This document shows positions 1 through 64,000 of a stretch of DNA of 64,000 nt, piece by piece. Each line of letters opens with the position of its first letter. Position 1 is the first letter of the stretch. The stretch covers positions 35,224,508-35,288,507 of the forward strand of contig NC_064439.1 of assembly GCF_023343835.1 (NCBI RefSeq), given 5' to 3'. The stretch is from Lagopus muta (lineage: Eukaryota > Chordata > Aves > Galliformes > Phasianidae). A model generated the notes under the pieces. That model was given only the letters and a program-made list of their open reading frames with translations. It was not told the origin of the DNA and did not search any database. The translations under genes and the position numbers were made by a program.

Positions 1-3000
1 GATGTGCTGTCTCTTGTAGCACAAGGTTTTTGTTTTAAGGAAGGAAGAATCCAAATATAGAGAAGGAAACTATTTGGTACATAGTGAAATAGTGTTTGTG
101 TCAAGAATTTGATAAGGAAAGACATAAAAATAGTAACAGGAGTAGTCACAGTATTAAGGAGGGTAACAAGAGTAAAGGCAAAGGTGAAGGGAAGTATGGT
201 TCAGAGAGATGTAAAACAAACAAAATACAAGAGTAGGCACTTAAACTTCACAAAAAAGATTAAAGGATTTAGAGACAGACATGAAAAATAACAATGAGAC
301 ATTATTCATTGTACAATCATTTTACAATGATTTTACTTCCATCATTTTAAATGAAACAGGGTGAGGAGGTGATATGGCATAAGATAAAGATTATTCTAAA
401 GCAGCTGAGAAAAGGGAAAAGAGGTTTTAGAATAATTTCAGAGGATAATATAAAGGAATGTGAGGCAAGGCATACTCATGGAAAGGAGAAAAGCCTTTAG
501 TAAGATTGTGGTTCCAGGAGAGAAAGCAAAGTGAAGGCAGAAATTAGTAGTTAGTAGTTAGTTAGAGAAGATGTAAAGAAAAGCCTTCATCACAAGTTAA
601 ATAAGACAGCAGTAGAAACTGTGGGATAGATGTCAGAAATTAGTTTGTAGAAAGAAACATGGGAATTAAAAAATACAGTATAAATTTGGAATTAGAGTCA
701 GAGATGAAATCCTTTGCACTGAACAAATTCAACAGCATAAATCAGCAAAAGAAATAATTTAGCGACTTTCAGTAAAATAATTTCTATTTACCCTAATTAA
801 TTATGCTTAGGAAAGCATCCGAAATAATTTTAAACTACTGTGCAAAAACTGTTGGTAGGTAAATAAAACTTAATGAAATAATCTTTTCCACGTATAAGGT
901 TACACAGTGAGCAAAAGGATAGGACACAGCTCAAATGACGTACACAGTGGTCTGACCATGAACTGTGTGTCCACAGATTAATATTCATTGTCAGCCTGTC
1001 AGCCACTTCTGTGTCAGTACCATCATTTTCTGCAACAGTGCCGGAGGCAGGAGCTCTTGCTAATATGGAGACTTCTGTGCAAGGACTGCAGGATTTTGCT
1101 GTTGGATGGCACTGGAGAAGATATGCTTTTGCAAGAAAAGCATGATTGCTGTTCACCCCCAAGGGTAGATTCAACCCAAGACAAAATACTCATTCAATTG
1201 TAGTATTCTTTCAGATGGAATTTAAAAAATATTTCATTGACCTTCAAGAAAAAGTTAAGAAAAGAGCAAAACATGGCAACATGGCAACTTCAGAACAAGG
1301 ACTTTATTCTCTCCAGTATTAATCAAGAAAAGTAACACTCAAATGCAGAATTGAGCTCAATTTCTTGAACGAGAGTTTCATATCCAATTTTGTACTTGCT
1401 TCCCATTCACTACTTTTAAAGCAGAAATCAAATTTAGGAGCCCTACACCAAAGTTACAGAATGAATCACTGAAAGAATATGAGTAAGGTAATATGAAGAC
1501 CTATATTGCTTGAAATATCTCTTGCCTTTGAGTGCCTGCCTTTCCAGTTACTCTGTGAGGAACTTTAATGGCCTTTATTTTTCCAAAGTGCTGATAGCCT
1601 TTCCTTTGAAATACCAGACCTCTTAAAAGTAATTCAAGTGGGCCTCTTAAAAAATCTCCTGTTCTTTACTGAAAAGTTCTTTTGAACACAAGAGAGTTTT
1701 TATATGTCATTCTCCCATCTCTATGATTGTAGGGGAAGATTTCTCTTGCCTTCAAGTTTAGGTTTTTATTTGCAAAAGTTTGTCACATGAAGATTTAACA
1801 AATATATATATGTACTCTCAGGTTTTGCTTACTAAAGGAACAATTTAATTGATTTTCAGCACAGTTTGTTTTGGTTTAGTTTTGTTTTCTCTGGGAAAAG
1901 TCTAACAGGTACTAATAAAGCTGAAACTTGAGAGCTAGAAACATTCCCCAGCTCTGCTTATCTGCTCATCAGCTGTTCCTGAGGGCAGATATGTAACATG
2001 TGTCTATTATTGTGTGAAATGGCATATACTTTACAGGGAAGAAAACTTGTCATTGAGAAGATACGAGAATCAAAACAGAAATGACATTACCAGAATATGC
2101 TACATCAATAATCACTAACTCAGTACTGAAAATCAAATGAATGAAAATCCTGTAATTGTTATAGAGCCAAACGATTAAAAACAGATTTGTTACAAAGAGT
2201 ATCAGTGATACATTTTTAACAGTTTAAAAGATTTTTAAAGTCATTTTTCCATCCTTTCAGTCTGGAAGTGGTCCATATGATTGCTGGTTAAAAATAAACA
2301 AATAAATAAACCTGTCAAAAAAATTCAAATTTTTTGTTTGAGTGTTTTTCTAATATATGTACTCACTGATGTTTGGGCTTTTTATGTAATTGTGAGGTCA
2401 TTTTTAATCGTTTTTGCAATACATAAGACATATTGTGGTTTCTGGAGATCCATTAAAGATTTCTTTTTCCATTCTGCAATTTTAATTGCCATATTAGCCA
2501 TTCACCATAGCTGGTATATACATGAGATCACAAACTTACTATTAAATGGATGTGATTTTTTTTAATACAAGTTTCTCATTTTTTTCTAACAATGATAAAA
2601 TATTATGTTCCCGGAAGATCTGAGCTATAAAACGAGGCTATGATGGACAGGGAGGAGTTGCAAAACCCTCACAGACAGAAATATTCCCAGTTTAATCTGA
2701 ATTAGCAGATCCAGATTGGTTTAACACTTATTGAACTTGACTGAAAGTCTGCAACCTGCTTAAATTTGCACAGTGAAATCTCAGGACAACTCAAGTCATA
2801 CAAATGCTACAGAGAAAACATTATCAATTATATGACTGATATATCATATGTATTATATGACCAGAATGAACAAGAGTACTAAGCATCTCCAAATCAATTA
2901 ATCCCCAAATCAAACATCCCCAAATTAATGTTTCCCTTTAAAATTCAGTACAGAGAAAGGGACATAATTACCTCTATTATTTTTCAATTTACTTCTATAA

Positions 3001-5730
3001 TTCAATAGAAGTGGAATATGGATATCTCACCTGACTTTCAGAAAATACAGAGTTAAGCAATTCTACCCTTCAGTTAACAGTTGCTATTTCTGTTCTCAAG
3101 TCTTTCTGTGCAGCTGCTGTGTGCATGTTATTCAACATAGCTGAATAACAGAGATGTATTTCTTTCCTGGAAATACAAGAATGCCCCCTACTGATGAAAT
3201 AATCATTATCTTTAGCCAAAGTTTCTGTTATGGCTAAATTCAGAATGGAAATCACAAGGAGACCCCACAGAAGAAAAAAAAAAGAATATCATATTTTATC
3301 AGCTAAATCAATATTCAATCAAAAATCAGAGGTGGAACTTTAACTGTTAAATTTTGGGAACAAGAGCCTTTTCACTTTGGCTTCTCAGAACTTCTACTGC
3401 CACCCTGCAAAAATAGCATTTAATAGCATTAATTTAATAGCATATTTAATCAAATAGCTGTAAGTTATGGCTCATTAAAAGCAAATGTTGAGCCAACACT
3501 TTGCTACAAAGTAAGTCACTTGGTGGAAAAAAATGCAGTCCAGCAAACTCACAAGTAAAGTAATCTTGAGGAAAATTATTCTTTTTCATATAGTAATCCA
3601 ATGTATACATCCAGTGCTGACTGAAGAGCTCTTTTAAACTTTATTCTTACAATCAAAGAAAAACAAAAGCTTCTTTCACACAAGCAGTAAAAATGAAAGT
3701 AATCATCACTCATCTGATCCAAACCTTGTTTTATGAACAAATATTTACTGTGCTGCATTTTATTCAATCATATCCCAGTTCTTTTTCATGCTCAAATAAT
3801 ACCAATAACAATGACACTGAAACATTATTAGCACACCTCCAACTATCTGCAAATATTATTAGGCTGTGTTCCTACTCTACGCCCTCAATATTACCCTTAA
3901 GAAAATTCTCTGAACTTCAACAAATGGTTGAAAATAGCTTGAAGAAACAATGAGTCAGTAATGAAGTACAAGTACTTTCTGTGACAATATGATCAGTCTA
4001 CTGCTATCGTTTCCAGTCATTAAAAAATAAAAATAAAAAAAGTTTAAAGAAATTGTTATTCAAGTTGGAAATACTTATTGTGCTATCTGAGATTTTGGTT
4101 ACAGTTTTCTCCCTGTTAGTGTTATTAAGCTTCATGTTCAAGCAGCTTTAGAGAGGAACTGTATATTACCTTAAGCGCCAATGAATTAAGCACTGATAAT
4201 GTTTTAACATGGGTTGGCTGGTTTACTTAGCACCTGTGCAATTAACTTCAGAAAAGAAAATCAGACAGGTCTGTGACAGATAATTATATGCCTGCATGCA
4301 TGAAGATACATGCCCAATGTTTTAAGTTGAGGGCTCAACAGCGACTTTTGTCTTAAAAAAATGTAGATATGAGTGTTTATTTCCCAGTCTGTAGAATAAG
4401 GACAAAAGCAGACATAAAAAACACTATATGTCATTATCACTATTTTTACTGTAATTTAAGTCTAGTTAAAGTGAGGTGATTAATCATGACCTCACTTTTC
4501 CTCAGGATTTTTATACTGCTTTCCATCCTAAAGATAGTGTAAATAAGAAATGCAAAAGAAATGCTTATTTCAGAAGTCTGACATCCATTCACATTTGTCT
4601 TCTATTGGTTTTCACTTTGACAAAGCAAATCATCATACAAATGCACTGTTTTGTTACCTGTATAAATCCACTGGAATAAGAAGACCAAAAAATACAGAGA
4701 TAGCATCATTCTACACTCCCAATGTGATTCAACAGCAAAAAAAAAAAAATGCTGGCAGGTAGCGTCAGCTTTGGCTCCAGATCAGGAGACCTGGCAACCA
4801 AGAAAAGCTAACAGACTGGATCTGATCTTTATTTTCACAATGTTAGTAAAAGTTTGTGCACTAATCCAAGCCTATCTTTAATGTAAGAGATAGCTTACGT
4901 ATCAATATAACAAATATCTCTCACTAGCAGCTTAAAAATTTGCTCTGCTTTCTGTAACGTAATATGAAATATATGAAAGAAAACAGACTGTTCAGGAGTG
5001 TAAACTGCACCAAGTTCTGTTTTCACAGCAACATGCAAACATGAATCAAATCCACTTGACTGATTTTATTTGTAGTAGCAAAGCAGGTCACAGGGAACTA
5101 CACCTGCATAAAGCAGACAACTGTGTATCACAAGGGTGCTGCACTAAGCAGAGCCTTAATCAGCCTTCGCAAGCCACACTATAACTGTACAAAACATCCT
5201 TGTAACTAGCCTTTCCCAGTGCAGATTAATCCCGATTAAAGAAGTCAAAATCATTCATACACATTTGCATAATGTCTGTTGACACTTTCAGAATTAAGTT
5301 TTAAAGACAAAGAAATAAAGATCCTATGCAATGACCCAACTATGTGGCACCTTGTGGATCTTTGGCATCCTCAAAATCCTACCCATCTGTTAGAGAATTA
5401 TTCTGGACATTCAACAAGGTAAACTCAACAAGCAGATGGTGTCTCATGATACCTGATTGTAAAATGCAAATAACTACATTCCAAAAAAAGATCTCCAAAA
5501 AGAAAGAACCAAAAAATTACTTGATATAAACCACTCGAAAAACATACCACTTATTCATCTTTTTTGGCAAGACAGAGACTCAAATTTCTGGGAATTCTAT
5601 TTAGGACCAAAATTACTGGACAGCATGGAGTAAACAGACAAAGAAGCAACAACAACAACAAAAAAAATAATGTCCACTCATAGCTGAAAATGACTTGCAC
5701 AAACTTACCTAGGAAGACAATCAGAACCAG
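1..5730. other. AT-rich intergenic DNA, no gene recognised
   Basis: I see no exon, RNA gene or recognisable mobile element in this stretch. Open frames are short (below about 115 codons), lack familiar motifs and are not flanked by convincing splice sites, as expected by chance in AT-rich vertebrate DNA. There are low-complexity patches, for example a run of TAGT/TAGTTAG repeats near 546-565 and an A-rich run near 4738-4749. The homology to the tandem array begins abruptly at about 5731. Confidence 0.6.
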
Positions 5731-7190
5731 CAATTCCCAACAATTTTAAGTTATTGGGAAGAAAAGAATAAGGAAGTCTTTAACCCTTTTAAGACATATA
5801 TTGATATTATTTCCGCAGCACATATCGAGGCAAAGTTATGCTTGCTTGTATTACATAGATTTCCAAGGAACACGGCCCACCAGACCTTTCAGGAGCCCAA
5901 AAATGAGCCATTGCACAGAGGCACTGTTCCGTTTGACAACAGTAAAGGGAATAACTGAGTGCAGCAGCTGCCTTACACAGCACGAGTCACTGCCAAGGGT
6001 GGCACATGAACTTTTGGCATATGTATGTTCATATTCACATGTAGAAATTACAAAACAGAAGTATAAAGGTAGTAACAAATGACTTTGCACATTCAAAGCT
6101 TCAGTCCTAACTTTAACAGGCGCTTTCCACTACAGAAATTCAGTATTCACGGCACGGCTTTGGAGGAGAAGAAAAAATATACAGCAAGACAGGTCATCCA
6201 CCTCTGTCACTGCAAAAACAACATGTTCACTCTAAAATAAAATCAGGAGGAGTGCAACTCACTTAACAGAACCAATTAAATTCCATTATTTATTAAATGT
6301 TCTGTTCCTTGGGTGAAACAGAGATGAAAGGTTTCTTGGGTGAAAAAGCATGGAGGAAGAGTGTGTGCATAAACGCCAGAATGTGCTGGGTCTTTTAGCC
6401 ACTGCCTATTTCAAAAGAAAAAATCTAAGAATATTTCACCAAATAGGTTGAGAGCTTACTGACGCTTTATTTTTCTTACCAAAACATTTTCCTTCTCAAG
6501 ATTTCCTGCTTATTTGTTCTAAGAACTCTAAGACAAGTTCCCTGCAGTCTTGCTGTATCTTATAACATAGCTGCTACCATAAATGCACCATTTTTAAGTC
6601 ATAGTGAAGGTTGCTTTGCTCCTTTTCAAGAAAACTTTGCCTTGCACGTAGCCCACAGCAACTAACAGAAATCATGAACACCGCTTGCAGCTCTGAAGCT
6701 TATGAACGTGAATTCCTACACGTTAGGAAGTCAAGAAAGAAATATGAACATCTCCACTGTGTGCCCAAAGCACTGAACAAGAGGAAACAAGGATTGGGAA
6801 ACCGCACCGGGTTAACTGGCTGTGCCACAGCAATTGAGTTTTTCCAACGTCTCAAATGTGTACTGCAGTGAAAATCCAGCACCCAACAAGGAGAATTTGC
6901 AGCTCTGTGCAGCGCTAAAGCACGCGTGTCCAACCCACTGGCTTGCCGGAGCCATACTGAATGAAGAATGAAGAAGGTCTTTGATCGCATATAAAATACA
7001 CATTGTAGTTCGGTTACACAAGAAAAAAGCTGTCCTGATTTTTAAGTTGTTTTTATTAAAGCATTCCGCTTGTGTCAGGAGTGTACGTGAGTCACGCAGT
7101 TCCTGCAGCAGCACAAACACACCTGTTCCCACCGGGGCAGTGATCAGGGAGAAGTCCAGCCCTCACCCCCAGAAGCGAGGCTCCACTGCC
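5731..7190. other. Conserved 5' segment of the array unit, function unknown
   Basis: This segment is repeated at about 13347-14806 and 21112-22577 with high identity. I find no domain in either strand. It holds a TATA-like stretch (CATATAAAATACAC near 6986-6999). The downstream 7190-7700 part is GC-rich and could contain the promoter or a noncoding first exon, since a good donor (GACTTG|GTGAGG) lies at 7697/7698. Open frames of about 85-130 codons recur on both strands in all copies, but near-identity of the copies makes that uninformative. Confidence 0.5.
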
Positions 7191-7895
7191 CCTAACCGCG
7201 CTTCTGCTGCAGGCACAGGTCCTGAGCACGGCCATTCTCTGCTGCCAGTGCCCCTGCTGCAGAAACAAGATCGCCACACTGAGTGCCTTCAGACACGCAC
7301 AACATGGGGATGTCAACCCCACTCGGGCTGGTGTCCTGCTGCTCTGGTAGGCCTGGCCCTCTGCTGTCCATGAGCTCTGTGCCAGGGTAGAAGAGCACGG
7401 CTGCCCTAGGGTGGATCCAGGGCTGCAGCCGTGCCCGAGGGACAGACAGCTCCACTGGCACGGGGATCATTGGCAGCAGGTGGAGGGAAGCGATCCTTCC
7501 TCCTGCAGCACGGCCAACACCCGGCCCCTCAGTCTGCGCAGAGCCCACGCCTTCCTGCTTGGGTATCCAGGGCCCCCACCTTCACCCGCCAGGTGGTGAC
7601 TGTGTCACAGTGGGTGCCAGGGAGCGGCCACTGTGACCCATGGGGCTGCGAGCAGAACAAAGGCTGCCAAGCTCAGAACCTGCGTCAGTGCGACTTGGTG
7701 AGGTGCGGAGAGGGCAGGGAGGAAAGGGCTGCCTGAGGCTGATAGCGGGAGGAAGGCTCCCACCCCCCTGTGCCCTGTGCTGTCAACTCACCCTTGTCCT
7801 GCTTCTCCCTCAGAGTTGGCAGAGGAGTGTGCAGAGGAGAAAGCTCAGCGTTGCCAGAGCAGGAACTCTGCAAGTGCTCGCTGTCGATGTGCGCC

Positions 7896-10609
7896 ATGGA
7901 GGCTCCCAACTGGATGGAGCCAGGTGAGAGCCAAGCATCCCTACTCACAGCTCCCCATCACCAGGCACCCTCCTTGCCCAGCACAGCCCTCAGGGACAGC
8001 TGGCCCTGCACCGCACTCACTGCTTTTGCTCTCTCCTCTCCAGCGTGCATGCTGTGCGGCCAGACAGATGCTGACCCAGACATCTGTGGGCTCAAGCACC
8101 TGGACTCTGGGATATGTGCCCATGCATTCTGTATGGTGAGTGCCCCTGGGGCTCCTTCTTTGCACCTTCCTCCAAGCAATGGTTCCTTCCTTCCTGTCCT
8201 CACACGATCCTGCTCTTTTCTCTCAAACAGGCATTTTCCAACGGCCTTCTCCAGCAGGCAACTAGAGTGAACATGACTGCTGAGGTGTCCCCTGCATACG
8301 TCCAACGCGTAATCCAGGAGGCAGAGCAGAAGGTGAGGACCTGACCGAGCAGGCTGGTTTGGGCCAGGAGAGGCTCCTCAAGCTCAGCCTGGTCCCCAGG
8401 AAGCAATCCTGGCCCTTCCAGCCAGCTCCAGTGCCTGCATGCTCTGTCCTGAGCCCTGCGCACAGGTGCAGGGCCAGCCACAAAGGCGCTGAGCCTGCTC
8501 CTGATGGCACTGCTCTGCTCCTTCCAGCACTGCTTCATTTGTGGCGAAACGGGGGCCCCCATCACGTGTGCAGAGACGGGCTGTGAACTGAGTTTCCATC
8601 TGCCCTGCGCCCGGGTGGGTGAATGTGTCACCCAGTATTATGGAAACTACAGGTAAGGACAACCCCTGTTGGCAATACCAGCCAAGGAAGTGAGCAACCC
8701 CCTGTGACTGCTCTCATTAGCCTGCAGAGCCAAGGCCCGGGGCTCCCTCCCATTCCTCTGCCCTCCGCACAGCTCTTCTCACCTTGCCCATCCCTTCCGT
8801 CTTCCCCCAGTTCATTCTGCCAGAAGCACAGCCCTGAGCAGGCTGCGGAGGCGACTCCAGAGCAAAACACCAACTGCATTATCTGCATGGAGCCAGTGGA
8901 GGACAACAAGTCCTACAGCACCCTGGTGTGCCCAGCCTGCAAACACGCCTGGTTCCACCGGGCCTGTATCCAGGTAGGAGCCCTCCCCTACACCAGCGGG
9001 CAAGCTGCAGCAGGCAACCCGCAGCACCTGAGCCTGCTCCTGCTCCCACTGATGACTGTGTTTCTGCTACAGGGACAGGCCATCCGTGCGGGCATTGACT
9101 GCTTCCAGTGCCCCCTCTGCAGAGATGCGGATGCCTTCCTCTCTGACATGCTCATCATGGGCATCCGAATCCCACTCAGGTTGGTGTTTTTCTGCCCGCT
9201 CTTGAGAATCAAGGGCACAAGCGCTGCGCCTGCCCAGGGATGGCTCCGGCAGGCCGGGCCCTTTGCTGCCCGTGACCCCAGGCTGCCCTCAGCTTCAAGG
9301 GGAAGCTGGAAATGGGCTTGGAGTGGAAGAGCAGGGCTGCTCTGCAGCAGCCTTAGTCCAGGGGCAGCAGGAGCTCATTGCATTTTCTCCTTTCTCTGGC
9401 AGTGGACCAATGTGGGAGGACGGCAATGCATACGCATCGCTGGGAGTGAGACACGGGCGCTGTGATGCCACCGAGTGCCTTTGTCCACAGGGCAGGGAGC
9501 AGGCAGAGGGAGAGGGGTGAGTTAGCTCAGCAGCCCTTGGGGGCTACGCGTGGGATCTCAGGCTAGGGGAACAAGCACTCCTTGCCTTGATGCACTTTGT
9601 CCTCACAGCCACAACCCCTTTCTTTTCCCAGGCCCTGGGAGATGCTCCTGTGCAGCTCCTGTGCTGCAGAAGGCACTCACCGGTGCTGCTCCCAGCTGAG
9701 CAACAGCGCGGACGAGTGGGAGTGCCAAGCCTGTGCTGGCGTGGGCACCGGTAAGAGGCAAATAGCCATGTGGGGGCCAGGCAAGGCCTGGCAGCGGGTG
9801 CCCGAGACAGCCTTGCCAAAGTCTCTCTGGCCCAAGCTGGATGGCAGCCTGGCCCGCGCCGGGGCTGGACGCCCACCCTGCTGACCTTCCTGACTTTCCC
9901 CCTTACAGCCTCCACTGTCAACTCAGAGGACACCGGCCCCAGCACCGCCAGCCAGCAAGGACTGCTGCCATCCCACAGTTCCACTGCACCTGAGAGCAGC
10001 AGCTCCAGCACTGCCAGCCAGGCAGCATCACGGCCTGGTCACAGTTCCCAGGTGCCTGACAGCGGCAGCCAGTCCAGCCAGCCTGGGACAGGCCAAAGCC
10101 ATGCTGCAGCTCCATCGGGTGCAGCTGAGAGGTGCACCCAAACATCAGCCGGTCAGAGGGCACCACGGTCCTCAAGGGCTTCCCGAGCAGCCGGCAGCCG
10201 CAGGTCCAGGCAGGGGGAGCGGAATCGGACACGAAGCCGCTCCCCAATCCAATCTCAGGCGCCACGTTCCAGCAGCCATCCCCAAAGGCGCTCTGGGAGG
10301 AGCCACGCACCTGCTCCAACGGCTGAGAGTGGCTCCCCACGCTACACCAGACGGGGAGCACTGGGGTCGTCAGGGGATGCCCCAGCGGCTGATGGAAGAA
10401 GCCAGCCCAGGCAGCTAGTGCAGGCCCAGACACGAAGCCGTTCCCCTGTGGAACTGCGGCCTGCACAATCCCGGGGCCAGCTCCAAAGACACCACAGGAG
10501 CCAGTCCAGGCGACGAAGGCCAGCCCAGGTGCAAAGCCGCTCCCGGGTACATCGGGCCACGAATCCCCGCAGCCGGCCCCAAAGTGGCCGCAGGACTAGC
10601 CGCATGTGA
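7896..10609 (+). CDS. PHF7-like: PHF7-like zinc-finger protein with RS-rich tail, array copy 1
   Basis: Coding exons: 7896-7923, 8044-8135, 8231-8332, 8528-8652, 8811-8973, 9073-9179, 9403-9516, 9632-9750, 9909-10609. All junctions are GT-AG and phases match; 1551 nt, 516 aa. An N-terminal extended PHD holds cysteines 11, 14, 24, 34 and 39, then C76/C79/C88/C93/H98/C101. A RING/PHD-like domain has C138-x2-C141, C156-x2-C159, H165-x2-C168, C183-x2-C186. A second PHD-like part has C226, C231, C251-x2-C254, H260, C262/263, W273 and C275-x2-C278. This order matches PHF7 (and the N-terminus of G2E3, but no HECT domain follows). PHF7 is a histone reader and ubiquitin ligase best known from the male germ line. 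Residues 370-516 are rich in RS/SR. The start at 7896 has a strong Kozak context (GCCATGG); an in-frame ATG at 7887 and an open frame back to the exon's acceptor (7814) leave a longer N-terminus possible. Residue 7 is Met here, Thr in the other copies. Confidence 0.85.
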
Positions 10610-10626
10610 GCCCCGTGTGCTGGCTC

Positions 10627-11028
10627 ATTTTGCTGACAACAACTTACGCAAGATTCCAAACAGCGCTAGATGTCATTCCATTCAGTGATAATAATCTCAA
10701 AAATGTCTTAAAATAAACTCAAAAAAAATTTACAAAAAAAATTGTCTATGCCTAAACTATTATGAGTTATAGTTCAAGAGAAAAAAAGAAAATAAATAAT
10801 GTAAGAATGCTGCATCCTTTTTTCTTCCCATGGCTACTACCCACAATGATGGCAGAAAGAATCATATAGACCATGGTGGAAGCACTATTCAGAAAGACCA
10901 GAAACAGTGAATTACAGTGATGCAAGCACATCTTTCAGAAAAACATTTATTGCATCAAGTACCAGAATTACGGCTGCTGTCAATTTAACTTAATGCAGAG
11001 CTCAAAGACTGAATTTATCAAGTATCTT
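10627..11028. repeat. 3' module A of unit 1, with captured EFHB 3' end
   Basis: It aligns with 18400-18801 (unit 2) and with 26171-26573 (unit 3/EFHB). In the last place it is the 3' UTR and final codons of EFHB, read on the minus strand. Here the minus-strand EFHB-like stop triplet (TTA on plus, near 11014-11017) and the TTTATT (AATAAA on minus) near 10948 are both kept, but no EFHB exon follows. Confidence 0.75.
10712..10717 (+). promoter_or_regulatory. Poly(A) signal, PHF7-like copy 1
   Basis: AATAAA lies about 100 nt after the stop codon, in an A-rich context. The same signal occurs at the matching place in the other two copies. Confidence 0.6.
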
Positions 11029-11554
11029 ACAATGCCCCAGGAGCAGCTGGATGTGAACCCCATGTGCTGGCTCCGGTCCTCAGAGGTCAGCACAATAGAA
11101 ACTGGAGTTCTCTTAGACGTTTCTTAGTGCCGTTCTCCTGTGCCTTTCCCAAGGTGGGATGCATTCGGGGCTGGAACCCCAGGGTACTCTTCTCCCTTGC
11201 ACATATCCCTTCCATACTTTCCTTCCCATGGCTGGGTCTAGGCAGAGCTGCGTTTCAGCCCCAGTTCCATTGGGGCTCAACATCTCCAATGCCCGCAGGC
11301 CAAGACCAGGCTAGCAGGGGCATCTATGTTCTGGCAATGCTTATGGCCTTGGGGCTGTCACTGTGTCCATGGCATGGAAGTCACCTCCCCCAGCAACCAG
11401 CTGTGGGCTGAGCCAGGGCCTGCCTGGGTTCTCCTTCTGCATTTCTGCAGTGCCAGAAGCTCTGAGTGGTGGTTCTGCTTTGAGTGCTTGAACCACTAAT
11501 TTCTGTCCCAAAGTCATTTTGTCTATCAAGCCTCCTGTATGAGTCCTGTAGGCC

Positions 11555-11800
11555 CCCTTTAGGTACTGGAAGGTCACTATGAGGTCCCCTCAAGTGCCTT
11601 CTCCAGGCTGAGGAGCCACTACTTTCACAGCCTGTCCTAACAGGGAAGATGCTTCAGCCCCCTGATGATCTCTCTGGCCCTCCTCTGGTCCTGCTCCAAT
11701 GTCCCTCTTCTATTGGGGGCCCCAGAACTGGACGTGGTACTCCCGGTGGGGTCTCACAAGAGCAGAGTAGAGGGGCAGAATCCTCTACTACTCTATTGCT
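11555..11800 (-). mobile_element. CR1 LINE fragment (unit 1)
   Basis: Reading the minus strand, this matches the CR1 segment upstream of the 3' UTR. Recognisable landmarks on plus are AGGTACTGGAAGGTCACTAT, GGGGCCCCAGAACTGGACG and GGGGTCTCACAAGAGCAGAG. Both ends are missing. It was carried along in the duplication: the same scrap sits at 19328-19573. Confidence 0.75.
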
Positions 11801-12364
11801 CCTCTAGGAGCAGCTCTGTTCCTGCCACTGCTTGTACACACGATGGCCACCCGTTATCTACTTGACCCAGTTGTCTAGAGCAATATCCCACCAGCCTCTT
11901 CCAGGACTCAGTGTGCTCTCTTAGCACTTCCGTTACAATGTGATGCCTTTTGTGCACATGTCATACAAAAGGCTTTTCCAGACTGGGAAGTGCCAGAGCA
12001 GCTTTCAATTGGATAAAGGCAGTTTGGCATTCTGGGTTCTATTCCGAAGATTCTCCTTCTCCTTTAACAGCTTAAGCAAACAAAGGTTTCACAATCAGTC
12101 CATAATTCCGTATTCACATCAACACCATCCTGCCATACTCAACGTAAGAAAGTGCGCCGTTCCTGTTTTGGCTTTGGCTCTGGTGTTTGATGCACTGCCT
12201 TCTTTCTCTCAATCTCCAAGCTTCAATATCCCGGAGTGATGATAAAACATACATACATCACAGGCTGTGATTTCTTCTTCAGTGAAGAAGAATTCTTTTG
12301 AGGTGCATGCACCATCCATAATATAGCTAATGCATGTAACCAACAGATTCTTCATACATTCCAT

Positions 12365-12620
12365 TTCAGAATGTATTTAGGTCAACTGATAATGGTGTCA
12401 CAAATATTCCAAAAAATCAACCATTTTTTCGGCACTCTTGAAACCCGTTCTCAAATTCCTTAGTCAAAACGGAAAGCACGGGTGCATATTTCTGGCTGTT
12501 TGTGGGACTGTGTTTATCCACTGTATCAAAATTCATAAAATGATTCGCCGTGATTTGAGTTTGCAACACAGTGCACCCTGCCTCCTGCTTACAGCCCAGC
12601 CAGTACTGATCGCACACCAG
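12365..12620 (-). pseudogene. hAT-type transposase relic (GTF2IRD2/Charlie-like), unit 1
   Basis: On the minus strand the frame reads LTKEFENGFQECRKN, a stop, then FFGIFVTPLSVDLNTF. This strongly recalls the conserved block of hAT-Charlie transposases and of host proteins derived from them (GTF2IRD2, ZBED/FAM200 type), where an acidic 'EF..RFQ' motif precedes 'FVTPFSVD'. Stops at the N-G and F-N-G junctions show that it no longer codes. No terminal inverted repeats were identified, so either an old transposon or a retrocopy of a domesticated gene is possible. Confidence 0.5.
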
Positions 12621-12971
12621 TGTTTGGGCACAGGTGAACAGTTAGTGCTCTGAATGTGCGACCTCCCAGGCTTTTCTGACTACCTCGTCTGTATGTCTAT
12701 ATCACTTTCCAATATTCTTTAAAATATCCATCCTTTTTTTCATCTCTGTCAAAATGAACACCACAAACAAATAGCCGTAAGCTGGCATAGACAATGGAAG
12801 TCTTCTGCAATACTACTGGGCATTTCTGTTTGCGTTTAATTGATGGATTCTTAACCGAGGCGACTTCACCACAACACATTGGATCCTACAGCGCAACTAA
12901 GTATCTTAAGGTCAAGCAGCTTGATGCATGGATTTTTAAACACATCAAATAACCTAGCCAGTTCTCTGCTA

Positions 12972-13330
12972 CCATTTTGCTGACAAGAACTTACGGAACA
13001 TTCAAAACTGTGCTAGAAGTCATTCAATGATAATCATCTCAAAAATATCTTAAAATTAACTCAAATAAAAAAAGAAAAAACAAAATAAACTGTCTACACC
13101 TAAAGTATTATGAATTACAGTGCAGTGCGGGGGGGGGAGGGGGGAGGGAGGAGGAAGGGCGGGAAGGGAGAAAATAAAGAATGTAAGAATGCTACATCCT
13201 CTTTTCTTCTCATGGATACTAACAGTAATGACGGCAGAAACAATCATATAGAACCGTGGAGAAAACACTATTCAGAAAGACCATAAACAGTCAATTCCAA
13301 ATATGTAAGCAAATCTGTGTAAAAACAATC
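12972..13330. repeat. Diverged 3' module B at the end of unit 1
   Basis: It aligns to the 3' module after the PHF7-like stop codon (landmarks: ATTTTGCTGACAA, TCATTCAATGATAAT, AGTATTATGA, AAGAATGCTACATCC, ACTATTCAGAAAGACCA), but is clearly more diverged than the modules of the three genes are from each other. It sits just upstream of the next unit and looks like the leftover 3' end of an older, lost gene copy. Confidence 0.7.
13128..13170 (+). repeat. G-rich low-complexity tract
   Basis: A nearly pure G/A run with many GGG blocks separated by one to three bases. Its length differs from the counterpart at 20904-20935, consistent with slippage. The pattern allows a G-quadruplex. Confidence 0.7.
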
Positions 13331-15511
13331 AAAACAACCAAACAATCAATTCCCAGCAATTTTAAGTTATTGGGAAGAAAAGAATAAGGAAGTCTTTAAC
13401 CCTTTTAAGAAGTATATTATTTCCGCAGCACATATTGAGGCAAAGTTATGTTTGCATGCATTACATGGATTTTCAAGGAACACGGCCCACCAGACCTTTC
13501 AGGAGCCCAAAAATGAGCCATTGCACAGAGGCACTGTTCCGTTTGACAACAGTAAAGGGAATAACTGAGTGCAGCAGCTGCCTTACACAGCACGAGTCAC
13601 TGCCAAGGGTGGCACATGAACTTTTGGCATATGTATGTTCATATTCACATGTAGAAATTACAAAACAGAAGTATAAAGGTAGTAACAAATGACTTTGCAC
13701 ATTCAAAGCTTCAGTCCTAACTTTAACAGGCGCTTTCCACTACAGAAATTCAGTATTCACGGCACGGCTTTGGAGGAGAAGAAAAAATATACAGCAAGAA
13801 AGGTCTTCCACCTCTGTCACTGCAAAAACAACATGTTCATTCTAAAATAAAATCAGGAGGAGTGCAACTCACTTAACAGAACCAATTAAATTCCATTATT
13901 TATTAAATGTTCTGTTCCTTGGGTGAAACAGAGATGAAAGGTTTCTTGGGTGAAAAAGCATGGAGGAAGAGTGTGTGCATAAACGCCAGAATGTGCTGGG
14001 TCTTTTAGCCACTGCCTATTTCAAAAGAAAAAATCTAAGAAGAATATTTCACCAAATAGGTTGAGAGCTTACTGACGCTTTATTTTTCTTACCAAAACAT
14101 TTTCCTTCTCAAGATTTCCTGCTTATTCGTTCTAAGAACTCTAAGACAAGTTCCCTGCAGTCTCGCTGTATCTTATAACATAGCTGCTACCATAAATGCA
14201 CCATTTTTAAGTCATAGTGAAGGTTGCTTTGCTCCTTTTCAAGAAAACTTTGCCTTGCACGTAGCCCACAGCAACTAACAGAAATCATGAACACCGCTTG
14301 CAGCTCTGAAGCTTATGAACGTGAATTCCTACACGTTAGGAAGTCAAGAAAGAAATATGAACATCTCCACTGTGTGCCCAAAGCACTGAACAAGAGGAAA
14401 CAAGGATTGGGAAACCGCACCGGGTTAACTGGCTGTGCCACAGCAATTGAGTCTTCCCAAGGTCTCGTATGTGTATTGCAGTGAAAATCCAGCACCCAAC
14501 AAGGAGAATTTGCAGCTCTGTGCAGCGCTAAAGCACGCGTGTCCAACCCACTGGCTTGCCGGAGCCATATTGAATGAAGAAGAATGAAGAAGGTCTTTGA
14601 TCGCATATAAAATACACATTGTAGTTCGGTTACACAAGAAAAAAGCTGTCCTGATTTTTAAGTTGTTTTTATTAAAGCATTCCGCTTGTGTCAGGAGTGT
14701 ACGTGAGTCACGCAGTTCCTGCAGCAGCACAAACACACCTGTTCCCACCGGGGCAGTGATCAGGGAGAAGTCCAGCCCTCACCCCCAGAAGCGAGGCCCC
14801 ACTGCCCCTAACCGCGCTTCTGCTGCAGGCACAGGTCCTGAGCACGGCCATTCTCTGCTGCCAGTGCCCCTGCTGCAGAAACAAGATCGCCACACTGAGT
14901 GCCTTCAGACACGCACAACATGGGGATGTCAACCCCACTCGGGCTGGTGTCCTGCTGCTCTGGCAGGCCTGGCCCTCTGCTGTCCATGAGCTCTGTGCCA
15001 GGGTAGAAGAGCACGGCTGCCCTAGGGTGGATCCAGGGCTGCAGCCGTGCCCGAGGGACAGACAGCTCCACTGGCACGGGGATCATTGGCAGCAGGTGGA
15101 GGGAAGCGATCCTTCCTCCTGCAGCACGGTCAACACCCGGCCCCTCAGTCTGCGCAGAGCCCACGCCTTCCTGCTTGGGTATCCAGGGCCCCCACCTTCA
15201 CCCGCCAGGTGGTGACTGTGTCACAGTGGGTGCCAGGGAGCGGCCACTGTGACCCATGGGGCTGCGAGCAGAACAAAGGCTGCCAAGCTCAGAACCTGCG
15301 TCAGTGCGACTTGGTGAGGTGCGGAGAGGGCAGGGAGGAAAGGGCTGCCTGAGGCTGATAGCGGGAGGAAGGCTCCCACCCCCCTGTGCCCTGTGCTGTC
15401 AACTCACCCTTGTCCTGCTTCTCCCTCAGAGTTGGCAGAGGAGTGTGCAGAGGAGAAAGCTCAGCATTGCCGGAGCAGGAACTCTGCAAGTGCTCGCTGT
15501 TGATGTGCGCC

Positions 15512-18382
15512 ATGGAGGCTCCCAACTGGACGGAGCCAGGTGAGAGCCAAGCATCCCTACTCACAGCTCCCCATCACCAGGCAGAGTGGTCTTAAGGCTC
15601 TGCCTGTGGCTGAGAAGGGGGGCAGGCGTGGGCAGGGACTCCCCAGCCGCTGTGGGCAGGGTGGGTCCCTCTGCGCGTTGGCTGGGGTGGCACCGCTTGG
15701 GCCGTCCGTGGCTGTCTGCTGGGGCTAACAGCCTGCAATACGCTCCTTGCCCAGCACAGCCCTCAGGGACAGCTGGCCCTGCACCGCACTCACTGCTTTT
15801 GCTCTCTCCTCTCCAGCGTGCATGCTGTGCGGCCAGACAGATGCTGACCCAGACATCTGTGGGCTCAAGCACCTGGACTCTGGGATATGTGCCCATGCAT
15901 TCTGTATGGTGAGTGCTCCTGGGGCTCCTTCTTTGCACCTTCCTCCAAGCAATGGTTCCTTCCTTCCTGTCCTCACACGATCCTGCTCTTTTCTCTCAAA
16001 CAGGCATTTTCCAACGGCCTTCTCCAGCAGGCAACTAGAGTGAACATGACTGCTGAGGTGTCCCCTGCATACGTCCAACGCGTAATCCAGGAGGCAGAGC
16101 AGAAGGTGAGGACCTGACCGAGCAGGCTGGTTTGGGCCAGGAGAGGCTCCTCAAGCTCAGCCTGGTCCCCAGGAAGCAATCCTGGCCCTTCCAGCCAGCT
16201 CCAGTGCCTGCATGCTCTGTCCTGAGCCCTGCGCACAGGTGCAGGGCCAGCCACAAAGGCGCTGAGCCTGCTCCTGATGGCACTGCTCTGCTCCTTCCAG
16301 CACTGCTTCATTTGTGGCGAAACGGGGGCCCCCATCACGTGTGCAGAGACGGGCTGTGAACTGAGTTTCCATCTGCCCTGCGCCCGGGTGGGTGAATGTG
16401 TCACCCAGTATTATGGAAACTACAGGTAAGGACAACCCCTGTTGGCAATACCAGCCAAGGAAGTGAGCAACCCCCTGTGACTGCTCTCATTAGCCTGCAG
16501 AGCCAAGGCCCGGGGCTCCCTCCCATTCCTCTGCCCTCCGCACAGCTCTTCTCACCTTGCCCATCCCTTCCGTCTTCCCCCAGTTCATTCTGCCAGAAGC
16601 ACAGCCCTGAGCAGGCTGCGGAGGCGACTCCAGAGCAAAACACCAACTGCATTATCTGCATGGAGCCAGTGGAGGACAACAAGTCCTACAGCACCCTGGT
16701 GTGCCCAGCCTGCAAACACGCCTGGTTCCACCGGGCCTGTATCCAGGTGGGAGCCCTCCCCTACACCAGCGGGCAAGCTGCAGCAGGCAACCCGCAGCAC
16801 CTGAGCCTGCTCCCGCTCCCACTGATGACTGTGTTTCTGCTACAGGGACAGGCCATCCGTGCGGGCATTGACTGCTTCCAGTGCCCCCTCTGCAGAGATG
16901 CGGATGCCTTCCTCTCTGACATGCTCATCATGGGCATCCGAATCCCACTCAGGTTGGTGTTTTTCTGCCCGCTCTTGAGAATCAAGGGCACAAGCGCTGC
17001 GCCTGCCCAGGGATGGCTCCGGCAGGCCGGGCCCTTTGCTGCCCGTGACCCCAGGCTGCCCTCAGCTTCAAGGGGAAGCTGGAAATGGGCTTGGAGTGGA
17101 AGAGCAGGGCTGCTCTGCAGCAGCCTTAGTCCAGGGGCAGCAGGAGCTCATTGCATTTTCTCCTTTCTCTGGCAGTGGACCAATGTGGGAGGACGGCAAT
17201 GCATACGCATCGTTGGGAGTGAGACACGGGCGCTGTGATGCCACCGAGTGCCTTTGTCCACAGGGCAGGGAGCAGGCAGAGGGAGAGGGGTGAGTTAGCT
17301 CAGCAGCCCTTGGGGGCTACGCGTGGGATCTCAGGCTAGGGGAACAAGCACTCCTTGCCTTGATGCACTTTGTCCTCACAGCCACAACCCCTTTCTTTTC
17401 CCAGGCCCTGGGAGATGCTCCTGTGCAGCTCCTGTGCTGCAGAAGGCACTCACCGGTGCTGCTCCCAGCTGAGCAACAGCGCGGACGAGTGGGAGTGCCA
17501 AGCCTGTGCTGGCGTGGGCACCGGTAAGAGGCAAATAGCCATGTGGGGGCCAGGCAAGGCCTGGCAGCGGGTGCCCGAGACAGCCTTGCCAAAGTCTCTC
17601 TGGCCCAAGCTGGATGGCAGCCTGGCCCGCGCCGGGGCTGGACGCCCACCCTGCTGACCTTCCTGACTTTCCCCCTTACAGCCTCCACTGTCAACTCAGA
17701 GGACACCGGCCCCAGCACCGCCAGCCAGCAAGGACTGCTGCCATCCCACAGTTCCACTGCACCTGAGAGCAGCAGCTCCAGCACTGCCAGCCAGGCAGCA
17801 TCACGGCCTGGTCACAGTTCCCAGGTGCCTGACAGCGGCAGCCAGTCCAGCCAGCCTGGGACAGGCCAAAGCCATGCTGCAGCTCCATCGGGTGCAGCTG
17901 AGAGGTGCACCCAAACATCAGCCGGTCAGAGGGCACCACGGTCCTCAAGGGCTTCCCGAGCAGCCGGCAGCCGCAGGTCCAGGCAGGGGGAGCGGAATCG
18001 GACACGAAGCCGCTCCCCAATCCAATCTCAGGCGCCACGTTCCAGCAGCCATCCCCAAAGGCGCTCTGGGAGGAGCCACGCACCTGCTCCAACGGCTGAG
18101 AGTGGCTCCCCACGCTACACCAGACGGGGAGCACTGGGGTCGTCAGGGGATGCCCCAGCGGCTGATGGAAGAAGCCAGCCCAGGCAGCTAGTGCAGGCCC
18201 AGACACGAAGCCGTTCCCCTGTGGAACTGCGGCCTGCACAATCCCGGGGCCAGCTCCAAAGACACCACAGGAGCCAGTCCAGGCGACGAAGGCCAGCCCA
18301 GGTGCAAAGCCGCTCCCGGGTACATCGGGCCACGAATCCCCGCAGCCGGCCCCAAAGTGGCCGCAGGACTAGCCGCATGTGA
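15512..18382 (+). CDS. PHF7-like: PHF7-like zinc-finger protein with RS-rich tail, array copy 2
   Basis: Coding exons: 15512-15539, 15817-15908, 16004-16105, 16301-16425, 16584-16746, 16846-16952, 17176-17289, 17405-17523, 17682-18382. The frame is intact and gives 516 aa with the same zinc ligands and RS tail as copy 1. From exon 2 on, the coding sequence is essentially identical to copy 1; the visible coding difference is Met7 to Thr. Intron 1 is 277 bp, against 120 bp in copy 1. The possible upstream ATG at 15503 is kept. Nothing suggests inactivation. The family assignment is firm; a role as E3 ligase or chromatin reader is inferred from PHF7. Confidence 0.85.
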
Positions 18383-18399
18383 GCCCCGTGTGCTGGCTC

Positions 18400-18801
18400 A
18401 TTTTGCTGACAACAACTTACGCAAGATTCCAAACAGCGCTAGATGTCATTCCATTCAGTGATAATAATCTCAAAAATGTCTTAAAATAAACTCAAAAAAA
18501 ATTTACAAAAAAAATTGTCTATGCCTAAACTATTATGAGTTATAGTTCAAGAGAAAAAAAGAAAATAAATAATGTAAGAATGCTGCATCCTTTTTTCTTC
18601 CCATGGCTACTACCCACAATGATGGCAGAAAGAATCATATAGACCATGGTGGAAGCACTATTCAGAAAGACCAGAAACAGTGAATTACAGTGATGCAAGC
18701 ACATCTTTCAGAAAAACATTTATTGCATCAAGTACCAGAATTACGGCTGCTGTCAATTTAACTTAATGCAGAGCTCAAAGACTGAATTTATCAAGTATCT
18801 T
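18400..18801. repeat. 3' module A of unit 2, with captured EFHB 3' end
   Basis: This is a near-identical counterpart of 10627-11028; the EFHB-like homology ends at the same base. Confidence 0.75.
18485..18490 (+). promoter_or_regulatory. Poly(A) signal, PHF7-like copy 2
   Basis: AATAAA about 100 nt downstream of the stop codon, at the position matching copy 1. Confidence 0.6.
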
Positions 18802-19327
18802 ACAATGCCCCAGGAGCAGCTGGATGTGAACCCCATGTGCTGGCTCCGGTCCTCAGAGGTCAGCACAATAGAAACTGGAGTTCTCTTAGACGTTTCTTAG
18901 TGCCGTTCTCCTGTGCCTTTCCCAAGGTGGGATGCATTCGGGGCTGGAACCCCAGGGTACTCTTCTCCCTTGCACATATCCCTTCCATACTTTCCTTCCC
19001 ATGGCTGGGTCTAGGCAGAGCTGCGTTTCAGCCCCAGTTCCATTGGGGCTCAACATCTCCAATGCCCGCAGGCCAAGACCAGGCTAGCAGGGGCATCTAT
19101 GTTCTGGCAATGCTTATGGCCTTGGGGCTGTCACTGTGTCCATGGCATGGAAGTCACCTCCCCCAGCAACCAGCTGTGGGCTGAGCCAGGGCCTGCCTGG
19201 GTTCTCCTTCTGCATTTCTGCAGTGCCAGAAGCTCTGAGTGGTGGTTCTGCTTTGAGTGCTTGAACCACTAATTTCTGTCCCAAAGTCATTTTGTCTATC
19301 AAGCCTCCTGTATGAGTCCTGTAGGCC

Positions 19328-19573
19328 CCCTTTAGGTACTGGAAGGTCACTATGAGGTCCCCTCAAGTGCCTTCTCCAGGCTGAGGAGCCACTACTTTCA
19401 CAGCCTGTCCTAACAGGGAAGATGCTTCAGCCCCCTGATGATCTCTCTGGCCCTCCTCTGGTCCTGCTCCAATGTCCCTCTTCTATTGGGGGCCCCAGAA
19501 CTGGACGTGGTACTCCCGGTGGGGTCTCACAAGAGCAGAGTAGAGGGGCAGAATCCTCTACTACTCTATTGCT
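19328..19573 (-). mobile_element. CR1 LINE fragment (unit 2)
   Basis: Duplicate of the scrap at 11555-11800, with the same ends, so it predates the duplication of the unit. Confidence 0.75.
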
Positions 19574-20137
19574 CCTCTAGGAGCAGCTCTGTTCCTGCCA
19601 CTGCTTGTACACACGATGGCCACCCGTTATCTACTTGACCCAGTTGTCTAGAGCAATATCCCACCAGCCTCTTCCAGGACTCAGTGTGCTCTCTTAGCAC
19701 TTCCGTTACAATGTGATGCCTTTTGTGCACATGTCATACAAAAGGCTTTTCCAGACTGGGAAGTGCCAGAGCAGCTTTCAATTGGATAAAGGCAGTTTGG
19801 CATTCTGGGTTCTATTCCGAAGATTCTCCTTCTCCTTTAACAGCTTAAGCAAACAAAGGTTTCACAATCAGTCCATAATTCCGTATTCACATCAACACCA
19901 TCCTGCCATACTCAACGTAAGAAAGTGCGCCGTTCCTGTTTTGGCTTTGGCTCTGGTGTTTGATGCACTGCCTTCTTTCTCTCAATCTCCAAGCTTCAAT
20001 ATCCCGGAGTGATGATAAAACATACATACATCACAGGCTGTGATTTCTTCTTCAGTGAAGAAGAATTCTTTTGAGGTGCATGCACCATCCATAATATAGC
20101 TAATGCATGTAACCAACAGATTCTTCATACATTCCAT

Positions 20138-20393
20138 TTCAGAATGTATTTAGGTCAACTGATAATGGTGTCACAAATATTCCAAAAAATCAACCATTTT
20201 TTCGGCACTTTTGAAACCCGTTCTCAAATTCCTTAGTCAAAACGGAAAGCACGGGTGCATATTTCTGGCTGTTTGTGGGACTGTGTTTATCCACTGTATC
20301 AAAATTCATAAAATGATTCGCCGTGATTTGAGTTTGCAACACAGTGCACCCTGCCTCCTGCTTACAGCCCAGCCAGTACTGATCGCACACCAG
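20138..20393 (-). pseudogene. hAT-type transposase relic (GTF2IRD2/Charlie-like), unit 2
   Basis: Duplicate of the relic in unit 1, with the same in-frame stops, so it was already dead when the unit was copied. One visible difference (ECRKN to KCRKN). Confidence 0.5.
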
Positions 20394-20749
20394 TGTTTGG
20401 GCACAGGTGAACAGTTAGTGCTCTGAATGTGCGACCTCCCAGGCTTTTCTGACTACCTCGTCTGTATGTCTATATCACTTTCCAATATTCTTTAAAATAT
20501 CCATCCTTTTTTTCATCTCTGTCAAAATGAACACCACAAACAAATAGCCGTAAGCTGGCATAGACAATGGAAGTCTTCTGCAATACTACTGGGCATTTCT
20601 GTTTGCGTTTAATTGATGGATTCTTAACCGAGGCGACTTCACCACAACACATTAGATCCTACAGCACGACTAAGTATCTTAAGGTCAAGCAGCTTGATGC
20701 ATGGATTTTTAAACGCATCAAATAACTTAACCTAGCCAGTTCTCTGCTA

Positions 20750-21095
20750 CCATTTTGCTGACAAGAACTTACGGAACATTCAAAACTGTGCTAGAAGTCA
20801 TTCAATGATAATCATCTCAAAAATATCTTAAAATTAACTCAAAAAAAAAGAAAAAACAAAATAAACTGTCTACACCTAAAGTATTATGAGTTACAGTGCA
20901 GTGCGGGCGGGGGGGGAGGAAGGGCGGGAAGGGAGAAAATAAAGAATGTAAGAATGCTACATCCTCTTTTCTTCTCATGGATTCTAACAGTAATGATGGC
21001 AGAAACAATCATATAGAACCGTGGAGAAAACACTATTCAGAAAGACCATAAACAGTCAATTCCAAATATGTAAGCAAATCTGTGTAAAAGCAATC
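20750..21095. repeat. Diverged 3' module B at the end of unit 2
   Basis: Counterpart of 12972-13330, immediately upstream of unit 3. It contains a shorter G-rich tract (about 20904-20935). Confidence 0.7.
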
Positions 21096-23282
21096 AAAAC
21101 AACCAAACAATCAATACCCAGCAATTTTAAGTTATTGGGAAGAAGAGAATAAGGAAGTCTTTAACCCTTTTAAGACATATATTAATATTATTTCCGCAGC
21201 ACGTATCGAGACAAAGTTATGCTTGCTTGTATTACATAGATTTCCAAGGAACATGGCCCACCAGACCTTTCAGGAGCCCAAAAATGAGCCATTGCACAGA
21301 GGCACTGTTCCGTTTGACAACAGTAAAGGGAATAACTGAGTGCAGCAGCTGCCTTACACAGCACGAGTCACTGCCAAGGGTGGCACATGAACTTTTGGCA
21401 TATATATGTTCATATTCACATGCAGAAATTACAACACAGAAATATAAAATGAGTAACAAATGACTTTGCACATTCAAAGCTTCAGTCCTAACTTTAACAG
21501 GCGCTTTCCACTACAGAAATTCAGTATTCACGGCACGGCTTTGGAGGAGAAGAAAAAATATACAGCAAGAAAGGTCTTCCACCTCTGTCACTGCAAAAAC
21601 AACATGTTCATTCTAAAATAAAATCAGGAGGAGTGCAACTCACTTAACAGAACCAATTAAATTCCATTATTTATTAAATGTTCTGTTCCTTGGGTGAAAC
21701 AGAGATGAAAGGTTTCTTGGGTGAAAAAGCATGGAGGAAGAGTGTGTGCATAAACGCCAGAATGTGCTGGGTCTTTTAGCCACTGCCTATTTCAAAAGAA
21801 AAAATCTAAGAAGAATATTTCACCAAATAGGTTGAGAGCTTACTGACGCTTTATTTTTCTTACCAAAACATTTTCCTTCTCAAGATTTCCTGCTTATTTG
21901 TTCTAAGAACTCTAAGACAAGTTCCCTGCAGTCTCGCTGTATCTTATAACATAGCTGCTACCATAAATGCACCATTTTTAAGTCATAGTGAAGGTTGCTT
22001 TGCTCCTTTTCAAGAAAACTTTGCCTTGCACGTAGCCCACAGCAACTAACAGAAATCATGAACACTGCTTGCAGCTCTGAAGCTTATGAACGTGAATTCC
22101 TACACGTTAGGAAGTCAAGAAAGAAATATGAACATCTCCACTGTGTGCCCAAAGCACTGAACAAGAGGAAACAAGGATTGGGAAACCGCACCGGGTTAAC
22201 TGGCTGTGCCACAGCAATTGAGTTTTTCCAACGTCTCAAATGTGTACTGCAGTGAAAATCCAGCACCCAACAAGGAGAATTTGCAGATCTGTGCAGCGAT
22301 AAAGCACACGTGTCCAACCCACTGGCTTGCCGGAGCCATACTGAATGAAGAAGAATGAAGAAGGTCTTTGATCGCATATAAAATACACATTGTAGTTCGG
22401 TTACACAAGAAAAAAGCTGTCCTGATTTTTAAGTTGTTTTTATTAAAGCATTCCGCTTGTGTCAGGAGTGTACGTGAGTCACGCAGTTCCTGCAGCAGCA
22501 CAAACACACCTGTTCCCACCGGGGCAGTGATCAGGGAGAAGTCCAGCCCTCACCCCCAGAAGCGAGGCTCCACTGCCCCTAACCGCGCTTCTGCTGCAGG
22601 CACAGGTCCTGAGCATGGCCATTCTCTGCTGCCAGTGCCCCTGCTGCAGAAACAAGATCGCCACACTGAGCGCCTTCAGACACGCACAACATGGGGATGT
22701 CAACCCCACTCGGGCTGGTGTCCTGCTGCTCTGGCAGGCCTGGCCCTCTGCTGTCCATGAGCTCTGTGCCAGGGTAGAAGAACACGGCTGCCCTAGGGTG
22801 GATCCAGGGCTGCAGCCGTGCCCGAGGGACAGACAGCTCCACTGGCACGGGGATCATTGGCAGCAGGTGGAGGGAAGCGATCCTTCCTCCTGCAGCACGG
22901 TCAACACCCGGCCCCTCAGTCTGCGCAGAGCCCACGCCTTCCTGCTTGGGTATCCAGGGCCCCCACCTTCACCCGCCAGGTGGTGACTGTGTCACAGTGG
23001 GTGCCAGGGAGCGGCCACTGTGACCCATGGGGCTGCGAGCAGAACAAAGGCTGCCAAGCTCAGAACCTGCGTCAGTGCGACTTGGTGAGGTGCGGAGAGG
23101 GCAGGGAGGAAAGGGCTGCCTGAGGCTGATAGCGGGAGGAAGGCTCCCACCCCCCTGTGCCCTGTGCTGTCAACTCACCCTTGTCCTGCTTCTCCCTCAG
23201 AGTTGGCAGAGGAGTGTGCAGAGGAGAAAGCTCAGCGTTGCCGGAGCAGGAACTCTGCAAGTGCTCGCTGTCGATGTGCGCC

Positions 23283-26153
23283 ATGGAGGCTCCCAACTGG
23301 ACGGAGCCAGGTGAGAGCCAAGCATCCCTACTCACAGCTCCCCATCACCAGGCAGAGGGGTCTTGGGTCTCTGCCTGTGGCTGAGAAGGGGGGCAGGCGT
23401 GGGCAGGGACTCCCCAGCCGCTGTGGGCAGGGTGGGTCCCTCTGCGCGTTGGCTGGGGTGGCACCGCTTGGGCCGTCCGTGGCTGTCTGCTGGGGCTGAC
23501 AGCCTGCAATACCCTCCTTGCCCAGCACAGCCCTCAGGGACAGCTGGCCCTGCACCGCACTCACTGCTTTTGCTCTCTCCTCTCCAGCGTGCATGCTGTG
23601 TGGCCAGACAGATGCTGACCCAGACATCTGTGGGCTCAAGCACCTGGACTCTGGGATATGTGCCCATGCATTCTGTATGGTGAGTGCCCCTGGGGCTCCT
23701 TCTTTGCACCTTCCTCCAAGCAATGGTTCCTTCCTTCCTGTCCTCACACGATCCTGCTCTTTTCTCTCAAACAGGCATTTTCCAACGGCCTTCTCCAGCA
23801 GGCAACTAGAGTGAACACGACTGCTGAGGTGTCCCCTGCATACGTCCAACGCGTAATCCAGGAGGCAGAGCAGAAGGTGAGGACCTGACCGAGCAGGCTG
23901 GTTTGGGCCAGGAGAGGCTCCTCAAGCTCAGCCTGGTCCCCAGGAAGCAATCCTGGCCCTTCCAGCCAGCTCCAGTGCCTGCATGCTCTGTCCTGAGCCC
24001 TGCGCACAGGTGCAGGGCCAGCCACAAAGGCGCTGAGCCTGCTCCTGATGGCACTGCTCTGCTCCTTCCAGCACTGCTTCATTTGTGGCGAAACGGGGGC
24101 CCCCATCACGTGTGCAGAGACGGGCTGTGAACTGAGTTTCCATCTGCCCTGCGCCCGGGTGGGTGAATGTGTCACCCAGTATTATGGAAACTACAGGTAA
24201 GGACAACCCCTGTTGGCAATACCAGCCAAGGAAGTGAGCAACCCCCTGTGACTGCTCTCATTAGCCTGCAGAGCCAAGGCCCGGGGCTCCCTCCCATTCC
24301 TCTGCCCTCCGCACAGCTCTTCTCACCTTGCCCATCCCTTCCGTCTTCCCCCAGTTCATTCTGCCAGAAGCACAGCCCTGAGCAGGCTGCGGAGGCGACT
24401 CCAGAGCAAAACACCAACTGCATTATCTGCATGGAGCCAGTGGAGGACAACAAGTCCTACAGCACCCTGGTGTGCCCAGCCTGCAAACACGCCTGGTTCC
24501 ACCGGGCCTGTATCCAGGTGGGAGCCCTCCCCTACACCAGCGGGCAAGCTGCAGCAGGCAACCCGCAGCACCTGAGCCTGCTCCCGCTCCCACTGATGAC
24601 TGTGTTTCTGCTACAGGGACAGGCCATCCGTGCGGGCATTGACTGCTTCCAGTGCCCCCTCTGCAGAGATGCGGATGCCTTCCTCTCTGACATGCTCATC
24701 ATGGGCATCCGAATCCCACTCAGGTTGGTGTTTTTCTGCCCGCTCTTGAGAATCAAGGGCACAAGCGCTGCGCCTGCCCAGGGACGGCTCCGGCAGGCCT
24801 GGCCCTTTGCTGCCCGTGACCCCAGGCTGCCCTCAGCTTCAAGGGGAAGCTGGAAATGGGCTTGGAGTGGAAGAGCAGGGCTGCTCTGCAGCAGCCTTAG
24901 TCCAGGGGCAGCAGGAGCTCATTGCATTTTCTCCTTTCTCTGGCAGTGGACCAATGTGGGAAGACGGCAATGCATACGCATCGCTGGGAGTGAGACACGG
25001 GCGCTGTGATGCCACCGAGTGCCTTTGTCCACAGGGCAGGGAGCAGGCAGAGGGAGAGGGGTGAGTTAGCTCAGCAGCCCTCGGGGGCTACGCGTGGGAT
25101 CTCAGGCTAGGGGAACAAGCACTCCTTGCCTTGATGCACTTTGTCCTCACAGCCACAACCCCTTTCTTTTCCCAGGCCCTGGGAGATGCTCCTGTGCAGC
25201 TCCTGTGCTGCAGAAGGCACTCACCGGTGCTGCTCCCAGCTGAGCAACAGTGCGGACGAGTGGGAGTGCCAAGCCTGTGCTGGCGTGGGCACTGGTAAGA
25301 GGCAAATAGCCATGTGGGGGCCAGGCAAGGCCTGGCAGCGGGTGCCCGAGACAGCCTTGCCAAAGTCTCTCTGGCCCAAGCTGGATGGCAGCCTGGCCCG
25401 CGCCGGGGCTGGACGCCCACCCTGCTGACCTTCCTGACTTTCCCCCTTACAGCCTCCACTGTCAACTCAGAGGTCACCGGCCCCAGCACCGCCAGCCAGC
25501 AAGGACTGCTGCCATCCCACAGTTCCACTGCACCTGAGAGCAGCAGCTCCAGCACTGCCAGCCAGGCAGCATCACGGCCTGGTCACAGTTCCCAGGTGCC
25601 TGACAGCGGCAGCCAGTCCAGCCAGCCTGGGACAGGCCAAAGCCATGCTGCAGCTCCATCGGGTGCAGCTGAGAGGTGCACCCCAACGTCGGCCGGTCAG
25701 AGGGCACCACGGTCCTCAAGGGCTTCCCGAGCAGCCGGCAGCCGCAGGTCCAGGCAGGGGGAGCGGAATCGGACACGAAGCCGCTCCCCAATCCAATCTC
25801 AGGCGCCACGTTCCAGCAGTCATCCCCAGAGGCGCTCTGGGAGGAGCCACGCACCTGCTCCAATGGCTGAGAGTGGCTCCCCACGCTACACCAGACGGGG
25901 AGCACTGCGGTCGTCAGGGGATGCCCCAGCGGCTGATGGAAGAAGCCAGCCCAGGCAGCTAGTGCAGGCCCAGACACGAAGCCGTTCCCCTGTGGAACGG
26001 CGGCCTGCACAATCCCGGGGCCAGCTCCAAAGACACCACAGGAGCCAGTCCAGGCGACGAAGGCCAGCCCAGGTGCAAAGCCGCTCCCGGGTACATCGGG
26101 CCACGAATCCCCGCAGCCGGCCCCAAAGTGGCCGCAGGACTAGCCGCATGTGA
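23283..26153 (+). CDS. PHF7-like: PHF7-like zinc-finger protein with RS-rich tail, array copy 3
   Basis: Coding exons: 23283-23310, 23588-23679, 23775-23876, 24072-24196, 24355-24517, 24617-24723, 24947-25060, 25176-25294, 25453-26153. The frame is intact, 516 aa. This is the most distinct copy: relative to copies 1 and 2 it has M55T in the linker between the two halves of the extended PHD, and D291V, Q361P, T421M, G436R and L466R in the tail. None touches a zinc ligand, and two of the tail changes add arginines. Five of the six changes fall in the RS-rich last exon. The gene is convergent with EFHB: the stop codons are about 400 bp apart. Its array position next to an intact single-copy gene suggests that it occupies the original locus. 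Confidence 0.85.
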
Positions 26154-26255
26154 GCCCCGTGTGCTGGCTCATTTTGCTGACAACAACTTACGCAAGATTC
26201 CAAACAGTGCTAGATGTCATTCCATTCAATGATAATAATCTCAAAAATGTCTTAA

Positions 26256-26261
26256 AATAAA
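26256..26261 (+). promoter_or_regulatory. Poly(A) signal, PHF7-like copy 3
   Basis: AATAAA about 100 nt downstream of the stop codon. It lies about 230 bp short of the opposing EFHB poly(A) signal, so the two 3' UTRs need not overlap. Confidence 0.6.
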
Positions 26262-26490
26262 CTCAAAAAAAATTTACAAAAAAAAACGTTCTGTGCCTAA
26301 AGTATTATGAGTTATAGTTCAGGAGAAAAAAAGAAAATAAATAACGTAAGAATGCTGCATCCTTTTTTCTTCCCATGGCTACTACCCACAATGATGGCAG
26401 AAAGAATCATATAGACCATGGTGGAAGCACTATTCAGAAAGACCAGAAACAGTGAATTACAGTTATGCAAGCACATCTTTCAAAAAAATA

Positions 26491-26496
26491 TTTATT
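26491..26496 (-). promoter_or_regulatory. EFHB: Poly(A) signal of EFHB
   Basis: TTTATT on plus is AATAAA on minus, about 65 nt beyond the EFHB stop codon. It lies within the part shared with the PHF7-like array modules. Confidence 0.6.
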
Positions 26497-26559
26497 GCAT
26501 TAAGTACCAGAATTATTACTGCTGTCAATTTAACTTAATGCAGAGCTCAAAGAGTGGAT

Positions 26560-29500
26560 TTAGCAACTGTCTTTTGTGTCTGGTGCATGAATCTCATCCA
26601 GTATATTTCTTATACTTTCTACACAAACCTCTTCTTTTTGTTGTTTCATGCATACTTGTTTCCATATTTCTTCAAATCTTTCATCTGAAATGTTCACACC
26701 AATGTTGTGAAGAATTTGTGCTACCTATAAAAGAATACAACTCATGTAATTCTGATTGGTAATTTCTTTAAACTAGACTGTAAAGTCTAGTTTTCACATA
26801 CATTCGCAATCCACATCCTGGATGATTAACCCATGAAGTTCCCACATCAGTGAAATGGAATCTTATATTGATGAAAACAGTGGTATACAAAACTGTTTTA
26901 ATAAGGTTGAAACAACTTTAATGTTGAAAATACAAATACGAATACTACTATGTGGAGGATAAATAACTAGAAGTTCTCATAACTTTCTTTATCAATACTA
27001 ACTTATTAAAATACAATTATGTCCTGACTCATCAGCAGCCATAAAATACTCACTGACTAAACCTTACATTATCAAGTGCACACATGGTTTTGTCTTGCTC
27101 TTATGTACTATCAACACGATCATATTGAATATCAAGTACACGCTATTACTCAGCCAAGTAATTTAAATTCTTTTTTACTATTGGATTCTATTGAAGACAA
27201 CAGCAGGTTTAGAAACACTTTGTTCCTTTTTAACAGGAAACATCACATTACAAAACTGTTTCATAGTCAGAATTGTCATCAATTACTAGAGGCCTATTCA
27301 CAAACTGATACTATGACACAACTTCAGGTTTTCATGTAATAATTTAGTTAGCTACTAAATGTTTCGAGATATTAATGATCCATGCCAATATAAATCAAAA
27401 GAACATCACCAACACTGAAGCAACCTATTTCATGAGTATTGGATGATTTAATGCACTCAGAGATAGTTCTGTACTGCACTCTGTATAGCCTGTGTAGTCT
27501 ACAATGGAGGATGACATCTCAGGCCACATAACTTCAGAGATCTATCTGGAGCTTGACAGGTACAATGGACTTCTCAGTGAAGCACAAATTCTATTTGCTG
27601 TTAGCCATACACTGCACACACAGATTTCCTGCTTGAGAGCTACATTATAAAATGGTAAATGCTCATGTGCATGACAAGCTATTTTAAGGATATTTATGGA
27701 ACATGACACTATATCTTTTACATCCCCACCACTAATTAGCAACATTTTTTTCTGCAAAATGTATGCACTTCCAGATGTACTTTCATATGACATCCAGTCA
27801 TTTATCTAATAAAATGACTAGAAGAGATGGACAGTTTGTTAATGTTTCTTTTTCCATTTCAGATTAAAATTTCATATTTTCCTATCGTTGACTCATAAAT
27901 CATATTTCAATAATTAAGTGATCTCTTTTTTCATTAGAAAATGCTGAGAAATAAAATAGAAAAACCATAAGCAACATAGAACAAGGGGCAACATTGTTTT
28001 AGCATTTATGCTGGATGAACTTTGGGTTGCCAAACAAGAGTGGTAGCAGCCCCCAAAGATATCAGTTGAAAAATGCTTTTAAATTGCTATTAGCAAAACC
28101 AGGCAGTTCAAGGGAAGACAATCTGGCCAAAATTTTTACTGAAAATTCCTGTGTGACAGAAACTAATTTTACACATCTGCAAAATTCTTTCTCTAGGAAA
28201 ACAAAAACAACAACAACAAAAAACCTATTTATGCATTTATTTTTATATGATTCTATCTACTGATAGAATTATACAATAATTCATGTGGAAGAGATCTCTG
28301 GAGATAATCCATCTAATCATACAATCAAAGAAGGGCTAAATTCATCACTAAACCATATTCCTTGGGATGTGGCTCAGAACTTGAATACATCCAAAGATGG
28401 AAATTTCACATCTGTTCTGAATTACAGAATCACAGGATCATAGGGGTTAGAAAGGACCCCTAGAGATCATCTTGTTCAACCGCAAAACACATTCAAAAGA
28501 GTAAGCTGCACAGACATGTGTGAAGGCAGGTTTTGAGTATCTCCAGAAAAGGAGACTCCACAAGCTTGTTCCAGTGCTCTGCCACACTCAAAGTAAAGAC
28601 ATTTTTCCTCATGTTCACATGGAATTTCCCGTGTTCCAGTTTGTGCCTGTTTATCTTTGTCCCATCACCAGAGACCACTGAAAAAATCTTAGGCCCAACC
28701 TCTTGTCACCCACCCTTCAGATATTTACAAGCATTGATAAAATCCCCTCAGTCTTCTCTTTCCCAGGTTGAACTGGTCCAAGTCTCTCAGCCTTTCCTCA
28801 TAAGCGAGATGCTCCACACCCCTAAACATCTTCATGGCCCTTCACTGGACTCTCTCCAGTAGTTCCCTGTCTTTCTTAAATTGAGAACCCAGAACTGGAT
28901 ACAGTACTCCAGACCCAAGAGATGGAACACCTCCCCTGTGAAGAGAGGCTGAGAGAGCTGGTGCTCTTCAGCCTGAAGAAGAGAAGGCTCTGGGGAGATC
29001 TCATAGCAGCTTTCAATATCAAAATAGGGACTTTAAGAAAGAAGATTACAGACTTTTTAGCAGGCTTTATTGTGGTTGGACAAGGGGAAATGGTTTCATA
29101 CTATAAGAGTGGATATTTAGATTGGATATAAGAAAGTTTTTCTATGATAAGTGTAGTGAAGCACTGGAGTAGGGTGTCCAGAGAGGTGGTGAATGACCCA
29201 TCCCTTAAGACATTCAAGGTCAGGCTGGGCAGGGCTCTGAGCAACTGGATCTTGCTGTAGAAGTCCCTGTTCATTGTAAGGGAGTTGGACTAGATGACTT
29301 TTAAAGATACCTTCCAACTCAAATGATTCTATGATTCTACATGGCCTCCCCAAGGCAGAGTAGAGGGAGAGGATCACCTCCCTTGACCTGCTGGCCAGCT
29401 CTTTCTAACACAGCCCAAGATACCATTGTGCTTTTTAGATACAAGGGCACACCAGTAGCTCATTACCAACCCGCTGTCTACCAGGACACCCAGGTCCTTC

Positions 29501-32500
29501 TCTACAGAGCTCCTTTACTTTAGGTCAGCCCCTAACCTGATGCATGAGGTTGTTCCTCCCCTGTTCTTCTCACATAACAGAAATGTTTAAAGACAGACTC
29601 TGAAGCCCTAAATTATCTTATTAGCATATTGTATAATTAGCATTATTCAACACAGCATTTGAGCATGTGAGCTGCAACAACCTGACATACTTCCTTATAT
29701 TACGCCTTTCATTGAGATACGACTTCAGTATCTACCATCTTTATGAATAACTTTGAATGTGAAGAGCATATACTTTTCAGGCTTCTGAATGGATATTAAA
29801 GGATAGTAATGTCAAAATAATGAATTTCACAATCTATACAACTTTCCAGTTCCCCATGGGTCAAGGCATTGCATTTATCTAGAAAGAAAGTTCTGGAAAA
29901 AATGTACTGTACCTCTGCCTTTGGTCTTGATTTAAAGAAGTCTCCTTCATACACTCCCTTTTGACTGAAGATGGAAGGGAACAACAATGCATAAGCATTG
30001 GCCTCATCACCATAATTAGTTCTGTCACTAATGCGGCGAATTCGAGGAGCTGGAATATCTGAACGAATAGTTGGAATGCCACATACTGGATAATCTGTGG
30101 AAATTAATCAATGGGTAATATGGAAAAGTATGTGAAGAATACTTCCAGGGACAATAAAATATTTTGCTTTAAATAAGAGCAATTTTGATCCTTTGACTCA
30201 TATAGCTTCAAGAGTTTATATAATTTTCCCCTTCATCTTTACTATTTGTAGGATTCTTACTTCCAAATTCTTACCTCCAGGTATATAACGATACATGAGA
30301 ATGGGAAATATTTTAGTAACTTTTGAGCACTTTCTTCTAAAAACATTTTTGGATGATTCTAAGGTGATCTCGTTTTCCTATAGTTACAACCTTAATTTCT
30401 CAAAAACATAAAATGATTTGAGTTGAAAAGGACCTTAAAGATCACCTAGTTCTAACTCCACTGTCGTGGATAGGTGTGCCTTCCTCTAGACCAGGATGCC
30501 CAAAGCCCTAGCCAGCCCAGCTTTGAACACTTACAAGAATGGAACATACACAGCTTCTCTGGGCAGCCTGAATTCCAGAGTCTTGTCACATTCATAGTGA
30601 AGATTTTCTTCCTAATGTCTAATCTAAATCTACCCTCTTTTAGTTTAAAAGCATTACTCGCTGTCCCATTACTAATTCCCTGATAAAGACTCTCCCCAGC
30701 TTTCCTCTAGGCCCCTTTTAAAAGCTGAAAAGAAACTATAAAGTCTCCCTGGAGCTTTCTCTTCCACATCTCTCAGCCTATCTTCACAGGAAATATCTTC
30801 AGGTACTCTGATCATCCTCACTGGTACTAGAACTAGATCTGTTCTAACAGTTTTGTGTCTTTCTTATGTAGGAGTCTCCAGAGCTGAACACAATGTTCCA
30901 GGTATGACCACATGAGAGGAGAGGGGATGAATTTGCTCCCTAGACCTGCTGGTCACACTTCTTTTGATGCAGCCCAGAATATGGTCAGTTTTGTGGGCTG
31001 CAAGTGCACACTGATGGTTCACATTCAGTTTTTCATACACTAACACCCTCAAGTCCTTTCCCTCAGGGCTGTTCTCATTCTATTAATCATCCAGTCTATA
31101 TTTGCACTTGAAATTGCCCTGACTCAGGGGCAGGATTCTACACTTGGCCTTGTTTAAGTACATGAGGTTCATATGTGCCCACTTCTCAAGCCTGTCAAGG
31201 TCCATCTAGATGGCATCCCTTCTCTCCAGCATGCAACTGCACCATGCAGTTTGGTACTGGCTGAAAACTTGCTGAGAGTATTCAACCCTACTGTCCATGT
31301 AACTGACAAAGGTGTTAAAAAAAGGAACACTGCTTGTCACTTGTCTCCACCTGGACGTTGAGCAATTGAGCTAATTGTCAAGGATGTTGTGTGGAACAGC
31401 ATCAAATGCTTTGTATGTCTACACTAAATTTCAAATTTATCTACAATCTGTGCTAAATGTTTAAACTGATAAATTCCAAGCCACAATCCTAGATTAGATA
31501 GAAGTTAATTCACTATTGAACATTAGCAGTATCTGCAGCAATAGTTTTCAAACTTACTCCTGATATTTTCTTAAATAATGCTTAGAAATGTGAGGTACAG
31601 TCCATTGAACTTACAGTTTGTTGGAAGACCACCTACTACAGCATTGTACTGGGAAGAAGTTGTCTGATAGTCTGCAAACACACTGTCCGTTGGTCTTGTA
31701 AGCGTTTTTGGTGTCTTTCCTGAGCTTTCTGCTTCTTCTGCAAGATATTCTTGCTTCAACAGTGGCTCATCATCTGTCTTGATGTCAGACTGAGGAGGAA
31801 CATCTAGTTTTTTCCCTGTTAAAGAGAAGTTACAGAATAGCCAGGATTTATTATCAGCACGTTATAAGAGATTTTTAAAAGTTGCTTGAACTTCTCAGAA
31901 TTTATAAAGTAGATAACATAAGATAAAAAATTTGCATACTTTATAACGATTCTAGGAAATTTTTACTTCCTCCTGGTTTATGAGACAACCTCTAAACACA
32001 AAATCTGAAGATGCACAAGCCCATGAGACCTGATGGGATCCATCCCCAGGTTCCGAGGGAACTGGTGGATGAAGCTGCCAAGCAGCTATCCACCATATTT
32101 GAAAGGTCACGGTAGTCTGGTGAAGTTCCCACTAATTGAAAAAGGGAAATATAACCTCAGTTTTCAAGAAGGGAAAAAAACAAGATCCAGGGAATTACAG
32201 GCCAGTCGGTCTTACCCCTGTGCCTGGAAAGATCATGGAGCACATTCTCCTAAAGGCCCTACTAAGGCAAATGGAAAATAAAGAGGAGGTGATTGGTGGT
32301 AACCAATATGGCTTCACCAAGGGTAAGACCTGCCTGACAAGCTTGGTGGTCTTTTATGATGGAGTTACAGCATCAGTAGATAAAGGAAGAACAACCAATG
32401 ACATCTACCTGGACTTGTGCAAAGCATTTGACACTGTCCTGCATGACATCCTTGTTGGAGAAAAATGGATTTGATGAATGGACCACTTGCAAGTTAAGGA

Positions 32501-35500
32501 TTGGCTGGATGGTCACACTCAGAGAGTTGTGATAAACAGCTCAAGTGGTTATCAGTGATGAGTGGCATTCCTCAGGGATCAGTGTTGGGACTGGAGTTAT
32601 TGAACAACTTTGTAGATTACATGGACGGTGGGATCAAGGGCACCCTCAGCAGTTTGCAGACAACACCAAGCTGAGTGGTGCAGTTGACACACTAGAGGGA
32701 AGGGATGCTATCCTGAGCAGGCTTGAGAGGTGGGCCCAGCCTCATGAAGTTCAGCAAGGCCAAGTGCAACATCCTGCATCTGAGTTGGGGCAATTCCAAG
32801 CGCAGATACGGGCTGGGTGGAGAATGCCTTGAGAGCAGCCCTGAGGAGAAGGATTTGAGAGTGTCAACTGACAAGAGAGACAACTTGAGTTGGCAATGTG
32901 CAGAATCACAGAATCGTACGGGTTGGAAGGGACCTCCAGAGATCATCAAGTCCAGCACTTGCAGCCCAGTAGGCCAATAGTTTCCTGGGTTGCATCAAGA
33001 GAAGTGCGACCAGAAGATCAAGGAAGGAGATTCTGCCCCTCTACTCTGCTCTCATGAGATCCCACCTGGAGTACCAAGTCCAGGTCTGGTCTCCCAACAC
33101 AAAAAGGATATGGAGTTGTTGGAGCAGGTCCAGAGGAGGGCTACAAAGATGATCAGAGGGCTGGAGCACCTCCCCTATGAGGACAGGCTGAGAGAGCTGG
33201 GGCTCTTTGGCATGGAGAAGGCTCTGAGGAAACCCTATAGCAGCCTTCTTGTATCTGAAGGAGGCCTGCAGGAAAGCTGGAGAGAAACTTGCCCTTTTAT
33301 AAGGGCAAGTAGCAATAGAATGGGGGGAAAGAGTTTTAAACTGGGAGAGTAGATTTAGACTAGATATTAGGATGAAATTCTTTACTGTGAGGGTAGTGAG
33401 ACACCAGAACAGGTTGCCCAGTGAGGTTGTGGGTGCCCCCTCCCTGGAAGTATGTAAGGCCAGGCTGGATGGGGCTTTGAGTAACCTGGTCTAGAGAGAG
33501 ATGTCCCTGCCTATAGCAGGGTTTGGAACTAGATGATCTTAAAGTTCCCTTCCGACCCGAACCATTCTACGATCATATGAAAACCACTCCAGGGTTCTGT
33601 AATTTGTATATATCTCTCTGCTATCACTGGCCAACATTGTTTGGCATGAAAGGGCTATATGCACTCTGTAAATCCTGCTCTTCTAATGGAGAACCTAGTC
33701 TACTTCAGAAGGATTCTTGCTGCTGTAGCAACAAGCTCAACTACGTAATCTCTCAGTATTAATTCACCTACCTTTTGTGATTACTTTTTCTTCAAATTCT
33801 TCTACAGCCTTTTTGTCTTTCCAATTCAGAAAGTTTGCAAATTCCTGATAATTAATGAAACCGTCTTTATCCAAATCACAATAGTCAAATAAGGAATCCA
33901 AGAGCTCACTATCCAGATTCAGATTAAGTTGAAAACGGGACTTCCTCAGGTCGTTTTTGTCTATCATCCCATCACCATTCTATTATAAATAAAATAGTTG
34001 TTATAACAACTGTTATAAAAATACTCTAACATATATGTGTACATATATGTATATATGTAGCCACACCATTTCAAAAGAGCACCAAAAAATCCACAAGTAA
34101 ATCAGAAACTCAGAATCAGAATACAAGAGTAATAATTAATAATTTTTACCCAAATAATACAGCGACTTCAGATTAAAATTCAGTGTGATAATCTACTGTG
34201 ACAAAATAGCAATCTAATTACAAATTTTAAAGGAAAACCAAGATTTCTTTTGAAAGTCAGGCATCAAACATTTTGCATACACTATCATTAATGTTATGTA
34301 TGAAATAGAAATAATATTTTTATCCAGAGGGAAAAAAAAAGAGAGATTTGAAATTCTGGTGCTTGGCAATGCAGCAAAGAATTACAGTTTGGAGGAAAAC
34401 ATCAATAAAATTATTTTATCATTTTTCTTCTGAGGTGATATAAAAATAAATTATGAGGAGATAAAAAATGGTAAGGTTATTCTTTCTTACTCTTCTCCCA
34501 TGTTTGTCTTTATCTTGGAATCTCCAAATACTATTGGGTAAAATTGTTGCAGTATCTATTTTGATAAGTGGCAATTTGAGAAGCTGGTTTTTAGAAGACT
34601 GTTTTCTTTAGGAGATCCAACTTATCACTATAGTATATGATCCGGCCTATGCAGTGATTTGCCAGCCAGTGCCTATGATTTTATGTTAAGTATAGAGCCA
34701 GTACAGCAACTATAACTTTCCAGAATTTTTCATTTGATTTTTGGGTCTGGGCTGTTAGGTTGTTTCTTTTTGGTTGGTTGGTTTTTATATAGTTGTAGTA
34801 ACTAAGCTATCTTGTCTTCATATTCTTCTTTTATATTTGCTTTGTTATTATTATTCTTCACGTATGCACCTCTACAACACAGAAATACTAATGACACACA
34901 ATACACTTACTTTATTTTTTTCCAAAACACTAACCTTATCATAATGCCTGAATGCTTCTAGTAACATGTCAAAATTTTCATAGTTAGCTTTCTTCAAACA
35001 CTGTCTAACTGCAGCTAAGACAGCTCTCTCTCTGTCTTTGCCACGGAGGAACTCACTTGGAACCCTACAGTGAAGAAGATCTCCAACGCCTATAAAAGTA
35101 AACACTTCCTCGATTAGTTACACATATATAGAAAATAGACATTTTAAAAAACGACTGAGTGTCTAGAGTAGAAGAATTTTAATTTCAAGATGCTGATTTT
35201 ATTCAGTGCAGAATATTTGATAAGGCCATCTCATTAAAAGATCACACATTTTCACTACTGACATGCAGTTAATACTGAATATTTTGAAACATCTTTATAG
35301 CATAATATAGTAAGAGTTACTTAATGTCCAAATAGTTGAGAACAAAATAAAATACATTATTAATGCATCACTACCAGCTTGTCATGTTTCAGGATAATCA
35401 CAAGAACCAGTAGAAAATACAATGTAATACCTGCAAGGGCTTCAATATCACTGATTTCTAAAATACAAAACTGTTCTTGGCACTATTCTTGTGTAATTCT

Positions 35501-38500
35501 TTCAATTTTCTATGTATCTTAACACCGTTGGCATTTTCAAACACTCTGACACACTGATCTACAATTTTCTTCCAAGTCCCCACTACAACACTGAAGGCAA
35601 TATGGAGTGCAAGAAATTCAGAGTCCAACTAGCAAATAAGTGTAGTTCACCTAACCCCATTCAAACAGGAATATACATGCACTATTTTCTATATGTTAAA
35701 AATTAATTTTTGCTGTCATTCTGCTTTCTTTTGTTTGTTCAGTTCCTTCTGAAGTTCCTTATAAGGCAAGCATACCTACACATATAAGAAGTCACTTAAT
35801 ACCCAACAGAGTAAAGCAGGTACACAGGCTTACGCAGAATTTAAAATAAGTACTCTGGTCTTGACTTAAATAAATAAAGAATGACTTAAATAAATTTGAA
35901 CCACTTAATTTTTGTTGCTTAACTATTTGCAGCAATTTCCTTTGCTGCAGCTTCCAAGTCATTAATAATTATATCAAAATATCAGAAATTCTAACAACTG
36001 TTATTTGAGTTCAGCAGCTTTCAAAATTTTGTCACAATGAAAATTAATCTTTTTTTTTCCCCTCATTCCATTTTCTGTCTCTCTACCAATGTCTATACAT
36101 TCCTATTTTTCAACTATTGTTTGTTATTTTTACTCTTCTGAAAATATACTAGAAAAATCATTGTGAGGAAAGACACATAATTGATGCAAATATCCATTTT
36201 TAGTTTGTCACTTAGATGTCAATATGAGTTTCTCACACTCTCCTCTCCTGCCTCAGATACAAAAGCTTAAAAAAATACTAACTAAAAAAAAATAATAAAA
36301 GTTGCTTCATTTCTTCTCAAATCGCCCCTCCAAAACTTTAGTGTTATCCTTAGGAGTTTGTGAAAACTATATACTATATTACTTCAGCATAGTTTCATCA
36401 ACAAGTTAAGATTTTATTCTGCCACTGTAAGACTTACCATATTCATCTGGACGGAGTAACATTCCAAAGGTATGGTCTGCAGGAACATTCATTGTTTCTG
36501 CTATACTGTCAATGTGCACATTTCTTTGTTATTTGTCAAATAGTTTATTAGTGGCTAAAATAAACTGTAAGTCATCATTAAAGAAACATGCTCACCTGTT
36601 ATATAACTAGGAATTATATACATAATTAACTTGGATTTGTTTTCATTAGTACACTGCTTTAAAGTTATAACTGCAGAAAAGCATCCTGCTATATACATTT
36701 AGAAAATTGGCTGTTAAACAGAACTAAGTGTAAACATTAATATTTACTTGTGTTCAAAAAGGTAATAGGAAAAAGCATTTGAATATTAAAATAAATTGTT
36801 TTTCTATAAAAATGATAGAAATTAAAGAGTGAGAAATGCTTTATAGTATACCTGACAGATATTATTTAGGACAAACCAGATCTCCATCTGAAAAAGTGTC
36901 TCCAAAACAAACCACTTTTGACAACAGTAGAAAGATTTATTTACATCTGCTTTTTCACACCTAACGTTTTCTACAAAGTAGCAATACAAAATAGCAACAA
37001 AGCAAATATCCACACAGAAAACCTGACCCCATTTTTTTAATAGAAAATTGAGATGATGTTGATGACTCTAAGAACTTATTTCTTCATCTAAAGAAGATGC
37101 AGAGTTCATTTTATCTTTGTGTTTAATAATTAAAAATTTGTTACATGAATTAGAAGTCTCTGTCTAAACTGAAAAGAGGAGTAGTGCTTGCTTCTGAAAA
37201 TAACAACAACAACAAACAAAAAGCACATAACTACAGAGATGGAAGCATGGTAACTGAAATACTACTGTGCGTTTTTCTCCTTTTCATACTACACATATGA
37301 TTAAATGTTGTTAGGTTACACCTTTCCCGTAGAATTAGTGCTGGATTTGAGCTTGTACAGCAATCTGTATTCCCTGACTGACCACACTGCCTTATACAGC
37401 TCACAATCTAAGTCTACTTCACAGTGAGGACAGAAAGGACAGAGGATAAACTGGCTCTCTCTACAGAAAGGGAAACATGCTCACTCCTAATGGGAACTAT
37501 CAGCATAATCCATCAGAGTCACTTTGAGCCTGTGATTTTGAATGCAAAATTAAATTTGGTACAAAAGTTAATAATGTTCTGGGTCCCCAGACAGTTGTAA
37601 AGAAATACCAAACATCTGTAAAGACAATCTTTGCATTCAGCAGCGCCAGTTTAGTAGCACAGCTGGATCCTGATCATGCCGTGCCATAAGACTACCACAG
37701 TTCACCATAAGCACTCTTTTGAGAACTAAAACAGTTGTTGGAAATCACCCAAGGTTCATGAAGCACTGTAACAATATGATTAAGTACATGGTGCTAGATA
37801 ATATTACAGTTTAGTTTCACATCCAACTGAATACAGATGGACTAAAGCAGATCAACAAATCCAGTGTCAGAGTAAGCAAAATGGTTGTTGCCAAACAATA
37901 CGAGACATTTCAGTTCTTTCAAATCTTCCCAAAAGCAAAAGACTAAATAAATAAACACTTCATGATATAGCCACAACACAGCCTTCATTACTTACTTTCA
38001 CAGTGAGGGCACGCAGAGTCCCATCTTGTAATTAAGCACTACAGTAGAAGCTTAGAACACAAATCTATATATTGCTTACCTAAGACAGAAAAAGAAACTG
38101 GAGGCTGGGAAAGTGTGTATAAATTTTGTTCTTGGAAGGTATCTTTGCTTACTTACGGATCAAGGACTTTTCCAATCTGAGGCTGAAATTTTTCCTTGAA
38201 GTCATCAATTCTTTTGGACACAATTTTTGCTGCTCTTTTCCTGTGAATGTTAAGAGAACTCACAAGCAATTGCTTAACAATATTCTACAACCACTCAATA
38301 ATATTAAAAAAACACATATACTAAAAGGAAACAGCAACTTTTTGCAAGGGAAATACAATTTAGGAACTGAAAATCGTTATATTTAAAAAATCAAAGATAT
38401 CTTTATGTAACATGAAGGAAATGCCAAGTTTTATGTCTTCATACTATAGCAGAATAGATTTGAATAAATTATTCCGAAAACTAGTCCTTGCATTTACCTT

Positions 38501-41500
38501 TCAGTTCAATAAATCTAACAAACTGAAGGATAGCAAGATAAAAAAATTATATTCAATATGAAGACTCTTTTTTAAAACTCATACTGCTAATTTACTACTT
38601 AACTCACTGTAACTTACAATTGCCAATCATAGAGCCAATTTAAGGATTTGGATACATTTCGTCCATCTTCGAAGTGAGGGGTTTCTATTCCATACACATA
38701 AGACTTGTTGAAGTTTGGTGAGTCATACTTCCTATTTATTGCTTCCCCTATTAAAGAAAAAAAAATAATTGTTTCAACTTGTTTAAAACACTTCAGCAGG
38801 AGAAATATACAAAAACAACAACAGCAACAAAGCATATTCATTCATAAAATAATAAAGAAAAAAAAGTAAAATAATAAAGAAAAAAAATAAATTCCTAATT
38901 ATTATTCTCAATAAAAGACAAGAAATTTGTGTAATTCATACAACACTTAAGTATTTCAGATTAATCTCATTTTCAAAAGAGCAGACTAAAGGCAACAAAA
39001 AAGCCACAAAAACTACTTGAGTTATAAAACAGCTGGATGTCCAAAATGCTTTTTATGTCTAAATAAAGACAAAAGAAAATCCTAACAGAATTAATGAAAA
39101 AATAGTAGATTGTTTAATCATGCAAATGAAACCACTTTTTAATTCTGCATTTAAGCAGAAACAAATGCCATTCAATGTGTTATTTATTAAAACAATTAAG
39201 CAAAAAAGTATTTTGACTTGCTGCACTTTTGGATAGATATTTCCTATGTTGAATTAGTAGGAATTTTGCAGTAAAGTCAGTGGGAAAAAAGATATTGCAC
39301 TACATGTTTATGAATCTGTTAATCCAGATTTGCCTGTTTTATGTACAAGAACATCACTTCAGTACTCTGTGTAACAGAGTAACAAGCATCTGTAACCCAT
39401 CACAGAAGAAAAATAGCATTTCACAAGTGCCACTCATCCAAGTAGAGATCAGTGGTGAGTGGCATTCCTCAGGGATCAGTGTTGGGACTGGAGTTATTGA
39501 ACAACTTTGTAGATTACGTGGATGGTGGGATCAAGGGTACCCTCAGCAAGTTTGCAAACAACACCAAGCTGAGTGGTGCAGTTGACACACTAGAGGGAAG
39601 GGATGCTATCCTGAGCAGGCTTGAGAGGTGGGCCCAGCCTCATGAAGTTCAGCAAGGCTAAGTGCAACATCCTGCATCCAGGTTGGGTTGGGTGGAGAAT
39701 GCCTTGAGAGCAGCCCTGAGGAAAATGATTTGGGAGGTTGTGGATGCTCCCTCCCTGGAAGCATTCAAGGCCAGGCTGGATGGGGCTTTGAGCAAACTGG
39801 TCTAAAGGGAGATGTCCCTGCCTTTAGCAGGGTGTTTGGAACTAGATAATCATAAAGGTCCCTTCCGACCCGAACCATTCTATGATTCCATGGTTTTTTT
39901 TCTGCATTTTCAATCACTTTTTGAAAAGAATTGCAAGTTAAATTTTTTTAAAAAATTTATCCATGCCTGCTTACTAATAAAGCCTTCCTCTGGCTGTATT
40001 GTTGCAGGGAACATTTATGTTTTGTTCAAAACTGAAGCATATCATTGATTTTCTATTCCCTTTTACATAAAAACAGTTTGTTTTCCTGCTGCTTAGTTTG
40101 TCTGCTCTTGTCTTGACTTCTCTATGGTCTTGTGGATAGAAGTTATAAAGAAGACCGAAACAGGTAATTCCACTAAAACACCTAATAAAGTTGGGGAGGA
40201 GAGGAAAGAAAATTACATTTGGCCAATTTATAGCAATGGTGCCATATTCTGCAAAAGCAGAATTTCTCAGTGAGAGACCACAGTACTATAATTTCACTTC
40301 TCTGAAAACAGCCTCCAAATGAAATTATTCATTATTACAACTGAAATATCTATTTCACAGTTTCTTACATTCTGAGCCAACACCTACTAAATTGTTGGTA
40401 CTAGCACAATGGCCAACTTTACTGTAATGCCAATTTTATAGATCTATAACATAAGTTTCAAATGTAAGTGGAAAAGATGGACATGGGAAAAACAGAAGTG
40501 GTGGCCTAACAAATGCATGTGCTGCCTATTTTCCAGTGTTCCTGCGTAGACCCACAAGATAAACGATAACTACTAAGGAACACTTCAAATAAGTATAACT
40601 CCTGAAGCAGTGTAGGTACAGCCCATTGGAAGACTATAAACCAAGACTGTGGGACAGACTCACAGGCACTATGCAGCAGGTTGAGGAATTTGCATTTCAG
40701 AGCGCCAGACAGCACACTGAAATTCTTCCTAGTAACCAGAGCTTGATATCGAGCTCCTATCAGAAGACCTAAATTTTGTATCCTCGTGTAACAGAGGAAC
40801 CAGAAGAAAAAGTAATGGGACAGGCTGGGCGCACAGTATGCACCTCTGAGCCTGAGACTGCTCAGACATAGATAACAGGCATAGATAACGCTGAAGTCAC
40901 TAAGCAACCAGAGCATCTAGATGTTTCTGCATTCTTGGGGATACTTTGTTTTTCAGATAGCTCCCAACCAAAATCAGTCTTTCAGCACCTTCATTAAGCT
41001 CTATGTGTGTGCCTAACACACTGACAATGAACCTACAATTCTAGAAACGGGTACTCTTCTCAGTTGCATATCTGATTGTTTTTTTTTTTTTTTTCCACTA
41101 TTGCTTTTAAAATGATTTATATTTTATTATATTAATAAACAAATAAACAGTAATTGCTTACATCTCAAAAATCATGTGTGATATATTTTGAAGATGCAAT
41201 GAGATTCAGATTTATATTAAGTCTTCTTATGTTGCTACTTACTAGCCTTTGAACAGATCACAATAATAATCATTGTGAACATACCAGAATAATAATCATT
41301 GTGTGACACAACATACAAATCATGTCCCTCTCTGGCTTCTTTATCTACTTCTGCAAAAGTTTTTGGAGGATTTATAAGCTCCCCAGCTGATACATCTGAA
41401 AAGAAAAGAACACATATATGGGTTTATTGTTGATTTGTTTTTAAATCTGAAATAGTATTTATTGGAGAAGATGCTAATACTTGGAAATATGGAAATATGG

Positions 41501-44500
41501 AAATAGTGGAAATATGACATTTTTAAATCATCCCTGCAGAAAATCAATAAAATCAATAGGAATCTTGTAACATGATAACATGGGAATAAAGCAAGAATCA
41601 CAGAAACTGAGATGAATGTAAATGTTGCAAAGGGACTACATGGTGAACACATATGTGATCTGCTCGCATATATGGAGGAAAGATTGACAGGTCAAGGTAA
41701 TATATTATACACAGCAAAAAGCCCTATTAGTTACAAAATGTTTCAGATGTCTGTTTGTTTATCATAACTGAAAAAACACCAGTATATTTTTATGCCTTTC
41801 AGTATCTTTTGTAATGACTTTTCTGCTAAACAAGAATTGTTGGAAGCATACAATTTAGGCTAAATATTAAATTGCATACTATCTTTTATTTACAAGAAGT
41901 ATGTTTTAGCATTACTTTTGCCAACCTCGGATAATTTTTGTTCCAAATGTGGTATTGATTATATCCAAGCCCTCGGGTAACATAGCAGATTGATCATGTG
42001 ACCTGCCCAAAGGTGCTTCACGATTACTGAAGTAGATTGCCTCTTTTCTGTCTTGTAATTTTTGTTGAAAATTAGTTTTGGGAAGTGGATTTATCAATGA
42101 ACCTGCCTAAAGATGTCACAAACAACAAAAGAGACAAGAAAACCAGCAAATTTTAATCTTTCACACATCAGGACAGCTAACTCCTCACATCCACAAGAAC
42201 AGCAGATTGATACTAAGTCTTCTAAAGATGTTTTAGATTATTAGACTCATAATTTCTTCTAACAAGTTGTAATACAGAACTGTATTGTTAGATAAGGTCA
42301 TTAATAATCAGTGCTATGCTAAATGTCCAGCAAAATAAAACACAGACTCTAAGATGGAATTTTTAATTTTATACAGGATTTTTCATTTGTTGATAAATAA
42401 AATTTCAGACTATAGTTTTTCTGCTTTTAATATATATTATAATATATATAGATATAGTATATTAGAAACCATTGTGAAATTACAAATTACAATATGACAA
42501 AACTGAAGCGTGAAAATGATATAACTATAACATCTTTTGAATGTCTCCTAGTGCTTATGAGGAAAGACATCTGTCATCTTAGTGGTTAAGTCCATTCACT
42601 AAACATCTACTCTCAGTTCTGCCCATGCATATTTTAAGATACAGACTAATACTGCGATCCAAAAGGAAGTATCAACAGAAAGGAGTTTAGGAGGATTTCT
42701 CAAAGCTTAACACTAATTTGGACACAATGTCTCCCCAGAAGGCTTGGGTCAATAGCAATTATTTGTAAGCTTAGGTCAACACAAAGAGAATAATAAAATA
42801 TCAAAAAAGTAAAAAAGGTTCAAAAAATATCAGAAGGGCTACACTGATCTTCTCAAACCATACAGTTTTTCAGACTGGCCATCAAAATAATGGGGACCCT
42901 AAAGAGGATTTGTTATTAAATATTTGGTGAATGTTATATAGATACATATTGGATAGGGGAGAAAAAAATGTAGTAATAGATATAATTATCCAAATCCATG
43001 CTTAGAAAACTCACTGCCTCCAACTCTTCCTCCAGTTAACATTTAATTAATAATACAAATTAAAATGGCCTTCCACAGATGATACAGACTAAACTAGGCA
43101 ATCTATTCAACGTAAAACTTCTGAGGAGGTACAGTACAAGTCCAATTTTTTTAATTGTTACTATTATATTGGATATGCCTAATGAATGTGCTAGTCAACA
43201 TCCTCAATTATCAGGTCCTAGGTTTTCCAACCTAGAGACTAAGCCTATAAGGTTTTGCCTAAGCTTCTTCATTTGCTAAACTGAAAACCGTTAATGTACA
43301 AGCCCTGCTGACAAGACATACCAGCAAGTGCTATTTTACTAACAAATAACTACTTTCAGAAATTTGAATAAAATTACCAAAAGCTCTTCAGTTGTTTGAT
43401 TACATCTTACAAAAACAATTTCTGAGTAATATACACAAAATAGATTGACATGTCCAAAATAGCACTTTTTAACTAACAAAATCATTTACAACTCAAAAGA
43501 AAGAAAGAATACGTAAAAAAATTGCTGAAGAATCTCTGGCAATAGTTTACTTGCTAAGAGCTCAACAAGTCACATTCTTACAGCAACTGAAGAACCTGAT
43601 GCTATGCCGTGTGTCAAGTGAGCTGCAACATCAGGATCATCTGCTCTGCCATAGAATATTCTTTCAGCACCAGGAGCTGGATTTGTCATATTGCGAAACT
43701 TCTTCACAACAGCTGGAGTAGCAGGCTATATGTAAGGCAAAGAAAATAACGATTTTACAGAAGATTTCCATAATACAATAGCAAAAAGCCAATTCAGTGT
43801 GATTCCACAGATGTACGAGCAAAACAGAAAGATGTTTTAGGACTATAACACATGCCTGCATTGCTGCAGGTGCAGATACTCTGAACAAAAGGTCAACACA
43901 ACCCAGTCTAAATTTAATCAAATCACCAATAGAAGTCAGGAAAGAGTATCTGAGCTTTACCTTTCTGATTTAGGCTTTAAGTGGATAAAAGCTTCCTTAT
44001 ATATGTTACATTTACCAACTTAAGAAACTTTTAACCTAATCTACAACAATTCCCCCATCAATTAAGCAATTTCAGAAATTACTTCAACAACCGTCTTGTT
44101 TTGTTGGTTTTTTTTATGCATTCATTTAAAGGGAGAGCTGCCAGTGAAAGGATGCAGTTTCTAATTCTTCAAGGAGACTGGGAAGAGAGCATGGGAAACA
44201 CAACTCTAACAGGGCAACCTTGATGAAGGAGAAGGTCCTCTATCAGAAGTAATAACAACTCTTCAAAATAATCACTGTAATTGTATCAACAGAGAAAAAT
44301 GGTGGTGTAAAACAATCTTCTTTAATCCACCATAAGAGGGTATGATGAATTTTGTAAAATATACAGACAGAAAAAAAAATTATAAACTTCTACATGCCTA
44401 CCAGCTATTTTCTGTGATCCCTTTAAACAATAGCTGTAGAAAAATATGACCGTGGGTTCACTGATGTTCTTTATTTAAAAAAACACTATGAGGTAAGAGA

Positions 44501-44887
44501 AATAACAGATTTTGGGCCTGAGAGCACAATCACTAATGTGAAATCATACAGTAACTTAAAAGTGAGAATCTCAAAAGCACACTCACCCTGGGTAAAGCTT
44601 CAGTGAGGCACTGTGCAGCCGTATCACCAGTTGGAAACAACTTCCCAGCCTAAGCAACACAACCAAAAAAACAAGGTGTAACTAAGCCAAATGCTCCAAC
44701 ATCTCGTACAAGATGGCTAATTGTCCCACTCCATTAAAAAGATCACCAGCTGCCTTTGTTTCAGCCTCAAGGCCAGACTATGACCCTGGTAAGGCATAGA
44801 AAGCGTGTAGGTTTCACTCACAGCTGAGATGTGGGGAAATCTGTCCGTGAAACTCCCCTGGTAGACAGGCTGTGGCGGACCCGCCAT
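26560..44887 (-). CDS. EFHB: EF-hand domain family member B (CFAP21)
   Basis: Thirteen minus-strand coding exons: 44887-44822, 44649-44587, 43725-43582, 42106-41926, 41395-41285, 38747-38618, 38240-38157, 36505-36438, 35089-34935, 33979-33772, 31815-31615, 30094-29913, 26724-26560. All have GT-AG borders, and phases join exactly to 1758 nt (585 aa plus stop). Two canonical EF-hand loops lie at residues 333-344 ([12 protein letters not shown]) and 369-380 ([12 protein letters not shown]); a degenerate third EF-like helix pair forms the C-terminus. Motifs such as [27 protein letters not shown] and LTHGIA match vertebrate EFHB. The family protein is a microtubule inner protein of the A-tubule in ciliary doublets and has also been linked to STIM1-dependent calcium entry. 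The human protein is about 830 aa; the difference is a long N-terminal part that I do not see here. The chosen start (GCACCATGGCG) has a good Kozak context and lies in a GC-rich promoter. Two acceptors (exons 4 and 8) were set by frame and family match among alternatives 4-5 nt apart. Confidence 0.93.
28265..28422 (-). mobile_element. Old CR1 LINE 3' fragment
   Basis: A degraded minus-strand CR1 end in EFHB intron 12 (landmarks GAGATCTCTGGAGATAATCC, AAAGATGGAAATTTCACA). It is interrupted on its right by a younger, better preserved CR1. Confidence 0.5.
28423..28915 (-). mobile_element. CR1 LINE, 3' part (interrupted by another CR1)
   Basis: Minus-oriented CR1 in EFHB intron 12, with its 3' end at the left (AGAATCACAGGATCATAGG). 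It runs to CAGTACTCCAGACC, then is cut by a plus-oriented CR1 (28916-29340) and resumes at 29341. Confidence 0.85.
28916..29340 (+). mobile_element. CR1 LINE inserted into another CR1
   Basis: Plus-oriented 3' part of a CR1, starting near GATGGAACACCTCCCCTGTG and ending with the family's tail, ATGATTCTATGATTCTAC. It lies inside a minus-oriented CR1, whose two halves (to 28915, from 29341) match consecutive parts of the consensus. Confidence 0.85.
29341..29570 (-). mobile_element. CR1 LINE, continuation of the interrupted element
   Basis: It continues the minus-oriented CR1 of 28423-28915 (CCAAGGCAGAGTAGAGGGAG, GACCTGCTGGCCAGCTCTTT, ACCAGGACACCCAGGTCCTT). Confidence 0.8.
29913..30094 (-). other. 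EFHB: EFHB coding exon 12
   Basis: A 182-nt exon between acceptor TTTCCACAG and donor GCAGAG|GTACAG. It encodes the conserved '[17 protein letters not shown]' region. It is listed separately because it lies between two repeat-dense introns and could be mistaken for a short minus-strand gene of its own. Confidence 0.9.
30395..31430 (-). mobile_element. CR1 LINE, 5'-truncated
   Basis: About 1 kb of minus-oriented CR1 in EFHB intron 11. The 3' end is at the left (AGGACCTTAAAGATCACCTAG), and the stretch to 31430 includes the end of the reverse-transcriptase frame (TGGAACAGCATCAAATGCTTTG on plus). It is moderately diverged with many indels. Confidence 0.8.
31995..33580 (+). mobile_element. CR1 LINE with reverse-transcriptase remnant
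   Basis: The longest CR1 in the window (about 1.6 kb), plus strand, in EFHB intron 10. It contains part of the RT domain ([19 protein letters not shown], then [15 protein letters not shown] around 32410-32450, the family's 'YLDFSKAFDTV' motif) and runs to the 3' end (CCGACCCGAACCATTCTACG). The frame is broken, so it is not active. It holds a 55-bp foreign insert at 32902-32956. Confidence 0.85.
32902..32956 (-). mobile_element. 55-bp CR1 3'-end scrap inserted in a CR1
   Basis: Within the plus-oriented CR1 the text AGAATCACAGAATCGTACGG ... ATCATCAAGTCCAGC is the reverse complement of a CR1 3' terminus. It separates CAATGTGC from ACTTGCAGCCC, which adjoin in intact CR1. Confidence 0.75.
39440..39893 (+). 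mobile_element. CR1 LINE with internal deletion
   Basis: Plus-oriented, in EFHB intron 5. The first 240 bp are almost identical to 32560-32760. It then jumps from GAAAATGATTTG to GGAGGTTGTGGATGC, skipping about 565 bp that the copy at 31995-33580 has, and ends with CCATTCTATGATTCCATGG. Confidence 0.85.
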
Positions 44888-44910
44888 GGTGCAAGTGGGG
44901 CGGTTTACCC

Positions 44911-44924
44911 GCTGGCCTGGTAAC
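44911..44924 (-). promoter_or_regulatory. Candidate RFX X-box in the EFHB promoter
   Basis: GCTGGCCTGGTAAC lies 24 bp upstream of the EFHB ATG. Its right half (GGTAAC) is a perfect RFX half-site and the left half departs by one base from the RYYRYY consensus. X-boxes drive many ciliary genes, so the site fits the gene, but it is a short motif. Confidence 0.35.
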
Positions 44925-47205
44925 GGTCATGCCCCAGGTGCCACCTCCAGCTTCTGCCACACCTCCCCAACAGCCAGCGCACACTGATGACCTGCTGGAC
45001 TCCAGGGGAACACCAACACAAGTATCAAACTTGCCCAGTGGAAACAGATACAGATTGTTTCCAAAAAGTAGCTTAGGTAAAGCAGATGAATTTTCGCTGC
45101 TGTTTAAAGCTCCTCTGCTTTCAGAAAGGCTGATTTCCTCTCAGGCGACATCAGTAAACTCCCCCCTTCCTCCCAACAAAACAATGGCAAAAACAATTCT
45201 AGGTAAATGTACGTACCTTATCTGTAATTAATTAACAAACATTACCAGCTGCTGCCATTTTAGTCACAGTTCTAACATTTGTTTGATAAAGAAATTAACT
45301 GAATGCTGAGCTCTGAGGATTCTGTCCTACAAATGGCAGGCAGGAGGTTGGCTGTGGCTCCTGTGGGGTGAACAGCCTGCCTGATGTCGGGGATGCCTGG
45401 CCACCTACTCCAGTGATGCATGTCCATCGTGTGATCTGTGAGCATGTGTGACCACAGCATAATCTTTTGCAGGTAACATACGTTCTCAGCTCTAATTTAG
45501 CAGTGGCTATTGCTGGCATCCTTTTTCAAGAGTAGATGGTTTTTTTGTTGTAAGAATGATGGTACAAAGCCAGTAATGTAGAAAAATTGTGACCAGTTGG
45601 CAAATAAACTTTAGGAAATTCTTAAAATGTTCGGTTTACTTATACCTCCTTCAAACATTTGTGTTGTTATTTTTAAATGTTCCTGACAAGTAATATAATG
45701 ATTAACTATAATCATTAGATTACTTGTTATGCCTTAGTGTGCAACCTGTTCCCCTATTAAATACAATTTCTACCTAGTAAAGACCAAACTATGATTTAAA
45801 TAAGCCAGCCTGTTAGAAATGAGGGATGGATTTTATCTGATTGAAAGGAGTAACTGGGCAAGAATAAAACTGTCAGCAGAAGAGGGAACTACTTATTCAG
45901 GGAGAGAACAAAGCATAGTATTGCAAGCCTATACACTAAAATGAGCATATACAAAAAGCTGGAACAAGGACTTGAACTTTTACTGTTTCATGTGTTTGCA
46001 TTTCTACTTGGCTTGTACTCAAGGTATCATCACTTTATACATTGCTACTTCTGATTTCTTTTATTTTACAGTGTTTTTCCCCAACAGGTGGCTACACTGT
46101 CTAACTGAAAGAATCCCTTCAGCCTTGCTGAAAAAATAATGACTGGCATTGGGAAAGCAATACCTATTGCAGAAACAAGTAGAGAAATCCCAGATTTTTT
46201 CTGTTTTGTCTCTGTGCTTTTCAAGAGAGATGGGGATCCCTATGAATCAACTTGAAACTTACAAACAGTATTTGAGCTTCTTGAAGCAATCTTCAACACA
46301 ACTCTTAGAAGCAGATCCTGAATCTCTTCAGACTGAAAATCTGCTTATACAAATGTTCTCCATTGGTAACTTCTTTGTGAAAGAGGGTGATGCCTCACTG
46401 TCTGCTTTCTGTACAGGTGCCAAAGAAAATAGGAAAATATTTTTATCTACAGGAGCTACTTCTAACATAAATTACAAGGGAGTTCATAAACCTTGGTAGG
46501 AAATAGGTTACTAGAAAGATAGATGAATATTTCCCAAACAAAATATTTCCCAACAACAAAAAAAAAAAAAACTGAGGAAGTGAAACCAAGATGAAAAATC
46601 TAACAGAATAAATAGATGAATAGATAATACATCCTCTGAAGTCAACTTCTATTTATTGTTATATATCTACATTTAAACAAAAAAGCATGAATAGAGCATA
46701 TAGTTAAACTCCATTCTAAAATGCTGAAAAAAAAACAATTTGTTGAGATCATGACCTATTGATAACATTTATTTATTTATTTACATATTTTTGTTAACAT
46801 AATCCAATGCAAAGTTTAACTTTTCATATTTTAACAGTAACATAGAGAAACAAATAGGTAAACATGATCACTGGAATGACTAGCCTGTTGATTTCAGGCC
46901 TGTTATTAAAGTGCTGTTAGTCCAGTAGAAGAAACTCATCCTCACCACTACCATTCATGGACTCATTAAGTCCAAAATACGGTAATGAAAATTCATTCAA
47001 TTACTGCTCCATACTCTCTATTTCATACATTCACACTGAATCTTTGCTTATGTCAGCTTCATCCAGATGTGAATAACTTGGGGTTTCATGAAGCAGGAAA
47101 GAGAGACTGCAGGTCTGTGTCACAGCCATAGCCAGTAGGAACCTCATGCATGTAATGTATGCTTTCTAGCAGCACACTAGTATCACACGCAGTTCTACCG
47201 TTGTA

Positions 47206-47751
47206 CACAGGTCACTCTGAAAGTAATGCCTCTTATTTCCACACAAATACAGCATATACCACAAAAAGTATAACACTGTTTGATAGAGCAAACTCTCAGC
47301 TAAAAAAAAACACTATTTTTCAACACAGTCATCACCATTAGCTTTGCATTTTTGCCAGCAGTGAACAAGAACATGCATGCTGTGCTTGTAAAAATCTGCA
47401 GCAGTGGAGGTGAACCACTGTCACCACTGCTGAAACATATTACCCACTGCCTCATTGTGTTCTCATCCACTGTTTGATCTCCATAAACGTTCAGCAAGCT
47501 CTGATGAGCATCAGTGGGTACCATTTTTTTCTGCATGGAGGCTTCCAATTACAAACCTTTGCTTCACATGCACTTTCATGTCAGACACCAAATTGTCAGA
47601 TTGTGCCTCTGCTGCCATCTGTCACATGACAACAAAATGAAGCAGAATATCAGTGGGAAGGTTCGATCTTTACTGCCATATCACCAACATCCTCCTGTGA
47701 CATCATGAGCCAATGTGATAAACTAGGAAGCATTACTTTTGGTGTACCCTA
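47206..47751 (-). mobile_element. Mariner DNA transposon, internally deleted (Galluhop-like)
   Basis: The element has TA on both sides and imperfect terminal inverted repeats, both containing AAAGTAATGC (left: GGTCACTCTGAAAGTAATGC; right end GCATTACTTTTGGTGTACCC). The minus strand at 47548-47300 keeps transposase text: LLNVYGDQTVDENTMRQWV (helix-turn-helix region) and CMFLFTAGKNAKLMVMTVLK. At about 546 bp it is less than half the length of an intact mariner, so it lacks most of the catalytic part and cannot move itself. Confidence 0.85.
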
Positions 47752-48655
47752 GTATGTATTTCATCCAAAACTGTTCATTTCTGTACTGGCCCTGGCTAGG
47801 ATGAAAATAGCTCTTTCTCATGTGTTTGAACTAAAGCATAGTTTGAGAGAAAAATACCACTTCATTTTGTTTCAGTATTTCCAGTGATGGATTTTCTAAA
47901 CAACCTTCATTAAATTATATAAGTGATTAAACATGATGAATTATGAACTTGTATAATTTCTTGCATGTTCTGCTTTTGATTTTTTTCAAATGCCAACTAC
48001 AAAACCTTGATGCATCTGCCAAATTGAATAAATATTGTCGCACTTTTGTTTCCTACACAGCTCACTTATTAGTCCCACACGTGGGACCAAGGGATTGATC
48101 CATACTACTGTCACTTACGAGTTTCAGCACATCTTCACCTCTTCCTCTATGACACAAGTTTTCAAGCCTTTACAGCCATTCTTACCAGTCTTCCCTGAAG
48201 CTTCCTCTAACCTTTCAACATTCTACCTTAGTCTCCCCAGAGCAGTAGTCATGACCCAGGACTGATGGTGTCCATGGAGTGTTTGGACAAAGCTCTCAGA
48301 CAGAGTTTGAATTTTGGGTGGTCCTGTGTGGAGGCAGGAGTTTGACTTGATGATGCATGTGTATCTCTCCCAATTCAAGACATTTTGCAATTCTATACAC
48401 ATCAAAAAGGTATGCAGGATTGTGAGGACTTCAAACAACCAGTAGCACAAAACATCAAAAATTGATGCCCAACAGCCTCTTGAAGAAGATGTATCCCACA
48501 GTGTCTGCCTGTATTACTAGCAATCAAGACTTGTTCTGCCTTTGCATCCTGCCATCTTCAGTTTCAGCACTCTCACAATACTAAGCACATCTCTAATTTA
48601 AAATATATGCAGCTAATATAAAATATATATTGCCAATATTAAAAGATACATTGAT

Positions 48656-48688
48656 AATTGAAAATATACGTAGAGGATATTTTCAATT
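48656..48688. repeat. Perfect 12-bp inverted repeat
   Basis: AATTGAAAATAT and its exact reverse complement ATATTTTCAATT, separated by 9 bases. Followed at once by a second small hairpin (CTAGGA/TCCTAG). AT-rich; function unknown. Confidence 0.8.
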
Positions 48689-48798
48689 CTAGGATATTCT
48701 CCTAGAGGAGAGGCATAGAAGATGCCTGCTCACTGCAAAAGCCTGTCACCTGAGGAGGGACGGGAGGCATCAGCACCCAACCACCCTCAGCGCTTTCA

Positions 48799-48895
48799 GT
48801 AAGGAGGGGGAGAAAATGGAGGAGGAAAAAAAAAAGAAAAAAAAAGAAAAAAAAAAAGAAGAAGGAAAAAAAAAAAAAGAAAAAAGGAGCGAGGG
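48799..48895 (+). repeat. Homopurine tract upstream of RAB5A
   Basis: About 95 bases of A and G with a single T, ending right at the E-box of the RAB5A promoter. Apparent long open frames over this tract on both strands (Lys/Glu-rich on plus, Phe/Ser-rich on minus) are composition artefacts. Confidence 0.8.
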
Positions 48896-48905
48896 GTCAC
48901 GTGAC
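48896..48905. promoter_or_regulatory. Palindromic E-box matching the CLEAR motif
   Basis: GTCACGTGAC is an exact match to the consensus bound by TFEB/MITF-family factors and compatible with USF. It sits at the upstream edge of the RAB5A CpG island, close to two CCGGAAG (ETS-type) sites at 48917-48923 and 48960-48966 and a TGACGTGG (CRE-like) at 48944-48951. Confidence 0.5.
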
Positions 48906-48969
48906 TCGCAGGCGAACCGGAAGCGTGCGCCGCGTGCGGGCCGTGACGTGGCGGCAGTACCGGAAGTAC

Positions 48970-49250
48970 GTGTGCGTGTGTGTTTTGGTCGGGGAACAGG
49001 AGGCGGCGGAAGTCGGCGGCGGCGGCCTCTGGGTGAGGCCTGGCTGCGCCCCCGCCCCTCGCCCCCACCCCGCGCTTGCCGTGGAGCCGCCTCCCCGCCG
49101 CCCCCTCCTCCCGCGGCCCTGCTCCGACTAGGCCTCCAGCCCTACTGGCCGGCGGGTGGACAAACGGAAAAACAGACGCTACGCCGCCGCCGCCGCCTCT
49201 TGACTCTCCATCCACCCTCTTCCACTGCGCGGCCGTCGCGGTCTGGCCAG
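48970..49250 (+). other. RAB5A: RAB5A noncoding first exon (5' end approximate)
   Basis: The donor GGCCAG|GTGAGG at 49250/49251 follows GC-rich sequence with a GCCGCC run. In other vertebrates the RAB5A start codon is in exon 2, and here too the first ATG of the protein lies after an acceptor at 55427. The left border is a guess within the CpG island. Confidence 0.55.
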
Positions 49251-52200
49251 GTGAGGAGGCGACGGGGCTGGTGGGGCGGGGGCCGCATCGGGGTGGTGAA
49301 GCTCCGACGGCGCCCGGTGTGCGGTTGGGCTGCTCGGACTTCTTCCCCTTTCGCCGGGCGCTGCGGGCAGACTGGGAGGCAGGGCGGGCTGCCAAGGTGG
49401 GCAGCCCGGTGGAGGGGAAGAGAGGCTGAGCTCTTCTTCCCGGCTCAAAATGGCGCCCCCGATTTTCCCACTTCCCCTTATTCCTGAGCCTGGGAGGGAG
49501 CTGCGGGGGAGGGGAGGCGGCAGGGCTGGTGGGGCCGGGCCCGAAGCCTTAGCGGGGAGGGGGATCCTCCACTGCGATTCGACGCCGCTTGGTCCAGCTG
49601 TGAGGGAAGGGTTGTGCCCTTCGAGTTGTGCGTGCAAGGGTTGAGGGCGGTGGACCCCTTGCTTTCCCTTTCGTTTGCGACTGGAGAAAGGCCAATGAAG
49701 AAGGTGGGAAGTAAAATACTTAGACAACGCGTCGCCATCTAGAGAATGCTGGCAGGCCTAGTGGACGGTGTGTGCACTGTCTGAGTCTCGGTTGGAGTTA
49801 GGGGTGAAGCTTGGAGCACTGTAGAAACATTCACCCTCCTATTTTAGAGCATAGCTGAACTGTAAAAATCAAAACATCAAACATCAAAATGTTTCAAGAA
49901 ATTGGCCCTAGAAAGGCTATTATTCTCCCAGGATTTTCTGTGATTCTTTTCAACCTTATGCCACTTCCACGACATAGGAGTGGAAAAAGACTTAACAGCT
50001 AGCTGAGCTAAAATTAATGAGCTCCATTTACACAATATTCAGACTCAATATCGCATCTTTTTTTTTTCTTCCCAGTTTGGTAGTTGTGGACAGACTAGGT
50101 GTCTTGCCTAGATGATATTATGTAATAAGAAACGTCAGTAAAAAGTAGAAGTTAGCTGAAGTGAGGTGCTTAGGGACAATGATAGTACAGTCATCGTTAC
50201 TTACATTTGCTGTATGATGGGCCAGTTTGTCTCAAAGCAATTGATACTATGTGTCTTTTATATGGTATATTTAATAGTTTATTAATAACTGTTGCATTTA
50301 ATTGGAAATCTGTGAAGTTTTTTTTTTGTGGTGACTGTTGATTCACATCTTTAATTTACAGCTTCATAATGCTTCAATACAAACTGGAACAAATGTTTAG
50401 ATAGTTATGTGTGTCACTGTCATGAACACTGCTGAAAGATGGCACAGTAATTTTACCAATTCTGGGAGAGCGTAGCAGAAAGCTTTGTTAGCAAGAGTCC
50501 TTAATAAGTAGATTTCTTTCGATACTGCTTTTTAAAACAGACAAGGTAGTCCATAATAACCAAATTAAACGATGGTTGCAAGCTTGATGCTGTATGATCT
50601 CTATTTGTGAAACATCAGAAAATGTATTAAAAATTAGTACAATATTAATTATGTATAAGAAATATTATCATTTGCTCTGAAATGGGAAAGTATTTCAAGT
50701 GATAGAATGTTCCATGTTTGAATTAATCATTGACTTTTCTTGAGGTCTTTGATTATGTACTTAATCACATTCATTGTAGGAGCAGTGTTAGCTGTCTTAA
50801 TCCCTTTAGTAGTCTGGCTTTTGTCACAAGAGTTATTTTGATACTTCTGTTTGACTTTCTTGTTTAAAACAGACACTGATCTGAATGCTTAAATGACTGA
50901 ATTAAGTTCCATTAAGTTGTGAGTTTGTAGGTCTTGGCAGGAACTGGTAGAATTCTGGTTATGAACTCAAACATGAGAAATTTTACATGATTTTCCATGA
51001 AAATATTTGTGACCCTTTAATTCTCACAAACCTCATTAACAAGGACTACCTAGAAGAATGTAAATTTGACTTCTAAAGGGGTGAGAATACCCAGCTTCTG
51101 GTAAATTACCTGGTAGGATTAACAGAAGCACTTTCTTGGTAATGGCAGGGCTAGGAAATGATGCATTTAGTGGATCTTTCCTGGAGACTTTAAGTGAAGC
51201 TAAGAAGGGAAGAAAAAAAAAGATACAGCTGGTAAGCTCTTGAAGTAAGCATTCAGAATTGCCTTGAAATTTGTCAGAAAAGAATTAAAATTGTAGTTTG
51301 TGTTTGTGAGATAGTGAAAGTAACATTGCTGTCTTCTGCGTGGTGCTTTTTTTGTTTCCCAAAGCTAGTGTTTTACAGATGACTTTAAGAGCTGGAGAAC
51401 AAGTGTGGCCTGAGTTCTGGAACATATGTGGGTTCTGTAGCATTGAAATCTACCTTTGCATTCTTGTGAGCCAGTATGTTGAGCACAAATCTGAAAAGAA
51501 AGGCCAAGAATGTGCTGTAATGGCTGTCATAGTTGTACTACTTCAGATTAAGATGATCTGTTGATTCTTCTTCTGTCATGTTTGTATGATGTCCTTTTGT
51601 GAGCTTACTGGACAGTTTCATTGTAATCTGAAACTTGTAAAAGATTATGCATACATGCTTACAGAAAATGATTGTGACTTTATATATAACAAAATCAGCT
51701 GGATATGCTCTATCAGGTTTCCAGTTCTTTTTTTTATTATTATTCTTTATTAAAAACTGCATAGTACAACTATGGTAGGTTTCCTTAAGTTAATAGGCAT
51801 ACTGTTGCAGCTATTGAGGGAAGGCTGTTTGCAAGATGTTTACAGGCAGGGCTTGTTGGCCTTGCAAGTAGTGTGATCTTTGTCATCTTGACAGCTTTGC
51901 ACAATACCTGAGTGTATAGAATGCTTTCTTCTGAAGAAGGGAGGGGTGTGTAAATTGCAAAATTTTCTGATTGGGCATTTATAAAAGACTGATACTTGTT
52001 TTGACAACTTAATTCAACTTTGAGTCCCAAACGAATTTTGTAGAGATTAGTAATATTTTGTAAGTGAATTATCTATATGGTAATGTCAATAACTAAAGGT
52101 TGTAAATAACCAATTTAAACAAGTAGATTTGTATAGGATAAATCAGTCTTTTGTTTTTTCTTTCATGCCACCCTTTGTATGTTTTTAAGGCAGCAAGCAA

Positions 52201-55200
52201 AAGGATGATCATAGAGACTAAATGGGTTGATTTTTTGCACATTGCACATCATCTGGAAGTCACTTCTTTCAAAGAGTAATTCACTTGGTTTCACTTGGAT
52301 TTAACCCTCATATCTTCATGCTCCAGAGTCTAGAAGAGCATGGGATGAATTAAGATTAAAGGTTTTAAAATTATTTCAGGGTTACCTAGGCACACTAAAA
52401 TGCTACAGTGCAAACAAGTGTTTTATTTTAAAACATAAAGAAATTATCTTCATTTTTCCAAAGGAAGAGATAAACAAATGGCTAACATTCTGATCTATCT
52501 GTATTTTGGCAACACCGTGCTGCTTTTTCTTGTATTATAATTAGGTAGAGATTCACTCTTTGTCGCTGATCCAGTTTTATCCATGTTCTTCCCCAACTTC
52601 TCAAGCATATTTCAGCAATGCATGTGGAAATAAGTCTTGCCTGAGAACTAACACATCAGCTGTATGTCACTTGTTATTTATTTTTTAATGCCATAAGGAT
52701 GAAAAGCCTGGTGTTCTTAAACCAGGTAGATCCATTCCTGTATTCTAAAGTATTCAATCAAAACAAATTTAATGAGAGGATTTTGATATGTAATTATAGG
52801 GACTAATAATGATAGTGGAATATGTGGTGGGTTTTTTTGTTTTTTGTTTTTTTTTTTGCTTCATAAAACTTTCTTTCATTATTGCGTATTTTCTTCCAAA
52901 TGCTTAAAAGAACTTACATCTGAAGTATTTTGCTCCTGTTGTGCAACTGAAATAAAAATCATTGATTTTTTTTAAGGGTAGTCATAACTGTCTAGCAGGT
53001 CACAACCTTGGGGCAGACAGATGAATAAAAGATTGGAATATTTTAACTGGAAGAGACTAAATTATTTGAGAAGTGTGAGTAAACTAGCAGTGTTGAGCAA
53101 ATAGGAGTTATCAGTAAGGTGTTGGAAAATATACATTTTTTTGAGGATTTATATTAAAGTTGTATTTACAGTGAGAAAATAACAGCTTATTCAAAATGTT
53201 ATATTCATTAAGAGTAATGCTTTGATTTCCTTATCATATAATACTAGTGAAAAATAGGTTTAAGGGAGTGTTTCAGTGGTGGATTGGGTTCGGCTAGAGC
53301 TGTGGAACTCTCTGCAGAATGCTCCTCAGAACTTGTGCTGAGTTTACAAAAGGGGAATTAGGAAGAGGAATGAAGGCTTAGTGTGTGAGGTAGGTGTATA
53401 GTAAGTTGGAATGCTCAGATGCCTCAGAGAACGTCTTAGCTCTGCTTGATGTTTCAGAATGGGAAGGCAGCTAATGACTAAGACTACTGTTTGGTTGGTA
53501 AGGTGATAAATTTACCATAAGGAAGATAGAGTAACAACTTCTTGAAGATGGTAGCTTTGCTTGCATTTTGCAAAATTAGTATTAAAGCCATTCTCTACAT
53601 TGGGATGCTACACTCCAATCTACCTTGCTTTTTATTTGAGACAACAGAGAAGCTATATCCTCAACAAATGCGCAGAATTCAAGTGGGTAAACAACTGTTA
53701 AAACAAAGTTGAAAGCTAAGAGATTTTTTTGAATAAATTACTGTTAAATATAGAAGGGTATGTTTTTCTAGCTGAGATTTGAGTAACAGCCAGCTAGGAA
53801 TACTTCCTCCAGGTTCACTTGGAATTTTGTTTTGGAAGAGAGAAGAAAGAAAATATGGAAAATACTTCTCTAGTTTTTGGTACATCAGTGCCTACCTGTG
53901 GAATGTTTAATCTTTGCAGTTAAATACATGCATAAAAACACAAGTCTTTGACTCAAGTGAGAACAACGGGGACTCAATGCTTCTTCATCCACATGAATAA
54001 ATACTGTGGTGTTTTGTTTTGTTTTTGAACAAGTTTGCAACAAGAGGAGATAAATTGAAGGAATACAGTGTTAGCATATGTTCTTAGCAAAGATCTCTTA
54101 AATCCTAGCAGATCAATATTTATGTATTTGTTTTGGAAATTTTTATTTATTTCCATTGGATAGATCTCTGGTGGCTTGCACAAAGCATTCAGGAATTCTT
54201 AACAGTCAGGACTGCCATTTTTCCCATATTTGCCATGCTTAGCATTTTCACTTCTAAAACTACAGTTGTTAACTGCAAAAGATATTAAAAGTTTGTGCAT
54301 CGAGATCTGTACTTACTAATATGAGAAAATTGTATTGGATGTGTGTGAAAAAAGTGAAACAGTGTATTTGCAAAGAACTCAATGTATTGATTGGGTTTTT
54401 TGTGGTTCTTTTTTTCCTTTGTTTTGCATTGTTTACTGTTGCTGACTTTTGAATGTTGCTTAATATCAGGAAAAAAAATCTTGGTTATTTCTTGCATGTT
54501 ACTAGTAAAATATCAAATAACAAGTCCAAACCTGTTGTGTTGTTATACTTTGATCTTGATATGTTATGAAGTAAGAGACTGTATCCTAGGATGCATGAAT
54601 GAGGGATGGTCAGCAGGGTGAGGGAGGTGATTGTCTCCCTCTGCTCTGCCCTTTTGAGGCCCCACCTGCAGTACTGAGTCCAGCCCTGGGACTTCCAGCA
54701 CGAGGATGCAGAGGTGTTGGAACAGCACCTCAGGAGGGCTGTGAAGATGATCAGGGGGCTGGAGCAGCTTTCTTATCAAGAAAGGTTGAGGGAGCTGGAA
54801 AAGAGAAGGCTCTAGGTGGACCTTGTTGCAGCCTTCCTATACTTGAGTGGAGCTTATAAATAGGAGGGAAATTGACTTTTTACACAGTCTAATTGTGATA
54901 GGGCAAGGGGAAATGGTTATAAGTTAAAAGAAGGAAGATTTAGTTAGATATTAGGCAGAAATTCTTTACTCAGAGGGTGGTGAGGCACTGGAACAGCTTG
55001 TCCAAAGAAGCTGTGTGTGCACCATCTCTGGAGGTGTTCAGGCCCAGGTTGGATGGGGCTTTGGGAAGCCTGACCTGGTGGGAGATATAATTGCCTACAG
55101 CAGAGTGTGGAGCTAGGGAGCTAAGGTCCCTTCTCCCTTCCATCTCAAGCCACTTTACGGTTAAGAGTCTGAAGTCTTGCAACAAAAAGCATAATTGGGC

Positions 55201-55427
55201 TTTAATGTCATAATTGAAAGTTCTAATGGTTAGATTTGATATTGAAGAAAATAAGTGTTTTGTTTGACATAGATTTTTGTCTAGCTGACTTTTTACCTGT
55301 GAGGGTGATAGTACTGGGCACTGTTTGCTGTAAATATTAGTACACTTATGTACTCTGTGCTGCAATGGTGAATTAGGTTTTGCTTATTTGGCTTGTACAA
55401 CTAATGCCCCGCATTGTTTTTTCATAG
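49251..55427 (+). other. RAB5A intron 1
   Basis: About 6.2 kb, AT-rich beyond the CpG island. Apart from the CR1 at 54588-55163 I see no exon or known element; short open frames here have no motifs. Confidence 0.6.
54588..55163 (+). mobile_element. CR1 LINE 3' part in RAB5A intron 1
   Basis: Plus-oriented CR1, same direction as RAB5A (landmarks GGTCAGCAGGGTGAGGGAGG, AGGATGCAGAGGTGTTGG, GATGATCAGGGGGCTGGAGC, GGTTGGATGGGGCTTTGGG). Moderately diverged. Confidence 0.85.
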
Positions 55428-55517
55428 CCAGGTTGTTGACAGCAGAAGCCACTGAATTCTGAATCCTGGAACTTACTTTCAAGAACTTGAAACAAAGGAC
55501 TTCTTTCTAATTTGGGC

Positions 55518-58500
55518 ATGGCTAATCGTGGAGCAACAAGACCCAATGGGCCAAATGCTGGAAATAAAATTTGCCAATTCAAATTAGTACTTCTAGGAGA
55601 GTCTGCAGTTGGTAAATCAAGTTTGGTGCTTCGTTTTGTAAAAGGGCAGTTTCATGAGTTTCAAGAAAGTACAATTGGAGGTGAGAAAATTATTCTTTTT
55701 ATTTCACAATTTTATTCTTTCCATTTTCTTTCCATGAATATTAAGGGAATTCCAGAATGGGTCACTGACAGCAAGGATCAAATCTGAACCGAGCTCTAAC
55801 TTACTATGAAAAGAACTGTAGTTGGCACAAAGATGTACCACACTTCAGTGTCAAGCAGATGAAGTGAACGTGGGCTTGAACTGCATGGTTCTGGGAAGTG
55901 GACTTTATGTTCAGTTTTGTTTGATTGCATGGGTATGTGGCTGTTTGAGTTGTGTATGTGCTACAGCTTTATGCTGTGGGCATAAGGCATAGAATAACCA
56001 TTCAAGTATTTTGGTGTTTTTGAGACAAAGAATTATGTCTTTCAAAAAGGTTGTAGTGTAATTTATGCAGCCTGTTTTTGCTTTTAAACTGGGAGAACTC
56101 GTATGTTTGCATAAATGATTGTTGACATGTAAAAAATCTGCAAAGCTTACAAAAATAAAGCCAACCTAAATTTCAATCATCACCTTTTTTTACACTGTTT
56201 CTGGGTATTAGGTATATCTGTCAGCATACACAGAGAACTTTTTTCTCCTTTAACAGTTTTACTTATTTCTGACTTGGTATCTTTAGTAGTGGATTTAGGA
56301 TAGGTGTTAGTATGAAAGGTTTGTGTTTCACCTCATATGCTTTATGGTAATATAGAAGGCATTCCAAAAGATATATTGAAAAGTTGACAGAAGAAGGTCT
56401 GGGTATAGGGAATAATAAAACTAATATTTTTCACTGATTAATTTTTTCCACTTTCACTGATTTTTTTTTTGTTTTAGGGTAGGATTAGGAAAAACCTAAT
56501 CTGTTCCACTATATAAAAGCTATAGAAAGGTAGAAGAGACTTGACTCCAAGCTCATGTGTACGCTCAGTGTAATATCTGTATTAGTTTACTCTTCTGTTT
56601 GAAATAGAAAACAAGAAAGTGTCATACTATACAATTGAGAGAGATTACCTTCAGCAGTGTTGGGACTCAGAAAGTTTTCTGTAGAGAAAGCTGTCCAACT
56701 GTAGTCTGCATTTGCTTTAGGCATAATTATCTTTGTATTCAGAAGGGCCTTTTAACAAAGAGAGGCTTATGTGCATTGTGAGCTTGAATAAGAACTTCTG
56801 AAAGAATGCAGTGAAAAGCAGACGTTGGATGGTGCTGTATTTGATAACTGGACTTTGCTACTTCAGACTGATGCAATAGTGCTTGTTAGCTACTTCAGGC
56901 AAAGTATGGCTATAAAGGATAGTAGACTTTCAGATAATTAACATAGTTAATTATCAATTAAGTACGGTCTTGCAATCTAGAAGAAAGTTGACTTGTTTGC
57001 AGAAATTAACTGACATTCTTTTGTAGTCATTGAATGGTTCCTTTCAACAAAAACAAGCGGGTGACAAAGAATAAAACACTTGTTTTAATATACTTCTCTG
57101 TACATCCCTTCATTTGTGGAGAGTAGGTACATTCTTCTCTTGAAGACAATAGTATCTTGAACTTCAAATTCCACTTGTTTAACATCTTGTCTCTGCCTTG
57201 GGGAAATGTAGCATTCTGATGATTGAGGAGGAAACCCTTAGTATAGCACAGAATGGGTTGGTTGTGGTTTGTTTTTATCTTCATTCTGGTTTTGGGCTGC
57301 TTTAGTAGCTGGTAAGGGAAGCCCATTTTACCAGTGCTTGGATATTGAGCGTTCAGAGACCTAGTGATTTAACACTGGAACATTAAAGCCTTTTTCTTCT
57401 CCAGCCTGCTTGCTCATCCCTGGTGGATGCTCGTACCTCTGATGCAGGAGCATCTGGCTGCTTAGTAGTCAACTTCTCTACATTAGTTGTGGTGTCGTAT
57501 ATGTATACATATAAAGTGAGATTGACTGACTTTTATTGTAATAAGCTGAGTTGAAGGTTACAGAAAGAGCAGTTCAGGAGTGATTCATAGGGTAACAGTG
57601 TCTGTATGTGGGACAGGATAACATCCAACGTGTGCAAGAGTTACTGGTCAGTGCTGCTAAAGGCAGATTGAAACAGATTTAAACTGACCACTGTCTGTGA
57701 AAATGTGTGTTGATGAGAGCCCCAGTTTCTTTCTCTACCAAGTAGGGGCCTTCCTTTAGCATGTTGTTGAGATTTTTAGCATAATTTTGATATATGGTTT
57801 CTATAGAAACAGCTCTGTGTTTGTGGTATGTAACCTTAATCTGAATGGAAAGTATTTTCTAGGAGTAACTGTTTGAAGACTTGCTATTAACTACTTACTG
57901 ATTTTGTGATTAGTAGTTAACTTAAAGTAATAACAGATGTTTACCTGCATATCTAAAACCTACATGTTAAGCTGTAGTGGCAGAAGATAAAAGTTTCCCT
58001 GAAACTGCAGGCTGTAGAAATCATGCTTTGAAGTAATTTTTGAGATGACTTGAAAAGGGAAAAATATACCTATATGACTGCTTTATGAGCAAGAAAATCT
58101 CAGAACTTATTTGAACTTCTGTAACCTTTAACCAAGGTGGGATTGTCAAGAGCTGGAAATCTAGGCTTTAATATTCAGTTCAAATAATGTGGCTGTAGTT
58201 CAGAATTGTTAAAGCCGTTGGAGTGTAGCATGAAGAAATGCTGTTTGTTGCATCAAGATAAGAGGTATCTAGGAGGTGAGAGAAAAATTTTGTGGTTGCT
58301 GAGATGAACTGTTAGAAAAGAATAATGGGAATTCTTCCTGATTTTTGCTTCTATATGTCTTTAATGTGAGGAGAGGTTGGTTGTTTAATTCTTCTGTGTC
58401 GATCAATTACAATGTGTTGGCTTCAGACCTGCTATATTATAATAATGGGCTGGAGTTGTCAAGGATATCATGCTTGATTCATCTTTTGTGAACATAATTT

Positions 58501-61500
58501 TATAGGAGCAGACTTCTGGTTTCAGCACCTCTGTCTCTTTTGTAGCTGCTTTTCTAACCCAAACTGTGTGTCTTGACGATACAACGGTAAAATTTGAGAT
58601 TTGGGATACAGCTGGGCAAGAGCGGTATCACAGTTTAGCACCTATGTACTACAGAGGAGCGCAAGCAGCTATAGTTGTATACGACATTACAAATGAGGTA
58701 AGTACAATTGAAGTGGGAGTTCTTAGTGGTCTTGTATCTGCTGTTTTTATTTATAACTGTCTTGTGTGTGCCTGTATCAGTTCATCACTTACTGTTGGGC
58801 TAAGTGATATTAATTTGAGCCTGGAATCTTTTTTTATCAACAGATCCCTTACTGTGGTCTTTAAATTAAAAAGTAATAATAATAATAATAATAAAAAAAA
58901 ACTAGAGCAAGCAAATGCCTTTGCAGGTTTTTTTCTAGCCCACTTTATGTCAGTTCATCTGAATTGAAATGTTGCTTACCACACTACCGGTGACAAATTA
59001 TTTTTGTTGGTGAAAGATGTTGCGTTATTGTTGCAAAATAGGAGGTAGGGATTAAAGGCAGCATAATCTACTGAAGCCATAACATAACTGACTTCTTTTG
59101 GTTTGAACTTGCATCAGATAAGCTTTGTATGCTTTCAGTAAAAACAAGATTTAAAGAACAAAGCTTTCAAAAAACCCAACAGCCCTCTACTGTAGCGGTG
59201 GTCAATAATTAGAAATGTTGAGAATCCTTGAGTTAATTAATAAACTTTATTCTTCTAGAGGATAAAATAAATTTCTAATTTTCTCTCAACTGCTTCTTTA
59301 TCTTACTCTAAATAAATCTTCGCATCTTTATTTTTTCAGCACTGTCGTAACTCAGAACATCTAAAAATTAGGGTAGGAATGCATCATTTAAAAAACTCTG
59401 AATGTGTCTTAGGACAGAGGTAGCAGCCTTGCTTTAATTGACATTTTGCTTGAAATATAGATAACAGAGATTGGGATAATAGGTGAGTGGAAAAGGATGG
59501 TAAAACTCAACTTGCATCATTTTGCAATCATTAACAGGAGTCCTTTGCCAGAGCGAAAAACTGGGTCAAAGAACTTCAGCGTCAAGCAAGTCCTAACATA
59601 GTAATAGCTTTAGCAGGAAACAAAGCTGATCTAGCTAACAAAAGAGCTGTGGATTTCCAGGTACGTGCATATCTTCTGTTTATAGAAATAGCTTTTTTTT
59701 TTTTTTTTGAGTAGAAGGTAAAAAGGCCTACTGAGGAGCTTATATGCATAGACGAGGTGGTTGTCATAGAGGTCATGCTGTTAAATATAAACCTCAAGAG
59801 AGATCAATTCTAGATGCTGCTGAAAAATATTTTTGTACAAATGTTATATGGCAATAGACTAATTTATTTGTGTATTTTTTTAGGCTAATTGAATTTCTGT
59901 TCTATGATATGATCTCTTCCTGTCTTCCACTCAAAATTATCTATAATTTCAGTGTTAGTGGAAGCAATAGAATGATCTGCACAGAGTTCGTCTCTAAGCT
60001 CTCTGACTTATCCACAAGGGAATTTTGAGAATCTTGTGATAAAGGTGATTGATAGACTTGACTTGCCTAGGGTATGCTGTTGAAGCAGTGTTCAGCTTTT
60101 AATCGTGCTTTTCATGGCATTGTTTTTATTTGTGTTGATACACACATGCTCTTCTGTTACGTTTATGTTCTTGAAAACGTTGATTAAACTTAGTTATGAG
60201 AAAATGACCTCCAAAGCAAATAAAATTCGCTATAAATGTTCTCATTCATTCAGGACTGATTGATCTTAAGAAAAGTGATTCAAATACATATTTATTTATT
60301 AGTCATTAATTCTGTTACTGTTTTCATCTGTGTCATTGTGCAAGATACTGTTGCATGTGATAATGAACCCTTGTATAACTTCAGAAATCAGTCTGCAAAG
60401 ATTAGTAATTTTATATATTTTTCAACCTAAACTCAACATTCTCAGAAATTTTATTCTTTCATGCCAATTGCAACATAAAAACTACCACTGAAAAATCTGG
60501 TATTCTGTGGAAAAATTGCTGTATGTGACAAATGCTGTGTATCTTTATAGATAAAAAACTTAATCAAATTTAATTATCAAAGGAGAATACCTGTACTGTT
60601 GTGGGTTTTTTTTGTTAGTTTTGTTTCTTATAGTTATGTTAACATTTTCATTGTCATCTCCACAGGTTTAATAGTCCTTTGCAAAAACATTTCAGATTTT
60701 TAAATATTGGTAAATGTGTTATTTCTGATACTGTGTCTAAGCACACCGTTTAAATGAATATTGAACTAGACTACAATACTACAATTTTTCTTTTTTTCTT
60801 TTTTTTTTTTTTTTTTGCATCATAGGTACTATAGTTTGGCTTTATGCAGATTTCCTATTGAATTCAAAGTCAGTTACATAATTTGAAGACACCAGGGATT
60901 CATAGCTGAACTAACAGGAAGTGGCAAAAATAGGGGACAGAAATATTTCGTGTGTGTATTTCAGATGGAAATTCAGACTGGCAAAGGAGATCATGTAACA
61001 AGACATTAGATTCTCCTTATTAGTTTTATTATCCTTACAGAAATACTCTAGTCAGTCTGTTTTATGGATGAAAGATTGAAGGTAATTCTTTACAGAGGTG
61101 ATAATGGGCTTTTTGGCATTTGAAGGCACTTCCTGTTACTTATTCATGCTATTACAGCTGGAGTCTTGTAGTAGGATTGTCCTTCTAATACTTACTGTTT
61201 AGTTTTGTATTAGGTTTGATCTGGAATATTACTTTTTTTAAGACAAATAAGGATTTCAAGATTGCATTTCTTTTAACTGCTTGGTGGAGTTACAGTTTTC
61301 CCACAGCTAATGAGTAGCACTCTCTCTTGAATGTTTCAGCAAACCTTTTTTCAAAACGGAATAGAAATTCTTCCTTAGTAGCAACAAGAGTATGAGGTGT
61401 AATAAAGTGAGGCTTTAACTTTTTTAAGAATGGACTAATGCAGTATTTTCTTTCAGGAAGCACAAGCTTATGCAGATGACAACAGTTTATTGTTCATGGA

Positions 61501-61550
61501 AACATCTGCCAAAACATCTATGAACGTAAACGAAATATTTATGGCAATTG
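55518..61550 (+). CDS. RAB5A: Ras-related protein Rab-5A (5' part; last coding exon outside window)
   Basis: Coding exons 55518-55680 (exon from 55428), 58546-58697, 59538-59660 and 61457-61550, all GT-AG and in phase; 177 residues are present and about 38 C-terminal residues follow beyond 64000. The GTPase motifs are all intact: P-loop GESAVGKS (27-34), switch II WDTAGQE (74-80, Gln79), NKAD (133-136) and ETSAK (near 161-165). The sequence matches vertebrate Rab5A almost residue for residue ([20 protein letters not shown] at the N-terminus). Rab5A controls fusion and motility of early endosomes; its C-terminal prenylation cysteines would be in the missing exon. The start has G at -3 and +4. 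The exon 5 splice donor is duplicated 67 bp downstream. Confidence 0.97.
58874..58893 (+). repeat. (TAA)n microsatellite
   Basis: About six TAA units followed by an A run, in RAB5A intron 3. Confidence 0.8.
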
Positions 61551-61672
61551 GTGAGTTGATGGCAGGGGGTGAGGGAAGGGGGAAGGGAATTTAATATAAT
61601 TGTTTTCTTGAGAATTGGTGAGTTGATGAGGGGGGGGAAAAAAGAGAATTTAATATAATTGTTTTCTCTAGA
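61546..61672 (+). repeat. Tandem duplication of the RAB5A exon 5 donor region
   Basis: Two copies (61546-61612 and 61613-61672) share AATTGGTGAGTTGATG at the start and AATTTAATATAATTGTTTTC near the end, and differ in the G/A-rich middle. The first copy holds the genuine exon/intron border; the second repeats it inside intron 5. Confidence 0.9.
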
Positions 61673-64000
61673 TGCATATAACTGGAAGCATCTGAACTCA
61701 AGCTCTTTCAGACTTTCACATAAATTATTTTTCTTTCTGTGGCACTGATGTTTCCTCAGGCCCTTCACCTACTTTATGATGTTGAGATAAACTGAATTGA
61801 AGCATATTTGCGCTGGTTTTCTGTCAGGCACTTAGAGCTTGGATTAATTTGTAGTAGCTGAACAAGCTTAGATTAATTTGAATTCTGTCACCAAGTTTCA
61901 TGCAACTGTCTTTATGTTGTGATCAGTGATACTGCTTCAAGTTGAAGCAAAATTAAGCTGTAGTTGCTGTTACATATTTAAAAAAAAAAAAAAAAAAACA
62001 ACACAACCTTTCCCATGATGTAGCTAATCATTACAATTTTACATGATTTTAACAAATCCAAAATATATTTTATGGTTATCACATTAGTATGAGAATGTAA
62101 GTAAAAATGTATAAATAAGTGACTTTAATGTTATGCTTTTTGCAGCAGATCTCATACTGCCTTGGGTAGGTGCAAAAGCTATAATAATGTACTTACAAGA
62201 CAATCATAATTGAAGCTGGAAACATATCAAAATAGGAGATGACAGTGACTTGCTTCAAAGAAGTCAAGAGTATTTGTTTTAGTCTAATCAGAGTATTTGC
62301 TAAATGCTGTTTTATTTTAAAGTTATTTGAATTTCAAATGCAGCAATGTAAAATGCAAAGGATGTGCCAAGAATGAGCGTATGTGTTGAAATTCAAAGTT
62401 GGAGTACAAGTGAAGGGTACTTTCTGTGGAAAAGTGAATTTTCTAATATATTTTTAGCTCTAACATTCCTTAGGAATTTCTATGAAGGTGATAACTCATA
62501 ATAGAAAGTTGAAAGTACTAACAATCTTGTGAATTCCCTTGATAGATATAACATATTTCATTATTAAAAAAAAAAAAAAAGAGGAAGAGGACTTTTTTGG
62601 GTGGGTTTACTTGCCCTATTTAATAACCTTAATTGGAGTCACTCTATCACTAAGAGGAAACAGTGAAGTATAGTGTCAAATAGCTGTATTAATCTGTTTT
62701 TCATGTTGCACTATGGTGACATCTCTTGCTTTCAAAATAAATTGTTTTTAAAGAGCCCTTACCTTTTTCTTTGCAAACCAATAAAGTGGAAGGTAACCTA
62801 ATGCAGTTTGAACTTCCAGCAAATGCAAATAAAATTATGGCTATGGCAACATTTTGCAGCAAGTACTCTTTATATTAACTATAAATAAATGGGGTGAGAG
62901 TTGGGGGATGTACAGAATTCTAAGTAGAAGATATATTTTTGTCATAAATGCTGGAGGTAGCACAACATTTAATGATACAGAAATGGTGAATTATAGTCCT
63001 CTTTGCAGGACTACAGCACAGCTTCAAAAATAATTCTTTTTAACATCGCAATGCAAACTGCATCTTTAAAAGAAATGTGAAAAAATGAATCTTCAAATTC
63101 TGTTGGGGTTTTGATAATTTATTATATAAACAGTAATTCTTACTTGTCTCTACTTTAATGAAGTACACGCAATAAATCTGACAAAAAGTACATACTTAGT
63201 ACCTGAGTACTTGGTCTGTAAGGTTCCTAGTCCATGTGAGTATTCTTTGGGTGAAATAGGTGAAATTTAGACTTAGCATTGCATCAAAACAAGGTCTGTG
63301 CAGCACTGAGCTTAGAATAGCCTTTTGCACAACATGGGTTCATTTCTAAGGACCATATGTAAATGTGGTCTTCCAAAAATGTAAGAAAAGTTAAAACTGA
63401 GAACGCAGGAAGGAATGGTTGTAATCTACAACTGCTTGTGAATTAACTGCTTTAGAGCTTGTTCAAGGCTTCCTGTTATTAAAAAATAAAAACATAAAAA
63501 AAAAAAAAAAAAGCTCATTTCCAGTATCTGTGATCTCAAGCAACAGTGCTGGGAAGATGTTTGGTTTTTGGTTGTGTTTTTTTTTTTTTGTTTGTTTGTT
63601 TTTTTTTTGCTGATGCTGTGTATCTTCGTACTGTCTTTGCAGCTTAGTGTCATGAGAACTCTTGGGTTCTGTTAACTGAGTTAATCTTTTGGATGTGTGA
63701 GTTAACCTTTTGGATGTGCTGGTTTTGTTATTGCTGCCTGTTCCTGTAGTTGAATTTCATTCCTTTTTTGGAAAGTCGTTCTTGAAAACGTTGGCCAGCT
63801 TATAATTCTGGAATCAAAGTATGCAGCCAGAAAGTAGAGCAGGAATGGTGGATGGGTCCTGATAAAGTGAACAAGACAGCCTCATGGAAGTCCTCTGAAG
63901 TAGAACTTACCTTTCTCTCTGTCAGAAAATTACTCCAAGGAGTTGCTACAAAGAAGGGTAGTGTTTGTCACCTGCATTTTTCCATGTCTGATTGAGAATT
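61551..64000 (+). other. RAB5A intron 5 (continues past window)
   Basis: I searched for the last exon (expected to begin with AKKLPKN) and did not find it. The stretch contains the donor duplication, several A or T homopolymers (near 61980, 62565, 63499, 63578-63608) and no recognised mobile element. Confidence 0.65.

What the first reader, a model, noticed from the sequence alone, without database searches (positions are those of the whole stretch)
5731..26573. Recent tandem array of intact PHF7-like genes beside EFHB
Three complete, open, nearly identical copies of a PHD/RING-type gene lie head to tail. Introns and flanks are as alike as the exons, so the copies are young or kept alike. PHF7 in mammals and flies is a single germ-line gene; amplification of a spermatogenesis-type chromatin ligase suggests dosage selection or germ-line conflict. 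That interpretation is inference.
Basis: partly seen in the sequence, partly recalled or inferred. Interest (0 to 1): 0.8.

Follow-up and report, generated by a model that had tools for sequence, protein, structure and literature searches.

The report
Tandem PHF7 gene trio beside EFHB
This bird chromosome carries three intact, nearly identical copies of PHF7, a sperm-development gene, in a row; PHF7 is already known to be multiplied in birds, so this is a well-preserved further example rather than a new kind of thing.

Summary
Three head-to-tail units (period about 7.77 kb, 5714-26573) each hold an intact nine-exon PHF7-type gene of 516 codons; solved PHF7 chains are the best match (E 1.3e-56). 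One detail is wrong: flanks are not as alike as exons. Gene bodies differ by 0.1-1.0%, 5' flanks by 1.4-1.7%, a 3' segment of copy 3 by 4.8%. That segment is the tail of EFHB: units 1 and 2 carry truncated pieces of EFHB's 3' end, found nowhere else in the genome by the search used. With a mosaic copy 2 and a tail of an older PHF7 copy in the spacers, this favours an old array kept alike by unequal exchange or conversion. The array is one of many here: 89 RING-exon matches, none with a stop inside, on eight contigs. Bird PHF7 expansion is published: 63 or 60 copies in chicken, testis-biased; also turkey, zebra finch, duck. Finger residues are nearly invariant in the 44 other loci compared. Dosage selection or germ-line conflict is untested. 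New member of a known kind; modest interest.

The parts
5714..13330 (+). Tandem unit 1 (7.6 kb; lacks 157 bp of intron 1)
13331..21095 (+). Tandem unit 2 (7.77 kb)
21096..26573 (+). Tandem unit 3, terminal, without the 2.3 kb spacer
7896..10609 (+). PHF7-like gene copy 1, 9 coding exons: 7896-7923, 8044-8135, 8231-8332, 8528-8652, 8811-8973, 9073-9179, 9403-9516, 9632-9750, 9909-10609; 516 aa
   Evidence: Pfam zf-HC5HC2H; PDB PHF7
15512..18382 (+). PHF7-like gene copy 2, same 9 exons; 516 aa
23283..26153 (+). PHF7-like gene copy 3, same 9 exons; 516 aa
10627..11028 (-). Segment F in unit 1: truncated copy of the EFHB 3' end, 17 bp after the PHF7 stop; on the plus strand it holds AATAAA 103 and 182 bp from the PHF7 stop
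18400..18801 (-). Segment F in unit 2 (100% to unit 1)
26171..26573 (-). Segment F in unit 3: the 3' end of EFHB itself (stop codon 26562-26560, AATAAA at 26496, minus strand)
11034..12531 (+). Part of the spacer colinear with the 3' flank of several PHF7 genes of contig C14 (with a dispersed repeat inside at about 11544-11787): tail of an older copy
12973..13316 (-). F-prime in unit 1: older, diverged copy of F (about 15% substitutions; 73% with gaps)
20752..21081 (-). F-prime in unit 2 (76% with gaps)
7198..7284 (+). Possible relic of PHF7 exon 6 upstream of copy 1 (48% of 23 aa, E 0.001; 69-80% DNA over 65-135 bp to some C14 loci)
   Evidence: weak
26560..26724 (-). EFHB last coding exon, matching residues 777-824 of an 833-residue EFHB chain; tail to tail with PHF7 copy 3, stops 407 bp apart
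26560..42106 (-). EFHB stretches found, from residue 377 to near the end of chains of 833-877 residues; the N-terminal part was not found (one of three frames of 34001-48700 was not searched)

Best explanation
An array of PHF7 genes, probably autosomal, in a pheasant-like bird, one of many in its genome. A PHF7 copy of the lineage that also gave the C14 family came to lie tail to tail with EFHB. An early duplication of the region, breaking inside EFHB's 3' end, left copies of that end (F and F-prime) and the tail of an older PHF7 copy between the genes. Unequal crossing-over or gene conversion then made and homogenised the present three genes. Each gene most likely makes a working PHF7-type protein (extended PHD, RING, PHD-like finger, Ser/Arg-rich basic tail) that reads histone H3 and ubiquitinates histones in spermatids during histone-to-protamine exchange; many copies would raise output or give backup. 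Shown: anatomy, intactness, homology, constraint, EFHB fragments, genome-wide family. Inferred: order of events, expression, ligase activity, any benefit of dosage.
For: Intact models 3 of 3. PHF7 chains 8jwj and 8jwu (mouse, by recall), E 1.3e-56 and 5.3e-56, along all three finger modules. No HECT in the 516 aa. 25 of 29 Cys/His columns shared with 8jwj are unchanged in every row with data; rows: 44 fetched loci and the window array, out of 89 RING-exon matches of which 3 are the window's, 46 were fetched and 2 of those (L028, L054) left out. In the six aligned finger exons of the three copies dN 0, mean dS 0.022; whole CDS copies 1-3 dN 0.006, dS 0.022. F gives 5 matches in the genome, 3 F and 2 F-prime, all in this array. 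Site patterns: 56 sites 12|3, 22 sites 13|2, 15 sites 23|1; mixed before about 9.5 kb, all 32 after it 12|3, while copies 2 and 3 share the 157 bp: copy 2 is a mosaic. Tree: the array groups with the C14 clade (0.945) but outside it (0.953), on a stem of its own. Testis bias of chicken PHF7 copies: PMC6609395, passages.
Against: No transcript or read-depth data. Copies 1 and 2 differ by only 0.1-0.4% from exon 1 to the end of the spacer, which allelic variation could also give, so one of the two could be an assembly duplicate (against that: 1.43% in the 5' flank and the 157 bp difference). The 4.8% in F could partly reflect loss of constraint in the truncated copies rather than age. No second bird's EFHB locus was available. 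Constraint is not uniform in the family: in some other arrays replacement changes outnumber silent ones (C1:2.07-2.15 Mb mean 2.8 to 1.3, C14:1.70-1.73 Mb with 2.21 Mb 6.2 to 3.6, C1:181 Mb 15 to 9), though dN stays below dS in these.
Confidence: 0.8

Rival explanations
1. One recent tandem amplification: three copies made at nearly one time a few million years ago, with no homogenisation afterwards.
For: Low CDS and intron divergence; flanks outside the array show no further copies of the unit.
Against: Divergence is uneven: 0.13% CDS to 1.43% 5' flank between copies 1 and 2, 4.77% in F for copy 3 (Fisher p 1e-6 and 2e-8). Site patterns conflict along the unit. F-prime differs from F by about 15%.
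Confidence: 0.12
2. Assembly artefact: alternative haplotypes of one or two true copies laid in tandem.
For: Copies 1 and 2 are almost identical from exon 1 to the end of the spacer, apart from 157 bp.
Against: Copy 3 carries EFHB's own 3' end while units 1 and 2 carry truncated copies about 5% diverged, so at least two copies are real; the stretch has no N; many other arrays of the family exist here and multiplication is published in chicken.
Confidence: 0.08
3. Copies retained for germ-line conflict or a male dosage arms race, as in sex-linked ampliconic testis genes.
For: 25 of 89 RING-exon matches lie on C59, probably the Z (by size only; inference), 24 of them in six arrays; chicken has 16 of 60 on Z (PMC12794477, passage); testis bias in chicken (PMC6609395, passages).
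Against: This array is on C10, probably an autosome; within it the finger exons show no replacement change; the tail has 5 replacement and 4 silent changes between copies 1 and 3 (dN 0.010, dS 0.022), no sign of rapid evolution.
Confidence: 0.15
4. Members of the G2E3 family rather than PHF7.
For: Same kind of three zinc-finger modules; the finger part of Phf7 is said to have evolved from G2E3 (PMC7973481, passage).
Against: G2E3 has a HECT domain (PMC12794477, passage); none in the CDS, and none near C10:35.2 Mb among the HECT matches listed, a cut list.
Confidence: 0.02

Closest known systems
Chicken PHF7 expansion (63 co-orthologues, PMC6609395; 60 copies, PMC12794477; Fouchecourt et al. 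2022, seen only as a reference in PMC10360393)
   Same: Many PHF7 copies, in clusters on five chromosomes (PMC10360393, passage) and on Z; PHD fingers, no HECT
   Different: Another species: ovomucoid third domain identical to OMSVP3 (silver pheasant by recall), one residue from the turkey domain; chicken's differs by recall. The EFHB-end fragments are not in the passages I saw; the 2022 paper is not held
Turkey PHF7 orthogroup expansion (PMC10360393, passages)
   Same: Expanded family in another phasianid
   Different: No locus anatomy in the passages seen
PHF7 of PDB 8jwj and 8jwu (mouse by recall; 8jwu fused to UBE2D2)
   Same: ePHD, RING and PHD-like modules; 29 shared Cys/His columns
   Different: Single gene in mammals (recalled); the window protein has a 232-residue Ser/Arg-rich tail, net charge +30
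Drosophila Phf7 (PMC7973481, passages)
   Same: Fingers plus a lineage-specific C-terminus
   Different: The fly C-terminus matches no known domain; kinship with the bird tail not tested

Membership tests
PHF7 | Extended PHD (zf-HC5HC2H) | tested here: met
   Pfam PF13771 51.1 bits over cut-off 29.1, residues 36-123
PHF7 | RING-type finger with its Cys/His residues | tested here: met
   Aligned with the 8jwj RING throughout; all seven shared Cys/His columns of the finger (columns 127-175) unchanged in all rows. Pfam zf-RING_2 alone is 25.9 bits, just under its cut-off 27.3
PHF7 | C-terminal PHD-like module | tested here: met
   PDB 1weq (PHF7) matches residues 213-280, E 1.5e-15
PHF7 | No HECT domain | tested here: met
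   (cut list)
PHF7 | E3 activity on histones with a UBE2D-type E2 | not testable with these tools
   inferred from homology to 8jwu
PHF7 | Testis or spermatid expression | not testable with these tools
   chicken copies testis-biased by PMC6609395, passages
G2E3 | HECT domain | tested here: not met
   (cut list)

The most novel reading that the evidence does not exclude
Bird PHF7 arrays are old loci whose copies are actively kept identical across millions of years, and this one shows it directly: the units are stamped with fragments of EFHB, a sperm-axoneme gene (by recall), whose diverged state dates the array while the PHF7 genes between them stay alike. Each PHF7 copy has taken its likely poly(A) signals from EFHB's flank, so the EFHB end and the PHF7 dose may be tied by selection in the male germ line.
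Probability: 0.2. Interest if true: 0.5.

Novelty: new member of a known kind. Interest (0 to 1): 0.3.

Why it matters
Bird PHF7 is a strikingly multiplied male-fertility gene, and why it multiplied is open. This locus offers an internal clock (F and F-prime against the gene bodies) to separate recent birth from conversion, and a gapless, compact array for copy-number and expression tests. By itself it does not change the picture already published for chicken and turkey.

Tried and rejected
Antisense overlap of PHF7 and EFHB transcripts: considered because the genes are convergent, but the AATAAA signals (PHF7 copy 3 at 26256 and 26336, EFHB at 26496 on the other strand) leave a gap of roughly 100 bp, so no overlap is predicted. 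F as a transposable element: rejected, 5 matches in the genome, all in this array. The 5' flank 5714-7100 as a dispersed repeat: rejected, full length only in the three units; the other 5 of 8 matches are short and weak. C9:33.95 Mb as G2E3: I first assumed it; the C9 HECT matches listed nearest (34.146 Mb) are 190 kb away on the other strand, so left open. A first exon model began two bases late and was corrected. A relaxed search for relics gave mostly chance hits; only the exon 6 relic is kept, as weak. A second census with another RING exon did not complete, so 89 rests on one query.
Full report
What is there. The window is C10:35224508-35288507 of a 1.03 Gb genome in 165 contigs. Two exons of an ovomucoid third domain found in that genome join to a sequence identical to OMSVP3 (1iy5, 2ovo) and one residue from the turkey domain that I had typed; OMSVP3 is silver pheasant and chicken's domain differs, both by recall. 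So the bird is a pheasant-like phasianid. Self-comparison gives three direct units: 5714-13330, 13331-21095, 21096-26573.

The genes. In each unit nine coding exons with GT/AG borders give 1551 bp and 516 aa with no internal stop (3 of 3). Pfam finds the extended PHD finger (51.1 bits, cut-off 29.1) and a RING just under its cut-off (25.9, cut-off 27.3). The best solved relatives are PHF7 chains 8jwj and 8jwu, the latter fused to UBE2D2, E 1.3e-56 and 5.3e-56, along all three modules (mouse, by recall). The last exon encodes a 232-residue tail, 39% Ser plus Arg, net charge +30. A crude search for the longest frame behind exon 8 gave tails with 31-38% Ser plus Arg in 17 of 20 C14 loci; it gave 12-13% in L011, L024 and L028, and 18-19% in the six C1 loci, where it may have picked a wrong frame.

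The neighbour. Read on the minus strand with stops read through, five stretches between 42106 and 26581 match solved EFHB chains: residues 377-437, 523-590, 567-647, 709-781 and 777-824 of chains of 833-877 residues. Only two of three frames were searched above 34.9 kb, and the N-terminal part was not found. The last exon runs from 26724 to the stop codon 26562-26560; an AATAAA follows at 26496. PHF7 copy 3 stops at 26153. The two genes are tail to tail, 407 bp apart. A RAB5-type exon at about 58.5 kb was recognised by eye from memory only (sequence).

The stamp of EFHB. The last 403 bp of unit 3 (segment F, 26171-26573) is EFHB's 3' end and downstream flank. Units 1 and 2 carry the same segment 17 bp after their PHF7 stop; the likeness ends about 11 bp upstream of EFHB's stop codon. 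An older version, F-prime, ends each spacer (12973-13316, 20752-21081; 73-76% alike with gaps, about 15% substitutions). A search of the whole genome with F gives 5 matches, all here, so it is local sequence, not a transposable element. Between F and F-prime, 11034-12531 is colinear with the 3' flank of several C14 PHF7 genes, the tail of an older copy; 7198-7284 may be a relic of exon 6 (weak).

How alike. Copies 1-2: CDS 2 of 1551, introns 4 of 1163, 5' flank 31 of 2175, F and spacer 11 of 2708. Copies 1-3: 15 of 1551, 5 of 1163, 32 of 2181, F 20 of 419. Copies 2-3: 15 of 1551, 10 of 1320, 38 of 2181, F 20 of 419 (gaps counted apart). F (1-3) against CDS plus introns p 2e-8; 5' flank (1-2) against CDS plus introns p 1e-6. 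Gene bodies, introns included, are more alike than flanks, which selection on exons alone does not explain. Copy 2 shares 157 bp of intron 1 with copy 3, but its 3' half with copy 1: a mosaic, as unequal crossing-over or conversion leaves. In the 5' flank all three pairings occur (19, 19 and 12 sites), so no single exchange accounts for it. With a recalled bird rate of about 1.9e-9 per site per year, 1.5% is about 4, 4.8% about 13 and the corrected 17% between F and F-prime about 45 million years; rough, and truncated F copies may have lost constraint.

The family. A 55-residue RING exon gives 89 matches in this genome, 0 with a stop inside (92 candidates, 92 scored): C1 32, C59 25, C14 20, C29 5, C10 3, C23 2, C24 1, C9 1. 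Many are evenly spaced arrays. I fetched 46 of the 86 outside the window. Exons 2 and 4-8 keep order and spacing in nearly all; exon 2 was not found in L010-L012, exon 3 was missed in many, exon 8 in L044, and L028 and L054 gave the RING exon alone. L050 on C29 has a stop in exon 6, so not every copy is sound. In a FastTree tree of 44 fetched loci, one row for the window array and PHF7 8jwj, the array groups with the C14 clade, which includes one C24 and one C59 locus (0.945), but outside it (0.953), on a stem of its own. Arrays sampled more than once mostly form tight clades (C1:2.07-2.15 Mb 1.0, C29 0.999, C14:2.23-2.34 Mb 1.0), but not always: L024 lies inside the C14:1.70-1.73 Mb cluster yet branches apart, L025 from 2.21 Mb joins that cluster, and the C59:70-71.5 Mb arrays are not cleanly separated. 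Of 29 Cys/His columns shared with 8jwj, 25 never change; column 24 varies freely, L014 changes column 97, and the two C59:60 Mb loci change columns 247 and 262. dN/dS between lineages is 0.24-0.49 over eight pairs; within some other arrays replacement changes outnumber silent ones while dN stays below dS, and the two C59:60 Mb loci differ by one replacement and no silent change.

What is known. PMC6609395 (passages): 63 predicted chicken co-orthologues of Phf7, testis-biased, 38 in zebra finch, 17 in turkey, 6 in duck. PMC12794477 (passage): 60 in chicken, 16 on Z, one G2E3. PMC10360393 (passages): expansion in turkey, clusters on five chicken chromosomes, citing Fouchecourt et al. 2022, which is not held. 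PMC4373106 (passage): the canary genome did not show the zebra finch expansion, a result against generality in songbirds. A search for PHF7 with EFHB listed one paper, on mouse implantation, not opened; the other PHF7 searches did not name EFHB. The 2022 paper could describe this locus in chicken.

Judgement. Real, intact, constrained, and one array among many of a published family. The EFHB fragments are the useful new detail. Function in sperm chromatin exchange is carried over from mouse and chicken and is not shown here.

Noticed in passing
G000:C19:9.097-9.381 Mb (L057 = C19:9149000-9156500): At least 26 tandem copies, mostly 10.4-10.7 kb apart, of a HECT-domain gene (some with a stop inside the match); one frame of one copy is closest to ITCH among solved structures, E 1e-30. 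One paper search listed nothing on it.
   Followed up: partly
G000:C59, 60.4-71.6 Mb: 24 of the 25 PHF7 RING exons of C59 (75 Mb, probably Z by size) sit in six arrays; the two loci fetched from the 60 Mb arrays have lost two conserved finger residues.
   Followed up: partly
G000:C29:4.708 Mb (L050): One PHF7 copy has a stop in exon 6 where the inverted copy L051 at 4.749 Mb, otherwise identical in the aligned exons, has none.
   Followed up: no
G000:C9:33952508-33952672: Lone RING-exon match at 41% identity, open, without other PHF7 exons found within 0.9 kb; not shown to be G2E3.
   Followed up: partly
window 30409-33573, 39439-39886, 54621-55133: Dispersed repeat copies (65-90% alike) around EFHB, probably CR1 by eye.
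   Followed up: no
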